Shown piece after piece: positions 1 through 64,000 of a DNA stretch of 64,000 nt (position 1 is the first letter of the stretch; every line of letters starts with the position of its first letter). The notes under the pieces were generated by a model that worked only from the letters and a program-made list of their open reading frames with translations, had not been told where the DNA came from and searched no databases. A program made the translations under genes and the position numbers. Source of the DNA: Chloranthus sessilifolius (taxonomy: Eukaryota > Streptophyta > Magnoliopsida > Chloranthales > Chloranthaceae); the NCBI GenBank assembly GCA_021018995.1, contig CM037598.1:46515185-46579184 (forward strand), given 5' to 3'.

Positions 1-168
1 GCATGGTCACTTTATACCGGAAAAATTGAAACAAGGCACAACAATAAGAAGAAAAAAATAAATGCAGAAAATGACATGGAGAATGGGAGAAAGTAAAGTT
101 TATTAACTAGAAATATTTTACATAAAAAATAAAATAAAAAAAAAATAAAGACAGAATAGGATGTGTTT

Positions 169-390
169 TTAGGGAGGGGGTGGGGCGGTGGAGGGGTGGA
201 AGTGGCGGGGGAAGGTTGATTTTTGTTTTTCCGAGAAGGCTGGAGTTGGGCCTCCTTTCTTTGGCCAAAATCGCGAGGACCTCTTCAAATTGTCCCAGGG
301 CTGGAGCGGATCTGGCACCTTCGGTGGTGGTGGGTCCAGCCATATGGGGTAAAAGCAGTGTGGTGGCTTATTGGCTTGGTCGTCGGCCAT
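169..390 (-). CDS. Possible small intronless gene, 73-codon ORF of unknown function
   Basis: I do not recognise the product. The ORF starts MADDQANKPPHCFYPIWL and is rich in proline, with a short lysine-rich stretch near residue 45. Seen directly: the ATG sits in a good plant context (AAAATGGCC), a TATA-like box lies about 50 bases upstream at 437-445, and the ORF ends in an AT-rich region containing AATAAA-like strings. The 180-430 stretch is much more GC-rich than its surroundings, as a coding exon often is. Two other frames overlap it openly, so coding is not proven; one of them (107-343) could equally be the real frame. No signal peptide or membrane segment is apparent. Confidence 0.3.
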   Translation of the reverse strand: MADDQANKPPHCFYPIWLDPPPPKVPDPLQPWDNLKRSSRFWPKKGGPTPAFSEKQKSTFPRHFHPSTAPPPP

Positions 391-436
391 TTTGGAAGGG
401 TGGGGAAAGATGTGGGGGAATTTGGTAGAGGTTGGT

Positions 437-445
437 TATTTATAG
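437..445 (-). promoter_or_regulatory. TATA-like box before the 73-codon ORF
   Basis: On the minus strand the sequence reads CTATAAATA, a near-consensus plant TATA box, about 50 bases before the ATG at 390. A start site about 30 bases downstream would leave a short leader of roughly 20 bases. Its role is inferred from position only. Confidence 0.3.
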
Positions 446-779
446 GTAAGGTGGGGAAGCCGAAAGGTGGGACTTGAATGGGGGCATTGGTAATGCTCAT
501 GGCCCGGGGAATCGTGTGGGTCATTAAGTAGCATTGGCGCATCATGCGTGTGGGGCGTGAGTAACTTTCTGCATTTAATTCCCCAATAAGTGAGTAACAA
601 CACGGAAATTGGGGGAAGCGTGTGAGGAACCGTGTCCTCACTTGTTGTTGTAAGGGAAAAACAAAGAAAATAGCACTCACTCTGAGATCTAAATGGTAGA
701 ATTTATGAAAAGCAACCAAAGAAAAGAAAAAAATTAGTCAAAAGCGAAACTAAGAAGCAATGAAACTAAGAAGCGAAAC

Positions 780-1030
780 AAATGCATGCATACAAATTGG
801 TTTAGTCCTCCTAAATCAGCAATGGTCCGATAATTGCTTTCTTGTCTTTGTTTAGAACTACTCTTGACTCCTCTTCTTGCTCCTTTGTAAGGGAGGAAGA
901 AATAATCACAGTGTAGTGATGATCTCCCAAAATACATATTTCAGATTTTTGGGAGCTGTTTGAGTTCCAATTCTGTGGGTGAAATTTGAGAAAGAGGGCA
1001 AAGGTACCTTGGTAACTTGTGGAAGAGGGA
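780..1030 (-). mobile_element. Athila-like pol remnant (linker before reverse transcriptase)
   Basis: Minus-strand frames show pieces such as VIISSSLTKEQEEE and TIADLGGLNQFVCMH. These align with VIISSFLTEEQEKE and TIADLGGISPAVCMH in element C, just before the reverse transcriptase. The similarity is spread over more than one frame, so this is a fossil with several breaks. It is the only recognisable coding remnant of element L. Confidence 0.6.
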
Positions 1031-1199
1031 GAGGAGCAGGTCTCCAAGAGAGAGAACTTGATGATGTTGGTGAGTGCCTTGCACAAAGCGACTCCTTTGA
1101 ATTTGATCTCCCTTTTCCTTCTTTCTCGGATCCCCAAACCTAAGATGAACATTGTCCTCAATGTTCTAGACAATGAGAGACTAGGGGCAGGGTAAAGAA

Positions 1200-2665
1200 G
1201 AAAGAAAAACTAAGAATGAAAAAATCTAAACTATATGCGAGAAAAATAAAAATGTAAAACTGAAGATATGAGCAAGGAAAAGGAAAACATGATATACAAA
1301 TGCAAGAAAAATCAACAAAACAATGCTAGAACTGCTAAATAAAATCTAACAAATAGAAGGATTACTATGCAAATGAAAGGAAACTAATGCTAATAACAGA
1401 GAAACAATAAAAGCAAGGTAAGGGACTGAATACAAAGTTAAAAAAGAAAAAGAAAAGTGTTGATACAAAAACTGAATTTGTGAATGCAAAATAGGAAAAC
1501 AAAGTTATAAACTAACTATACTCACAGAAAAATGACGAAAATCAGAAAAACGAGGACACATTAACCTAAGAAAGAAAAAAATCAGCGATCTAGAAACAGA
1601 ATTTGAAACTAAAATCCCTAAAACAGAAAACCTAATCCCAAATGGTACACCCTAAGCCCAAACAAAAAAAAAGACCAAAGCCTGAGATACTTATGAACCT
1701 AAGTGATTATAAAAATGATTAGCGGGAATACGGTGAAAAGCAAGATTCATAAGATTGACCCTTTGTTGATGATGTGTATGAAAAAAGAAATAATGAAGCA
1801 TGGGAGCACATATTAAAAGCAGGTTCACACACTGAGACCCTTTATGATGAAGAAATCTCAAGGAAAATAAAATTAGTGGGTCCATTGAATATTCAAAACG
1901 ACCTATGATTCACTACTCATTATCCTACATGATTCCTAAAAAAAAAATGATCTCAAAGAGTCCGGATGGGAAAAGTAGATGCAAATGGAGAAAAACACCC
2001 ATCCTAAGATATCTATATTGTTTTTATAATTTTCTATTTTTTTATTATAATTTTTTTTTTTTTTTACTTGTTTTGATCAGCCCGCTCAACAAGAGCCCTT
2101 ATTTACTACTACTGAAAATAATGAGAAACAACTCGTAGATTTTCTATTTGTGTTTTCACTTCTTTTATTTTGTATTTGGTTTTGTAAAAAAATCAGATGC
2201 CTAAAAGGCAGTGAAATTATAATCAAAACAAACATTAAACACAAGAAGCTCTTTGGTTCTCAAGAATTTAAAAATAGAAAATGAATGCAAAGGAGAAGGA
2301 TGCAAACTCAAGCGGATCTGCTCGCTTTGGTCAGATGCTCCTTGTTGACTGCTCCAGATCTGCAAACATCCAAAAAGCGCGGTACCTTATTCAAGTATTG
2401 ACAAAAATAAAAAAAGAAAACTCAAAGCACGCCCAAATTTGACAAAAGACAAAAGAGTGGCGATTTATTCAAATAACTAGAAGGCAAAGAATAAAACTCG
2501 GTAAAAAAAAAAATAATAATAAATAAAATAAAATTCTGCAGAAAACAGGTTTTCTATACAAAACGTCAGAGACATTTAATCAAGCACTTGGAATGCAAAG
2601 TGCAGTTTAAAGCAAAAATTAAAATAAATGAAAATAAACATAGGTCTATCTATTTTAGAACAAAC
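1200..2665. other. AT-rich interior of element L, no recognisable gene
   Basis: This stretch is AT-rich with many A runs. Around 2290-2360 on the minus strand it contains TTTGCAGATCTGGAGCAG, which resembles the leader just after the primer site in element B (TTGCAGATCTAGACAGCAG at about 25771). That supports its being element leader sequence. Short ORFs here (1691-1885, 1905-2138) have no recognisable content. I see no gag. Confidence 0.4.
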
Positions 2666-2684
2666 TTCCCGAACAGCCAAAAAC
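2666..2684 (-). other. Degenerate primer-binding site of element L (tRNA-Asp type)
   Basis: Immediately inside the LTR end, the minus strand reads AGTTTTTGGCTGTTCGGGA. Element B has AGTTTTTGGCGCC followed by GCTGTCAGGGA in the same place. Athila-lineage elements typically prime from tRNA-Asp with a TGGCGCCGTTGCCGGGG-type site. The L site is recognisable but decayed. Confidence 0.5.
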
Positions 2685-3680
2685 TTGTTGTCGCTCCAAG
2701 TGTGCCATAATTGTGTGCATTATGAATCAAAAATTAAAGAATTAAAGAATGCTAGGTTATATGGATGTTAACTTATGAAAGGGATATCAGACATTGGGGC
2801 TAACACCGCGCAAGATCGTGGCCAATTGTAGCAAGTTTTAAAAGTAAGTATTTCAAGATCGTCCACGAGAAGTTTGTCTAAACAGAGAGATAAACCTCCG
2901 GATCTGCTACCGGATCTGGCTCTATAATTATCTAAAATAAAGAATAGATAAAGAGAGTGTTGGATTGTGTCACATTTAACTATAAGCAAATAAAGAAAAG
3001 AACTAACTACATGATCCAGATCCGAGTTGGGGAGGTGTTTAAAATAAGACAAATGCGAAATAATAGCTTCATGTACTTTAGCCTCTCAATTTTAATGGAG
3101 AATCAGAGTTCAACAGCAGATTCAATCTTCATCGGCTACCAAGACAGATGTAAGAGAAATAAATCGAATTAAGGAATAGGTTTAGACTTATGGTCGTGAT
3201 CATCACTTAAATGGTCACAGATCATCACTAGTCAGTGGCCTATTCTTTAGTTCGTAACATGAACATCATCAGTAAATCTTTGCTTGAATTAGGTTACCAA
3301 CGCTAATTACGCAGGATGATGAATTAAGGAAGTTGGATGCGGATGAGTGAATCTAAAGAAGTCTAATGCACTAAGGTGAACATTAACCCTCGACATGACT
3401 CCAATGGAGAAGACACAAATTACGAACCTTTTAAAATCCAAGCGTTACAATTACGAGAGCACGGCTTCTTAGAGAGCCCTCGGACTTACGGTCGAGCTTC
3501 TCGAAGAGCCCTCAGATTCTGATCTTGAATCCGAACTTGGAAGTACAAATCACTCACAATGGCTCTCAAAGGTAAACTACAAGAAGGGATTACAGGGGGT
3601 TCGGATAAGCTATCGACCGAATGAGGGAAACAGAGATGAAAACTCTAAAATCTAGATACCCAAATTGGGCAAATGGTTCG

Positions 3681-3690
3681 TCTATTTATA
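3681..3690 (-). promoter_or_regulatory. TATA box of L LTR
   Basis: Minus strand TATAAATAGA, followed by a block (caattTGGGTATCTAGA) conserved with the LTR of element C near 57450. It marks the likely U3/R region of this LTR. Confidence 0.6.
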
Positions 3691-4019
3691 GTTTTTCCTA
3701 AGCCATCGAGATGTGTATCAACCAATCGAATTGGATAGATCTCAGATCAACCAATAGGAGTCGAGCACTAGGATCCGGATATGTTCGCCAATCGAAATGC
3801 TTGATCCGGTTCACCAATCAGAAACAGAGGCATCAATTTCATTATGTAATTCAAAATCTGTTTGAGCTTCTAGTAGTTCCCGCCAAGTAAGTTCATGTTT
3901 CGGCGCTCACATGGGGTGGAAGGTGCCTTTGGTTCGTGCTCGTAATCTTCCTAATGTCCTTGGGTTTTAAAACGCATTGGGGTGCGTGCAAAGTTTCTGA
4001 AATATCCTTGGACGAAATG

Positions 4020-4270
4020 CGCAAATCCCGAATGCCATTTCGCATAGTTTAAGGGCTTTTTTCGCAAAGCATTTTGGCTTCGAGATCTTTTCGCAAAGCA
4101 TTTTGGCTTCGGAGATCTTTTCGCAAAGGACTTCTCTTCTTTTCGCAGAGTGTTTTCTTCTTTTCGCAAAGGTCATTCTTCTATTCGAGGAGTGTTTTCT
4201 TCTTTTCGCAAAGTTCAAGGTTCTTTGCGAATAGTATAAGTTCTTTGCGAATTGACTTTTAGCTTCCATT
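4020..4270 (-). promoter_or_regulatory. Cluster of TTCGCAAAG / TTTGCGAA words upstream of the L TATA
   Basis: About ten near-copies of TTTTCGCAAAG, TTTGCGAA or TTCGAG in 250 bases, 330-590 bases upstream of the TATA. It is the L version of the CG-word arrays found in every long LTR of this window. The function is unknown; see findings. Confidence 0.6.
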
Positions 4271-4610
4271 CTTCTTTGCGAATGGATCCTTCTTCTTCTT
4301 CAGGTCTTTTCTTGCTCTTTTAGGACCTTTTTAGCCATTGCTGAGGCTATTTCTTCACTCCCTCTTTGAGCTTGACATGCGTTGTCAGCTTTTTGATCAT
4401 TTTAGGATGGTTTTCGGATTTGGACCTGTCTTTTTGGTTAGCTGCAATATGAACACTAAAGCACTTATTTAGTCCTCTCAAGGGGTCTTTCAAGGCTCAT
4501 GTTTAGGGGTGAAAAATGGTATTTTTCACTACTTATCAGTAAGGTGAGAAATGGCCCATGTTTACATATAGCCCAAGGCCATGATACCCAAGCGACATCT
4601 CTCATTACGT

Positions 4611-4911
4611 TCATCCAAGTCAAAACCAATTGGCAATGAGTGGAGGGGCTCAAGATATTATAAGGGGAGAGAAAGGCTATAATTTACCCAATGTGGGACA
4701 AACCTCAGCACGCCCCCGCACGTGTTGGTGGGACTGAGCCAAATCATGTGGACAATTGAACTGGATGACGTGGAGTGGAGAAGGGTCTGCTCTGATACCA
4801 TGATGAATCTATGCATCCAACTCAAAACCAATTGGTGATGAGTGTAGGGGCCCAGGATATTATAAGGGGAGAGACAAGGCTATAATTTACCCAATGTGGG
4901 ACTAAACTTCA
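4611..4911 (-). mobile_element. TRIM-type miniature LTR retrotransposon, minus strand
   Basis: Two direct copies of about 100 bases (4801-4911 and 4611-4707) share GTCCCACATTGGGTAAATT and later CCAATTGGTTTTGA. On the minus strand the first copy is followed at once by TGGTATCAGAGCA (4800-4788), the standard plant initiator-Met primer site. The second is preceded by a G-rich tract (CACGTGCGGGGGCGTG). Terminal repeats near 100 bases and an interior near 90 bases with no coding capacity fit terminal-repeat retrotransposons in miniature. The two copies have visibly diverged, and the outer end of the second copy is unclear. Such elements are mobilised in trans. Confidence 0.65.
4788..4800 (-). other. 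Initiator-Met primer-binding site of the TRIM element
   Basis: Minus strand TGGTATCAGAGCA is complementary to the 3' end of plant initiator tRNA-Met. It abuts the first terminal repeat directly, which fixes the orientation of the element. Confidence 0.65.
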
Positions 4912-5406
4912 ACTCCTACTAGCATTTGGCATACAAAATTCCTTATTAAATAGTCATGTTAGGTCCCACCAAATATATGGTGCATACAACAATGCACTTA
5001 TATTTGATGGTTAAGAATTAGACACTAGTGAAATGTAGATATGATGCCTGATCTATAAGAACCTGGATGATTTGGCTATCACAATAGCATAACAAAAACA
5101 TGTGGAAGATGTTAACGTATTGTCAATTGTCATTGAACTTCTCAGAGCAATGTAGATACAATAAAAAAGGTTTATATTATTTAGGTAAAACAAATTGGGC
5201 CAGATTTTTCCTAGGGGTATGCTTATCCAAGGATAAAATAGGTATGCACATGCTGGGCTACTCATTAGCAGGGTGAATTCTTAGTTTGAGCATTTATACA
5301 TAGAGAAATTTAGCATCATCAAAATTGTGCCATGCCTTAATTGTAGCTTCTTTACTTAAAGATGATAAAAAAATAACAAGAAAGATTTTGGTAAGTGTCA
5401 TATAAT
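4912..5406. other. No recognisable gene between the TRIM and the UBP8-like pseudogene
   Basis: AT-rich sequence without a convincing coding frame on either strand. It lies where the C-terminal exons of the minus-strand protease gene would be expected, but I cannot find the His box or any later conserved motif. Confidence 0.4.
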
Positions 5407-7511
5407 CTTACATCAAGTTCTCATACATGAACACCACCAATGGGTGTTCCTCTACATCTTTTGGTAGCCAGTATGCTGCAAGTTGGTCATCATCTTTAAC
5501 CAAGGAAAGTGAATCAGATGGCTCCTCAAGGTAGTGAGTAATATGGTTATAGGAAATCTGCAAAAAGAATCTCAAAGTTTCAAAATACATTATGTATGTT
5601 GTTGAACAATCATTAACTGTAGGCCTATTGTGGCATACCTTAGCCATCAATAGCTTTTCATCACTCCTTAGAGAACAGGGAATGCTAATGGCCTGAGCAG
5701 GATCCTTAAAATTTCCAAACTTGGGCACAGAAATGGTATGTACAGATGGGCAGTCAATACCATCAGTGCTGAAGACTGTCACAGTCATTATTCTTCTTAT
5801 CATTGAAGGTAGAGGCAGAGATAAGATCATGAGTGGCTCAAATTTATCAGAGACCATATTGCAATGTGTACATGCTAAAGCTGAGTACAGACCCTATCCC
5901 AAATCCCATACAGAAGGCTTAGGATTCATTCTAAAAACATAAATGTGAAGACTAAATAATTTCATAAACAAAACACTTTACCTTGTCGAGGAAAATTTTC
6001 AAGGCTTGGCATCAGAAAGACATATAAATGGATGAAATGGTAGAATAGTAGTTTATTAAGTTCTTCAGACTAATCAACAAATTTCGTAATCAAAAGTGCT
6101 ATATGCTCTTAATTTATTACATCGAGCCTTCTGACAAGGAAACTTGACACAAAATCTTGATTTGACATTTAAAAAGAGGGGTTGCGAATAGCAGTATGGC
6201 ATGACATTAGAGATCCAATGTAGATAAGCAGAAATATTATAGCAACAAAATTGTTTGTTCAAATTTTAAACCCCAAAATCATTACAATAATGTGCATAAG
6301 AGTACCAGGGTAACTGAAATGATGCTCACATAGAATACTTCAGTTATAATAGTCAGTGAGAGAGGGATGATGAGCCCAACATTCATCTGCTCCTTTACCC
6401 ACCAGAACGAGTGGATCCTTAGCTTCTCTATTAGGCTTGAATTTCATCCGATTAAGATCTTCTTGAAGTTTAACCAATACAAACTCAAGAAACTCCTATG
6501 GAGTAGCCATGAAAACAATTAACAAATATTTTCTTTTAGATCTCATTAATATAAGGCACAACCATTCATCATAATGTATGCTACTTCTATTTTAACCTAG
6601 CTTTTTAACAATACCATCTGAGCAAGGAAAGTTCACTAACTTGGGAATCATGCTGGTTATGGCCAAGGAATTGGGGGGCGAGCTGATCAATTTTTAATTT
6701 AAGATGTATTTGTGGGACAAAATTTCTGTCAAAACTCCACAACTGCCTCAATAGATTTCCAAATTAACAAGCAAGTTGACCCTGGCAAAGAATCAGGAAA
6801 CTTATGAGTCTTACAAAAAAAAATGGACATTTCAATGGTTTCAAGACAACCAACAACACCATAAAAAAATGGGGAGTTGGTAACCAATCATGCACCAAGG
6901 ACAGTGCAACAGTCAATCTCCGTCTGCCAAAATAGTCAAGAGCCTTGGGAAATGCAAAGCTATTTATGAGCATGCAAATTCGTGCAAGTACATTTTTGAC
7001 CTTTATTGATTTGGTGCTCAAATATCCATGGGACTTTCAAGGTTGATGGAGGGAGATTGACCCATGCACCACCCTTGTCACATGGTTCAGGTATCTAATA
7101 TAAACTCAAAATGCAGTGTACAGGTCGAGTATGTAGTACAAACTCAAAGATGGATTCTTTCAGGAACATGATTAAAATAAAAATAATAGAATAACGGTTA
7201 CCCACAGTCACGCTGGACATTTCCTCTGGATTTATTCCACTTATGTAGTCTTCAGTGATATAGTCAACAAACTTCAGTGTGTGTGCCAAGTACTGGACGA
7301 CACTATTTATGATGCAAGTATGCCCAAGATTCTGTAATCCTGTTAAACTCACAGGAATCACTTTTCCGAGAAAGAATATATTTTCAAAATCAAAATCAGA
7401 ATTGAAACTTTTGGCACATCGAATGCTCGAAAAATCTTGCTCATTTTTCTTTCCCTCACTTGGGTAATCAATGGAATCTGGCGGACTATAGACTTGTAAT
7501 TCTAGGGAAAT
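5407..7511 (-). pseudogene. UBP8: UBP8-like ubiquitin-specific protease, decayed multi-exon gene
   Basis: The intact family are cysteine proteases that remove ubiquitin. The exons below are minus strand with plausible splice sites. 7511-7202: SLELQVYS, then the Cys box GLQNLGHTCIINS. 6781-6641: LAPQFLGHNQHDSQ, donor GTTAG. About 6505-6330: KLQEDLNRMKFKPNREAKD and GADECWAHH. 5893-5639: zinc-ribbon pair ACTHC, then KFEPLMILSLPLPS and KFGNFKDPAQAISIPCSLRS; intron 5638-5558. 5557-5412: THYLEEPSDSLSL and LPKDVEEHPLVVFM, donor GTAAG. The order matches plant UBP8/UBP5. Decay: the Asn of NLGNTC is His, an in-frame TAA precedes FGNLLRQLW, one frameshift lies near 6360 (reading resumes as TIITEVFY), and the C-terminal half with the His box is missing. 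It is most likely a dead gene or duplicated fragment. Confidence 0.75.
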
Positions 7512-8255
7512 CTGTGCATACGAATACCAGAAACATGCATGGCAAAATAAGCATCTGCATGGTAAGGGCATACTAATAGAATCATGCATAAGTTGTTCTC
7601 TATGAAAAAACGGATGGTATCTGTCTGCAAGTAAATGCTCAAAAATGTTACATGAACAATAAAACAAGACATATTTTTACTCTTTTAGAACGTAGATTAA
7701 GATTTGAAAATTCATTTCCAATTGATCAAATGATTGCCCCCTGTTACCCTTGACCAAACAAATAGCAAAGAATCTTTATCTCATAATGGTGTTAAGGCTA
7801 CTCCTTGTTATCCTTAATATATAATATAAACATAGCAGGATACCACTCAAAGTGAGTAAATGCAGTTGGAATTGTGGTTGTACTAAATTTCTGAAACCAA
7901 ATTCATCAGAGCTTGTACGCTCAACGAAGTGAACAAACATTATGTGAAGGATGTGGAAATCCAAGATGTGGTTATACATAGACTTCCTTCCTAAGTCATA
8001 TTTTCATTGAGAAATGCATCCTTCACATTCTGTTGATTGATCAGTCACTATCAGATGGCCATAAAGTAATGAGAGTAAAAATAGCTGCCATTGTTTTTCT
8101 AAAAGAGAAATGTCTCATCCTAATTAATATCATGCTCCTAAGTGAATTCTCGAGCAACCAACTGAGCCTTATCCCTGTCCAAAGAGTCATCAGATGCAAT
8201 CGTGATTTTCTCTATTGGTATTACAGTGTAATATCAAATTGTTACTAACCAAAAT
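7512..8255. other. Possible upstream remains of the protease gene, otherwise featureless
   Basis: On the minus strand near 8035-7990 a short frame reads LINQQNVKDAFLNEN. It could correspond to the segment just before the QEILLELQVY-type sequence in UBP8 relatives. The match is weak and I could not place its splice sites. The rest is AT-rich without clear coding. Confidence 0.25.
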
Positions 8256-8406
8256 AGGATTGGAGGTTTGATAGTTTAGATTAAACAAAAAGTAAAATAG
8301 TAGAGTATTAAGGCTGAAACCTTATAAAAAAAAAAGAGGATTGGAGGTTGATAGTTTAGATTAAGCAAAAAGTAAAAGAGTAGGGTAAATAAGGCTGAAT
8401 ACTTAT
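8256..8406 (+). repeat. Imperfect direct duplication, about 70 bases, two copies
   Basis: Copy 1 (about 8256-8324) and copy 2 (about 8336-8406) share AGGATTGGAGG, GATAGTTTAGATTAA, CAAAAAGTAAAA and AAGGCTGAA in order, separated by an A run. This local tandem duplication lies in noncoding DNA and has no recognisable relation to the nearby elements. Confidence 0.65.
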
Positions 8407-8949
8407 TTTATAAATCACTGATCTCAAAGTTTTACCAAGAGTTTAACAATTTTAATATCTGCTTTATGATGCTCTTTGAAATGTTAAAAAGTTTAGATGA
8501 GATCAGTAAGATACTTTAATAGAAGAGCAAACGAACATCGCATCCAATGTTCTAAAAGCAATCTTGCCGAAAACCAAACCCCAAGTGTAAAGGAAAGTCT
8601 TTATTATTCATAATCTTCCCAATGTCACAGAATATTTCAATCCTCAATAAGTGATGATAGTGTATCCTGAATTCATCAATGAGCATAGTGCATCTCAATC
8701 ATTCACTATGTATCCTTTCAATTGATTCTTCTCCTTCTAGACAATAAAGTATTTTGGAATTTAGAGCAGCTAACATTTGAATTTATTCAATATTAGTTTA
8801 CAAAATTTGTATAAGTACCTTAAGTTTAAAAAGAAGCAAACAAAATGATGTGTATTAGGATGAAGGTTTGTAGAACACACCAAATGCTTACCTCTTTATC
8901 TGTTTGTTGTTGAGAATATCTATTGCTATACTTCAAGTAAAAATGATCC
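8407..8949. other. AT-rich stretch, nothing recognisable
   Basis: No convincing ORF, repeat or RNA gene. The left end of the F LTR may lie within the last 50 bases, but without a second LTR I cannot set it. Confidence 0.4.
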
Positions 8950-10107
8950 AGGTGACTACAGAAGTCCCAAATGAATACCAAACTGACGGGAAGGCCACCA
9001 ACAAGGACCTAGGGTTCAAGTTGTTCAAGGAGTAACGGCGGAAGAAGAAATGACGGAGGGGCCAAGGAACGTCAAGAAACGTTGGGCAAAGGCCCTAGGG
9101 ACCTGCCCAAGGAAGAAGAGCCTCTGCCCAATATCGCTTGAGCTAGTGAGACACTTCAGAAGGTGGTCGCTTGAGCGAATATGAGCCCAAAATCAAGGCC
9201 AAAATTCTTGGGTTTTGGTCGCTCGAGCGACCCTTGGTTGTCGCTCGAGCGACTCTTGGTTGTCGCTCGAGCGACCATTCCCCTTAAAGATTCCCATTCG
9301 AGCGACAACCAAAGTCGCTCAAGCAAGTCAAGTGACGTGTTTTGTCATTTTTATCCCTTTTTCTTGTTTTATTTTGATGTCCAATGTAAGTTACCACTTA
9401 GGATAATATAGTACTTTCCTATTTTGGTCTATTTCTATTTGTAAACACTATAAAGCATACCCTGTAAGAAAATTTTGGCAGTCGATGAAATTAATGAAAG
9501 TGCATTGCATTTTAGGCTTGTGAGAAGCTTTGAAGAATGAGTCTTCTTCCCCATTTGGGGTTTGGTGTGAGGCCAAGGGTGAGATGCTCATTTATCTTTG
9601 ATCTTCTCTTTACTTCTTGATCTTGCTTGGTCTTCCTACTCCCATTTTAATCACTTATATCTAATTTTTCCCTTTTAAGTGATTATCCCAATTCTCAAAC
9701 CTTAGATCTAGAGATACCTTGATGTCCATCCTTGTGGATCGTCTCCAATCCTAGCCCGTCGATCCATGACCGTTGTTGGGCTCGAGCTTGGTCGATTTAC
9801 TCTATTTAACTGTTTCAATTCAAAGCCCTAGCAAGGAACTACCGATTCCACCGCGAGCCACGATCAAACGCCCCGACATAGATGAAGCTAGAGTTCTATC
9901 TCTAGGATCGCCTCTTCTGCATTCCCTAACGGATTTCGCACATTGGCTTGGACCCTACGTTAATCTAGCATGGTCACTTAAGCGGAATCCCACGAAATCC
10001 TAAGGTATCACTTTAATTTGTGGTTAATTATTTAATTAATTAGTTTAATTTTTGTAAATTAGCATATCATAGGCATTCACGGATTTTAGGGTCATTGTCC
10101 TGCATCA
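8950..10107 (+). repeat. 5' LTR of element F (left end uncertain)
   Basis: It ends TGCATCA at 10107, three to four bases before the primer site. A TATA (CTATAAAG) lies at 9448-9455. Palindromes with a CTCGAG core crowd 9134-9320. The left limit is a guess from where the sequence character changes, because the partner LTR is absent. Confidence 0.5.
9134..9320 (+). promoter_or_regulatory. CTCGAG-core palindrome array upstream of the F TATA
   Basis: Three perfect 12-base palindromes TCGCTCGAGCGA start at 9219, 9241 and 9263, exactly 22 bases apart, each followed by a C and a CTTGGTTG-like spacer. Degraded copies lie at 9134 (TCGCTTGAGC), 9166 (GTCGCTTGAGCGA), 9297 (TTCGAGCGAC) and 9314 (GTCGCTCAAG). 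The array ends about 130 bases before the TATA. Its regulatory role is inferred. Confidence 0.65.
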
Positions 10108-10111
10108 GTTT

Positions 10112-10124
10112 TGGCATCAAAGCC
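10112..10124 (+). other. Primer-binding site of element F (initiator-Met type)
   Basis: TGGCATCAAAGCC, two changes from the standard TGGTATCAGAGCC complement of plant initiator tRNA-Met, directly after the LTR end. Confidence 0.65.
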
Positions 10125-10161
10125 TATGTTCTAGGTTAGAGAATTTTTGGGTGTTCATATT

Positions 10162-10262
10162 TGTGTGCTCATTTGCGTGCACATCATGTGTTTGATAAAA
10201 TTACTCATTCATTTGTGTGTTCATTTGCTTGCACATCATGTGTTTGACAAAATTACTCAATC
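10162..10262 (+). repeat. 52-base tandem duplication in the F leader
   Basis: Two adjacent copies begin at 10162 and 10214. Both read TGTGTG(C/T)TCATTTGC, then TGCACATCATGTGTTTGA and AAAATTACTCA. Only a few bases differ. Confidence 0.7.
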
Positions 10263-10318
10263 AGTTACGTTCATAGTTGCTTGTCATTCTAGAACCCGTG
10301 TAGTGAGGCGTGGTCACC

Positions 10319-10462
10319 ATGGGCACGAACGTGCTTGTCGATGCTCTTAAGGACATCAAAGCCTTGATGATTACCACAAATAAGAGGTTGAATGTGATGG
10401 AGGAAGCCCACACGACTATGGTTGCCTATAATGGTGCGCTTCTCAACCGCTTGGAGCTGTTG
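10319..10462 (+). mobile_element. N-terminal gag segment of element F
   Basis: From the ATG at 10319 a frame reads MGTNVLVDALKDIKALM and continues to GALLNRLEL, where element E begins. This is a helical, coiled-coil-like start resembling gag N-termini of related plant elements. The rest of gag lies beyond E, from about 14338. Confidence 0.6.
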
Positions 10463-10576
10463 TGATGGGGACATTGGTTACGAACCATATCGCGCGTACC
10501 GATGTTGGAAGAAGCATAACAAAAATGGAAACTAGAATTAGAATTAAGGAATCTGCGTATTGGAACAATGCGCAGT

Positions 10577-10619
10577 CAATCGATACCAGGCTTTGATCGA
10601 TCGACTGTGGCCAGGAAAA

Positions 10620-10670
<51 letters not shown>

Positions 10671-10790
10671 GCTTCGATCGATCGAGCACTCTTGTCAATC
10701 GATCGATTGCTTAGTGACCAGAGAGCTATATTTTATATATATGCTCGATCAATCGATGCTTCACATCAATCGATCGATTTTTCGTGAAAA
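10577..10790 (+). promoter_or_regulatory. ATCGAT-core palindrome array in the 5' LTR of E
   Basis: Palindromes include TGATCGATCGAC (10594), TCGATCGATCGA (10674), CAATCGATCGATTG (10696, a perfect 14-base palindrome), CTCGATCAATCGATGC (10744) and AATCGATCGATT (10768). The array ends about 95 bases before the TATA. The partner array in the 3' LTR (13446-13632) is still recognisable but more degraded. Confidence 0.65.
10620..10670 (+). repeat. Alternating TA microsatellite inside the E LTR
   Basis: About 50 bases of nearly pure TA alternation, interrupted by one TG, sit between two ATCGAT palindromes. A much shorter run is at the matching place in the 3' LTR (about 13508-13520), so the repeat has changed length since insertion. 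Confidence 0.85.
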
Positions 10791-11534
10791 TGAATTACGT
10801 CAGAATTCGAAGTTGAGTTTTGAGAGCATACATGTCTTTTTTTTAGTAGTTATTTTAGGGTTTTCTTTTGTTTTAGAGGCCTCCTATATAAGGTCTTTTA
10901 ATAAACAATGTAATTAGTTGATTGATTATTGAATGAAGAGAGAGTTGCTTTTGTACAAACCCTAAAAAGTTTGAGAAGAGTTTTCAACCGAGGGAATGAA
11001 TCCTTCAAACCTTGAGGAGTGAGCAATCATTTCTCGTGCGACTTGGTGCGAAGCTGACGTACAGCCATGGTGTAAAGCTTTGGAAAATCATTAGTGTGAA
11101 ACCTTAGAAATCTATCCCTTTTATTTATGTCTTTCTAGATTATTGTCAGGTAATATCTTCTTTATTTCCATTGATAAAAGATCAAAATTCTAAAATCTTA
11201 TTCCTTGATATCTTTAATTTTCCCCTTTTAGTGAGTTATTTCTTCAAGTTTTATTTCATCCAAAATCTCTGAGGAGTTAAGAGACAATACTGTATTTATC
11301 ACTTGATGCCCTAAACTAGAACGAAACTCGAGTTCCTCCATCGGAGCCATTTTTCTAGATCGGGAGATTGTCATGCATGCAAATGCTAAAATGAATTAAT
11401 TGAACTATTTTATTGAATTCAATGAATTAATTGTATGTGTTGCATGATTTTGAATATTTTTGCTATTCAATTCACTCTAAAGTTAATCCCAAATTTGCAT
11501 ATTAGGGTTTTAGCATTTTATCCCGCGTAAGTTT

Positions 11535-11550
11535 TGGTATCAAAGCCAAG
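11535..11550 (+). other. Primer-binding site of element E (initiator-Met)
   Basis: TGGTATCAAAGCCAAG, one change from the standard plant initiator-Met site, four bases after the LTR end. Confidence 0.7.
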
Positions 11551-11648
11551 TTTTTAGTTTAGGGTTCTCCTTGTTCATATAGGTTCTAGGTTTTATTTCT
11601 TTCCATTTCAGATTTATCTTACCCCATCTAATTGTGCATAATTCCGTC

Positions 11649-12617
11649 ATGGTTACCACTAGCTTAGAAGCCCTGATTAGAGATCTTTCATCTAAGGTGA
11701 CTGCTAGTCAAACTCGGATGGATGAGCACAACGTTGATCAACAAGCCAGGCATGAGGCTTTAGAAACCCGTTTTGAAGAGATAATGAGTTCATTATTAAG
11801 AATCACACTAGATCAACCCCAACAATCGTAGGAGGGAGGATCCTCATCGTCGTGAAATTCAAATCAGTCAAGAAGATATAATCATGAAATCAGTGAAAAT
11901 GGATGCCCCTACTTTTGACGGGAAAAGATAACCCAAAGCCTTTCTCGAATGGGTCACCAGCATGGAAAACTACTTCGAGTGGTATACCATGTCTGAAGAC
12001 GCAAGGTCAGATTTGTCAAATTCAAGCTTATGGGTCAGGCCATACCTTATTGGTTGGGAGTAGAGCGTCATAGGAAAATCCAGGGTCTTCATGCTATTTC
12101 CATGTTGACTAAAATGAAAGTTCAACTGCACGAAAAATGCGTTCTCGTATCATATAATCAATGTATTCTTGATCAGTGGTAGTTATTGCATCAAAGAGAT
12201 TCCCTGATCACATAGTACATCGATCAGTTTGAAAACCTGATTACCCAGGCCGATGTAGATGAGCCAGCAAAAGTTACCCTCTCTCGATTCTGAATGGGCC
12301 TTTAACCAGAGTTACAGAAGAAACTCATTCCTTATCCCATTGTCGATCTCGATGAATGTTTTTCTAGGGTTGAAGAATTAGAACGGTATCTCGACACTCT
12401 CAGTAATGACCGATCTAAGTCTTCCAAGCTTGAGTATCAATCTAATCATATAGAAAAGGGAAATAATACCTCTAGTCAATCTTCAAAATCTGTGATTCCT
12501 CATGTTAACAAAAGAAAGGGACCAATGATCGAGTGTTCTAGACGTACTCCGCAATAATATTATAAGTGTCAAGGTTTAGGTCACTTTGCATCCCAATGTC
12601 CCAGTAAAGGTTAAACC
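11649..12617 (+). mobile_element. gag region of element E
   Basis: It opens with MVTTSLEALIRDLSSK and a predicted coiled coil. A capsid-like segment follows whose phrases (FLEWVTSMENYFEWY-like, about 11940-11985) resemble the gag of F (VFLDWVSDMDHHFEWYGM). It ends in a zinc knuckle, YKCQGLGHFASQCP, near 12560-12602. The gag protein packages element RNA. The frame is broken in several places. Confidence 0.6.
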
Positions 12618-13333
12618 TTGATTATTCAAGAGCATGTCGAGAAAGAGAGCAATGAATTACACGAAGAAGTGTATGAACCGTGTGATACGCCAAGTGATGA
12701 CGAAGGTGAAGTTCCCACCAAAGCCGTAGGTTGCATTAGGACAGCTCCTATTACCAGAGACAGTGTTGATAGTGTGTCCATATCAAGTGAGTCCTTAGAG
12801 TTGGTAGAAGCATATCCTCATTCTAAATTGCATGGGAATAATAAACATAATTTATTGAACATTGGAGATATGCCTGATCGCACTAACACGGTAAATATGT
12901 TTAATGAATTTGATACTAACAGTTTTATATTAATTCCTGATAGTCTCGAGCATGTGGAATATTTTCTAATCTCAGAAAAGGTTAAGGATGGAGGTCTAAA
13001 TTTTCCTGTAGACAAGAGCAACCATTTGATAGTTGTCGTAACGGATCTTACGCCTATTTTAGATCCCACAACCCCACCCTTTGATCCATTCCTTATTGAG
13101 CACCCAATCGAACCACACCCATTTACCCAGTTTCTATCCCTTACCTTACCTGTGCAATATGAGAAAAGATCAAATGAGAAGGTCATAGGATTTCTGAGCT
13201 TCCATGCCATTGAAGGTAATAATCGAGAGTATCTCACAGCGTGGAAAGGTAAGACAAGAGTTGAGCTTCCGAAGTGTGCCATCCATGGGTTCCCTAACTC
13301 ATCGGAGATGAGTTTTTCCCACCCGAAGAGTAT
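12618..13333 (+). mobile_element. Open stretch after the zinc knuckle of E, product not recognised
   Basis: This open frame starts IQEHVEKESNELHEEVYE, resembling the acidic segment after the knuckle in F (EEVYEPEVTP). It should then lead into protease, but instead continues with sequence I do not recognise. Near the end it contains REYLTAWKGK, which might be a remnant of a chromodomain-like EYLVKWKG motif found at the integrase C-terminus of chromoviruses. If so, the interior joins the end of gag to the end of pol. Its openness in an old element is notable. It runs on into the 3' LTR. Confidence 0.45.
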
Positions 13334-14332
13334 TGATGGGGACATCGGTTACGGACCATCTCGTGCGTACTGGCATTGGAAGAAGCAGAATGAAAATGGA
13401 AACCAGAACCAGACTTTAGGAATTTGCGTAATGGAGCAATGCACAGTCGATTGATCGATCCCAAGTTTCGATCGATTGACTGTGTCCAGAAAAACTTATT
13501 TTGGCGTATATATATATATATGCTTTGATCGATCAAGAACTCATTTCGATCGATCAATTGTTTATTGACAAGAGAGCTATATTTTATATATATGCTCGAT
13601 CAATCGATGCTTCACATTGATCGGTCGATTTTTTACAAAAATGAGTTTCGTCAGAATTCGACGTTGAGTTTTGAGGGCATACTTAACTTTTTTTTAGTAG
13701 TTGTTTTAGGGTTTTCTTTTGTTTTAGAGGCCTCCTATATAAGGTCTTTAATAAACAATGTTAATTACTTGATTGATTATTGAATGAAAAGAGAGATGCT
13801 TTTGTGCAAACCCTAGAAAGCTTGAAAAGAGTTTTCAACCAAGGGAGTGAAACCTTCAAACCTTTAGGAGTGAGCAATCATTTCTCATGTGACTTGGTGC
13901 GAAGCTGACATACACCTGCGGTGTGAAGCTTCAAAAAATCCTTAGTGTGAAGCCTTGGAAATCTATCCCTTTTATTTTTGTCTTTCTAGATTATTGTCAG
14001 GTAATATGTTCCTTATTTCCATTGATAAAAGATCAAAATTCTAAAACCTTATTCCGTGATATCTTTAATTTTCCCCTTTCAAGAGACGATATTATAATTA
14101 TCGCTTGATACCCTAAACTAGAACGAAACTCGAGTTAATTCATCGAAATCGTCTTTCTAGATTGGGAGATCGTCGTGCATGCGAACGCTAAAATGAATTA
14201 ATCGAACTGTTTTATTGAATTCATCAAATTAATTTTATGTTTTGTATGATTTTGAATATTTTTGCTATTCAATTCACTCTAAAGTTAATCCCAAATTCTC
14301 ATATTAGGGTTTTAGTGTTTTATCCTGTGTTA
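13334..14332 (+). repeat. 3' LTR of element E
   Basis: Aligns with 10463-11530, including TGATGGGGACAT, the ATCGAT palindrome region, CCTCCTATATAAGG and the terminal GGGTTTTAG. Slightly shorter because the TA run is reduced. It is followed by the target-duplication copy GGTTG and then by the resumed gag of F. Confidence 0.75.
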
Positions 14333-14337
14333 GGTTG

Positions 14338-15250
14338 GAAGGAGATGAGGAGCACCACGATCGGCGCAATGAGCATCACAATTCGCACTTTGAGCGCGGC
14401 AGCTGGCTCAAGGGCCGAAATCAGAATTAAAGGAAAGTATATCGCGGAGATCACTACAATCCGGATGAGAAACTCCTCAACAATGTCCAAGTTGAGTTTC
14501 TGACCTTCGATGGAAGAATGGACCCTAAAGTCTTCCTCGATTGGGTCTCTGATATGGATCACCATTTTGAGTGGTATGGCATGGACAATGAGCGATATGT
14601 TCGGCTCGCCAAAATGAAGCTCATTAGTCAAGCTCGACTCTTTTGGGTCAATGTCAAGTGCATGTGAATAAATGCGGGTCATGCTCCCATTACCCATTTG
14701 GAGGACATGAAGGAGCGACTTATGGAGAAGTGCGCTCCTTTATCATACTACCATCGCTGACTTGACTAATGGAAAATTTATGTCAAGGTAGTATGCCCGT
14801 AACCAAGTACATTAGCAAATTTGAGGAGTTCATGATGAGAGCTAATTTGTTAGAGGATCCTCAAGTCACTCTTTTGAGGTTCCACACCGGGTTGCGATTG
14901 GACCTATAAAAAGAGTTGATCTCCCACCCCGTCGACACTCTTGAGGAATGTTACGCTATTGTACAAGACCTTGAGAGGCACTTGAAAACGACGGTGGTGA
15001 GACCATTTGAGCTGCATGCCAGTAGCCATAAAGTCAGAGAAGGACGAGCTAGTGCTGGAAATCCACCTCTCAAGTCGACACAACCCACTCCTACAAATGT
15101 TCAGTTTAATAAAGGGAAGGGCGTGGTAGGAGATTCCTCAAGGGGTGGCCCTCAAACTAAGTGCTACAAATGTCATGGGTTTGGCCACTTTGCCTCTCAA
15201 TGCCCTACGAGAGACCCCCAAAGGACTGTCTTGGTTAAAGAAGAGGCCAA
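14338..15250 (+). mobile_element. Main gag region of element F, resuming after E
   Basis: A capsid-type segment reads MDPKVFLDWVSDMDHHFEWY, RLAKMKLISQARLFWVN and later QGSMPVTKYISKFEEF-like sequence. It ends with the zinc knuckle CYKCHGFGHFASQCP (about 15163-15207) and an acidic linker. This fits retrotransposon gag of chromovirus-like elements. A few breaks are present. Confidence 0.65.
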
Positions 15251-15740
15251 TGATGATGAAGGTGTTGAGGAGGAAGTGTATGAACCAGAAGTCACTCCTA
15301 CTGATGAGGAGGGTGACAACGGTACTCGAGTACTAGTTTGCATCCAAGATTGTTTGGTTGTGAGGTGTTCCCTTGTACAACCTCAACGAGATGAGAAAGG
15401 CGATTGGTGTAGAGATAACATTTTCTATACTTACGCCAAGTGTGGTGAGAAGAGTTGTAAGGTCATCGTGGATAGCGGGAGTTGTACAAATGTTGTGTCG
15501 ACACAAACCATTACCCGCTTAGGGCTTACACTCGAGCCCCACCTGAGACCATATAAAGTCGCATGGGTCGACTCCTCTTCCATTCTTGTGTCCCAGAGGT
15601 GTCATGTGCTGATACGGTTAGCCTCATATTTGAACACCTTATAGTGTGATGTGGTGATGATGGATGTGGGCCACATCATCTTGGGGAAGCCTTGGCTCTA
15701 TGACATGGATGTGAACCTCCTTGGAAGGTCTAATGTGTGG
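15251..15740 (+). mobile_element. Protease region of element F
   Basis: After the acidic linker comes the aspartic protease signature VIVDSGSCTNVVS (about 15463-15500), then an LGLTLEPHLRPYKVAWVD segment and, near 15655-15720, VVMMDVGHIILGKPWLYDMD. These are the usual landmarks of Ty3/gypsy protease (D-S-G active site; hydrophobic ILG-type motif). The enzyme processes the gag-pol polyprotein. Confidence 0.65.
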
Positions 15741-15979
15741 CACGTTCATGCATGAGGGCAAGAAGATAAAGCTAAACCCCTTGCCTCTCAAGACACCATC
15801 AGATAAGAAAGTTGAGAAGAAGGGCAGTCAATCTAAGACCATCAACATCGTAAGCCCTTCGGAGTTTGAGAGAGCATCATTAGATGAGAGTGTGGTGTAT
15901 GTTGTTATCACCGTTGAGCGTGCTCTCGAGTCTATGGGTAGGCACCCTAAGGAGGATGAGCCAATTTTGAAAGAGTTTG

Positions 15980-16451
15980 TGGATGTCTTCTCGGAAGACT
16001 TGCTCGATGAGCTCCCTCCAATGCATGACATCTGACATGCCATAGACTTAGTTCTCGGATCTACCCTACTGAACCTGCTCATTATCGATTGAATCCGGTT
16101 AAACATGTCGAGTTAGTACGGCAAGTCGATGAGCTCCTCCGGAAGGGGTTCATCCAAGAGGGCTTGAGCCCTTGTGCCATACCCGCACTACTCACGCCCA
16201 AGAAGGATGGTTCTTGGAAAATATGTGTGGATAGTCAGGCCATCAACAAGATTACAATCAAGTATCAATTTTCTATATCGAGGCTCGACGATATATTGGA
16301 TATGATGGTTGGTGCCACTATCTTCTCTAAGATAGACCTTAAAAGTGGTTATTATCAAGTCTGCATCCGCCTAGGTGATGAAGGGAAAATCGCTTTCATG
16401 ACCAAGGATTGTCTTTATGAGTGGATGGTCATGCCTTTTGGGCTTTCAAAT
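15980..16451 (+). mobile_element. Reverse transcriptase N-terminal part of element F
   Basis: Recognisable segments are [53 protein letters not shown] and [12 protein letters not shown]. These are the fingers and palm motifs up to just before the YxDD block. The copy ends at that point, where element A begins. Catalytic residues beyond are not present in the window. Confidence 0.7.
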
Positions 16452-17720
16452 CATCAACCATCCAAATGCTGCCATCATTCTATGGGCTAAGTAAAGAAGA
16501 CACATATAAGCATATAGATGAGTTCCTTGCTTTATGCACCACATTTAATATTGCTGGCTTGGGAGAGGAAACCACCAAACTGAAGCTTTTTACTTTTTTC
16601 CTAAAGGATAAAGCCAGAACTTGGCTCTCCATGCTCCCAGCAGGCAGTATACAATCCTGGAATGATCTCCAATGCTAGTTTTTGGCTAAATTTTCCCTAT
16701 GTCTAAAACCAGCCAGTTGAGGAAGAGCATACTTTCCTTTGCTCAATTCTCAACTGAAGATTTCTATGGAGTTTGGAAAAGGTTTAAAGAGCTGTTGAAG
16801 TAATGTCCACACCATCAAATTCCTCAGTGGCAACTTATCTAGAGCTTCTATCAAGGAATTGATCCCAAGAGTAGGGATATGGTGGATGCCTCATGTGGGG
16901 GCACTTACCTCCACAAGACAGCTGATGAAGCTTGAGAACTTTTTGATGTCATCAATGAGAATTTCATGCAGTAAGAGTCTCTGTTCTGAAATGACATTGA
17001 GATTCCAGCTAAAATGGTAAAAGAATCCACCTCTAGAGGGAGGATGTATGAGGTCAATGTATCCAATTACCTACAAAGGAAGGTGGACAGTCTGAGCCTG
17101 AAATTTGACAAGTTAATGGGTGTGATGCAAACCACCCCAATTTTAGGTGGAGGTAAGACAATTATCAACAACCACAGCAATACCAGCCTACATTGTAATA
17201 CTGACCATAGCCACAATATCACTAGGGCTATGCACCTAGACAGCCTTTCCAGCAATTAGCCCTACAGTCACACCAATTGGCTTTGCCCCCACCACAGCCT
17301 AAAGCCCCATCTTTTGAAGAATGGGTTTTGTCATTACTGTAAAACTTGGGCTCTTTGTCCCAAACTGTTAACTCTCATAGTCAAAGCATAAAGAAAATCG
17401 GAGACTGGCATGGTCAAATCTCTAATGCTTTGACTAAAAGAGAGGAGGGCAGGCTTCCTAGCCAGACCATGAACAATCCAAAGGGTCATTACTTGATTGG
17501 TGAAGGTTTCTCAACCCATGAGGAAGCCAAAGTAGTCACAACTCTCAGGTCTGGCAAGATAGTGGATAACCAGGTGGGCAGGGAGAAAAATGAGAGAAAT
17601 GAGAGTGCAGAAGAAGAAGAGGACTCATCTCCTGCTGCTGAGTAGCAGGAGGACAATAATGGGACAATTTTTAAGCCCCAACAAAATGAAATAAATGAAG
17701 AAAAAATAAAAAAATAAAAA
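16446..17720 (+). mobile_element. gag region of element A
   Basis: It begins within gag at a segment equivalent to MLPSFHGLSKEDPYKHVDEY of C and continues through FNIAGLGEETTKLKLFTFFL and KDKARTWLSMLPAGS (retrotransposon gag family). It ends with the linker phrases NNPKGHYLIGEGFSTHEEA and VVTTLRSGKIVDNQ seen in other Athila gags. The N-terminus is absent because the copy starts at the junction with F. Confidence 0.65.
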
Positions 17721-17779
17721 GTCAATCATGAAATAGCTAGGCATGCAGCTGAGGTACCAGTAGTACCACAGCTGCCATT

Positions 17780-18430
17780 TCCTCATGCTCTTGCAAGCCC
17801 CTCTCCTTTTGACAAGGGGAATGTTAGAATGGAGGAAATATTTGAGACCTTCAAGCAAGTTAAGATCAATTTACCTCTGCTTGATACCATCAAACAGGTC
17901 TCTGCCTATGCTAAGTTCCTCAAAGACCTTTGTACACAATAGAGGAAGGCAAGGATCCATTTGTCCAAGAAGGTCTTTACAGCAAAAATAGTTAAATCAG
18001 TGCTGTTAATAGCCACACCTGCAAAACTGAAAGACCCAAGGGTTCCTACCATCCCCTATATTATTAGGGACCACACCTTAGGCAAGGCTCTCTTAAACTT
18101 GGGAGCCAGTGTTAACCTGCTGCCATATTCAGTATAAAAACAGTTAGGTTTGGGGGAGCTGAAACCAACTCCTATTGTGCTCTAGCTGGCTAACAGGTCT
18201 GAGAAATGACCTATAGGAATTGTTGAAGATGTGTTAGTTCTACCCTGATGATTTTTTGGTCTTGGACATGGAGCCTTCAAAGAGTAGCACCCCAATTTCT
18301 GTGATCTTGGGCAGGTTATTCTTAGCCACAACCAATGCCTGCATTCAATGCAGGTCTAGGGTGATGGAGGTTACATTTGGAAAAAAGAAGGTTAAATTAA
18401 ATGTGTACAATACTACCAAGTAATCTCAAC
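17780..18430 (+). mobile_element. Protease region of element A
   Basis: Landmarks match the protease of C: VRMEEIFETFKQVKINLPLL, SAYAKFLKDLCT, LGASVNLLPYS, LGELKPTPIVL and VILGRLFLATTNACIQC. In this lineage the active-site region reads DLGASVNLLP rather than the more common DSGAT. The copy is broken in several places. Confidence 0.6.
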
Positions 18431-18453
18431 TGAACAATGAGGATTGCTTTGCA

Positions 18454-19550
18454 GTGGATGTACTAGAGGACCTAGTAGGGGCGAATTTATCCAATCTGCT
18501 GGATTGGGTTAAAATTTGTGAGGAATTTGAGAATGTATGGACTGAGGTTCATGAGGAGGGGGCCCCAAATTACGTTACTGCTGAGACCTCTATGGGCCTA
18601 GTGCAACACTCCAAGGCACCTTTGTTGCCTTCGATAGAGTGTCCACCTGATCTGAAGCTTAAACAGCTGCCAGAGACATTAAAATATCTCTTCCTAGGAC
18701 AAGAGAATATGTCAGTCATCATCTCATCCTCTCTCTCTATAGAGCAGGAAGAGGAGTTGCTTGAAGTCCTTAGGAAACATAAGAAACCAATTGGCTAGAC
18801 CATTGCAGATTTGGAGGGAATTGACCCATCTGTGTATATGCACAAGATGCATTTCAAAGAGGGTCTAAGCCCTCAAGGGAAATGCAGAGGAAGTTGAACC
18901 CTCATATGCAGGAGGTGGTCCTAAAAGAGATTATAAAACTGCTTGATGCAGGGGTCATATAACCCATTTCAGACTCTAAGTGGGTCTCACCTATCCAGGT
19001 GGTCCCCAAAAAGGCTAGCATCACAATTGTTACTACTGAGTCTGGGGAGTCAGTACCAACTAGGGAGATCACTGGTTGGAGAGTGTGCATTGACTATTGA
19101 AAACTGAACTCCAAGACAAGAAAAGACCATTTCCCCCTGCCCTTCATTGATCAAATTTTGGATAGGCTGGCTGGAAGAGCAGTTTATTACTTCCTAGATG
19201 GATATTCTGGTTATAATCAGATACTTGTGTATCCTCAAGATTAGGAAAAAACAACATTCACATGTCTATTTGGCACTTTTGCTTATAGAAGAATGCCTTT
19301 TGGACCGTGTAATGCTCCAACCACCTTCCAAAGATGCATGTATGTAATTTTTTCAGACATGATTGACAAGTTTTTAGAGATTTTTATGGATGATTTCTCA
19401 ATTTTTGGGGACAGTTTTAGTCAGTGTTTACATCATCTTAGCCTAGTTCTTCAAAGATGTGAAGAGACCAACCTAGTCTTGAGCTAGGAGAAAAGCCATT
19501 TTATTGTCCACCATGGCATTGTGCTTAGCCATGTGGTCTCCCCTAAAGGC
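18454..19550 (+). mobile_element. Reverse transcriptase region of element A
   Basis: The linker PDLKLKQLPETLKYLFLG and VIISSSLSIEQEEEL precedes the enzyme. The enzyme segments are RKDHFPLPFIDQILDRLAGR-like, FLDGYSGYNQI-like, FGTFAYRRMPFGPCNAPTTF and the catalytic FMDDFSIFGDSF. The order and spacing match C. Broken. Confidence 0.7.
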
Positions 19551-20215
19551 ATTGAGGTTGATAGAGTAAAGGTTGACTTAATCTCACACTTGGCCCCACC
19601 AAAAATAGTCAAACAAATCAGGTCTTTCTTAGGACATGCAAGATTTTATAGAAGGTTCATCAAAGACTTCAGCAAAATTTTCAAACCTCTGTGCCACCTG
19701 TTGTGTCAGGATGTGCCATTTAATTTTGATGCTGAATGTCTTGATGCTTTTGAGGTGTTGAAGAAATGTTTAACCACTGCCCCTGTGATCCAAGCCCCTG
19801 ACTACTCCCTACCTTTTGAATTAATGTGTGATGCATCAGACCTGACTGTGGGTGTTGTTTTAGGTCAGAGGGAAGATAAACTGCCTATTGTGGTTTATTA
19901 TGCCAACAAATCACTAACCGAAGCTTAGCTAAATTATACAATAACTGAGAAGGAGCTTCTGGCAATAGTGTTTGTTGTGGACAAATTTAGATCCTATCTA
20001 CTTGGGTCTAAAATTATAGTCTTCACTGATCATTCTGCCCTCAAGTACCTACTGGTTAAGAAAGATGCAAAGCCAAGATTGATTAGATGGATCCTCCTGC
20101 TGCAGGAGTTTGAACTTGAAATCAAAGATAAGAAAGGAGTAGAGAATGTGGTGGTTGATCACCTGTACAGGATTTTAGTTGAAGAGTTTGCTACTACACG
20201 TGAGAGATTCTTTTC
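19551..20215 (+). mobile_element. Connection and RNase H region of element A
   Basis: Connection: QIRSFLGHARFYRRFIKDFS. RNase [33 protein letters not shown]-like, and [20 protein letters not shown]. This is the usual Ty3/gypsy layout in which RNase H follows reverse transcriptase directly. Confidence 0.7.
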
Positions 20216-21530
20216 CTGATGAGCAATTATTTGCCATCCAGTCAGTTGTCCCTTGGTTTGCCAACATAGTCAACTACCTTATTGGAGGTAGGATCCCTTC
20301 CCACTGGTCCAAAATGGACAAAGACTTGTGCTTCTCACAAGTCAAATATTTTTTCTGGGAGGATCCATGCTTGTTTAAGTATTGTGCAAACTTGGTTATT
20401 AGGAAGTGTATCCCTGATATTGACATCCACAGTATTATTAGCATGTGCCATGAAAATGCCTATGGGGGTCACTTTAGTGGGCAAAAGATAGCAGTAAAGG
20501 TGCTACAATGTGGTTTTTATTAGCCTTCCTTGTTTAAGGATGCCCATGAACACTGCCAAGCATGTTTAAGATGTCAGAGGATGGGTGGCATTTCAAAGAG
20601 AAATTCAATGCCATTGCAACCCATCCTTGTTATAGAGCTATTTGGCATTTGGGGGATAGATTTCATGACCCCTTTCCTTCTTCAATGGGATACAATTTTT
20701 CCATGTGATTGTAGATTATGTTTCCAAATGGGTGGAAGCAGCTGCCACGAGGACAAATGACCACAAGGTTGTCCTCAAATTTATCAAGGAAAATATTTTC
20801 TCCATATTTGGCACCCCTAGAGCCATCATCAGTGATGGAGGCAACCACTTTTGTAACAGCACTTTGAGAGCTTGCTCAAGAAGTATATTGTTACTCATAG
20901 GATTGCTACCCCATATCACCCACAGACTAGTGGGCAAGTGGAGATTTCCAATAGAGAAATTAAGCATATCCTAAAGAAGACAGTTAGGACTGATCGGAAG
21001 GATTAGGCTATGAAGCTTAATGATGCATTGTGGGCCTATAGGACAACCTATAAGACCCCAATTGGAATGTCCCTATTTAGATTAGCCTATGGCAAAGCTT
21101 GTCATCTACCAATAAAGTTGGAATGCAAGGCCTTTTGGGCCATTAAGAGCTTGAACTTGGATCTAATTGCTGATAGCGCAAATAGGAGATTGCATCTGTC
21201 AAAGCTGGAGGAACTAAGGTTGGATGCATATTCCAATACAAGGATTTATAAAGAGAAAGTCAAGCATTCTTTGACATGAATCTCCTCAAAAAAAATTTCC
21301 TGATGGAGCTAAGGTATGGCTTTTCAACTCCAAGCTTAAGTTCTTTCCTGGTAAGCTGAGAACCAGATGGGATGGACCTTTCACTGTCATCCATGCATTT
21401 CCATCTGGGGCTGTGGAGATTATGGACCCCACCTTTAGGAGGATTATGAAAGTGAATGGTCAGAGACTCAAGCTGTATGTGGAAAATTCTATGGAAACCT
21501 ATGCAACCATGTACTTTCAAGAACCTACCA
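20216..21530 (+). mobile_element. Integrase region of element A
   Basis: The zinc-binding region has MCHENAYGGHFSGQKIA and then HCQACLRCQRMGGISKRNS (HHCC pattern). The catalytic core shows [28 protein letters not shown] and, near 20935, [12 protein letters not shown]. The C-terminal part has [19 protein letters not shown] and VMEIMDPT-like phrases. Broken in several places. Confidence 0.65.
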
Positions 21531-21539
21531 AATGTTGAG

Positions 21540-22404
21540 TGATTCCCAGCCATGTATATTGTGTAACATAGCAATATTTTTATGTATTTTTTTTTTGTGC
21601 CTTAAAATTTTGTATGCATGTTTTTTTAGTTAGACTCTAAATCTGTCCACTTAAATGTCTACTGATGTGATCTATGTTTTGGATAAATTAGGTGCATGCA
21701 CCATGACTTGAGCATATGTCTAGTTTGCTGAGGTGAAAAAGGATTGTGACAGAAAACTGTGTGCTGATGCACATGGCAGTGGGCCTGGCTGCTCAAGATT
21801 GAAAAATATGCGCATATAGCAGCTCGCGACGCTCATCTTCTTATTGACTCATCTTCGTGAAGAGCCTCGTGAGGTTCTAATTTTTCACTGAAAAGGTCTG
21901 TCACGCAGATCAAAGTGAACTGCACGAATTCATTCTTAGTCTATGTGAGCTTGTGAGGATCATTTTCACTTGATTTATCCTCGGGAGATCCATGTGAGAT
22001 CTTTGCGAAGCTCGGGTTCTATGATTTAAAACCCTTCACCAAGTTCTTTCACTTCTATTTTCTGCTAGAGCTCTTGAACCCACTGCCGACCAGACCTCTC
22101 ATCTTCTCCTCCCACTACTAGAACTACTCCACCACCAATCCTTCACTCTTGCACTTTGCTTAACTTCATAAGCCACACATTTTGCACCTGGCAAAGTCAG
22201 ATTTGGTCCACTGAGCACTCACATATTAGAAACCCTAGCGCTTTGGGGTCAGATTCTCAATTTTCTCTAACTGTGTGTTATTAGTTTGTTGTGCCTTGAT
22301 AACAGTTTGATTTTTGGGAGGAGATTTGATTAAGAGATATTTGAGAGTTGTAGGCAACCTTGGGTTGGTGAACTAAAGGGGTAAAAAAATCTAGGTTTTC
22401 GCAG
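21540..22404 (+). other. Spacer between integrase and ORF3 of element A
   Basis: Noncoding. It contains a small cluster of CG words at about 21818-22018 (CTCGCGACGCTC, TTCGTGAAGAGCCTCGTGAGG, CCTCGGGAG), a TATA-like GATTTAAAAC near 22022, and ends TTTTCGCAG directly before the ORF3 ATG at 22405. That AG could serve as a splice acceptor, comparable to the clear leader intron in B. Confidence 0.5.
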
Positions 22405-23284
22405 ATGGCCAGCAGCTCCCCATTCTTTGGTAACCTACAATCACTGTTGAACCCTCCACAAATAGACCCTCCCGCTCCCACCAGAAAATCTGTGAGGATT
22501 GCTACATCCTCTACTATGGAGGCCCTGATGCCCCCACACCCACTGCTGAGATCCCTAAAAAGAGGGTTGCTCCCAAAAAGAGGTCCAGGACTATCACAAA
22601 GAGTCCTAAAAAGTCAAAGAAGCAGAAGAAGGGGGAAGAGGTTATCCCAGAAATTGACCCCTTAACCACTCCTAGTGATTTTTTGGCTACCATCAAATTA
22701 GAGCCTAGGACTACCTTTGACAAGGCATTTTTTGAGAAGGAACCCTTGGCTGTTGCAGCCATTGACTACTTGACCAAGGCCTCCTTGGTGCCCCTGTTGC
22801 AACCTCTAAATGAACTAGTGTACCTTAGGCTAGTTGAATTATATTACCAGAACATCAGGATAAATAAGTCTGATGAGGGACTCCCTGTGCTATTGGTCGT
22901 CATAGATAACTTTGAGATGCTTGTAGGCACCTCTGTGATGGTTCTTTCTCTAGGCATTCCAGCTACTTACGATTCAAACTGCAGCTTGGGGGTACCACTA
23001 ACTGCCTCCATCACTGATATTACTAAGAGGCTGACAAGAGGGAAAAATGCATCAGGAGACTCAATCAGGAGGAGATATTTTGAGCCCAGCCTATTGTTTA
23101 TGGACCATATTCTTAGAAAGAGCATCTTTATGACTGGGCACCAGCAGGAGAGAAGGGCACCCATTGCTGATGCCATCTATAGCTTCTCTCAAGGGCCTTA
23201 CTTTGATGCAACCCAGTTGATTTTTCAGGGTATAATGGATATCCACCTGAAGGGGCAGAAAAATCAGTAGCCCAATGGACTCCT
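22405..23284 (+). mobile_element. ORF3 of element A, part before the insertion of B
   Basis: It starts MASSSPFFGNLQSLLNP, followed by a lysine/arginine-rich stretch. Then comes a conserved domain: TFDKAFFEKEPLAVAAIDYL, LVELYYQNIRI, LGIPATYDSNC, KRLTRGKNASGDSIRR, LFMDHILRKSIFMTGHQQER and FDATQLIFQGIMDIH. The same domain occurs in C, D and B. It matches what I know as the putative plant transposon protein domain common in Athila third ORFs. Position suggests the env-like gene, but I see no signal peptide or membrane helix. Element B begins at 23285. Confidence 0.65.
23280..23284 (+). repeat. Left target-site duplication of element B
   Basis: CTCCT immediately before the LTR start TGTTAAGACC. 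It pairs with CTCCC at 34123-34127, four of five bases matching. Confidence 0.65.
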
Positions 23285-25650
23285 TGTTAAGACCTAAAAA
23301 GTACCACTTTTCGCCCCTTAACTTAACCTGTGATTAGACCCTTAGCCCTTTAATAAATGTTTGTTAAGCTATTTTTGTAGGTAATAAGCAGCAGTGCAAT
23401 AAGGCCATAAATCCTGCTAAGGAGCCTGTTTTGACCCTGAAGTCCCTCAGAAGAATGAGAACTGAATCCAAACCTAAGAAGAGCCTCGCGCAGCTTCCCA
23501 AAGCTTCAGAGGATTTAAAAAAATATGATTCGCACAGTTCTCGAGAATTCCCAAGACTTCACAACAACTTCTCGCACAGTTGAGTGACAGACTAGCTTTA
23601 GAATTCTGCCTCGCGCAGCTGTCGCGTAGTAGCCGCGGGATGTAAATGTCAAGAGAACCTCTCGCACAATCTAAAAACTATCAAAGCTTCACGAAGTCCC
23701 ATTAAGAAGTGAACTTCTCGCGCAGTTCTCGCGCTGTTCAGGCAGAAAGCAGCCTTGCGAAGCCAAAGTTAGCCTCGCGAAGATCTATTGTGAAATGGAA
23801 TGCTCGTGCAGTTCCTGCACTATTCACAAGTAGCAATCTAACTACGCGAAGCCCAATCCAGTGAGAGCTTAACTATCTACCTCACGACTGCTCAAAGCAT
23901 CAAGCAGCTACAACCCCGAGACATCTAAAGTTCTAATGCTAACTCATCCTCGTGAAGTCGGTGCTACCACGCGACAAGTCTAGGAATCAACTGCAACCTG
24001 GCGAAGCTCTGAACTTTAACCTTCCATCGCTTCAGTAGAGGACTCTCTGGGAATTTCCAAGGATTAGGGCATGCACTCCCACGCTCAAATCTTTGTGCAC
24101 GCACCCCGAGGCATCTAAGGAACAGTATTTGGCCACATGGCATCGTTAAAATTAGGGTTTCCTAACCCTAATGTACCGCCACACCACTGCTATATAAACC
24201 CAAACTTGGTTTAGGTTTAGGGGCTCAGACTTTATCACTGATACGGGATCTGAGATCATTTTCTTTTCTGTTCTTCTGTAGTGTAAGTAGTTTTTATTTT
24301 TCTTTTTCTCGCTCTCCATGGCCCAGCACTTGCTGGCCAGGCCTATGTATGTTTATTGAGATTAGATTAATGGAATTTATGATTGGGTGTTGTACTTTTA
24401 TGGGATTCGTGTGTTTGAGAGTTTCTCTGTGCAAGGCTACTTCCTTGTGATCCACCATTGCTTTGGCTGTGATTCAAGGCAATGGAGGACTGATTCTAAG
24501 GATCCATTCAGATCCAAGTGACTTGTGTGTTTGGGCTATCATGGTCCGATACAGCCTTAGCCCCACCACAGGACCCACTAGATCTGAAATCCCCATGGGA
24601 GCCTGAGCTGGTAGCCTTGTGACCATGGTGGTGGCAGCAATATTACTGTTCTATTTTGGACTCTATGAGGAGGATAGCCTCTGGGATAGTCTGTGACCAT
24701 TCAAGTGGATAGGCTATAGCCTTAAGGTGAAGCCAATCAATAGGATCCAAGATGGATTCTTCTTCTCTGCACATGTGCTTGTAGCCTTGTGGGAGATTGT
24801 ACAGAGGCAGACTCCCCTATATTTGTATAGACCCGCCATCAGATGTTAGATCTGATCTGGTTATGGAGATTGTAGGCTTGTGACTGGACCATTGTAGTCC
24901 CACTCAAGCAATGGACAGCTAGATCGAAGGTTGTACTCAATCCCTTCTATGTGTTCTGAATATGGTCCTAACATGGTCCTATACAGCCCTAGCCCCACAC
25001 ATAGAGCTTTAGAGATTGAGGTTCCCTATGGATTCTTGAGCTTGTAGCCTGGATGAAGTAATGCCTACAATGATTAACTTGTTTTGACCCATCTCTAGAC
25101 TGTGGTTCCTCTATGGGATAGTCTGTGACCATTTGAGTGGACAGGTTATAGCCTTAAGGGATTGGATCATGGCACAGAGATGGGTTGGATTCTTTCTCCT
25201 CAGTGGTGATAATGTAGCGATTGGACAGGATTTCTATAACATCAGATCTGAATCTGAGTTACAAAACTCCTCTAATCTAGTCCCAATAGCATACTTCTCA
25301 CCCTTTTATTTTAATTTTCCCACACTCCTTCCATCTTCTCAACCCTTTCTGTAGTTAATCCATTAAGCTACCTTAGGATATTTAGAATAAGTGACCCTAA
25401 ACTCCCTTCCTTTTAGGACTGCCAGATCTATAGTCAGATCTGGAGGGACTACTAGAGATGGCTCCCTTGGAGCCGTAGATCACTTTTCCCTGTGGGACAA
25501 ACTCTTACTTATCAAAACTTTCTACAAATGGACCCTATATCTTGCAGGTCTAGGATTTCTCAATTGTGCTGATTCGATCCCCTATTTTACTTTGATTTTA
25601 AATTGCTTTTACCACCAACAAATAAAGTGAGCACACTGGGAGTCGCAACA
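23285..25650 (+). repeat. 5' LTR of element B
   Basis: It runs from TGTTAAGACC to GTCGCAACA. The TATA box is TATATAAA at 24191-24198. A long CG-word array occupies about 23480-24110. The part after the TATA contains an internal degenerate duplication with a period near 431 bases (for example ATGGTCC-GATACAGCC at 24541 and 24973). Short ORFs inside it (25133-25354, 25391-25630) recur in the 3' LTR and are not genes. Confidence 0.85.
23480..24110 (+). promoter_or_regulatory. CTCGCG-word array upstream of the B TATA
   Basis: At least a dozen words of the type CTCGCGCAG, CTCGCGAAG, TTCTCGCGCTGTTC and GCGAAGC occur in 630 bases, ending about 80 bases before the TATA. TCGCGA is itself palindromic. 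The corresponding array in the 3' LTR is at 31940-32580. Confidence 0.65.
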
Positions 25651-25656
25651 AGTTTT

Positions 25657-25674
25657 TGGCGCCGCTGTCAGGGA
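25657..25674 (+). other. Primer-binding site of element B (tRNA-Asp type)
   Basis: TGGCGCCGCTGTCAGGGA, close to the TGGCGCCGTTGCCGGGGA site typical of Athila and other plant Ty3/gypsy elements primed by tRNA-Asp. It lies six bases after the LTR end. Confidence 0.8.
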
Positions 25675-25989
25675 TAAGATGATCTATTAGTAGACCATTA
25701 GTTTTTATATTTTTAGTATTCTTTGTAGTTGTGAATAATTGATACTGCTGATGTAATTTTGAATCTTTCTTGCAGATCTAGACAGCAGCAGAGAATGACA
25801 GTGGACTGCATTTGGAGATTAGCTACCTCTGTTTGCAATTCTCTAACCTTTAAAACTCAGTCTAGTTTCTTTGAAAATTCCATAGCAGTTATTTAGGATA
25901 GTTGTAAATTTATATTTTCTTAAATAGCTGTAAATTTGTTAGATAAATTCTTTGAGTCAAGTGCAATGTGCCTGCAGAGAGTTGTCCCT

Positions 25990-27545
25990 GCTGGTGGTGT
26001 GTTTGTATGCTAGGTAGGAGATCTCTTAGTCCTACTTTAGAGCCTTTCAACCCTGAGCTAGAAAGGGGTAGAAGACTTAGAAGGAACAGGCACACCACAG
26101 TAGAGCCTCCAATTGAATCTGAGACAGTAGCCATGGGTGAAGAACAACCCAGAACTCTCAAGGAGTTGAATGCCCCGGATGACTATAACTCTCCATTTAG
26201 CATTCAATTCCCTAATGTTCAAGGGAATTATGAAATTAAAACTTCAATCTCCAGATGTTGCCCTCTTTCCATGGGCTTAGCAAGGAAGACCCTTACAAGC
26301 ACATTGACCAGTTCTTGGCCTTGTGCACCACATTCAATATTGCTGGTTTGGGACCAGAGGCCACTAGACTCAGGCTCTTTCCCTTCTCTCTGAAGGATAG
26401 GGCTAGTACCTGGTTGGCTACTCTTCCCAACAATGGCATCACTTCATGGACAGACCTATAGACCAAGTTCCTGACAAAGTTCTTCCCTGAGACCAAAACT
26501 AGCTAGTTGAGGAAGGAAATTCTTGCTTTTGCCTAATCCCCAACTGAGGATTTTAATCAAGCCTGGGATAGGTTTAAGGAGATGCTCAAACAATGCCCCC
26601 ACCACAAGATCCCAGACTGGCAGCTTGTACAAAGCTTCTACAATGGGATTGATGAGAAAAATAGAGATATGGTTGATGCCTCTTGTGGTGGAACCTACAT
26701 GCACAAGACTGCTAATGAGGCATGGGAATTGTTTGAAGTAATCAGTGAAAATGCTTTTCAAAAGCTATCCCTGGTAAGAACTAGTCAGGAGTCTGTGTCA
26801 AAAGTGGGGCCTGCTGCATTGTCAAGAGGAAAAGTTTATGAGGTGTCTGGGAAAAACGATCTGCAGCTGCAGATGGAAAACCTCTCAGAGAAATTTGACA
26901 AATTACAAACTGTGATGCAACCGAGAAGGGCTGCTCAAGTGGTGGAGGCATGTCTGATATGCCAGTCCCCACAACACACAGTAGAGGAATGTCCATCTGC
27001 AGGGCAATATCCTGAATTGGTATTGGAACATGCTGCTGCTATGCAATCTTTTGGCCAGCAACAATCTGGTGGCTACAACAGACAGCCATTTGGATACCAG
27101 CACCAAAATGTTGGTTACCAATGGAGAGACCACCCAAATCTGAGGTGGAGGCAAGACAATTATATGCAGCCCTAGCAAATGTTGGCCTTACCCCAAAGGC
27201 CACAACAGCAATTCAATCAGGGATATGCCCCTAAGTCTAATTTCCAACACCAGCAGCAGCCCCATCAGCAACAAAATCAATTGGTCTTACCCCCATCTCA
27301 ACCCAGAAATACTTCTTTCGAGGACTAGGTCTTGACCTCATTGCAAAACTTGGGGTCCGTGGCTCAGACAGTGAATTCTCATGGTCAGAGCATAAAGAAG
27401 ATGGAAGAGCAGATTGGCCAACTAGCGAATGCCTTAGCTAAAAGAGAGGAGGGGAGGTTGCCCAGTCAGCTAGTGGTTAATCCCAAGGGCCAATTTTTGA
27501 TTGGTGAAGGATCCTCAAACCTTGAGGGGCAGGGGGAACTTTCAT
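25990..27545 (+). mobile_element. gag region of element B
   Basis: N-terminal phrases FNPELERGRRLRRNRH and MGEEQPRTLKELNAPDDYNS precede the retrotransposon gag domain (LSKEDPYKHIDQFLALCTTF, LRLFPFSLKDRASTWLATLP). These are followed by IPDWQLVQSFYNGIDEKNRD, DASCGGTY, a knuckle-like CLICQSPQHTVEECP, a glutamine-rich segment, and SIKKMEEQIGQLANALAKRE with NPKGQFLIGEGSS. Gag forms the particle and binds RNA. A few breaks. The region after it carries no pol. Confidence 0.7.
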
Positions 27546-27979
27546 TAAATTGATTCACAGAACTGTGCATTGTGCATGTTATGTATTTTAGTATGGTTCA
27601 TTTTTTTTTTCTGTTTATAGGAATTTCTAGTGATCTTGTCGGAGTCTGAGTGTATATGACCTGAAAATTCTTCTGCCTGCTTTGCTTCTTGTCCCTTTTT
27701 AATTGATGATTTTGAGTGAATGAATGATGATTATACTGTTTTGATAATGAGAATGCTTTTTTTTGGATATGAGGTTTTGATTAAATGCTTTTTGAGTAAT
27801 TGCATGATTAATTGTTGGGAAAGCATGGAGAGTCCTGTTTAGAATGACTAAGGGTGTCCCTGGACGAGAGCATATGAGAGAATCCACCCCCAAAACAAAG
27901 GTCAAAGGCTGACTAGTGGGTGTGTGATTTTTACTCGCTTAAGAGGTTCATAAGATTTGGCTTATCCTGCTAAAGGAAC

Positions 27980-28409
27980 TACTCGCAAGAGTTTCCAACA
28001 ACGTAGTTGTGTGGGCTTCCTCGCGCAGTTTAGATGAACATCTAATCTCGCAACCCACTCATTTCTATCCAGCCAGCAGATAATTTTAAAGCGCGCCAAG
28101 CCTAGCGATATATATAATCCATCCCCGCGCTGCTTTCCTTTTCTATTTTCTCTTTCTTCTCCAACCAATGAAACCCTAGCTCTGACTCCCATTAATCTCT
28201 CTCCTCCAGCATCCTTTCTACAGTCCTTCATTCACCTTCAAATTCTAGGGATTTGCTCCTAAAGCCTCCATCACCAGTTGCCCTCTAATAGGAGCTCTCG
28301 TGGTCTTTCGTGCATCAGATTGAACAGAACCCTAAGTTTTAGTGTAAGACTCAACTCTCTACCTTTTCTTTTTATTTTTCAAACTACACATTCACAGAGG
28401 AGAAGTTCA
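27980..28409 (+). promoter_or_regulatory. Internal promoter-like region and leader intron before ORF3 of B
   Basis: A small CG-word cluster (CTCGCAAGAG, CCTCGCGCAG, ATCTCGCAACCC, GCGCGCC; 27982-28097) leads to a TATA (GATATATATAATCC, 28107-28120). A leader follows with the plant 5'-UTR motif AAACCCTAG (28169). Then comes an intron with GTAAG at 28344 and TTCACAG ending 28397, 12 bases before the ORF3 ATG at 28410. This suggests ORF3 could be transcribed on its own. Inferred from layout. Confidence 0.55.
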
Positions 28410-29851
28410 ATGGCCCCTAAGGGGGAACCTGTGAAAAGAGCAAGGGATAAGGCTCCCGTGGAGCCCACTCCCAAGAAGGCCAAGTCCTCAAAGGCATCGC
28501 AAAAAGGGAAAGAAATGGTTCAGGAAGTGGCTGAACTAACACCTGATTACTCTACACCCTCTGAGCTCCTGACTCCCATTCCCTTGGAGCCTGAAGCTAT
28601 TTTTGACCTATCTTTCTTTGAAACGGAACCTCTGTCAGCCCCTGCCATTGAGTTCATGCGCAAGGCTGGTTTGACCCCCCTGCTGCAAGCTATCCCTGCA
28701 CTAGCCTACCCTAGACTAGTGCAACTCTTTTACCAACACATTAGGGCTAGACCAGACCAACGTGGGAAGCCAGGCCTCCTTGTGTTAGTTGACAATTTTG
28801 AAATGTTACTCAACCCTGAGTTGATTGCTGAAGTAATGGGCATCCCTGCTCTCTTTAACCCCAACTGTGGATATGGCCCCCCTGTGAGTACCCCCATTGA
28901 TACCATTGCACAGGCCCTTACCAGAGGATTGAAGGCCACAGGGGATTCCACCTCCTCCTTGATTCTCTGACAACTCGACTCAAACAGACCCAAAACTTTT
29001 TGCCCAGCCCCCTCATGGGAATGTCCTCCCTACCACCATTACTCCACCCCTCCAGGACCCATCACCTTCTATTTCTTCCACTCCCTTTCTACCTATCCTA
29101 CCAAGACATTCCTATTACAGCCCTCCTTACTTCACCCTCCTCCATGCCATGAGGGACAATGCCTACATCAAGAGGGATGTTCTCAGGGGAATGGCCCAAC
29201 TTACACAATCCATTGAATCTCCTTGGCTGCAGAAATTGAGTGACTTGAAGCTTGCTCACAGACAGCAGCTGGGAGATATTTCAAAGGGGTGGGAGAAAAT
29301 TTTGGAGACCCTCAATGAAAAAAAGTCTGCGGCAACTTACTACAGACTGAATGCGGAGATGGAGAAAGCCAATGCTGAACTGGAGCAAAAGAGAGCCCGG
29401 ATGTATGAAAAGAAACTGCACAATGCTCAGGAGATCCACAGGCTCACTAAGGGGCTTTCTGATGCCAAACTCCTCTATCTTTAAAAAGCGATTGAAATTT
29501 TGCAAAAAGGATTGCATCTGTTAGGCCAACCAATTAGGGCCACCCTCTTGCACAAGACCTCGAGGCCCCACCTTCCACACACCTCGGACCATCTTCTTCC
29601 ATTCCCCCTACTCCTACATCTACATCTCCACCTCCTACACCTCCTACTCAAGTACCTCCTCCACCTCCTGCTCCAGTGCCTCCCCCTGCTAAATCTCCTG
29701 CACCCAAGAGAAAAAGGGCTGCTTCCAAGAAACCTTCTCCCTCCAAAAGAGCCACTGCAGCCCAAAGAAAGGAAGAGAGGGAACGAAAGAAAAAAGAGGA
29801 AGAGGCTCTCCTTCGAGAGCATGCCATGAAGATGGGTTGGGACTGGGTTTG
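28410..29851 (+). mobile_element. ORF3 of element B
   Basis: It starts MAPKGEPVKRARDKAPVEP and has the shared ORF3 domain (FETEPLSAPAIEFMRKAGL, LVQLFYQHIRARP, LVDNFEMLLNPELIAEVMG, ALTRGLKATGDS). A Pro/Ser/Thr stretch follows, then a coiled-coil segment (YRLNAEMEKANAELEQKRAR, KLHNAQEIHRLTKGLSD). The end is proline-rich and strongly basic, with APKRKRAASKKPSPSKRA, which looks like a nuclear localisation signal. The tail differs from the Ser/Asp tails of C and D. The middle of the conserved domain is incomplete. Several breaks. Confidence 0.6.
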
Positions 29852-31743
29852 ATTCAGGCTCCGATTAGCTTGTACCTAGGATTTTTCTATTTCTGCATTT
29901 TCTTTTTCCCCTGTTATTTTTCATTTTGTACATTTCTCTCTTATAATAGATCTTCTTCTTTTGTCATTGCTATTTTTCTTTGTCTTGTGTCTGTTTTGCT
30001 CCATGTTATTTCCTTTTATTTTGCCATTAATAAATCTGCTGCACACCCACCTTTGAGTCAGTGGGGACACTGCTCCTCATAGGTTTGGGGGTGTGGTAGG
30101 CAGATCCTGCCAATGGAATAGTTAACCTAAGTGCAGTAGAATCATGTGAGTAAGATGGAAATGGGTCATGTTCACTGGAGAACCAGAAAAATAATGAAAT
30201 TTAAAATTTTTTTCCAGACTTTAGGCATTACAAACTTTTAAAATTTCATATTTCCATGATGAGATCACCAAGGAAACTCACTTGTATCAGCACTTAGTTA
30301 ATCATTAGAGAGAGAAAAAGGTAAGGACATACTTAAGAATTCAAAGGAAGACCATAACCAGTGAGATTTGGGCCTATACAAAAACTTTTTTCCTTGAGGA
30401 GTGACTAAGGCAATTTCTTCTAGCTCTAAGGACTGGCTGAGTCACTGTGCTCACTAGAAGTTAGGCAACTCCAAGTTGAAACAAGTGACAACACTCATGA
30501 GACTTAGGAAAGGATCAAGGCCTTCTCTTGGACAGTTTGAGCCTAAATAGACCAACCTTAAGCAACTGCTCTTGTCCATACCCCCTTTGAGCTTTAAATC
30601 CTAAATTTCTTTAAAATGCACCTGAGTACCTGTACCTGAACCTATGAACCTGATTCAGCCTACCCACACTCTGAGAATTCAGAAGGTAAAGGAGAGAGTT
30701 GAAGATGGACTAGCTATGGTCAACACTAGGTGAATGGAGAGAAAGTATCTCAAAATTCTAGCAGTATGGTAACTGAGAAAATGGTGGCATTTCAGAAAAG
30801 CAAAAACAAAATAAAAAGAAGAAAAATGCATAAAAAAGAAACAAAAACAATAATGAAGAGGAGTAAGAGAGGAGTCAAGAGGGAACTTTCACTGGGAAAA
30901 TCGAAATCAAGAGAAATTGATCACTTCAAATCTAAAAACCTCAAAGAAGATGAAAGGAGCTGAATTAAAGAAGGTGAAGTCATGAATCACCTCCTTCACC
31001 TACTGATTTCTGAATTTTGAACCTCTTTTCAACCTTCCATTCTTTTTAACCCCACTCCATAAGCCACATTACAGCCCAGTTAAAGCCCTTGTGATCCAAA
31101 GTTGAGTGAGCTATCATGTGGAGATAAAGAGTTATCCAATCTATGGTGAGGATCTGTCAATGATGGCAGAACTTCAGAGCTATGCCTATGCTCATGCTTA
31201 TAGACCCATTTGGGGGATGTAACTGCTCTTGAGCTTGAGAGAAAGTGAAACCCTTAAAAGTTCCTCATGAGAGTATGCCCTGGAGAGTTTTGGGTCTGAT
31301 ATTGAATGCATTAAGTATGATCTACAACCTAATTTTTGATCTAGTGATGAGCTCAGTGCTGACACACATGTGAATTGTTCTTTGGTGTAAACTGATTGGA
31401 AATGTTGTGCTTTCATGAGATGTTGATGCTGTTCAAATTTCTGTGCAGCCAATGTGTTTGAATTTCTTATATTTTTACTGATTCAAGGGTGAACTAACTC
31501 TGTTTCTTGACTGCTCACTTGATAATAATGCACTTCTGTTAATTGTCTCATTGAGAAGTTTGTGGGTGTCTTCACTGAAAACCCTCAGGAGACTTCACTC
31601 CTCCACTAGGGATCACCTAGGGTTTAAAAGGCTTGGTACATATGCTAAATGTATCCGTGCTCCCTACGAAAGTGGCATTTAATTTCTGTAGTTGATTTAG
31701 TGTAGCTTTGCTAAGGGACTAGCAAAGATTAGGTTTGGGGGTG
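29852..31743 (+). other. 3' noncoding region of element B with two purine tracts
   Basis: Just after ORF3 is CAGTGGGGACACTG (30059-30072), then AGGTTTGGGGGTG (30081). About 1.65 kb later a second tract, TAGGTTTGGGGGTG, ends at 31743 directly before the 3' LTR and must be the working polypurine tract. Between them lie AACCAGTGAGATTTGGGCC (30356) and a block at 31553-31640 conserved with C and D. No coding is apparent. Confidence 0.65.
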
Positions 31744-34122
31744 TGTTAAGACCTGAAAAGTACCACTTTTCACCCCTTAACTTAACCTGTGATTAGACCC
31801 TTAGCCCTTTAATAAATGTTTGTTAAGCTATTTTTGTAGGTAATAAACAGCAGTGCAATAAGGCCATAAATCCTGCTAAGGAGCCTATTTTGACCCCAGA
31901 AGTCCCTCAGAAGAATGAGAACTGAATCAAGACCTGAGAAGAGCCTCGCATAGCTTCCCAAAGCTTCAGAGGATTCAAAAAAATATGCTTCACGCAGTCC
32001 TCGCGAATTCCCAAGACTTCACAACAACTTCTCGCACAGTTGAGTGACATACTAGCTTCAGAATCCTGCCTCGTACAGCTATCACGCAGTAGCTGCAGGA
32101 TGCAAATGTCAAGAGAACCTCTCGCGCAGTCCAGAAATTATCAAAGCCTCGTGAGGATCCTCACGAAGTTCCATTAAGAAGTGAACTTCTCGCGTAGTTC
32201 TCGCGCTATTCAAGAAGAAAGCAGCCTCGCGAAGCTAGAGTTAGCCTCACGAAGATCTATTGTGAAATGGAATGCTCGCGTAGTTCCCGCGCTATTCACA
32301 AGTAGCAATCCAACTGCGCGAAGCCCAATCCAGCGAGAGCTTAACTATCTACCTCGCGACTGCTCAAAGCATCAAGAAGCTGCAACCCCGCGACGTCTGA
32401 AGTTTTAATGCTAACTCATCCTCGCGAAGTCAGTGCTACCATGCGATAAGTCTGGGAATCGACTGCAACCTGGCGAAGCTCTGAACTTTAACCTTCCATC
32501 GCTTTAGTAGGGGACTTTCTGGGAATTTCCAAGGATTAGGGCACGCACTCCCATGCTCAAATCTCCATGCATGCACCCCGAGGCATCCAAGGAACAGTAT
32601 TTGGCCACGTGGCATCATTAAAATTTGGGTTTCCTAACCCTAATGCGCCGCCACACCACTGCTATATAAACCCAAACTTGGTTTAGGTTTAGGGGCTCAG
32701 ACTTTATCACTGATACGGGATCTGAGATCATTTTCTTTTTTATTCTTCTGTAGTTGTAAGTTGTTTTCCTTTTTCTTTTTCTCTCTCTCCATGGCTCAAC
32801 ACTTGCTGGCCATGCCTATGTATGTTTATTAAGATTAGATTAATGGAATTTGTGATTGGGTATTGTACTTTTATGGGATTCGTGTGTTTGAGAGTTGCTC
32901 TGTGTAAGGCTGCTTCCTTGTGATCCGCCATTGCTTTGGTTGTGATTCAAAGCAATGGAGGACTGATTCTAAGGATCCATTCAGATCCAAGTGACCTGTG
33001 TGTCTGGGCTATCATGGTCCGATACAGACTTAGCCCCACCACAAGACCCACTAGATCTGAAATCCCCATGGGAACCTGAGCTGGTAGCCTTGTGACCATG
33101 GTGGTGGCAGCAATATTACTATTCTATTTTGGACTCTATGAGGAGGATAGCCTCTGGGATAGTCTCTGACCATTCAAATGGACAGGCTATAGCCTTAGGG
33201 TGAAGCCAATCCGTAGGATCCAAGATGGATTCTTCTTCTCTGCACATGTGCTTGTAGCCTTGTGGTTGATTGTACAGAGGCAGACTCCCCTATATTTGCA
33301 TAGACCCGCCATCAGATGTTAGATCTAATCTGGTTATGGAGATTGTAGGCTTGTGACTAGACCATTGTAGTCCCACTCAAGCAATGGACAGCTAGATCGA
33401 AGGTTGTACTCAATCCCTTGCTGGTTCTATGTGTCAGGGCTAACATGGTCCTATACAGCCCTAGCCCCACACATAGAGCTTTAGAGGTTGAGGTTCCCTA
33501 TGGATTCTTGAGATTGTAGCCTGGATGAAGTAGTGCCTACAATGATTAACTTATTTTGACCCATCTCTGGACTGTGGTTCCCCTATGGGATAGTCTGTGA
33601 CCATTTGAGTGGACAGGTTATAGCCTTAAGGGATTGGATCATGGCACAGAGATGGGTTGGATTCTTTCTCCTCAGTGGTGATAATGTTGCCATTGGACAG
33701 GATTTCTATAATATCATATCTGAATCTGAGTTACAAAACTTCTCTGATCTTGTCCCAATAGCATACTTCTCACCCTTTTATTTTTATTTTCCCACACTCC
33801 ATCCATTTTCTCAACCCTTTCTGTAGTTAATCCATTAGGCTTCCTTAGGATATTTAGAATAAGTGACCCTAAACTCCCTTCCTTTTAGGACTACCAGATC
33901 TGTAGTCAGATCTGGAGGGACTATTAGAGATGGCTCCCTTGGAGCCGTAGATCACTTTTCCCTGTGGGACAAACTCTTACTTATCAAAACTTGCTACAAA
34001 TGGACCCTGTATCTTGCAGGTCTAGGATTTCTCAGTTGTGCTGATTCCATCCCCTGTTTTACTTTGATTTTAAATTGCTTTTACCACTAACAAATAAAGT
34101 GAGCACATGGGGAGTCACAACA
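31744..34122 (+). repeat. 3' LTR of element B
   Basis: Near-identical to 23285-25650, from TGTTAAGACC to GTCACAACA, with TATA at 32663-32670 and the CG-word array at 31940-32580. Many differences from the 5' copy are CG to TG or CA. The ORF at 33605-33826 mirrors 25133-25354 and is not a gene. Confidence 0.85.
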
Positions 34123-35970
34123 CTCCCTTACTGCAGGATGATCACAGCCCTGCTAGAACAAGGTGGATACCAATGGAAAATGGGGGAACCAACTATGAAA
34201 TTACCCTCAGTTGAGTTTGGGAAGAGATTATGGACCATCAGCATGTCCATGATGAAGAAGAAGAAGGAAGCTGAGACCATCCCTGAAGAAGTTGAAGCGG
34301 CTACTGCCACAGCTGCAGCAGCTACATCAGCAACCACCAGCTCTGATCCACCCACCATCCCTACCCCCATGCATACCATGCCATTCCAACAACCTTCCAC
34401 AATCCCCATCCCTATTCTAATTCCAGCTCCTGCTCAACCCACCTTCCCATTAAACCTGCCCACCCCACTTATCCAAAGAAAATACAAAAAGAAAACCCAT
34501 AAATCAACCAAAGCACCCAATGAACCTACCATACCCATTACCTTACCAACACCTATACCAGGCTCTGAACCTATTCCATTAACCTAGCTCATACCAAACC
34601 TTGAGCCAACTCACATACCTATCCCAATTCCAGACCTACCTTCCCTTTTCACAATGGATGACAGTGAGCCCATGGCCACTGACATTGAACAAACCACCAC
34701 CACTGAACCACCCACCACCAGGGTAACCATTGACCCATTTGATCCCATTACCTCCCCTACCCATTCCATTCCTTTTTCCCCCACCCACGACCAGGACCCA
34801 TTCACATATGAGGGGTTCTCAGCAATGATGGACTCCATTGTGGAGGACATCAGACATGAGTATTCACCCCTCCCTGACTCCCCACAGCCTACCCAATTTA
34901 ACCACGCCCCCACTTCCCCTTTCCAACCAATCCTAACAGCCACACCTACAATCCCCACCATTCCAAATCCCCTAGCCCAGATACTTTCCCTTCTTACATC
35001 ATTACAAACTCAAATCCTGGCCAATACCCAAAACCAGACCACCATGCAAACCTACCTCCAATCCATTCAAACCACTCTTCAGACTTTAAACCAACCATAG
35101 CCACCTACATCTATAGCCATACCTATACCCACCCCACCACCTTCACCCCAGCCCTCACCTCTAGTGCTAACAGCCCCTGCTACCACCAAAACAGACCCTG
35201 GTTCTGAGGAGCTAGTCCCTGCCCCACCTACCTACACCTCTACCTCCACATAGATAGATTTTGAGGTCGAGGAGGTGCCTCTCATTTTACCCACCTTTGC
35301 CTCTACCTCTTCCCAAATTAATTTTGAGGAAGAGCTACCCATTGTACCCACATTTACCTCCACCTTCACCCAAACTATGCCCCCTGTGGAGGAACTGCCC
35401 AGGCTACCATTCACCTATGAGGAGGAGTTGGCACCAATCCTCTCACCCCGATCATCTCCATCCCTCTCCTTTGACCTGACCACTCCCCCTACTTCGCAAC
35501 CTTCTAAGAAGGCCCTTGTTCTTGCTTCATCCATACCCATTATCCCATTTTATATCCTCACCAAAGCCATGGCTAATAACCCTTATGTTGGCAGTGATGT
35601 CAAATTTGTGATAGAATCAATCACAGCCATAGTGAAGCAACCATATGAGGGGCAGATTGCCCAGATCAAAGAGGACAATGAGGAGCTGAAGAGGCATTGG
35701 AAATGGTGCTGGATTCCCTAGACCTGTATAAAGTATACAAGATTAAATCAGCCCAGTTGGAAAAGTTTGTGACCACACTCTACTCCACATTCTCAATCCT
35801 CAACCCCGCTGTGCCCAAGGTTATATCATTCAAGGAGCCCTCTAGCACTAAGCCCAAGAAACCAGCTGCCAAAAGATTCAAGGCTGGTGCTGCAACAGCC
35901 ACCACAATTAAGAAAGAGAAAGGAAAATATGAGGAAAAATATGAATGGACCCCCCCCCTTCGAATTAAGT
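34123..35970 (+). mobile_element. ORF3 of element A, part after the insertion of B
   Basis: It resumes at the target duplication and reads YCRMITALLEQGGYQWKMGE and SVEFGKRLWTISMSMMKKK, the segment that follows the conserved domain in C and D. Then comes a long Pro/Thr-rich low-complexity region of several hundred residues with repeated phrases such as PLPDSPQPTQFN. A short coiled-coil-like part and a basic segment (STKPKKPAAKRFKAGAAT) follow. The composition suggests a flexible, probably nuclear or RNA-associated protein rather than an envelope. Broken. Confidence 0.6.
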
Positions 35971-36528
35971 TCAGATTCGGATTAGCTTTAGGTTGTAGTG
36001 TAGACAGTTGTATTTAGAGTCTGTATTTATTTTCTGTTATAGGTAGATTTTCATAGTTTCATTTCTATGCTTTTGTCAAATCTGTAAATTTTATTTTTGT
36101 TTATTAATTTGTATACAGTTCCTATTAATGCAAATTTTCTTTTTGCGAGCCACTTTGTAATGTCTATACTTTCTTTTAATTTTTTCCATGTCTTTATTAC
36201 CCTACTGCTCCTGCATGTTATTATTTCTGAAACAGTGAGGACACTGTTTAACTTAGGTTTTGGGGTATGGCAGGGTAGGTAGGCCATGAAAATAGTTAAT
36301 TTTAGTGTAACAGTGATGGTTAAATTGAGATGAATAAAGTCAATTCTTACCTAATCATGTAGAGAGAAGAAATTTAAAATTTTTGCAAACATTTAAAACT
36401 GAAAATCTTAGAAAAAGTAGCACTACCATGAAGCTAACATCAAGAAATTTTTTTTTTTAGTACTTAGTGATTTAGAGAGGAAAGAAAAAGGTAGAAATAC
36501 ACCCCATGAGTTAATTTGAAGACCATAT
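35971..36528 (+). other. Start of the 3' noncoding region of element A
   Basis: It contains the palindrome ACAGTGAGGACACTGT (36232-36247) and TAGGTTTTGGGGTATGG (36254), homologous to the first purine tract of B, C and D. It continues to TTGAAGACCATAT, where the Tat-lineage copy begins and the homology to B stops. Confidence 0.6.
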
Positions 36529-37190
36529 TGTAGGCACCCCCATTTTTTTCTCTCGGAATATACAATTTTGTTCGGTCAACCTTTGACCTCATAACCCTGA
36601 TATGGGAACCATGCACTGAAACAATAGTACATGGCTAAACACTAGCTGAAATAATAGCTTTGTGGCTCAGATCCCAACATAGGGAGACTATATACTAGAA
36701 CAATAGTATATAGTCAAAATGCATACTAAAATAATAGTCTTGCATTTCAGACTACAGACCAGACCCGAACAACCCCGAATTAAGCGCCTCAAACCCCGCG
36801 GGTAATTTGATTGCACGCTAGACTACAAAGAATCGCCCGAACGGCTCCAGCAACCGTCTCGCTCCCTCAACTAGAGAAAGTAATTCTCCCGGCGCCCCTT
36901 GAGGCGACCGACCCTGTACTATATTTATTATTAAAAATCAAAAATAGAGAAAAAATACAAAACCTTAAAAATTCAGAAATACAAAATCCAAAAACATCAG
37001 AAAACCCCAGAAAAGAAAGGGAACTCTTCATCCCAAACTAAATTTATGGCCAATAAGGAGACTTTTCTCCTGAGGTTTCTATCCCATTCCCCGCACGAGG
37101 ACGTAAAGCATCCCGGCTAAAAAACAAGCCAATGGTCATACCGGACGAGATACTTTGTGGCTTTGAGAGAAGAATCAGTAGTCTTAATCT
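36529..37190 (+). repeat. Probable LTR and leader of the Tat-lineage copy
   Basis: It begins TGTAGGCACCCCC and contains a small internal repeat of the theme CAATAGTA(C/T)A(T/A)GG(C/T)(T/A)AA and AATAATAG (36625-36750). No partner LTR is present, so the right end cannot be fixed. The ORF at 36811-37041 has no recognisable content. Confidence 0.4.
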
Positions 37191-37199
37191 TCACCTCAC

Positions 37200-38520
37200 C
37201 AAAGATCTCTCAGTTATAAATTATACCGATGAAGGGTTACCTTTCGCAAATTCAGATCCCTAGTGTAGCAATTTTGCAGTATACGAACTTACCGAAGACG
37301 AAGAAAGAGCACCAGTTACCGAGGAGGCACTGGACTTCCAATGGGTTATCAAGCGTTTTGATGAGCAAACCAAAGCTGCCGCAAAACCCACAAAAGAACT
37401 TAACTTTTGCACTGAAGAGAAACCCAAGAAGCTACTAATTAGCGCAACGCTTAACTCCAAGGAACGCCAATAAATTGAACAAGTCCTATAAGAACACCTC
37501 AATTCCTTTGCATGGTCCTACGAGGAGATGCCCGATTTAGACCCAAGTTTAATAGAACATCGCCTCGTCTTATAACCCAATGCAAAGTTTGTTAAGCAGA
37601 AACTCTGCAAGATGCACCCACAAACCGCCCTTCAAGTTAAGAAGGAAGTCGACAAGTTACAGAAATCCAAATTTATCCGAGTCATTCTTTACCCTAAGTG
37701 GGTCACCAATATAGTACTTGTCACTAAGAAAGATGGCAGAGTACGGGTTTGCATCGACTTTCGAAACCTCAACCAGGCATGCCCAAAAGATGGCTTCCCA
37801 CTTCCACACATCGACACTCTAGTCGACACACCGCTGGACATGAGATGATATCCTTTATGGACGGTTTCTCTAGATATAATCAGATCAAATTAGCAGAGTC
37901 CGACCAAGGGGAACATACTATTACGCCGTTATGCCTTTTGGGCTCAAGAACGTAGGAGCCACGTATCAACGTGCCATGATGTCTATCTTTCATGACATGA
38001 TGTATAAGTGTATAGAAGTCTACGTCGATGACATATTAGTGAAGTCCCAAATGCGAGTAGGACATGTTCAAGCACTCCGACTGGTGTTACAAAGAGCTAA
38101 AAAATATCAGCTAAAAATGAACCCAAAGAAATGTGTCTTTGAGGTCACTTCCGAAAAATTACTTGGTTTCATAGTTAGCAAGCGAGGGATCGAGATTGAC
38201 CCTACAAAGGTCAGAGCCATCCTCGAGATGCCACCTCCTAGTAATATCAAAGAGTTACAAGGCCTGATAGGAAGATTACAATTCATCAGTAAATTTATCT
38301 CCCAGCATTTGGACAGATGCGATCCTTTCTACAGACTACTTAAAGGAGGAACTGAGTACAAATGGGATGATCAATGTCAGCAAGCCTTCGATAACATCAA
38401 GATGTACCTCCTTAACCCACCAATACTATCGCCACCAGTCCCCGAAAGACCCCTAATTCTATACCTCTTAGCGAGCGAACAAGCAATGGGAGTAATTCTG
38501 AGATAATATGAAGAAGACAG
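37200..38520 (+). mobile_element. Reverse transcriptase region of the Tat copy
   Basis: Upstream linker: FAWSYEEMPDLDPSLIEHRL. Enzyme: KKDGRVRVCIDFRNLNQACP, DGFPLPHIDTLVD, SFMDGFSRYNQIKLAESDQG, MPFGLKNVGATYQRAM and the catalytic EVYVDDILVKSQ. Connection: GLIGRLQFISKFISQHLDRC. The FRNLNQACPKDGFPLPHID wording is typical of the Tat lineage and differs clearly from the Athila copies. Broken. Confidence 0.75.
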
Positions 38521-39330
38521 CAAGAGAGAGAAGGTTATCTACTATCTCAGTAGGACAATGGTCGAATACGAACGAAAATACACTTCAATGGAGAAGACTT
38601 GCCTCGCATTTGTGTGAGCATCTACCAAATTATGACACTACTTTGGAGCACATAAAATACTAGTACTAGCCCGAATGGACCCTCTAAAGTACGTATTCAA
38701 AAAGCCCGTAACATCAGGAAAGATCGCTCACTAGCATATGCTCCTGTAAGAATTTGATATCACTTATGTCACGCAAAAATTGATCAAAGGGCAAGTAGTC
38801 GCCGATTACCTCGCAGATCTCCCACTGCCGAGTGATGAGCCCGTGCATGCACATTTCCTCGATGAGGACCTATTCAAGATTCATAACGAAGAGCCCGATA
38901 AGACCTCATGGATCCTTTATTTTGACAGCGCTCTAAATCACAAAGGAAAAGGCATCAGGATAGTCCTCCTAAGCCCAAAAGGAGTAGTCATACCTAAGGC
39001 TTTTCAACTAGATTTCTCTGTCACTAACAATGTCGCAGAATACGAAGCCTTTATAGTTGGACTATGAGCAACACTACAATTAGGTGTTAAATAGTTAAAA
39101 ACCAACAGTGATTCCAAACTAGTAATTTCACAAGTCATAAGAGAGTGGAAAACTAAGGAAAGGAGACTAATGGCATACCTAGAAACTGCTCAATATTTAG
39201 TAAAGAAATTTGAAAGAATCTCTTTCACGCACATCTCGAGCTTAGAAAACGAGCTGGCAGATTTCTTAGCCACGCTAGCCTCGGTCATTCAAATACCCAT
39301 CAAGCAAAATACCAAGACCTTCTTCATCAA
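38521..39330 (+). mobile_element. RNase H and second (archaeal-type) RNase H of the Tat copy
   Basis: The first RNase H shows MVEYERKYTSMEKTCLAF-like sequence at about 38560-38620. After QVVADYLADLP a second domain follows: WILYFDSALNHKGKGIRIVL, FSVTNNVAEYEAFIVGL, SDSKLVISQV and ENELADFLATLAS. This is the archaeal-type RNase H acquired by the Tat group. The second D and E positions (YEAF, DSKLV) are recognisable. Confidence 0.7.
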
Positions 39331-40765
39331 AAAGTTGACAGTACCCGCCCATGAGGTAGCATGGACCGTCAAGAGAGAATTACTCGTCCTCCCCACAAGT
39401 ACATGACCGAAAAAAGCAATCACCTCAGAAAAGCATGTCAAGACAGAAATCGAAGTCGCTATGTTCAGATTCAAAAAATCATCGACCGACGATGGACAAC
39501 CATGGTATTTCAATATCTGAAACTTCTTGAAACATCAACACATCCCTCCATAAGCCACGAAGATCGAACGGAAGACTATAAGGAACCAATGCACCCGATT
39601 TTGCATACTCGACGAAATATTATATAAAGAGTCCTTCACTAAAGAAGTACTACTATGATACGTCACGACTGCCGAAGGATAATACATCATCTGAAAAGCA
39701 CATGCCAGTGCCTGCAGCGCCCACTCCGATAGATAGAGACTCACCGATCAAGTTATATGACAAGGCTACTTTGGCCGATAATGATCAAATATTGCCACCT
39801 CTACCTCCAATCCTGGAAGTAATGCCAAGAACACGCCGCACTCATCAAAGCGCCATCAGTTGCATTGAATACTATGACCTCGTCATGGCCATTTTTTATG
39901 TGAGCCTTCGATGTCATTGGACCTTTCACAGATACAGTTGGGAACACTCATAAGCACGCGTTCATACTTACAGTGACCGAATACTACACCAAATGGGTAG
40001 AAGTTGAATCCTATGTCAAAATCACTGCTTCAACACTCATAAGGTTTATCATTCAGAATATCATCACCAGGTTTGGAGTACCCAAGATATTTATCACTAA
40101 CAATGAACCATAGTTTATCATGGAGAAAATGAAGAAGTTATGCAAGAAGTACGACATCAATCTACGCCACTTATCACCGTTCTACCCTCAAGGCAATGGA
40201 CAGGCAGAAGCTACGAACAAAATGCTAATTCAAATCCTAAAACACAGTAGAAATAAGTAATGGGGCTGACTAGCCTGAACGACTACCAGAAGTACTCTGG
40301 GCCTATAGGTCCTCTGTTCGTATGGCCACCGGCCAAACTCCCTACCTCCTTACCTACGGGATGGAGGCAGTCTTACCATATAAGATACAAGTACCAGACT
40401 TATAGACTCAACTCGATGATGAGCTATCCTTAGATGAGAGGAGAATTGCCCTACTCACGCAACTAGAGCAGCTCGATGAAACACGTCTAAGGGCAGCTGA
40501 TCACGCTCAGGTATATCAAAGGAGAGTGGCCATGGCTTACGATAAGAAAATCCTTGAATGAACCATTAATATTGGGCAATTAGTCTTGAAGAAAATCATG
40601 CCTTCCATGCACGCCCATCCGAAAGGAAAACTGAAACCGAACTGGGAAGGCCCTTACGTCATAACAGCTGCATACCCTAGAAATGCATACAAACTGGCGA
40701 ACCAAGACGAGGAAGAACTCCCTAGCCCTTGGAATGCCATGTACCTTAGAAAATATTACCCTTAG
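39331..40765 (+). mobile_element. Integrase region of the Tat copy
   Basis: Core segments: ILTVTEYYTKWVEVESY, IITRFGVPKIFITNNE, LRHLSPFYPQGNGQAEATNK, then [20 protein letters not shown] and [12 protein letters not shown]. The end reads KGKLKPNWEGPYVITAAYPR and WNAMYLRKYYP, as in Tat integrase C-termini. The N-terminal zinc region is poorly preserved. Broken. Confidence 0.7.
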
Positions 40766-42370
40766 CCCTGTGATCGTCACATCCCGTGGTTAAATAATTA
40801 TTCTTATCACCCTCGTAGTCATCACGACCCATTCATTAGTCGTACGCCTTCAATTCTTAGAATATCCTTAAGGCCTCCGATTTATCGCCCTCCTTTTCTC
40901 ACTCGGGTAATTTTATTAAAGGACTAGTGACCTATCTAACCCCTTTCAAAAGCATAAGTAACACCCGATCCTCATTTCCCTTCCTCCGCCATTGGAGGAG
41001 ACGTTTGAGCAAAAAATAAAGATGTTAGGTTCAATCAAAACTCATTATTCTTGCGCTAGTAGGATGTTTTTAAAAAAAATATGCATTTATATGTCAAAAA
41101 TCGAGTGAGATCATTATGACGAATGAACAAGTCAATGAGCTCAAGGAAGCATAAGCAGGCTGTGAGGACATCTCTGGTAACTTTACTAGAAGTGTATAAG
41201 CAAGCTGTGAGGGCATCCCTGATGTCCCCATACCACTAGATGTCGTTGTAAGGTTGTGGGAGGAGGACAAACTTTAACTAACCATAGAATATGAGATTTT
41301 GATGGTGCCGAAATTGACGAAGAGCTCGATCATGGCATCCAGTATCCCCTCTGAGAAGAAGATTGTTACCTACCCCTTTTGGAAAGCATTAGATACAAAC
41401 TATTTCCCGCATCACTAAGCCTTACCCCGCTCTTCTATTTTTTATTTTCAGACGATAAATCAAAAGCCTTACAGGATACTCTTAGAAATGAAATTGAAAA
41501 TCGATGAATGATGACTGATGCAATCACCCACTATACCTACCATACTCCTCCCTAATAACCATGGGATAGGACGACCACCACCCTAAGATAAGACCCCTGT
41601 ACAACTGACCTAGTCAAAGAGACCTCCCAAATTTGATGACAGTATCGATCAACTTTTCTTCAAAACTAACTCACCAAATACCCATGACTGCTTATAGACC
41701 CAAAGTGCTCGTCCCTAAACCTAGAGAAGCTCCATTGTATCTTGACGCTGGGGCACTTTTTAGATTAGAAGAACAATCATGTCAAAAGCGTTGGCTTGTC
41801 CACAAAGAAGATAAGAAACGACAAAGTTACCACCCGAAAAGTGCTACTGAAGATACCATAATGCCAATCCTGCCATGTTCCTACATTGGGGCATTTTTTT
41901 TATTATTTTTATTATTTTATTATTATTTCTATCTTAACTATTTGCTTTCCTTGTTGCATTATTGTCATTTCAAAATAAGAGAAAGAAAAAGAGCACATAT
42001 CCATCTTTTGCTACCAGACTCCGGTCAGAGACACTTACCCCCCTTGACATCTAGCAAGGGGAGAACAAAAATATTGACAGCATTACTCACATGTACAGAT
42101 ATAAAGCAACCTTCAACCATCACTGGGCTAGCTCAGGAAGCATCCAAGTCCCAATGACGGCCGATGGTGCTAAAGCAACTAAAAAAAAAGTAAAAGTAGG
42201 CGTTAGAGGTAACTAAAAGGAAAAGGAGCCAATCAGGTATATCTAAACCAAAAATCTATATATATGTCAAAATCTTTTTATTTCCTTTTTTGCACTTGTC
42301 ACCGGGGGCATCCCCCTACATATACAACACACACATACTATAGATACAAAAACACATACACACACCTACT
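40766..42370. other. Noncoding stretch of the Tat copy between pol and the antisense gene
   Basis: AT-rich, with a short tandem duplication at 41150-41240 (period near 45: CATAAGCAGGCTGTGAGGAC, then TATAAGCAAGCTGTGAGGGC). A 174-codon plus-strand frame at 41633-42157 has a phenylalanine/tyrosine/leucine-rich middle translated from T runs and no recognisable domain, so I do not call it a gene. Confidence 0.45.
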
Positions 42371-42399
42371 CCCTACGCTGCCACTGAGATGGCCGAGTG

Positions 42400-45300
42400 A
42401 TGTTGTCCCCAGTATCATCAGCTCGGAGGTTCGTAGACTAGTCCTTTGAAAACACGATCCCTACACCCAGAGTCCTTAGAACCTCTAGACGACGAGGCCC
42501 CGCCACAGAACCCCCCTCACTCGCCTGACTAGCGGATCGCCTCAATCACGAATGAGGAGGATACCTCGTAAGAACCTCACGAACAATAGAATCCTCACGA
42601 GCATCACCCCTGACACGATCATGGGACGTGTGACGAGACTGCCCGGCCGAGGAACCCTCAACTCCAACACACCAAGCTGACGAGCCAGCCTATTTATCCC
42701 TCGCTCACTCCTCATCAGACGATACTGCAGCCCATCTAAGGACGTCTACATCTCTGCCCACGTTGTCCGATGTGCCGCCTCCAACGCCTCAGTCTGAGTC
42801 CTCTGTGTAGCCATCATCTTAATAACTAGGACCTCACAACTCGGTGTCTCCCTAAGAATCTGTCTCACCTCGGGGATGGCGCGCAATCACGCCACCTCTA
42901 GGCGTGCCTCCTCAAGCTGACAGACCTCCATAGCCACGCCAAGTCAAAGGAAGACTAATATATACATGAACAAAATAAAAAAAAACTTTGAAAAGAAGAC
43001 GCCCAACCGCCCTCAAGACCAACTGGGGATCAGGGAGGCACAGAAGGAATAGCGAACCTAGGTAGCTGTGACAAGAATAAGCAAATACAATAGAAAAATA
43101 TTGTAATAACAAATAAACTATGAACACAATAACTAAGACATACCGGAGTAGGAATAAGAACAGACTCCTAAGGGGGAGCCTCGAGAGCAGAGTCCGGAAC
43201 AACCTGCATAAAGAACCAAACAAACCAATACAAAACATGTCAAAACAAAATCAAGATGAAATAACCTAAATAGAATTATGCCACATAAAAAAAAATAACT
43301 ATACCTGACTCTCCGGGCATAGAGAGGCAGCAGTCGCCTCCCTCACCTGAAGATCCTTGACAACCCAACGTTGAAATACCGTATGATATTAGTAAGCTAC
43401 TAAGGAAGCCAAACATTGACACCCAACAAACTAATGCAATGACACAAAAAAGATAAAAGATTGAATGGAACTTACCCAATGATCTTGCTTAGCCCGAATC
43501 TAAGCCATCGCTAGATCCTTCCGACTGGAGGAAGTAACTAAAGACGGATCAAATGCCGAAACCGGGCCTCCAGCAGTGATCTCGACTCTCTACGAATAAC
43601 AATAAACACATCAGTTGACAAGCTCACGATGCTAACAATTAACAAAACCTTATTTGTAAAGACACCTACCAATCGATCAATCTCAAACCGTAAGTTGGCC
43701 TCCGCCTCTCGGCTGGCTTGCTGCTGACTGCGTAACAACTCAATCATCACCGCCTAACGAGCGAACTCACCCTCCCTCACAGACTATCCAAGATAAAATA
43801 AAATGAGACACCACAACTATGTCAGAATGACCAAAAAATCAAGTCCACATAAATAAATAACAATGTGAATTAACTCACTAGGAGCCATCGAGTCTCCGCT
43901 AGCCGAGCCCCCAACTCATCCTCTGCTGCCCTAGCCTGAGCAACTAAGGAGGCTAAGGAGTGCAGCATCTCCTCATCCGGACAAGGAGCGCACCCCATCT
44001 GGTCCATCGCCCTATGGAGAGAGTCTAATGCCTCCCACACGTTCGCGGTGACGTGGTCCTACTCCAACGCAGCCAACCTCTCCCTCAAAGCCGACGCTGA
44101 CTTCGACCCACCAATCGCGAAAGAGCCACTCTCGTGGAAGGGATGTGTGAAGAGACGCCCGCCACCCAATGCACTAAACCACCGCGCATCCTCCCCAGCG
44201 TCTGCCTCATCACGCGACCCTATAAACCTGGTCCCCCCAACTCTAAAATCTGCTACTTGAAGTGCCATCCTCTCCACCCTCTCAAAACAATGGACCCATA
44301 TGTCCACATTAAAGAAGGGGCGGCCAGGCTGAATCACTAGCATATCCTGGCATCCTCCTCATCCGCATACGGTCTCCAAATCACCTACAACCAAGCAAAC
44401 AAGCTGACCCCTCAATCAAGACCCAGATCCTAAAACAACAAAATGAAAAAAAATGTATGCATGAGAATCTATACCTACCTCTCATGCATATCCTCAAAGA
44501 GGCCTCGCGCGGTCTGAAGATCTGAAGACCAACGGCGACCCCTCAACGCTTCCCTCCATATGTGCATCCGCGAAAATGTGAATGTCACCTCCAACCGAAC
44601 TCCCGAACGAAGAAAAGCAAAATGATCATACGCTCAAAATTGACAAGTATAATAACAGCAACAACAACGGCATGCAAGAAGAAACACTAAATAGATGTTA
44701 CCATTAAATGACAAAAAATTAACTAAACTAAAGACATCATGATGCCAATTAACTAAAACTCACTTGGATGAACAGAAGGAAACCTCTAATCGACACGACA
44801 CCCTATCCTCGACGGTAAAGCTGCTCATAGAGATGCACCAACGAGGCCACACCCCACGCATAGTTGGGGACTCGATCCAAGTCCCCAAGAACCATAAAAA
44901 ATAACTCGGTGACGCATCCCTTAGTCGAAGAAGAGAAGAGTACCGCACCAAGGAAGTGCATCAGGAATGCTCGAAGCACCCTATCCGCAGCCAACCCCAC
45001 CTCCACTATATGCTCCTGGCCTGTCACTACTGCACAACGCACCTCATAGGTCGCCTTCACCTCCGAATGACGCCTCGGGGGGACGAAGCCACTCACAAAT
45101 GCATCAAAAAACTAAGTGACTCGAGCTACACCTGGCCCCGAGCCGCTCGACCTAATGGCACACCCAAGATCTCCTCATACACCTCTAAATAATGTCCTAC
45201 CATCCACCTCGTAATCGGCTCACCCTCAAAATGAAGATCGGTAATGTGGACCCAGCCCTCCTGAGTCGGTAACATCATGCCTACTAGAAAGAGAAGCACC

Positions 45301-46012
45301 TGATGCTCCTCCCTCCACCTCTCTAGAATTGCCACGATCAGGCCACGATCGACCTAAAAGGGTTTCAGCTCCAGGATCGGACCGAATCTGAAAGACACCA
45401 GCAGTGCCCGCTAAAACTTCGGCAAAGCACGGTACCTAGTATGAGACTCAATCCATGCCGAGCTGATAGCCAGCTGCGGGAGCTCTTATTCAGCAAAACA
45501 CAAATAATAATAGTAAGACTAACACATACCTACGATGAACGAATCTAAAACTAAAAGCGAGTCAAATATGCCCCAAACATAATAACAATTTACAACAAAC
45601 ACACAAAACATGATAAGAATGACTGAATAGAAACATGACCTATCTCTAGATGCCGTTATGATGCATGAATGAGCACACAACCAAGGATCAATGTAGGTTT
45701 GACATAAGTTAGAAGGGTTTCTAGATCCTAATAAGCCTATGTCATAACCTAAGTGGCTAAGAAAATGAAAGAACTCTTGCTCATGAATGCTTACCCAGCC
45801 TCGAGCGAAGAAATCCTCCAGTGGGAAGTGTCTGCGATCTCGATGGTCCTCACCCTAGTGCTCCACAATCGCACCCTCAGGTATCTCACCCTCAACCATC
45901 CCACCCTCATCCTCATCAACCCTCTGCTCAATCTTGAGCACCGCCTCCTTGACCCCCGACTGGTCAACCTCCCGTACAACCTTTCTAACAACCTTTCTAA
46001 CCATCAGTGCTA
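42400..46012 (-). mobile_element. Antisense multi-exon gene with a plant mobile domain (PMD) in the Tat copy
   Basis: Minus strand, in order. An acidic first part (VDEDEGGMVEGEIPEGAIVE) ends FFARGW at a GTAAGC donor near 45795. Then the PMD core (LIVAILERWREEHQVLLFLV, MMLPTQEGWVHITDLHFEGE, PITRWMVGHYLEVYEEILG) and VLRAFLMHFLGAVLFSSSTK, LGDLDRVPNYAWGVASLVHL. Then a tail with WVHCFERVERMALQVADF. Then several short coiled-coil exons (LASLVAQARAAEDELGARLA; MIELLRSQQQASREAEANLR) with GT donors. This matches PMD proteins of the MAIL1/MAIN type, involved in transposon silencing in Arabidopsis. Antisense PMD genes are known in Tat/Ogre elements. A captured host copy next to the element is the alternative. 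Old and broken. Confidence 0.6.
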
Positions 46013-46139
46013 ACTGTTCTATTGTTTAAATCTGTGCAGTTATTCCTGTACATTTGAGCGTGGAATCTACTTTGAAAGGTATACTGAAGGTTTGCTTTGC
46101 ATAATTTTACTCTCTATTTCTGTGTTGTATCTTTGGTAG

Positions 46140-47830
46140 GAGGACTCTCAATCCTGAGATTGTCCCTCTGAATTTAGAAGTTGAAAGGCTACTAAGAACC
46201 AGACAAACATCACAAAATTTTGCTGAGACTGCTACTATGGGTGAGCAACCTAGACTTTTGAAGGATTACTTTACACCTGGTGTATATAATTCCCCATTTT
46301 GTATACAATTTCCTACTGTTGAAGGAAATTATGAGATCAAATCATCAACTATCTAGATGCTGCCTTCCTTCCATGGACTAAGTAAGGAAGATCCATACAA
46401 GCATGTGGATGAATATTTGTCTCTTTGTACAACATTCAACATAGCTGGGCTGGGTCCAGAGGCAACCAAGCTTAGGCTCTTTCCTTTTTCATTAAAGGAC
46501 AAAGCTAGAGCATGGCTGTCCATGTTGCCACCAAACAGCATTACTACTTGGAATGATTTGCAATGTCAATTTTTAGCCAAATACTTCCCTATGTCTAAGA
46601 CCAGCCAGTTGAGACAAAATATTGTTTCCTTCTCACAACACTCAACTGAAACTTTTCATGAAGCATGGGAAAGGTTTAAAGAACTTTTAAGGCAATATCC
46701 TCATCATCAAATTCCCCGATGGCAGCTTATTCAAAGCTTCTATCAGGGAATTGATCAAAAGGGCAAGAATATGGTAGATGCTTCCTGTGGAGGCACCTAT
46801 TTGCAAAAAATAGTTGAGGAGGTCTGGGACCTATTTAAAGTGATTGGTGAAAATTCAACTCAACAGGAATCTTTGTCAAGAGACATTGAGAATCCTGCTC
46901 GATTGAACAATCAGTAGACCACCAAGGGAAAGATTTATGAGGTGAATGAGTTGGAAAGGAAAATGGATAATTTGACCACTAAGTTTGATAGATTGATGGG
47001 CTCACTTAAAAATCCAATGGTTGCAAGAGTAGAGGAGGCATGTCTGATATGCCAGTCCCCTACTCATTCACATGATCAATATCCAGCTGCACCACAGTTC
47101 CCAGATCTAGTGGTGGAGCAAGCTCATGCTGCCCAATCGTTTGGACAAATGAAATCAAATGAATATACATGAAGAGGGCACCCCAATTTAAAGTGGAGCC
47201 AGGGCAATTATCAATCACAACAGTAGCAGCAACCAAAGAACCAAATATCTTTCAAAACTGCTCAGCATTACCAGCAGAATTTTAATACCAAGCCAAATTT
47301 TTAGTAGCCCATTCCACAACAAATGGCACAACCTGTGCAGCAATCTACTCCAGTTCAAACCCCTTCCAGATCCCCTTCTTTTGAAGACCAAGTTCTAACT
47401 TCACTCCAGAATTTAGGGTCTTTAACTCAAACTGTAAACTTTCACAGTCAGAGCATAAAGAAGATTGAAGAAACATTGGGTCAACTTTCAAATACTTTGG
47501 CCAAAAGAGAGGGAAGGCAGGTTACCCAGCCAACCCTTGATCAATCCTAAAGGACAATTCATGGTTGAAGATGCCTTTGTTTCACATGAAGAAGTAAAAG
47601 CTATCACTACTTTGAGAAGTGAAAGAGTTATAAATAACAATGTGAATCCTGAAAAAGAAGAAGAAAAAATTGAGGAAACTGTTAGAGATATGCAGCAGGA
47701 GCAGCATGATATTAGCATTGGGGTACTGATGTACCTGAGAAAAATCAAAAAAATAAAAAAACAAAAAATCAAAAAAATTTTGGTGATGATTCTAAAGCTA
47801 TAAATGAAGGATTAGTTCCTCATTTACCAT
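46140..47830 (+). mobile_element. gag region of element C
   Basis: RTLNPEIVPLNLEVERLLRT and MGEQPRLLKDYFTPGVYNSP lead into the retrotransposon gag domain: MLPSFHGLSKEDPYKHVDEY, LRLFPFSLKDKARAWLSMLP, LQCQFLAKYFPMSKTSQLRQ, IPRWQLIQSFYQGIDQKGKN. A knuckle-like CLICQSPTHSHDQYP, a glutamine-rich part, SIKKIEETLGQLSNTLAKRE and an acidic lysine-rich linker follow. This is the structural protein of the particle. Confidence 0.75.
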
Positions 47831-47841
47831 TTCCCCATGCC

Positions 47842-48492
47842 ATGAAATCTGCATCCCCTTTTGATAAAGGGAATACAAAAATAGATGAAATGATGGAGAC
47901 TTTCAAGCAAGTCAAGATAAATCTACCTTTGCTTGATGCAATAAAACAAGTCCCAGCATATGCAAAATTTTTAAAAGATATTTGCACTCACAAAAGACAA
48001 TCTAGGATACAGTTATCCAAGAAGGTCTTTGCTGTGGAAAGAGTTAAACAGGTTTTGTCCATTACCTCACCTCCTAAACTTCAAGATCCTGAAATCCCTA
48101 CAATCCCTTGCATTATTGGGGAACATACCATTGAAAAGGCTTTATTAGATTTGGGTGCTAGTGTCAACCTGCTTCCATATTCTGTATATGAGAAACTAAG
48201 TTTGGGAGAGTTAAAACCCACTCATGTTGTGTTACAACTAGCAGACAGATCTGAAAGAAAGCCAGTTGGGATGATTGAGGATGTATTGGTAAGGGTAGAT
48301 AAGTTTTTCTACCCTGCTGATTTTTTGGTATTAGACATGGAACCTACAAAAAGCAGAACTTCCATCCCTGTCATTTTGGGGAGACCATTCCTGGCTACAG
48401 CCAATGCTTACATCCAATGCAGATCTGGTATTATGGAAGTGTCTTTTGAAAATATGAAGGTAAAGTTAAATGTCTACAATGCAGTTACATAG
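47842..48492 (+). mobile_element. Protease region of element C
   Basis: A continuous 216-codon stretch: MMETFKQVKINLPLLDAIKQ, VPAYAKFLKDICTHKR, the active-site region LLDLGASVNLLPYSVYEKLS, LGELKPTHVVLQLADRSERK, FYPADFLVLDMEP and IPVILGRPFLATANAYIQCR. DLGAS in place of DSGAT is typical of this lineage. It processes gag-pol. Confidence 0.75.
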
Positions 48493-48567
48493 CCTCAATT
48501 CAGTTCTGAGGAATGCTTTCTTGTTGATTTATTGGATGAACGGGTAGAAGAAACTTTACCATAGTTT

Positions 48568-49875
48568 TTGCAGTGTGAAGATTTAACCACAGATTTTAAA
48601 GATGCTTCGAGAAATGCTGTGGAAAAAATAGTTTGTACCTCAAAGTCTGAGGAAGTTAATGTTGTGCAAGGAACTCATGATCAATCAGCAAGGTGTTCTT
48701 CATGGAAACCTGCTATTCTTCACCTTCCACAAACAACCAAGGTACCTTTGTTACCTTCTTTTCTCAGCCCACCTGATGTAGAGCTGAAACAGTTGCCAGA
48801 AAATTTGAAATATATGTTTTTAGGAGACCATAAAATATTGCCTGTGATTATTTCTTCCTTCCTCACTGAGGAGTAGGAGAAAGAGCTGTTGAGTGTATTG
48901 AAACAGCATAAGAGGGCAATTGGCTAGACTATTGCTGATTTGGGAGGAATCAGTCCAGCTGTTTGCATGCATAAAATTCACTTGGAAGAAGATGCAAAGC
49001 CTTCTAGAGAAATACAAAGGAGGCTGAATCCTCATATGCAAGAAGTGGTCATGAAGGAGGTTGTTAAGTTGTTGGATGCAGGGGTCATTTACCCCATCTC
49101 AGATTCAGCTTAGGTGGCACCTACACAGGTGGTACCTAAGAAATCTAGGAACATTGTTGTAACCTCAGATTCTGGTGAGCTTATTTCAACCAAATAAACA
49201 ACTGGTTGGAGGGTCTGTATTGATTACAGAAGGCTAAACACAAAGACCAGAAAGGACCATTTCCCTCTTCCATTCATTGATCAGGTTTTAGATAAATTAG
49301 CAGGAAAAGCTTATTACTGTTTTCTTGATGGTTACTCTGGTTACAACCAGATTCCTGTGTATCCACAAGATCAGGAAAAGACCACATTCACTTGCCCCTT
49401 TGGCACTTTTGCCTATAGGAGGATGCCTTTTGGTCTTTGTAATGCTCCTGCTACCTTTCAAAGATGTATGTATTCCATTTTCTCTTATATGATTGACCAA
49501 TTTATGGAGATTTTTATGGATGACTTTTCAATATATGGAGACAGTTTTGCCCAGTGTTTACATCATCTCAGCTTGGTGTTACAGAGATGTGAAGAAACCA
49601 ATTTAGTTTTGAGCTGGGAGAAGAGCCATTTCATGGTCACCCAAGGCATTGTCCTTGGCCATGTTGTCTCCCACAAGGGCATTGAGGTGGACAGAGCAAA
49701 AATTGATTTAATTGCACATTTGCCTCCTCGTAAAACTGTTAAGCAAATCAGAAGTTTTCTGGGGCATGCCGGATTTTATAGGAGGTTCATTAAGGACTTC
49801 AGTAAAATATTCAAGCCTCTTTGTCATTTATTGTGCCAAGATGTTCCTTTTTTTTTCAATAATGAATGCCTGAAG
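48568..49875 (+). mobile_element. Linker and reverse transcriptase of element C
   Basis: Linker phrases: PPDVELKQLPENLKYMFLGD, VIISSFLTEE and TIADLGGISPAVCMHKIHLE. Enzyme: KEVVKLLDAGVIYPISDS-like, KDHFPLPFIDQVLDKLAGKA, FLDGYSGYNQIPVYPQDQEK, FGTFAYRRMPFGLCNAPATF, catalytic EIFMDDFSIYGDSFAQCLHH, and LSWEKSHFMVTQGIVLGHVV. Copies element RNA into DNA. Mostly intact in its second half. Confidence 0.8.
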
Positions 49876-50330
49876 GCATTTGAATTCTTAAAAAATTGTT
49901 TGATTTCAGCTCCAATACTACAGTCTCCAGATTATTCACTGCCTTTTGAGCTGATGTGTGATGCATCAGATTATGCTTTAGGAGCTGTTCTTGGGCAAAG
50001 AAAGGATAAGCTGCCTCATGTCATAGCTTATGCCAGTAGATCAATGATTGAGGCACAGCTCAATTACACAACAACTGAGAAGGAGCTGCTAGCAATTGTT
50101 TTTGGTTTGGAGAAATTTAGGTCATATGTTTTGGGTTCACAAATTGTGGTGTTCACTGACCACTCAGCCCTGAAATACCTTCTGTCTAAGAAGGATACCA
50201 AACCAAGATTAATCAGGTGGATCCTCCTATTACAGCAGTTTGATTTGCAGATTAAAGATAAAAAGGGTGTGGAGAATGTGGTGGCTGACCACTTGTCTAG
50301 AATTTTAACTGCTGAAATTGATAGGTTGCC
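49876..50330 (+). mobile_element. RNase H of element C
   Basis: Continuous with the reverse transcriptase: LPFELMCDASDYALGAVLGQ (first Asp), [20 protein letters not shown] (Glu), [20 protein letters not shown] (Asp) and [17 protein letters not shown]. It degrades RNA in hybrids and leaves the purine-tract primer. Confidence 0.8.
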
Positions 50331-51670
50331 TATCAATGAATCTTTCCCTGATGAGCAACTTTTTGCTATCAGTGTACACACCCCTTGGTTTGCAAATATA
50401 GTCAACTTTTTGGCTATTGGAAGAACCCCTCAACACTGGAATAAAATGGATAAAGATCTTTTCTTCTCAAAGGTTAAACATTTTATTTGGGAGGATCCTT
50501 ATCTATTCAAGATTTGTGCAGACCAAATAATTAGAAGATGTGTCCCTGAAGAAGACTTTCATAGCATACTTTCCATGTGTCATGAACAGGCCTGTGGAGG
50601 TCATTTTAGTAGAAATAAAACTGCTGCAAAGGTTTTGCAATGTGGATTTTATTGGCCCACACTTTTCAAAGATGCATTGCAGCACTGTAAGTCTTGTCAG
50701 AATTGCCAGAGATTGGGCAGCATTTCCAAGAGAAACTCAATGCCTTTATAGCCCATTTTGGTAGTTGAATTGTTTGATATTTGGGAGATAGATTTCATGG
50801 GACTCTTTCCTCCTTCAAATGGTTTTAATTTCATCTTAGTAGCTGTGGATTATGTATCCAAATGGGTTGAAGCCACAGCCACTAAAACCAATGACCATAA
50901 AGTTATCCTGAAATTTTTAAGGGATAACATTTTTTCCAGGTTTGGTTCCCCCAGAGCTATTATCAGTGATGGGGGGAGCCATTTTTGTAATAAGCATTTT
51001 GAAGCTTTATTGAAAAAGTACTCTGTGACTCAAAGAGTAGCTACTCCATATCATCCATAGACCAGTGGACAAGTGGAGATTTCCAATAGAGAAATCAAAC
51101 ATATACTGGAAAAGACTGTGAAGAAGGACAGAAAGGATTGGTCCTTTAAGCTGAATGATGCATTGTGGGCATATAGGACAGCCTATAAAACCCCAATTGG
51201 CTGTCCCCATTCAGATTAGTCTATGGCAAAGCATGCCATTTACCAGTGGAGTTAGAATATAATGCCTTTTGGGCTATTAAAACCTTGAACATGGATCTTA
51301 CTACTACTGGTAATCATAGGAAACTGTAGCTTGCTGAGTTGGAGCTGAGAATGGATGCATACACCAATGCAAGATCTTACAAAGAAAAAGTTAAGGCTTT
51401 CTATGACAAAAATCTGCTGAGAAAAGATTTCATAGCTGGCTCTAAGGTATGGCTATTCAACTCAAAACTTAAGTTTTTTTCTAGAAAGCTGAGATCCAGG
51501 CGGGAAGGGTCATATACTGTCATTCAAGCATCTCCTTCTGGGGCTGTTGAAATTATGGACCCAAGTGATGGGAGAACCTTGAAAGCAAATGGTCAAAGGC
51601 TCAAACCATGCATTGAAAATACCCTGGAGCCTGTGCCGACCATCTATCATCAAGAGCCTCCACAAATATG
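50331..51670 (+). mobile_element. Integrase of element C
   Basis: Zinc-binding region: ILSMCHEQACGGHFSRNKTA and HCKSCQNCQRLGSISKRNS (HHCC). Core: [20 protein letters not shown] then DYVSKWVEA (first Asp region), [16 protein letters not shown] (second Asp) and [11 protein letters not shown] (Glu). C-terminal part: KAFYDKNLLRKDFIAGSKVW and FSRKLRSRREGSYTVIQASP, ending NTLEPVPTIYHQEPPQI at 51670. I see no chromodomain, as expected outside chromoviruses. Broken in its second half. Confidence 0.75.
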
Positions 51671-52372
51671 ATGATAAGCAACTGTATTATATGTATTTTA
51701 CTTGTGTTTGTTTTGTAGTTTTTGCATAGTTTATTTCTCTCTATTTTTAGTCATGTTTTACACTCAATTCGAGAAGTTTACAATATGTGAAAAATCAATT
51801 CACAAAAAAAAAAAAAAAAAAAATCATCTCGAAAAGTTAAATTTCCTTTTCGAAATGGATCTGGACCTGTAACTAACTGCTCGAAAAGAATGATTAGCTT
51901 TTCGAATATGTGGTGTTGAAGACTTTTGCTTTTCAAAAAGTTGTTTCTAAAGCCATTTGCTTTTCAAATGGTACTGATGCCATTCTCCTTTGTAAAAAGG
52001 ACTGTTTTGAACTTTTTGAAGACTTCAAAGATGCTTTGCGAAAATCGTTTTGAGCATATTTAAACCCTTTCGAAGCAAGGGTTTCATATTTGAAAGCCGT
52101 CCCAGAGTGTCCTGTTTCACAGAAAACCCATTTTCCTTCCATCCCTGCGTGCTTTTAAAGTTCATATCCAATTTCCTTCATATTTGTTCCACTGATTAAG
52201 CTTGAAGAGAGGGACCCTTTGCTTCTGATTCTGGTGGATTTAATCAAGCGATCAAAGATTTCAAGCTAAACCCTAGATTTCGGTATTTTTCTTTGCATAT
52301 CTTCTGTTTGTGTTTTACAAAGTTGATTTCTGTGTCAGCATACATTGTGTGAGATTCAAACAAAGTTTTAAA
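51671..52372 (+). promoter_or_regulatory. Spacer with TTCGAA-word array and leader intron before ORF3 of C
   Basis: TTCGAA occurs at 51849, 51901 and 52069, with CTCGAAAAG at 51828 and 51880, around an A-run and many degraded TTTTCAAA words. A TATA-like CATATTTAAA lies at 52055-52064. The leader has AAACCCTAGATTTCG (52268), then GTATTT (52283) and an acceptor GTGTCAG near 52338, before the ATG at 52373. The layout parallels B. Confidence 0.55.
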
Positions 52373-54830
52373 ATGGGGAAAGCTGAAAAATCGCTAGCTG
52401 CAATGTTCCCTAAGTCTTCTGCTAAGAAAATTAGCCAACCCTCCACAAAAGGAAAAGCCAAAACCTAAGCCAAGAGGAAACTGTCGATGGATAAAGCTGA
52501 TAAAATTGAGAAAGGGAAGAAGGTTAGACATCAGGAACCCATCCCAGCAGCTGACCCTAGTCCTGAGCCTGAGCTTCCTCCTCTTCCTATGCATTTGGTA
52601 CTGCCACACCCTTTCATTAAAGCTCAGAAGCTGATCCCAGAGCTTATTGTTGATGAAACCTTTTTCTTGAACAAACCTGAATGTAAGCTATCCTTGAACT
52701 ACATCAGGGATGCTTCACTGACCAATATCTTAACCCCTCTTTCAGAGAAAATCTATCCATGAATGGTGAGATTATGGTACCAAAACATGGTAAAAGTGAT
52801 GGAGAAGGATGCTGATGTCCCTACTCTTGTAATTTTCATTGATGATTGTGATTTAACAGTCACTTATGAAGACATTGGAAATGCCTTGGGAATACCATTT
52901 CAACATGATCCGGCTGGTCCTTTAGCTGCACCAAAGACAGCTTCTTTTAGAGAAATGGCTGCACATCTAACCCAAGGCATAGTTGGAACTGGGCAGTCCA
53001 TCATGAGGAGAGACTTAGCACCTCAATTTTTGTTGATGGATTCCATTTTGAGGGGATGTTTTTATGTCACTGGGCACAGCCAGGAAAGAAGAACACCCAT
53101 TTTGGAGGCCCTCTTTCATTTCTCTAAGGGGCAATTCTTCAATGCCCCTATGCTAATTTTTGAAGCCATGGCTGACATCAGTGTCAAGATGAAGAAGGAG
53201 CAAAAAATAGCTGGAATACCATTGGTAGGCTGATCACAGCCCTACTAAGAGCCAAATTTGACATTGATGAGCAAGAGCCATTTGAGATTGTCTCTCCTCA
53301 CGCTTTTGGGAAGAGGGCTTGGACTACAAGCCAAACCATGTTGAATAGAATGAGGGAAGAGGTTGAGCCAGCCCAAGAACCTGCTATACCTGCACCAGCC
53401 CCTGCAGCTGCCATTGAACCTGCTATACCAGACCCTGAGGTGACCAGCTCTTTAGCTGCACCTATTTCACTTGCAGCTGACATTGAACAAGCTGTCATTA
53501 CTGAGGTGACCAGCTCTTCAGCTGCACCCATTGTTGAAGAGGTCATCATCTTACCCACTTCACCTAGCACAACTCCTATTCCTTCACCCATTCCAGCAGT
53601 CCCATCACTCATAACCACCATAATCCCAATTGCAGACTCTCCCTCTACACCAACCACTCCAGCCATACTTACACCACCAATTTCACCTAACAATGTCCAA
53701 GATATGGCCACAGATTTTGTTGAACACTCTCCTAGCACTCCCCTTCTCCAAAGCTTCTCAGGTTCACCTGCTCATTCAACTCATACACCTGAAATCACTC
53801 ATACCCCTGAACCTGAGATATTCACAACAGAGGCCTATTCATCTTTGATGGGATCTATCTTGGAGAATATTGGGCTTGAATCTGTACCCATACCTGATCC
53901 TCCTCATTTCACCCATTTGGCTACTTCACCCTTTACAGCCATTTCACCCATTGCCCCTCAACCATCTACATCAATTTTACCAGCCCCTACTTTGCATACC
54001 ACACCCACACCTGACACCATAAGCCAAATCTTTACCTTTCTCCAATCCATCCAAGCCCAACTCTGAGATCAACACAGACAACGATGCATGACAAATTCCA
54101 TTCTCCAAACCTTGGCCTCCACATCCCAAACAACCTTTGCTTTCCTGACCAAGCAACCCAAACAGATCCGGAGGTAATAGTTTTAGATCCACCCATCCTC
54201 ACTGTGTCTGACCATGCTACCCAATTCGAACCTGAGGCAATACTTTTGGATTCACCTACACCCATCCTTGATGTCTCTGCTCAAGCCACCCAAACTAGCC
54301 CTGAGGTAGTGCTTGTAGATTCATCTTTCCCATACCCCACTGCTGGAATACATATGGTCCCCTACCACTCCATTCCCATCTCACGTTTTGCCACTCTTAA
54401 AAGGGCTATGGAAGATAACCCTTACATCTTTCGCGATGTCCTTAAGGGGATTATCGATTTCCACACTTACATCAAAACCCCCTATGAAGACCAGATTCAA
54501 AAACTGGAGCTGTTTATGAAATTTGAGAGAGAAAAGATGCAGGACCTGTTGGGCCAAACCTTTCAGATGGTTAGGAGTGAGCAGCACAAAGTTACCATGG
54601 TGCAAGCACAGCTTGAACAAGAAAAATTGAGGGCTAGTAGACTTGCAAAATATATTGGCCTCACCAAAAAGATCAAATCTGAGGAATACACCGAGCTGTA
54701 AGCCACAATCCAGGAGAAGGCTAAATCGAGTTCAGACTCCAATACTGACTCAAGTTCTGACTCTAACAGTGATTCCAGTTCTAATCCCATTGAACCAAAT
54801 TATGATACAGATTTTGACCCCAGTTATTAG
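52373..54830 (+). mobile_element. ORF3 of element C
   Basis: It starts MGKAEKSLAAMFPKSSAKK, with a lysine-rich N-terminal part. The shared domain follows: MVRLWYQNMVKVMEKD, VIFIDDCDLTVTYEDIGNAL, AAHLTQGIVGTGQSIMRRD, LLMDSILRGCFYVTGHSQER and LIFEAMADISVKMKKEQK. Then come a Pro/Thr/Ser-rich region, a coiled coil (QTFQMVRSEQHKVTMVQAQL; EKLRASRLAKYIGLTKKIKS) and a Ser/Asp-rich acidic tail ending DTDFDPSY. The position is that of the Athila env-like gene, but I see no signal peptide or transmembrane helix. A few breaks. Confidence 0.65.
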
Positions 54831-56582
54831 AATACATTGTACATGTTTGTTTTGTTGGGTCTGTAGTATGTAATTCCTATTTTCTGTTAACTTTTGTTAA
54901 TTTGTAATTACTGTGCATTTCTTTTCTTTATTCTCTGTCAATATGATTTTTGTTTTTTGTTCTTTTCTTTGCTTATGCACTTCTGGACCAGTGAGGACAC
55001 TGCTCATCATAGGTTTGGGGGTATGGCAGAATTGCCAATAGTTTAGTTAACATCAGTGCAGCTTATAATCAGTAGAATTTTTGAAGATGAAGTAATTTTA
55101 CACCCGTTGTTTTGAAAAATGAGGAAGTTAAAACTTTTTAAAATTAATTTCCTAGTGTAATTCTAATACTTTCTTGAAGTGAATGTCAGAAAATTTCCAA
55201 AAGAAGATTGATGTTTAGTAAACCTAAAAAGAGAGAAAACAGTGATGATATACCTCAGGATTTTGATAGAAAACCACACCCAGTGAGATTTGGGCCTGAA
55301 ATGTATTCTTTGGAGGTATGAATTGGCAATTTTTTCTGCTCTAGGGACTGTTTGAACTTGCTTACCATCACTAGAAGTTACACATATCCAAATTGAAATA
55401 ATTTGACAGCAATCATGATATTAAAGACATGATGTAAGGCCTCCTTTTGGATAGTTTGAACTTCAAAAAAATCCCCACCTTTTAAAAACTGCCCTTGATA
55501 TACACCAGTTGAGCTTTATAAATCCAAGATTTCTTTGAAACCTCATCAACCTCATTTAGCCTAACCCTCACTCTGAGAATTCAGATGGTAAAGGAAAGAA
55601 AGCTGAAGAAAGGTGAGTTGGGTAATAGTTTGGTAAAAAAAATAATGGAAGGCAATGATGTATCAGCAGAAGAAATGTGGCATTTCAGTCAATGTTGCTC
55701 TTAAAAAAATAATAATAAATAAATAAAATTCATTGGAAGTTTGAAAAAGAAAGAGAAAAAGATGGCCACTTTGGCTCTGAAAATTCAAAGAAGAAGATGA
55801 AATTGTGCTGAAATAAAGAAGGTGTCCATACCACCTCCTTACCTTGACTGACTTCTCAATTTTAAACTCCATTCCACCCCTTTATTCTTGATAAATTTCA
55901 TCCATAAGCCACATTACAACCCAAGTTAAAGTCCCTAGTGATCAAAGATGGATTGAGCTATCACATGGAGATAAGGATTTGTATAATCTATGGTGAAAAG
56001 AACAGTGAATTCAGAACTGAAAAGCAATGCCTATGCTCCTGCTTATAGTCCTATTTGAGGGCTATAACTGCTCTTGAGCTGTGTGAAATAGTACAACCCT
56101 CTTACTTACATGGTGAGTGAAAATCCTAGAGAGAGTTGGGTTTGAAATCAACTTATTGGGGTAACATCAAAACTGAATTTTCAAATAGAAGGCAAGCTTT
56201 TCATTAATTTGTCTTGTAAAAATTTTTTTTGACACAAACTGAGTGAATGGTGAAAGGAATTACAGCATAATTTTAGTTTTAAAATGATATTTTCTTGATA
56301 CTCCTCTCACAGCCTGACTGATGCAGGTGTAAACAATATGACTGGATGAAGGTCTGCTTCAACAGAACTGCATTGATATTAACTGATTTATTGGAGAAGT
56401 TTGTGGGTACCTTCACTGAAAATCCTCAGGAGACTTCACTCCTCCACTAGGGATCACCTAGGGGTTTAAAAGGTTTGTTGCATATGCTAAATGCAACTGT
56501 GCTCCCTACAAAAATGGCTTTTTCATTCTATTTTTAAATTTTGTCTTTGCTCAGGGACTAGCAAAGCTTAGGTTTGGGGGTG
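54831..56582 (+). other. 3' noncoding region of element C with two purine tracts
   Basis: CAGTGAGGACACTG (54989-55002) and AGGTTTGGGGGTATGG (55011) lie just after ORF3. CCCAGTGAGATTTGGGCC is at 55285. The conserved block GAAGTTTGTGGGTACCTTC through ACTAGGGATCACCTAGGGG is at 56395-56465. The polypurine tract AGGTTTGGGGGTG ends at 56582. No coding is apparent. Confidence 0.65.
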
Positions 56583-58437
56583 TGTTGAGAACTAGAAAAC
56601 ACCATTTTCCACCCCTTAACCTGAGTCTTGATAGACCTTTGAGAATACTAAATAAGTGTTTTTAGCGTTTGTTTCTGACTAACAATGAAGGAGCTTAACC
56701 TCGAAAGCGAAAAAAGTGCCAAAAAGATGATGACTCATGCTAATCTAGGGAAAGAAGGAGAAGGAACAACCTCACTGGCTATCAAAATGCCTAAACTAAA
56801 GAGGACAAAGGACTGGTTTCAACCTGGAAAGAGGTCTGGAGCTCTTCGAACAAAAGAATGCATAACAGTATACTTTTCGAAAAGAACCTAAACTTTTCGA
56901 AAAGAACCTAATCTTTACGAAAAGAACTAAAAGCTCCGGGCTTAGTTTTCGAAGAGCACTTGAACTCTTCGAAAGGATTCCTGACCTATTCGAAAAGAAG
57001 AGAACTCCTTAACGACACGTAATCGCGAAAAGAGCTTTGAAGTCACAAGATTTTGCGAAAAGTTCGCAAAGCTGCGAAAATGATATCTGAAGATTCCCGG
57101 TAGCAAGGGCAATTCAGTAATCTCTGCATGCGCCCCAATGCATTTAAAAACCCAGGGACATTCTGAAAGATTCTGAGCATGAACCGAAGGCATATTCCAC
57201 CCCATGTGAACACCCAAAGATGAAATTACTTGGCGGGAACTTCTAGAAGCTCAAACAGATTTTTGAAATTACATAACAGAATTGATGCTTCTGTCACCTG
57301 ATTGGTTGAAACAGATCATGCAGTTCTGATTGGCCAAAACTAATCTGGATCCTTGTGCTCGCCTCCTATTGGTTGATACAGATCTAACCAATTCTGATTG
57401 GTTGATACACATCTGAGCTAGACTTGGAGAAAACTATAAATAGACGAAGCATTTGCCCAATTTGGGTATCTAGATTTTGAGTTTCATTTCTATTGCCCCA
57501 TTTCCATTTCAGATAGCTTGTCTAAAATTTCTGTAATAGCCTAGCTTTTATTTGTAATTGAGAACTGTGAGATATTTCTATAATTCAAGTGAGAATTGTA
57601 TTCAAGACTATAAATTCGAGAGTTGTTTAAGTTGTGCTCTGTAATTGTAATGGTGAATTTGAAAAGGTTACTGTGAATAGTACGTTCTCAATCAGATTTG
57701 TGTTGAGGGTTCCCTGTGATCTCCGTATTCATTAGATTCCTTTAGATTTACTGTTTTTAAAGCAATTTCTCTTAATTCATTGTCCCTGTGAGAATCTGTG
57801 TTTGTAACCTGATTTCTCACAGCATTTGTAGTGGTGTTTTTTGTTCTTAATCAAGGATTCGGAGTGAAGACTATTGGATGATCTGTGTCCATTGAAGTGG
57901 ACAGACCGTAGCCATAAGTTCAACTCAATTCCAATCCTTGAGTAGGATTAGTTTCTCTTGCATCTGTGCTAGTACCCAGATGAAGATTGGATAATATCTC
58001 ATGTGTTTTACATTTATTCTCATTCTGCAATCAAGTACTAAGTTGAAGTTAGATATTATTTCTCCATTCTTATTAATTTACATCAAATCTCTCCAACTCG
58101 GATCTTGATCATTTAGTTTAATTTTTACTTTTCTCATTTAGTTAATGTGACAAATTCAACCTCCCATCTTATGTGCTTTGTAGATAGGATCAGAGGTCAG
58201 ATCTGGTAGCTCAGATCTGGAGGTTTATCTTACATTTTAAATCAATTCCCTGCTGACGATCTTTTACTCACTTACATTTAAAACTTGCTACAATTGACCC
58301 TGATCTTGCAGGCTAATTAACTTCTCTCTGTGCTGATATTTCTTTATTCTTTTTCGTTTTCCAAATTTAGTATAATTCATCATTTGCAAATCTGTTTTCA
58401 AAACACAAATAAATCATGCACACTTAGAACAGCAACA
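56583..58437 (+). repeat. 3' LTR of element C
   Basis: It runs from TGTTGAGAACTAG to CAGCAACA. TTCGAA words occur at 56845, 56877, 56896, 56948, 56968 and 56989, followed by GCGAAAAG words to about 57085. TATA (TATAAATAG) lies at about 57435-57443. Its length matches the L LTR. It directly abuts the truncated LTR of D at 58438. Confidence 0.8.
56840..57085 (+). promoter_or_regulatory. TTCGAA-word array upstream of the C TATA
   Basis: Six TTCGAA palindromes, two of them within the longer palindrome CTTTTCGAAAAG (56873-56884 and 56892-56903), plus CGAAAAG and GCGAAAA words. The array ends about 350 bases before the TATA. The same word recurs in the spacer before ORF3 of this element. Confidence 0.65.
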
Positions 58438-58807
58438 GTACCTCTCGACAGCTTCTTATACACATGTTCAACCCCACGACTGCTTCATTCCTTGCTCTCA
58501 GAACCTCTCGACAGCTCTGCTTTGTGCCTCCACAGCCGGCACACATCTTGGGTGTGTTGTTCTTCTTTTGTTCAACACTCAGCAACCCTTTAGTAGGTTC
58601 AATCTTTATTTCTTACAGCTGGACTTGGTCTCAGGCATCTTCCTATTGGGTAGCACAGTGCTTCTTGGGCTTTTAAGAGAATATTTGCACTAAGTGGCAA
58701 TTTATTGCTTATCTACAAAACACACTTAAAGCACCTTATTAGTCAGCTCAAGGTTCCACCAAAGGTCAGGTTAGGAGGTCAAAAATGGTATTTTCCACTG
58801 CTTAACA
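58438..58807 (-). repeat. Truncated 3' LTR of element D
   Basis: It starts TGTTAAGCAGTGG (minus strand, from 58807) after the purine tract TAGGTTTGGGGGTA. It shares AAATACCATTTTTGACC with the start of the L LTR. It contains two GCTGTCGAGAGG words. Only the first 370 bases are present before the end of the C LTR, which suggests that C was inserted within it. Confidence 0.7.
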
Positions 58808-60759
58808 TACCCCCAAACCTAAGCTTTTCTAGTCCTTGAGGAAAGGAGAAAATAAAAATAAGTATTGAAAATAAAACATGCCACTTTTGTAGGGAACACA
58901 GATGTATTTAGCATATGCATCATGCCTTTGAAACCCCTAGGTGATCCCTAGTGGAGGAGTGAAGTCTCCTGAGGATTTTCAGTGAAGTTACCCATAAACT
59001 TCTCCAATGATTCAGTTAATATTAGTGCAGCATGTTAAAAATAAATTTAAGCAATATAAAATTCATTCCACACCTTGTCCATTCATTTTTAGAGGATTCT
59101 CAGCAAAAATATGACAGTTCAAAACTAAAATCCTGCTGTAATTCCTTCACAATCAATCAGCTCTTGTCAAGGTATTTTATATGAAAATTAATGCAGGGCT
59201 TACCATCAAATTGAGAATCTTGTTCTGATAATGCCCCCATCAATCCTAATATCAGACCCAAAGCTCACCAGGGCTATCTCTCTCAATAAAAATAGAAGGG
59301 TGTGTCAATTCCCACATCTCAAGAGTAGTTACAGCCCTCAAATAGAACTACAAGCATGAGCATAAGCATTGCTCCATTTTCTAAAATTTTCCAACTCTTT
59401 TCACCATAGATTAAACAAATTCTCATCTCCACATGACAGCTCAATCAATTTTAGATCAGTAAGGACTTTTTATTGGGTTGTAATGTGGCTTATGGGTGAA
59501 GTTTTCAAGGAATAAAAGGGTGGAATAGGATTCAAAATTGAGAAATCAACAAGGTAAGGAGGTGATTTGCAACTTCACAATCTTCATTTCAGCATAATTC
59601 TATCTACTTCTTGAAATTTCATATTTGAAGTGGCCAGTTTCTAATCTTCTCTTCAATTTTTCAATGAAATGACTTCTTATTCTCACTCTTTTGTTTTGCC
59701 TTTCTGTTTTTCTTTTCTTTTTTTTTGGTAGGCTTTTTGTATTTTTCTACATTTTTCTTTTTATGGGTTGGAATGCCACAACTGTCTTTGATGTGTTTTC
59801 TTCTCTTTTCCACCAAATGTTGAACCAACTCCACCTTCTTCAACTTCTTCTCCTTTACCTTCTAAAATCTCAGAGTGAGGGTCAGGCTGAATCAGGTCAC
59901 TGAAGTTTGGGTTCAAGTACTCTAGTTTTTGTCAAAGAAAGCTTGGATTTTTAAGGCTTAAATGGTGTGTATCAAGGGCAGTTCAAAGGTGAGAAATTTT
60001 AAGCTCAAACTGTCCAAAGGATGGCCTTTCTTTATGTCCTAAATGTCATGAATGCTGTCAAGCCGTTTCAACTTGAATTTGCCTAACTTCTAGTGAGCAG
60101 AGGTAGATCCAATTAGTCCTTAGAGTAGAAGAAATTGCCAAACACTCTTCAAGAAAAAAAATTCCAGGCCCAAATCTCACTGGATATGGTCTTTCATTAG
60201 ACTTCTGGGGTGTATCCTCACAATTTTCTCTCTTCTCAAGATCACTAAGCACTAATTTTTTGAAAATTCTTAACATTTGCTTCATGAAGATGTTAGAAAT
60301 TGAACATGTTCTAGTTTTAAAAAAAGTTTTAAATTTACTCTATATATAAAATCTCGGGTGTGAAATTATTTCATTTCCTCAATTTCTGTTAAAACCTTAC
60401 TGCACTACTCATTGTCATACCTTGCCATACCTCCAAACCTATGAGGAGAAGTGTCCTCACTACTTGAAAGACAAAAGGATGTGCAGCATGAGAAAAACAT
60501 AGACAGAGAAGCAAGGAAAGCAAAATAAATAAACTACAGCTAAACAAAGAACATCATTACAGAAGAAAAATAAGAACTAGTAGTAAATAAAACACACAAA
60601 TGAGGATAAGAAAGTAGACAATAAAATAGAGAGACAACAAGAATATCACAGTGAATAGACTGAAGAGAAATTCTATTATAGTACAAAAAGATGGAGAAAA
60701 AAAAACAAAAGAAACCTAAGCCTATAAAACCAGGTAAACATCCTAAAAACAAACTAAAA
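58808..60759 (-). other. 3' noncoding region of element D with two purine tracts
   Basis: Minus strand. AGTGAGGACACT (60461-60450) with AGGTTTGGAGGTATGG (60441) follows ORF3. CCAGTGAGATTTGGGCCTGG is at about 60184-60165. The block ending ACTAGGGATCACCTAGGGG is at about 58998-58928. The working tract is at 58821-58808. Short ORFs in it (59661-59843, 60540-60821) are low-complexity. Confidence 0.6.
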
Positions 60760-63485
60760 CTACATAGAGTCAGAGTCAGAGTCAGAGGTGAAGATGTCAG
60801 CGAATCCTTGTTGACCAGCATAAGCTCTTAACTCAACTCTCTTCTCAGCCTTGGTCTGCTCTTTGGTAGTGGCTACCTCCTTAGACTGGGTAGCTGTCTC
60901 CTTTTCAACCTATAGGGCAGGCTCAGCTGCTTGGGCAGTCTTTCTAGTCAATTGAGTAATTTTCCTTTCTAGGATTTTAATTTTCTTATCAGACAGCTGA
61001 ACTTGAGTGTCATACAATTCCTGGGCTGCCTTGTTACGAGCTTTGGAAGCTGCCAACCTCTCCTATAATCCATCAGCTCTTGATTTCTCAGAGGCTGAAA
61101 TGAGCTTTTCAGCTTCATAGTGGAGTAAAATGCTTTGCCATCCTTTGGATAGCTTCAACATTTCCTAGTTGTAATCTATAATCATTTGCTCTATCTTTGC
61201 TTCATAGGGTATCTCAATTGATCTGCGGAGGGCAGCCATTCCTCACACCACATCCTTCTTAAGGTAAGGGTTCTGTTACATGATACGGAGGAGGGTAGAG
61301 TATAGAGGAGGCAAGGGAAAGGAAGAGGTAGGGAGTATGGACTGAGGGGATGTAAGTGTCGGATCTAGGTCAGTGTGAGTTGGGAGAAGGTCCTCCACAT
61401 CTATGGCAGCATCTAAGGCAGCTACAACAGGTGGGGGAATAGTGGGAGGTAGGGTAGGGGCAGGCTGGGGTTCTGGTTTAGGTGTAGTTTGAGTAGAGGC
61501 ATCCTTATAGGTAGGAGAAGGGATGGCTAGTTGGTGGGAAGCTTTGGTTAAAAGTTACAAGGTGGAGTGGATATCTTAGAGGCTAAATGGCAGGGAGGAT
61601 TGGCTGTGGAGTGTGGAGTTCATGGCTTGGAGTGTGGCCTCCATTGATGATTGGGTTTGGGTGTGGGCCATCACTTGGGCTTGAAGGGAAAGTAAAAGTT
61701 GAAGGATTTGGGGTAAAGGATTGGATGTGACAGGTGCTGTGGATTGGATTGGTGGAATTGGTTGGAAAGAGGAAGTGTGGGTATGGTCAAAAGGTGGGGT
61801 AGATGAGTGGGTAGGTTGTGGAGAGTCAGGTAATGGAGTGTAATCATACCCAATAATCTCCACAATGGATTTTATCAGGGATGAAAAATCCTCAGTGGTC
61901 AACTGGTCCTGGGTGTGTGGAGGTGAGATGGGAAAAGTGGAATCAAAGTCAAAGGGAACAGATGGAGGGGAAGAAGTGGTTGGGCCAGTTGATGAAGTTG
62001 GTGCAGGACTCAAAGGTGGAGTGGCTAATATGGATGGGTGGCTGGAATGGTGGGTGAAGGTAAGGTAGGGATTGGGTCAATGGTAAAAGGAATGGATAAG
62101 GGTATTGATGTGGTGATGGTGGAGATGAATGTTGAAGTGCTGGAAGGTATGGAGACTGGAATGGAAGGTAGGGAAACTAATATGGATGGTGTGATAGAAG
62201 GGATGGTGGTGAGGCTAGCCCTCTCAGAGCTGACAGAGGATACAACTAGGACAAATGGGGGCACAAATGGAGTAGCAGATGTGAGTAAAGGATCATAGGA
62301 GATTGTTGCAGAGGTTTCAGGTGGAGGTATGGATTTAGTGACAGCTGTAGGGTGAGGCTCTGAGCTCACAGCAGCAAATGGGGCTGCATGTGGAGCTTCC
62401 ACCTTAGTATCTGTACTGGACTTGTGTTTACTCTCACCCATGAGAGTCCTACTGGCAGACCAGGCCCTCTTCCCAAAAATTATAGGGGTCACCTTTACCA
62501 CTGGCTCATCTACTTCGAACACAAACTCCTTTCTTTTTAACAAGGTCGTGATGAGCCTGCTGTAAGGGAGCCCAGGTAGAGCTTGAGCCTTCCTACACTT
62601 GTCATTCACATCCACCATGGCCTCAAACACCAAATGAGCAGCATTTATGAATTAGCCCTTGGAGAAGAAATATAGGGCATCCAATATTGGCACTCTCCTC
62701 TCTTAATGGTGTCCACTCACATAGATGTTTTTCCTCAAAATTGAATCAAAGAATTGCATGTTGGGGTGTAAATCTCTTCTCATAATTGACTCCCCAGCCC
62801 CCACAATGCCTTGAGTGAGGTGCCTGGCCATTGCTTTGAAGGAGACATTCTTAGCCAGGCCATAGGTTGGATCAAAAACAGAAGGGACTCCCAATGCTAT
62901 CCCAATATCTCTATAATCCACCACCATCTACATATGATCAATCAAAATTACAAGGCAGGGCTCAATTGAATCTGGCTTGGTTTGTTTCCTGAGATTCTGA
63001 TACCATAACTTAACCAGCCTTGGGTAAGATATTTCATTCAGTGGGCTCAACATGGGTGTCAAGCCTACCTTCACCAAATAATTCAAAGTGTCCTGACACT
63101 CCTCTACCTTAGAGAAATAGGGGGTGTCAACCATAGTCTCTGAGATCAGACCTAATGCATCCACAAATTCATTGGGTGTGGATCTGAGCAAAGGGACTTC
63201 AGGATCCAATTCAGGGTCAGGCTCAGCCTCAGGAATTTCAGGCACAAGGTTAGGTTGTGTCTCAGGGACCTCCTCAACAATGTCTTCACTGGTTTGAGCC
63301 CTCTTTGATTTCTTGGATTTCTTAGATTTCACAGTTTTCTCAGCCTGGTCCATGACCAATTTTCTCTTTACAAGTGGGGTCTCCTTAGGCTTGGTGGTTT
63401 GCCTAGTGGATTTCCTAGTGCCTTTGGTGGCAGATTTAAAAGGCACTTTGAAAAGATTAGCCAAGATGTCCTCTTGATCAGCCAT
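60760..63485 (-). mobile_element. ORF3 of element D
   Basis: It starts MADQEDILANLFKVPFKSAT with a lysine-rich N-terminus (KTVKSKKSKKSKRAQTSED). Domain: YPRLVKLWYQNLRKQ, VVDYRDIGIALGVPSVFDPT, ARHLTQGIVGAGESIMRRDL and FFDSILRKNIYVSGHH, then PYSRLITTLLKRKEFVFEVD. A long Thr/Pro/Ser region and a coiled coil (about 61250-60830) follow, and an acidic tail, TSDSDSDSM. The architecture is the same as C. A few breaks. Confidence 0.65.
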
Positions 63486-64000
63486 TACTCAATCAACACA
63501 ATATCAATCACTACTAATTCAATAACAATTACCACAAAAACCTCTTGAATGCTCAAATGACCCAAACAAACTAAAGATTGAAATACCATGCTTGTAAATC
63601 ACAAAGAGGAGCTGAAGAAAAGCTTACCAGCAGAAACCTAGGGTAAAAGATCTTAAAATGCACAGCATCAAACCAGTTCAGTCCAGATGCAAAGTGTAGC
63701 TTTTGATGAATTGAAGCAATGGGAAAAATAGCCAGGAAGTTACTATAACAACCAGTGAGATAAAGAGAAAAAGCAAAATGGAAAAATCGCTAGAGCAAAT
63801 CTAAAGCGCAAAGAGAAGCTGTCGAATGGAAAAAATGAAGCTGTCGTTAGGTTTAAAGCAGTGGGAAATGACTTTCGACAGGATTGGGGCAAGGTGTCGA
63901 CAGGTTTATGCAACCTGTCGAAGAGTAGAAAATCACTTATCCGCGCGATAGGTGTATGCAATCCGGTCGAAGAGTTCAAAAGACATAAATAATAATTCCA
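63486..64000 (-). promoter_or_regulatory. Spacer before ORF3 of D with GTCGA words
   Basis: Plus-strand positions of the words: GTCGAA 63821, TTCGACAGG 63874, GTCGAC 63896, CTGTCGAAGAG 63915 and GGTCGAAGAG 63965. On the minus strand a leader with CCCTAGGTTTCTGCTG and GTAAGC (about 63645-63625) precedes the ATG, comparable to the spliced leaders of B and C. Confidence 0.5.

Follow-up and report, generated by a model that had tools for sequence, protein, structure and literature searches.

Retrotransposons in the 64,000-nucleotide stretch of Chloranthus sessilifolius DNA analyzed here (the window) carry repeated short palindromic words, share these words by family between the LTR and the linker preceding ORF3, and in four of them (C, L, D, and F) have the words phased with the DNA helix. 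The layout appears to be that of a CG-centered palindromic word repeated ahead of each element's LTR core promoter, with the same kind of word recurring, in the Athila-like elements, between pol (gag in element B) and ORF3; this linker probably holds a second promoter, serving ORF3. Recurrence of a palindrome after whole numbers of helical turns points to a dimeric factor that would line one face of the DNA, perhaps with cooperative binding. Our preferred reading, held with slightly better than even confidence, is that the clusters serve as operator arrays bound by a sequence-specific factor that would co-control the genomic and ORF3 transcripts; we infer protein binding, the linker promoter, and the shared control.

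A preliminary description of this DNA had proposed that each retrotransposon uses its own version of an NTCGAN palindrome upstream of its TATA box, to be checked against dinucleotide-matched sequence. In 300 dinucleotide-preserving shuffles of the window (200 for single-word counts), the class was found to be enriched, with 58 NTCGAN palindromes present against a shuffled mean of 25.7 and none of the 300 shuffles reaching 58. Likewise, TCGA occurred 161 times (shuffled mean, 97.2) and 10-bp palindromes centered on CG 14 times (4.5 expected), each with 0/300 shuffles as high, and the densest 6-bp palindrome had 8 copies in 250 bp, the shuffled maximum being 3. Among single words, ATCGAT was counted 19 times (7.3 expected), CTCGAG 18 times (5.4 expected), GTCGAC 7 times (2.7 expected; p=0.015), and TTCGAA 14 times (10.4 expected; p=0.18), and the share lying inside arrays was 13/19, 4/18, 1/7, and 10/14, respectively. 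A word-free scan of the window for 8-mers occurring at least 4 times per 300 bp recovered the arrays of F, L, the C LTR, and both E LTRs; it missed both B LTRs and all four linkers, and the B LTR and linker words became visible only when regions were compared with each other. The word clusters are real and exceed chance. The words quoted in the preliminary description were found at or near their reported positions in F, E, C, D, B, and L, and its word-to-TATA distance of roughly 80 to 600 bases was about right, at ~110 to 590 bp in F, E, C, and L and up to ~715 bp in B. The window also contains an Rfam match to snoR71.

The 5' LTR of F (8941 to 10110, plus strand; TATA at 9449) was delimited from sequence, and its outer end is not fixed because the partner LTR lies outside the window. 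Its array (9134 to 9327, plus strand) comprises 7 words of GTCGCTCGAGCGAC, 3 of them within a 22-bp tandem repeat, with TCGCTCGAGCGA at 9219, 9241, and 9263. Alignment of the E LTR pair placed the 5' LTR at approximately 10462 to 11527 (plus strand; TATA at 10885), with 6 words of the CAATCGATCGATTG type at 10574 to 10781 (plus strand; CAATCGATCGATTG itself at 10696), and the 3' LTR at 13333 to 14330 (plus strand; TATA at 13736), with 5 words at 13444 to 13631 (plus strand). On the minus strand, the L LTR (2790 to 4529, ends approximate, from alignment to the C LTR; TATA at 3690 by TATA scan) has 11 words of the CTTTGCGAAAAG type at 4036 to 4286 (minus strand), partly in tandem repeat and spaced by 20 to 22 or 29 to 31 bp, with TTCGCAAAG/CTTTGCGAA at 4061 to 4282. 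The C 3' LTR (56583 to 58437, plus strand; TATA at 57435, and CCAAT boxes seen by eye) has 8 words at 56842 to 57080 (plus strand), with CTTTTCGAAAAG at 56873 and 56893. The L and C LTRs are 83% identical over 405 aligned columns and thus related, so their words are not independent.

Four elements were assigned to the Athila-like group. In C, gag-pol (46337 to 51668, plus strand; from alignment and Pfam domains) contains RVT_1, RT_RNaseH, and Integrase_H2C2 in Ty3/gypsy order at 49198 to 50748, where no second RNase H was detected at E<=0.01; a second RNase H marks Tat elements (PMC10508981, in the available text). A linker array of 10 words of the CTTTTCGAAAAG type, some decayed, follows at 51765 to 52076 (plus strand), free of tandem repetition of the words and with a TATA-like ATATTTAAACCC at ~52057, and then ORF3 (52763 to 54698, plus strand) in open pieces at 52763 to 53230, 53176 to 54063, and 54015 to 54698. 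The complete order of pol, ORF3, and 3' LTR is present in C alone. In A, gag-pol (16446 to 21540, plus strand; RNase H domain Pfam matches at 19488 to 19925) is followed by a linker with 5 words of the CTCGCGA/CTTCGTGAAG type (21811 to 22015, plus strand), a TATA-like ATTTAAAACCC at ~22025, and the first open piece of ORF3 (22434 to 23267, plus strand), which is split by the insertion of B and resumes after 34123; the 3' LTR of A is outside the window. B has the order gag, ORF3, LTR, and no pol match was found between its gag and ORF3. Its 5' LTR (23285 to 25650, plus strand; TATA at 24191; array at 23485 to 24030) and 3' LTR (31744 to 34122, plus strand; TATA at 32663; array at 31946 to 32478) both contain CTCGCG/TCGCGA clusters, and the CG-bearing stretch of its linker (27936 to 28128, plus strand), with a single clear word, CCTCGCGCAG, at 28020 to 28029 and TATATATAA at 28109, precedes the first open piece of ORF3 (28410 to 28967, plus strand). 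D, on the minus strand, has ORF3 followed by an LTR fragment; this fragment (58438 to 58790), apparently truncated by the C LTR, has two CCTCTCGACAGC words (58441 to 58452 and 58505 to 58516), the open pieces of ORF3 span 61579 to 63488, and the linker array (63818 to 63974) has 7 words of the CCTGTCGACAGG type without tandem repeat, including GTCGAC/GTCGAA at 63821 to 63971. The D cluster, taken in the preliminary description for an LTR promoter, lies in the linker preceding an env-like ORF3 in a minus-strand Athila-like element. The Athila primer site is complementary to tRNA-Asp and reads TGGCGCC at its start. A site of this type was located in B alone (25657, the sole copy in the window); A, C, and D gave none.

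Between C and A, identity was 81% and 68% in two stretches of pol and 40% and 29% in two stretches of ORF3. Word similarity, judged by eye, is likewise highest in the pairs closest in ORF3, C-D and A-B. Pfam searches at E<=10 on 10 pieces drawn from A, B, C, and D gave, for the four N-terminal ORF3 pieces, a weak Transposase_32 match in C (E of 0.0018, 18.6 bits, cutoff 45) and in B (E of 0.078), with DUF1985 and DUF287, the VANC domains, absent. For the two ORF3 pieces searched no homologues were found, comparison of ORF3 with solved structures gave nothing convincing (E of 0.17), and no relatives of the C pol were found among viral contigs. The ORF3 N termini have basic stretches, by eye.

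The proposal of a private NTCGAN per element held for F, E, the C LTR, and the D linker and not for the others. CTCGAC is the form seen in the D LTR and CTCGAA that in half of the C linker, and NTCGAN copies number 2 in L, 1 in each B LTR, and 0 in the A and B linkers. Because of its failure in B, in L, in the D LTR, and in that half of the C linker, a four-base N-TCGA-N code was rejected as a real unit.

What does connect the arrays is agreement of the words between LTR and linker. Ahead of ORF3, A, C, and D carry word arrays in their linkers, and B carries its one clear word. When the four linkers were compared with eight LTR U3 regions, all from this one window, by shared CG-containing 7-mers, 7/7 cells within a family had p<=0.025 and 1/25 between families fell below 0.05. 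Since the LTR of A itself is outside the window, the A linker was paired with the B LTRs, a choice made after the words had been seen, with p=0.001 based on 5 or 6 sites. In the B linker one site supplies about half of the shared 7-mers (6/12 and 7/15), and with 8-mers its comparison with B5 gave p=0.064. Agreement in D draws on two LTR words. In C, consensus words built separately from the LTR and the linker were identical, CTTTTCGAAAAG. Scanning the window with the words of each LTR gave a similar result: D words had the D linker as the top window outside D's own LTR (by 6 to 5), C words had the C linker on top after the related L LTR, and B3 words ranked the A linker first and the B linker third. 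A palindromic box before both the LTR TATA and ORF3 is seen fully in C; D is a partial case lacking an LTR TATA in the window, A is one lacking its own LTR, and B is one with a single linker word.

This agreement might arise if the LTR and linker arrays were old copies of one block, made by template switching and diverged outside the words. The flanks of shared words in D match at 0.37 against a background of 0.26 (from four matches), and those in C, though still at or near background, at 0.31 against 0.27, as such copying would predict, whereas the A and B flanks, at 0.26 to 0.29 against 0.25, are at or near background; moreover, words outliving their flanks would themselves require selection. 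We regard one-block copying as very unlikely. A different objection concerns the linker promoter. Spliced genomic RNA could supply ORF3 with no internal promoter, leaving the linker words to some other use, such as RNA processing, or to none. Splice acceptors for ENV have been predicted in Athila and BAGY2 (PMC2829016, in the available text) and candidate splice sites were seen by eye in the linkers before ORF3. However, a TATA scan, in which A, C, and D gave weak TATA-like linker boxes, located a TATA box in the B linker, which splicing does not explain any more than it explains the sharing of words between LTR and linker, and Athila6A carries an annotated promoter for its ENV ORF (PMC4977677, in the available text). 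Splicing as the sole route to ORF3 seems decidedly improbable.

Adjacent words in C, L, D, and F are mostly 2 or 3 DNA turns apart. The pooled spacings (n=43) had a best period of 10.45 bp, and 0/3000 random sets were as good in a period scan; this pool took spacings of 14 to 70 bp, dropping one of 77 bp in the E 5' LTR, and omitted the E 3' LTR and the B and A arrays. The B and A arrays were evaluated apart, with limits of 14 to 100 bp. The phasing was first noticed and then tested on the same arrays. For the C and D linkers jointly, p was 0.0003 when the period was set to 10.5 bp and 0.008 under the period scan (singly with the scan, 0.042 for C and 0.16 for D). Phasing was absent in the B LTRs and the A linker and not significant in E. 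Using CG positions with no word model, p<0.05 was obtained in 4/10 arrays (the C LTR, L, and the C and D linkers) and not in F, the E 5' LTR, both B LTRs, or the A and B linkers; pooled without the B 3' LTR, p was 0.0007 (n=70), and CGs outside the arrays (n=374) did not show the same phase.

These spacings bear on neutral turnover, by which slippage and unequal exchange would homogenize simple CG words without function. Tandem duplication, detected by TRF, partly explains the arrays of F, L, and the C LTR, and array CGs are not significantly better kept than others in either the B or the E LTR pair, both of which turnover would predict. Slippage has, however, no means of placing the same word ~5 kb away amid unlike flanks, and it does not account for the phasing of words in the linkers of C and D, both free of word tandem repeats. 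We consider neutral turnover quite unlikely. Retention was scored at sites where either LTR of two compared has CG, a site counting as kept when both do: it was 22/44 in the array and 8/21 outside for the B LTR pair (Fisher p 0.43), 9/18 and 9/30 for the E pair (p 0.22), and 8/15 and 7/49 for C versus L (p 0.004), where alignment of repeats may favor matching words. Retention was thus higher in arrays in 3/3 comparisons and significantly so in C-L alone, which hints weakly that the words may be conserved and was not read as bearing on methylation. An unmethylated or protected CG island was dropped as a candidate, significance having been reached in 1/3 comparisons.

Palindromes might instead act through RNA, with hairpins drawing small interfering RNAs, a proposal made for maize Sireviruses, and the sharing of words a by-product. 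Small-RNA hotspots have been reported at Sirevirus palindromes (Bousios et al. 2016, as described in papers citing it), and sense-strand folding exceeded that of shuffled sequence in F (z of -12.2), E (-5.9 and -7.5), the C linker (-4.2), L (-4.1), the B 3' LTR (-3.8), the D linker (-3.5), and the C LTR (-3.2), with -2.0 for the antisense strand of the B 5' LTR. Good folding is nevertheless expected of any palindrome array, 2/10 control stretches reached -4.6 and -2.4, and no clear excess was found for the sense strand of the B 5' LTR (-0.7), the A linker (-0.9; antisense, -0.5), or the B linker (-1.2; antisense, +0.7). A hairpin function was rejected because folding is inconsistent across the arrays, and hairpins predict neither spacing by 2 or 3 turns nor one word in two distant places. 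Action by RNA or small RNA is unlikely.

The preliminary description had offered two meanings for the words. Private binding sites, which stay putative, gain from the same kind of word in two promoter-like places and from its phasing in C, L, D, and F, and appear better supported than the other suggestion, a methylation-sensitive switch. Its view that the design recurs without common ancestry can apply, at the most, when the Athila-like group is set against E/F. Inside that group, the words of C, L, and D resemble, by eye, variants of one CT-N-TCGA-N-AG skeleton and may share ancestry.

If the arrays are operators, the factor could be encoded by the element itself, by analogy with VANC, a type of element-encoded protein that targets its own motif and removes methylation. 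In one such circuit, the ORF3 protein, fast evolving and basic at its N terminus, would bind the element's phased palindromic word at the LTR and at its own promoter as an activator or antisilencer, word and protein would codiverge, and pol-less elements such as B would retain ORF3, since no other element could lend a private regulator. The faster divergence of C and A in ORF3 than in pol fits this circuit, as do the ORF3 and word similarity pairs, though common descent alone would give the same pairs. We offer it tentatively, as rather unlikely in this full form.

Contrary to the statement in the preliminary description that no such pattern had been described, a similar one is known from Sireviruses. 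In the available text of PMC2829016, Bousios et al. 2010 describe multicopy palindromic CG boxes (RM) preceding the LTR TATA, plus additional boxes before ENV in nine ENV-bearing Sireviruses (Table 3); the boxes vary among Sireviruses, OPIE-2 and PREM-2 having one in common, and are called Sirevirus specific within the Ty1/copia set studied. The likeness thus extends to boxes in the LTR and before ENV and to a word varying by element, and the Tnd-1 box, ACAATCGATTGT, resembles the E word. Sireviruses are, however, Ty1/copia elements with a CGG-CCG core, except in Tnd-1, whereas the ORF3-bearing elements here are Ty3/gypsy and Athila-like, with TCGA or CGCG cores and no CGG-CCG, and helical spacing is not mentioned for the Sirevirus boxes in that text. 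Since the C domains are Ty3/gypsy and not Ty1/copia, these elements are not Sirevirus members; their arrays would work like RM boxes without that membership. If the pattern holds genome-wide, two plant retrotransposon superfamilies would have reached one two-promoter layout with private palindromic words, pointing to a general need for element-specific control. LTR-linker agreement and a 10.5-bp phase would then give a sequence-only handle on the regulator of env-like genes, and retrotransposon-encoded antisilencers would become a directly testable question.

Other systems share single features, as far as the available texts of the papers cited here go. Athila6A has an ENV ORF promoter with annotated start sites inside an Athila element, as proposed here, but neither word arrays nor LTR word agreement is described for it (PMC4977677). 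In the VANC antisilencing system, VANDAL elements have short target motifs, often tandem in noncoding regions and differing between related elements (PMC5735166, PMC10398659), such as YAGTATTAC of VANDAL21, with VANC as the element-encoded binder (PMC5735166); these are DNA transposons with a known binder, whereas any binder of the arrays here is putative. Athila elements with gag and env and without pol have been described, without word arrays (PMC2410132), and B resembles them in having LTRs, gag, and ORF3 with no pol match. Sunflower Athila elements have an additional 3' ORF with a predicted nuclear localization signal, its protein matching PF03078 (PMC11728184), unlike the ORF3 pieces here, which lack that match. 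Nothing bearing on word arrays was present in the available text of PMC7264820, PMC1142308, PMC3599292, PMC11963269, or PMC3276544, and no earlier description of Athila-like arrays or phasing was found in open-licence PMC among the best 10 to 25 matches listed. As far as these searches show, the two-place layout in Ty3/gypsy Athila-like elements and the phasing of the words are new.

The window is made up of stacked, nested plant LTR retrotransposons. Four of them, A to D, were taken as Athila-like on the basis of the Ty3/gypsy order of the reverse transcriptase (RT), RNase H and integrase zinc-binding domains in C, the primer site TGGCGCC in B, and a homologous ORF3 (the env-like gene) common to all four. 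B (LTRs at 23285-25650 and 31744-34122, here B5 and B3) is inserted within ORF3 of A, the reading of which picks up again beyond B, and its flanks, CTCCT and CTCCC, resemble a target duplication of 5 bp in which one base has changed. The interior of B (25650-31744) holds gag and ORF3 with no pol match, the layout also reported for non-autonomous Athila (PMC2410132). C comprises gag-pol at 46.3-51.7 kb, ORF3 to 54.7 kb and a 3' LTR at 56583-58437. D, on the minus strand and tail to tail with C, has ORF3 from 63.5 kb downwards and an LTR fragment at 58438-58790; its LTR appears to be interrupted by that of C. L is a minus-strand LTR related to the C LTR. E (LTRs at 10462-11527 and 13333-14330, E5 and E3) and F are different from A to D, the RT fragment of F being 32% identical to the RT of C over 79 residues, and the primer sites of both resemble that for tRNA-Met. 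Another retrotransposon, at 36528-46000, whose RT shares about 33% identity with the C RT, holds many CG-rich windows; an 8-mer repeat scan found no clustered 8-mer word in it. Within the C gag region, 46607-46712 (minus strand) matches Rfam snoR71 (score of 52.5 against a gathering score of 40); this may reflect the presence of retrotransposon sequence in that family or an overlap of gag with a snoRNA-like stretch. An open frame at 7098-7676 (minus strand), partially matching ubiquitin carboxyl-terminal hydrolase (E value of 7E-6), is perhaps a gene fragment.

The preliminary description held that each element has its own NTCGAN palindrome upstream of its TATA box. The words, short CG-centered palindromes repeated as arrays, were found where it had placed them, and their clusters clearly exceeded dinucleotide-preserving shuffles. 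As the unit, NTCGAN held only in part: the adjacent base does mark F, E, the C LTR and the D linker, but only these, and the repeated words are longer than proposed. F has GTCGCTCGAGCGAC, E has CAATCGATCGATTG, C has CTTTTCGAAAAG and L a version differing from the C word at one base; D carries CCTGTCGACAGG or CCTCTCGACAG, and B carries CTCGCG(A/C)AG. Of the occurrences in the window, 14 of 18 for CTCGAG and 6 of 7 for GTCGAC lie outside the arrays. The D cluster, described as an LTR promoter, is actually located 5' of D ORF3, in the linker (the stretch between pol, or gag in B, and ORF3).

The word models gave 10 words in the C linker, 7 in D, 5 in A and only 1 in B. CG-containing 6-, 7- and 8-mers of each linker were sought on either strand of eight LTR U3 (promoter) regions, with 1,000 dinucleotide shuffles of the linker as the null, giving 7 own-family cells and 25 others. 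L was grouped with C since their LTRs are related. The A linker was grouped with the B LTRs because it carries B-type words and the window does not include A's own LTR; this grouping was chosen after the words had been seen. With 7-mers, sharing was significant for the A linker with B5 and B3 (P = 0.001 each), the B linker with B5 (0.025) and B3 (0.002), the C linker with the C LTR and L (0.001 each) and the D linker with the D LTR (0.002), against 1 of the 25 other cells below 0.05 (C linker with B5, 0.043). All seven own cells were at or below 0.005 with 6-mers (others below 0.05, 1/25: C linker with E5, 0.018); with 8-mers the B linker with B5 gave 0.064, the remaining six own cells were at or below 0.010, and 0/25 others fell below 0.05. 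A single site provides about half of the B linker's shared 7-mers (6 of 12 with B5, 7 of 15 with B3), and those of the A linker are spread over five or six sites.

The whole window was also scanned in 400-base steps for the 7-mers of each LTR. With the C LTR, the L LTR (53 hits) and C linker (25) ranked first, the next having 9; with L, the C LTR had 30, the C linker 22 and the next 19. The D linker was top outside the D LTR itself, with 6 hits (next two, 5). B3 gave the A linker (22), 42501-42900 (16, a low share of that stretch's CG words) and then the B linker (14); B5 gave the L LTR (30), A linker (20), C LTR (17) and 42501-42900 (13), with the B linker tied fifth (11). The top windows for E5, E3 and F (13, 12 and 10 hits) were not within linker arrays, and no ORF3 linker was seen for E or F within the window.

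Flanks of shared words of at least 8 bases were compared ungapped over 15 bases on each side. Matching was near random for the A linker (0.263 with B5, random 0.255; 0.285 with B3, random 0.254) and B linker (0.256 with B5, random 0.254; 0.256 with B3, random 0.250), so that nothing but the word is common to linker and LTR in A and B. This is largely so in C (0.314 with the C LTR, random 0.266; 0.290 with L, random 0.263). The claim does not extend to D (0.367, random 0.257; four matches).

Under word models that tolerate 3 to 5 mismatches, neighboring words in the C and D linkers and the C, L, D and F LTRs stand 20-22 or 28-33 bp apart in 33 of 39 cases. Pooled with E5 (n = 43, 14-70 bp), the spacings had a best period of 10.45 bp, equalled by 0 of 3,000 random sets when periods of 9-13 bp were scanned; the spacings had been seen before phasing was tested. 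The C and D linkers gave P = 0.0003 jointly at 10.5 bp (0.008 with the scan), C alone 0.007 (0.042) and D alone 0.014 (0.16); TRF found no repeat of the words in either linker. The C LTR, L and F were each below 0.001 at 10.5 bp, and all three contain tandem duplications. Phasing was not significant in E5 (0.14) and absent in the B LTRs (0.74 and 0.64), the A linker (0.25) and 374 CG spacings outside arrays. From CG positions only, values below 0.05 were kept in the C LTR, L and the C and D linkers, not in six other arrays.

LTR arrays lie upstream of TATA in F (9449), E (10885 and 13736), B (24191 and 32663), C (57435) and L (3690); none was seen for the D LTR, a cut fragment. CCAAT boxes were seen by eye between array and TATA in C and L. 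Within the E5 array there is a (TA)n run (10622-10670), much shorter in E3 (13507-13521). The B linker has TATATATAA at 28109, and TTTAAA immediately follows the array in the A and C linkers and lies inside it in D. A TTTAAA-ACCC box follows the words in the C LTR (57143), L LTR (3971), A linker (22025) and C linker (52057). The telo-box-like ACCCTA is downstream of the words in 4/4 linkers (22230, 28171, 52268 and the D linker), and in B and D one such site is followed by GTAAG, which could be a splice donor. The linker boxes, ACCCTA and GTAAG suggest that ORF3 may have its own transcription unit with a leader intron; the alternative is that ORF3 is made by splicing of genomic RNA.

On the simplest reading, one DNA-binding factor would act at both promoters of an element, and whole-turn spacing fits dimers along one helix face. 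Either a host protein or ORF3 could supply this factor. Basic stretches are seen by eye at the N-terminus of ORF3, its only Pfam match is a weak one to Transposase_32, and between C and A it evolves faster than pol (identities of 40% and 29% against 81% and 68%); these sequence features are at most suggestive of a word-binding role. CG sites conserved between C and L numbered 8/15 in the array and 7/49 outside (P = 0.004), which fits selection on the words; the B and E LTR pairs had no significant excess of CG conservation in arrays. Many arrays showed strong hairpin folding; in B5 it was weak, and the A and B linkers had none.

Bousios et al. (2010) described palindromic repeated motifs upstream of the LTR TATA in 13 Sireviruses, and also upstream of ENV in the nine that bear it, and favored an internal ENV promoter (PMC2829016). 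An annotated ENV ORF promoter of Athila6A was used in a 2016 paper (PMC4977677). Hosaka et al. (2017, PMC5735166) showed that the targets of VANC are commonly arranged in tandem repeats, which differ from one related element to another, and transposable element cis-regulatory regions are often repeat arrays, sometimes palindromic, according to a 2023 paper (PMC10760457). In the open-licence literature we found no description of such a layout in Athila. Given these reports, the case here is a variant of a known layout: it resembles that of the Sireviruses (PMC2829016), and what is new, as far as those papers go, is that the elements are Athila-like Ty3/gypsy and their core words differ, together with the statistically tested LTR-linker agreement and the helical phasing.
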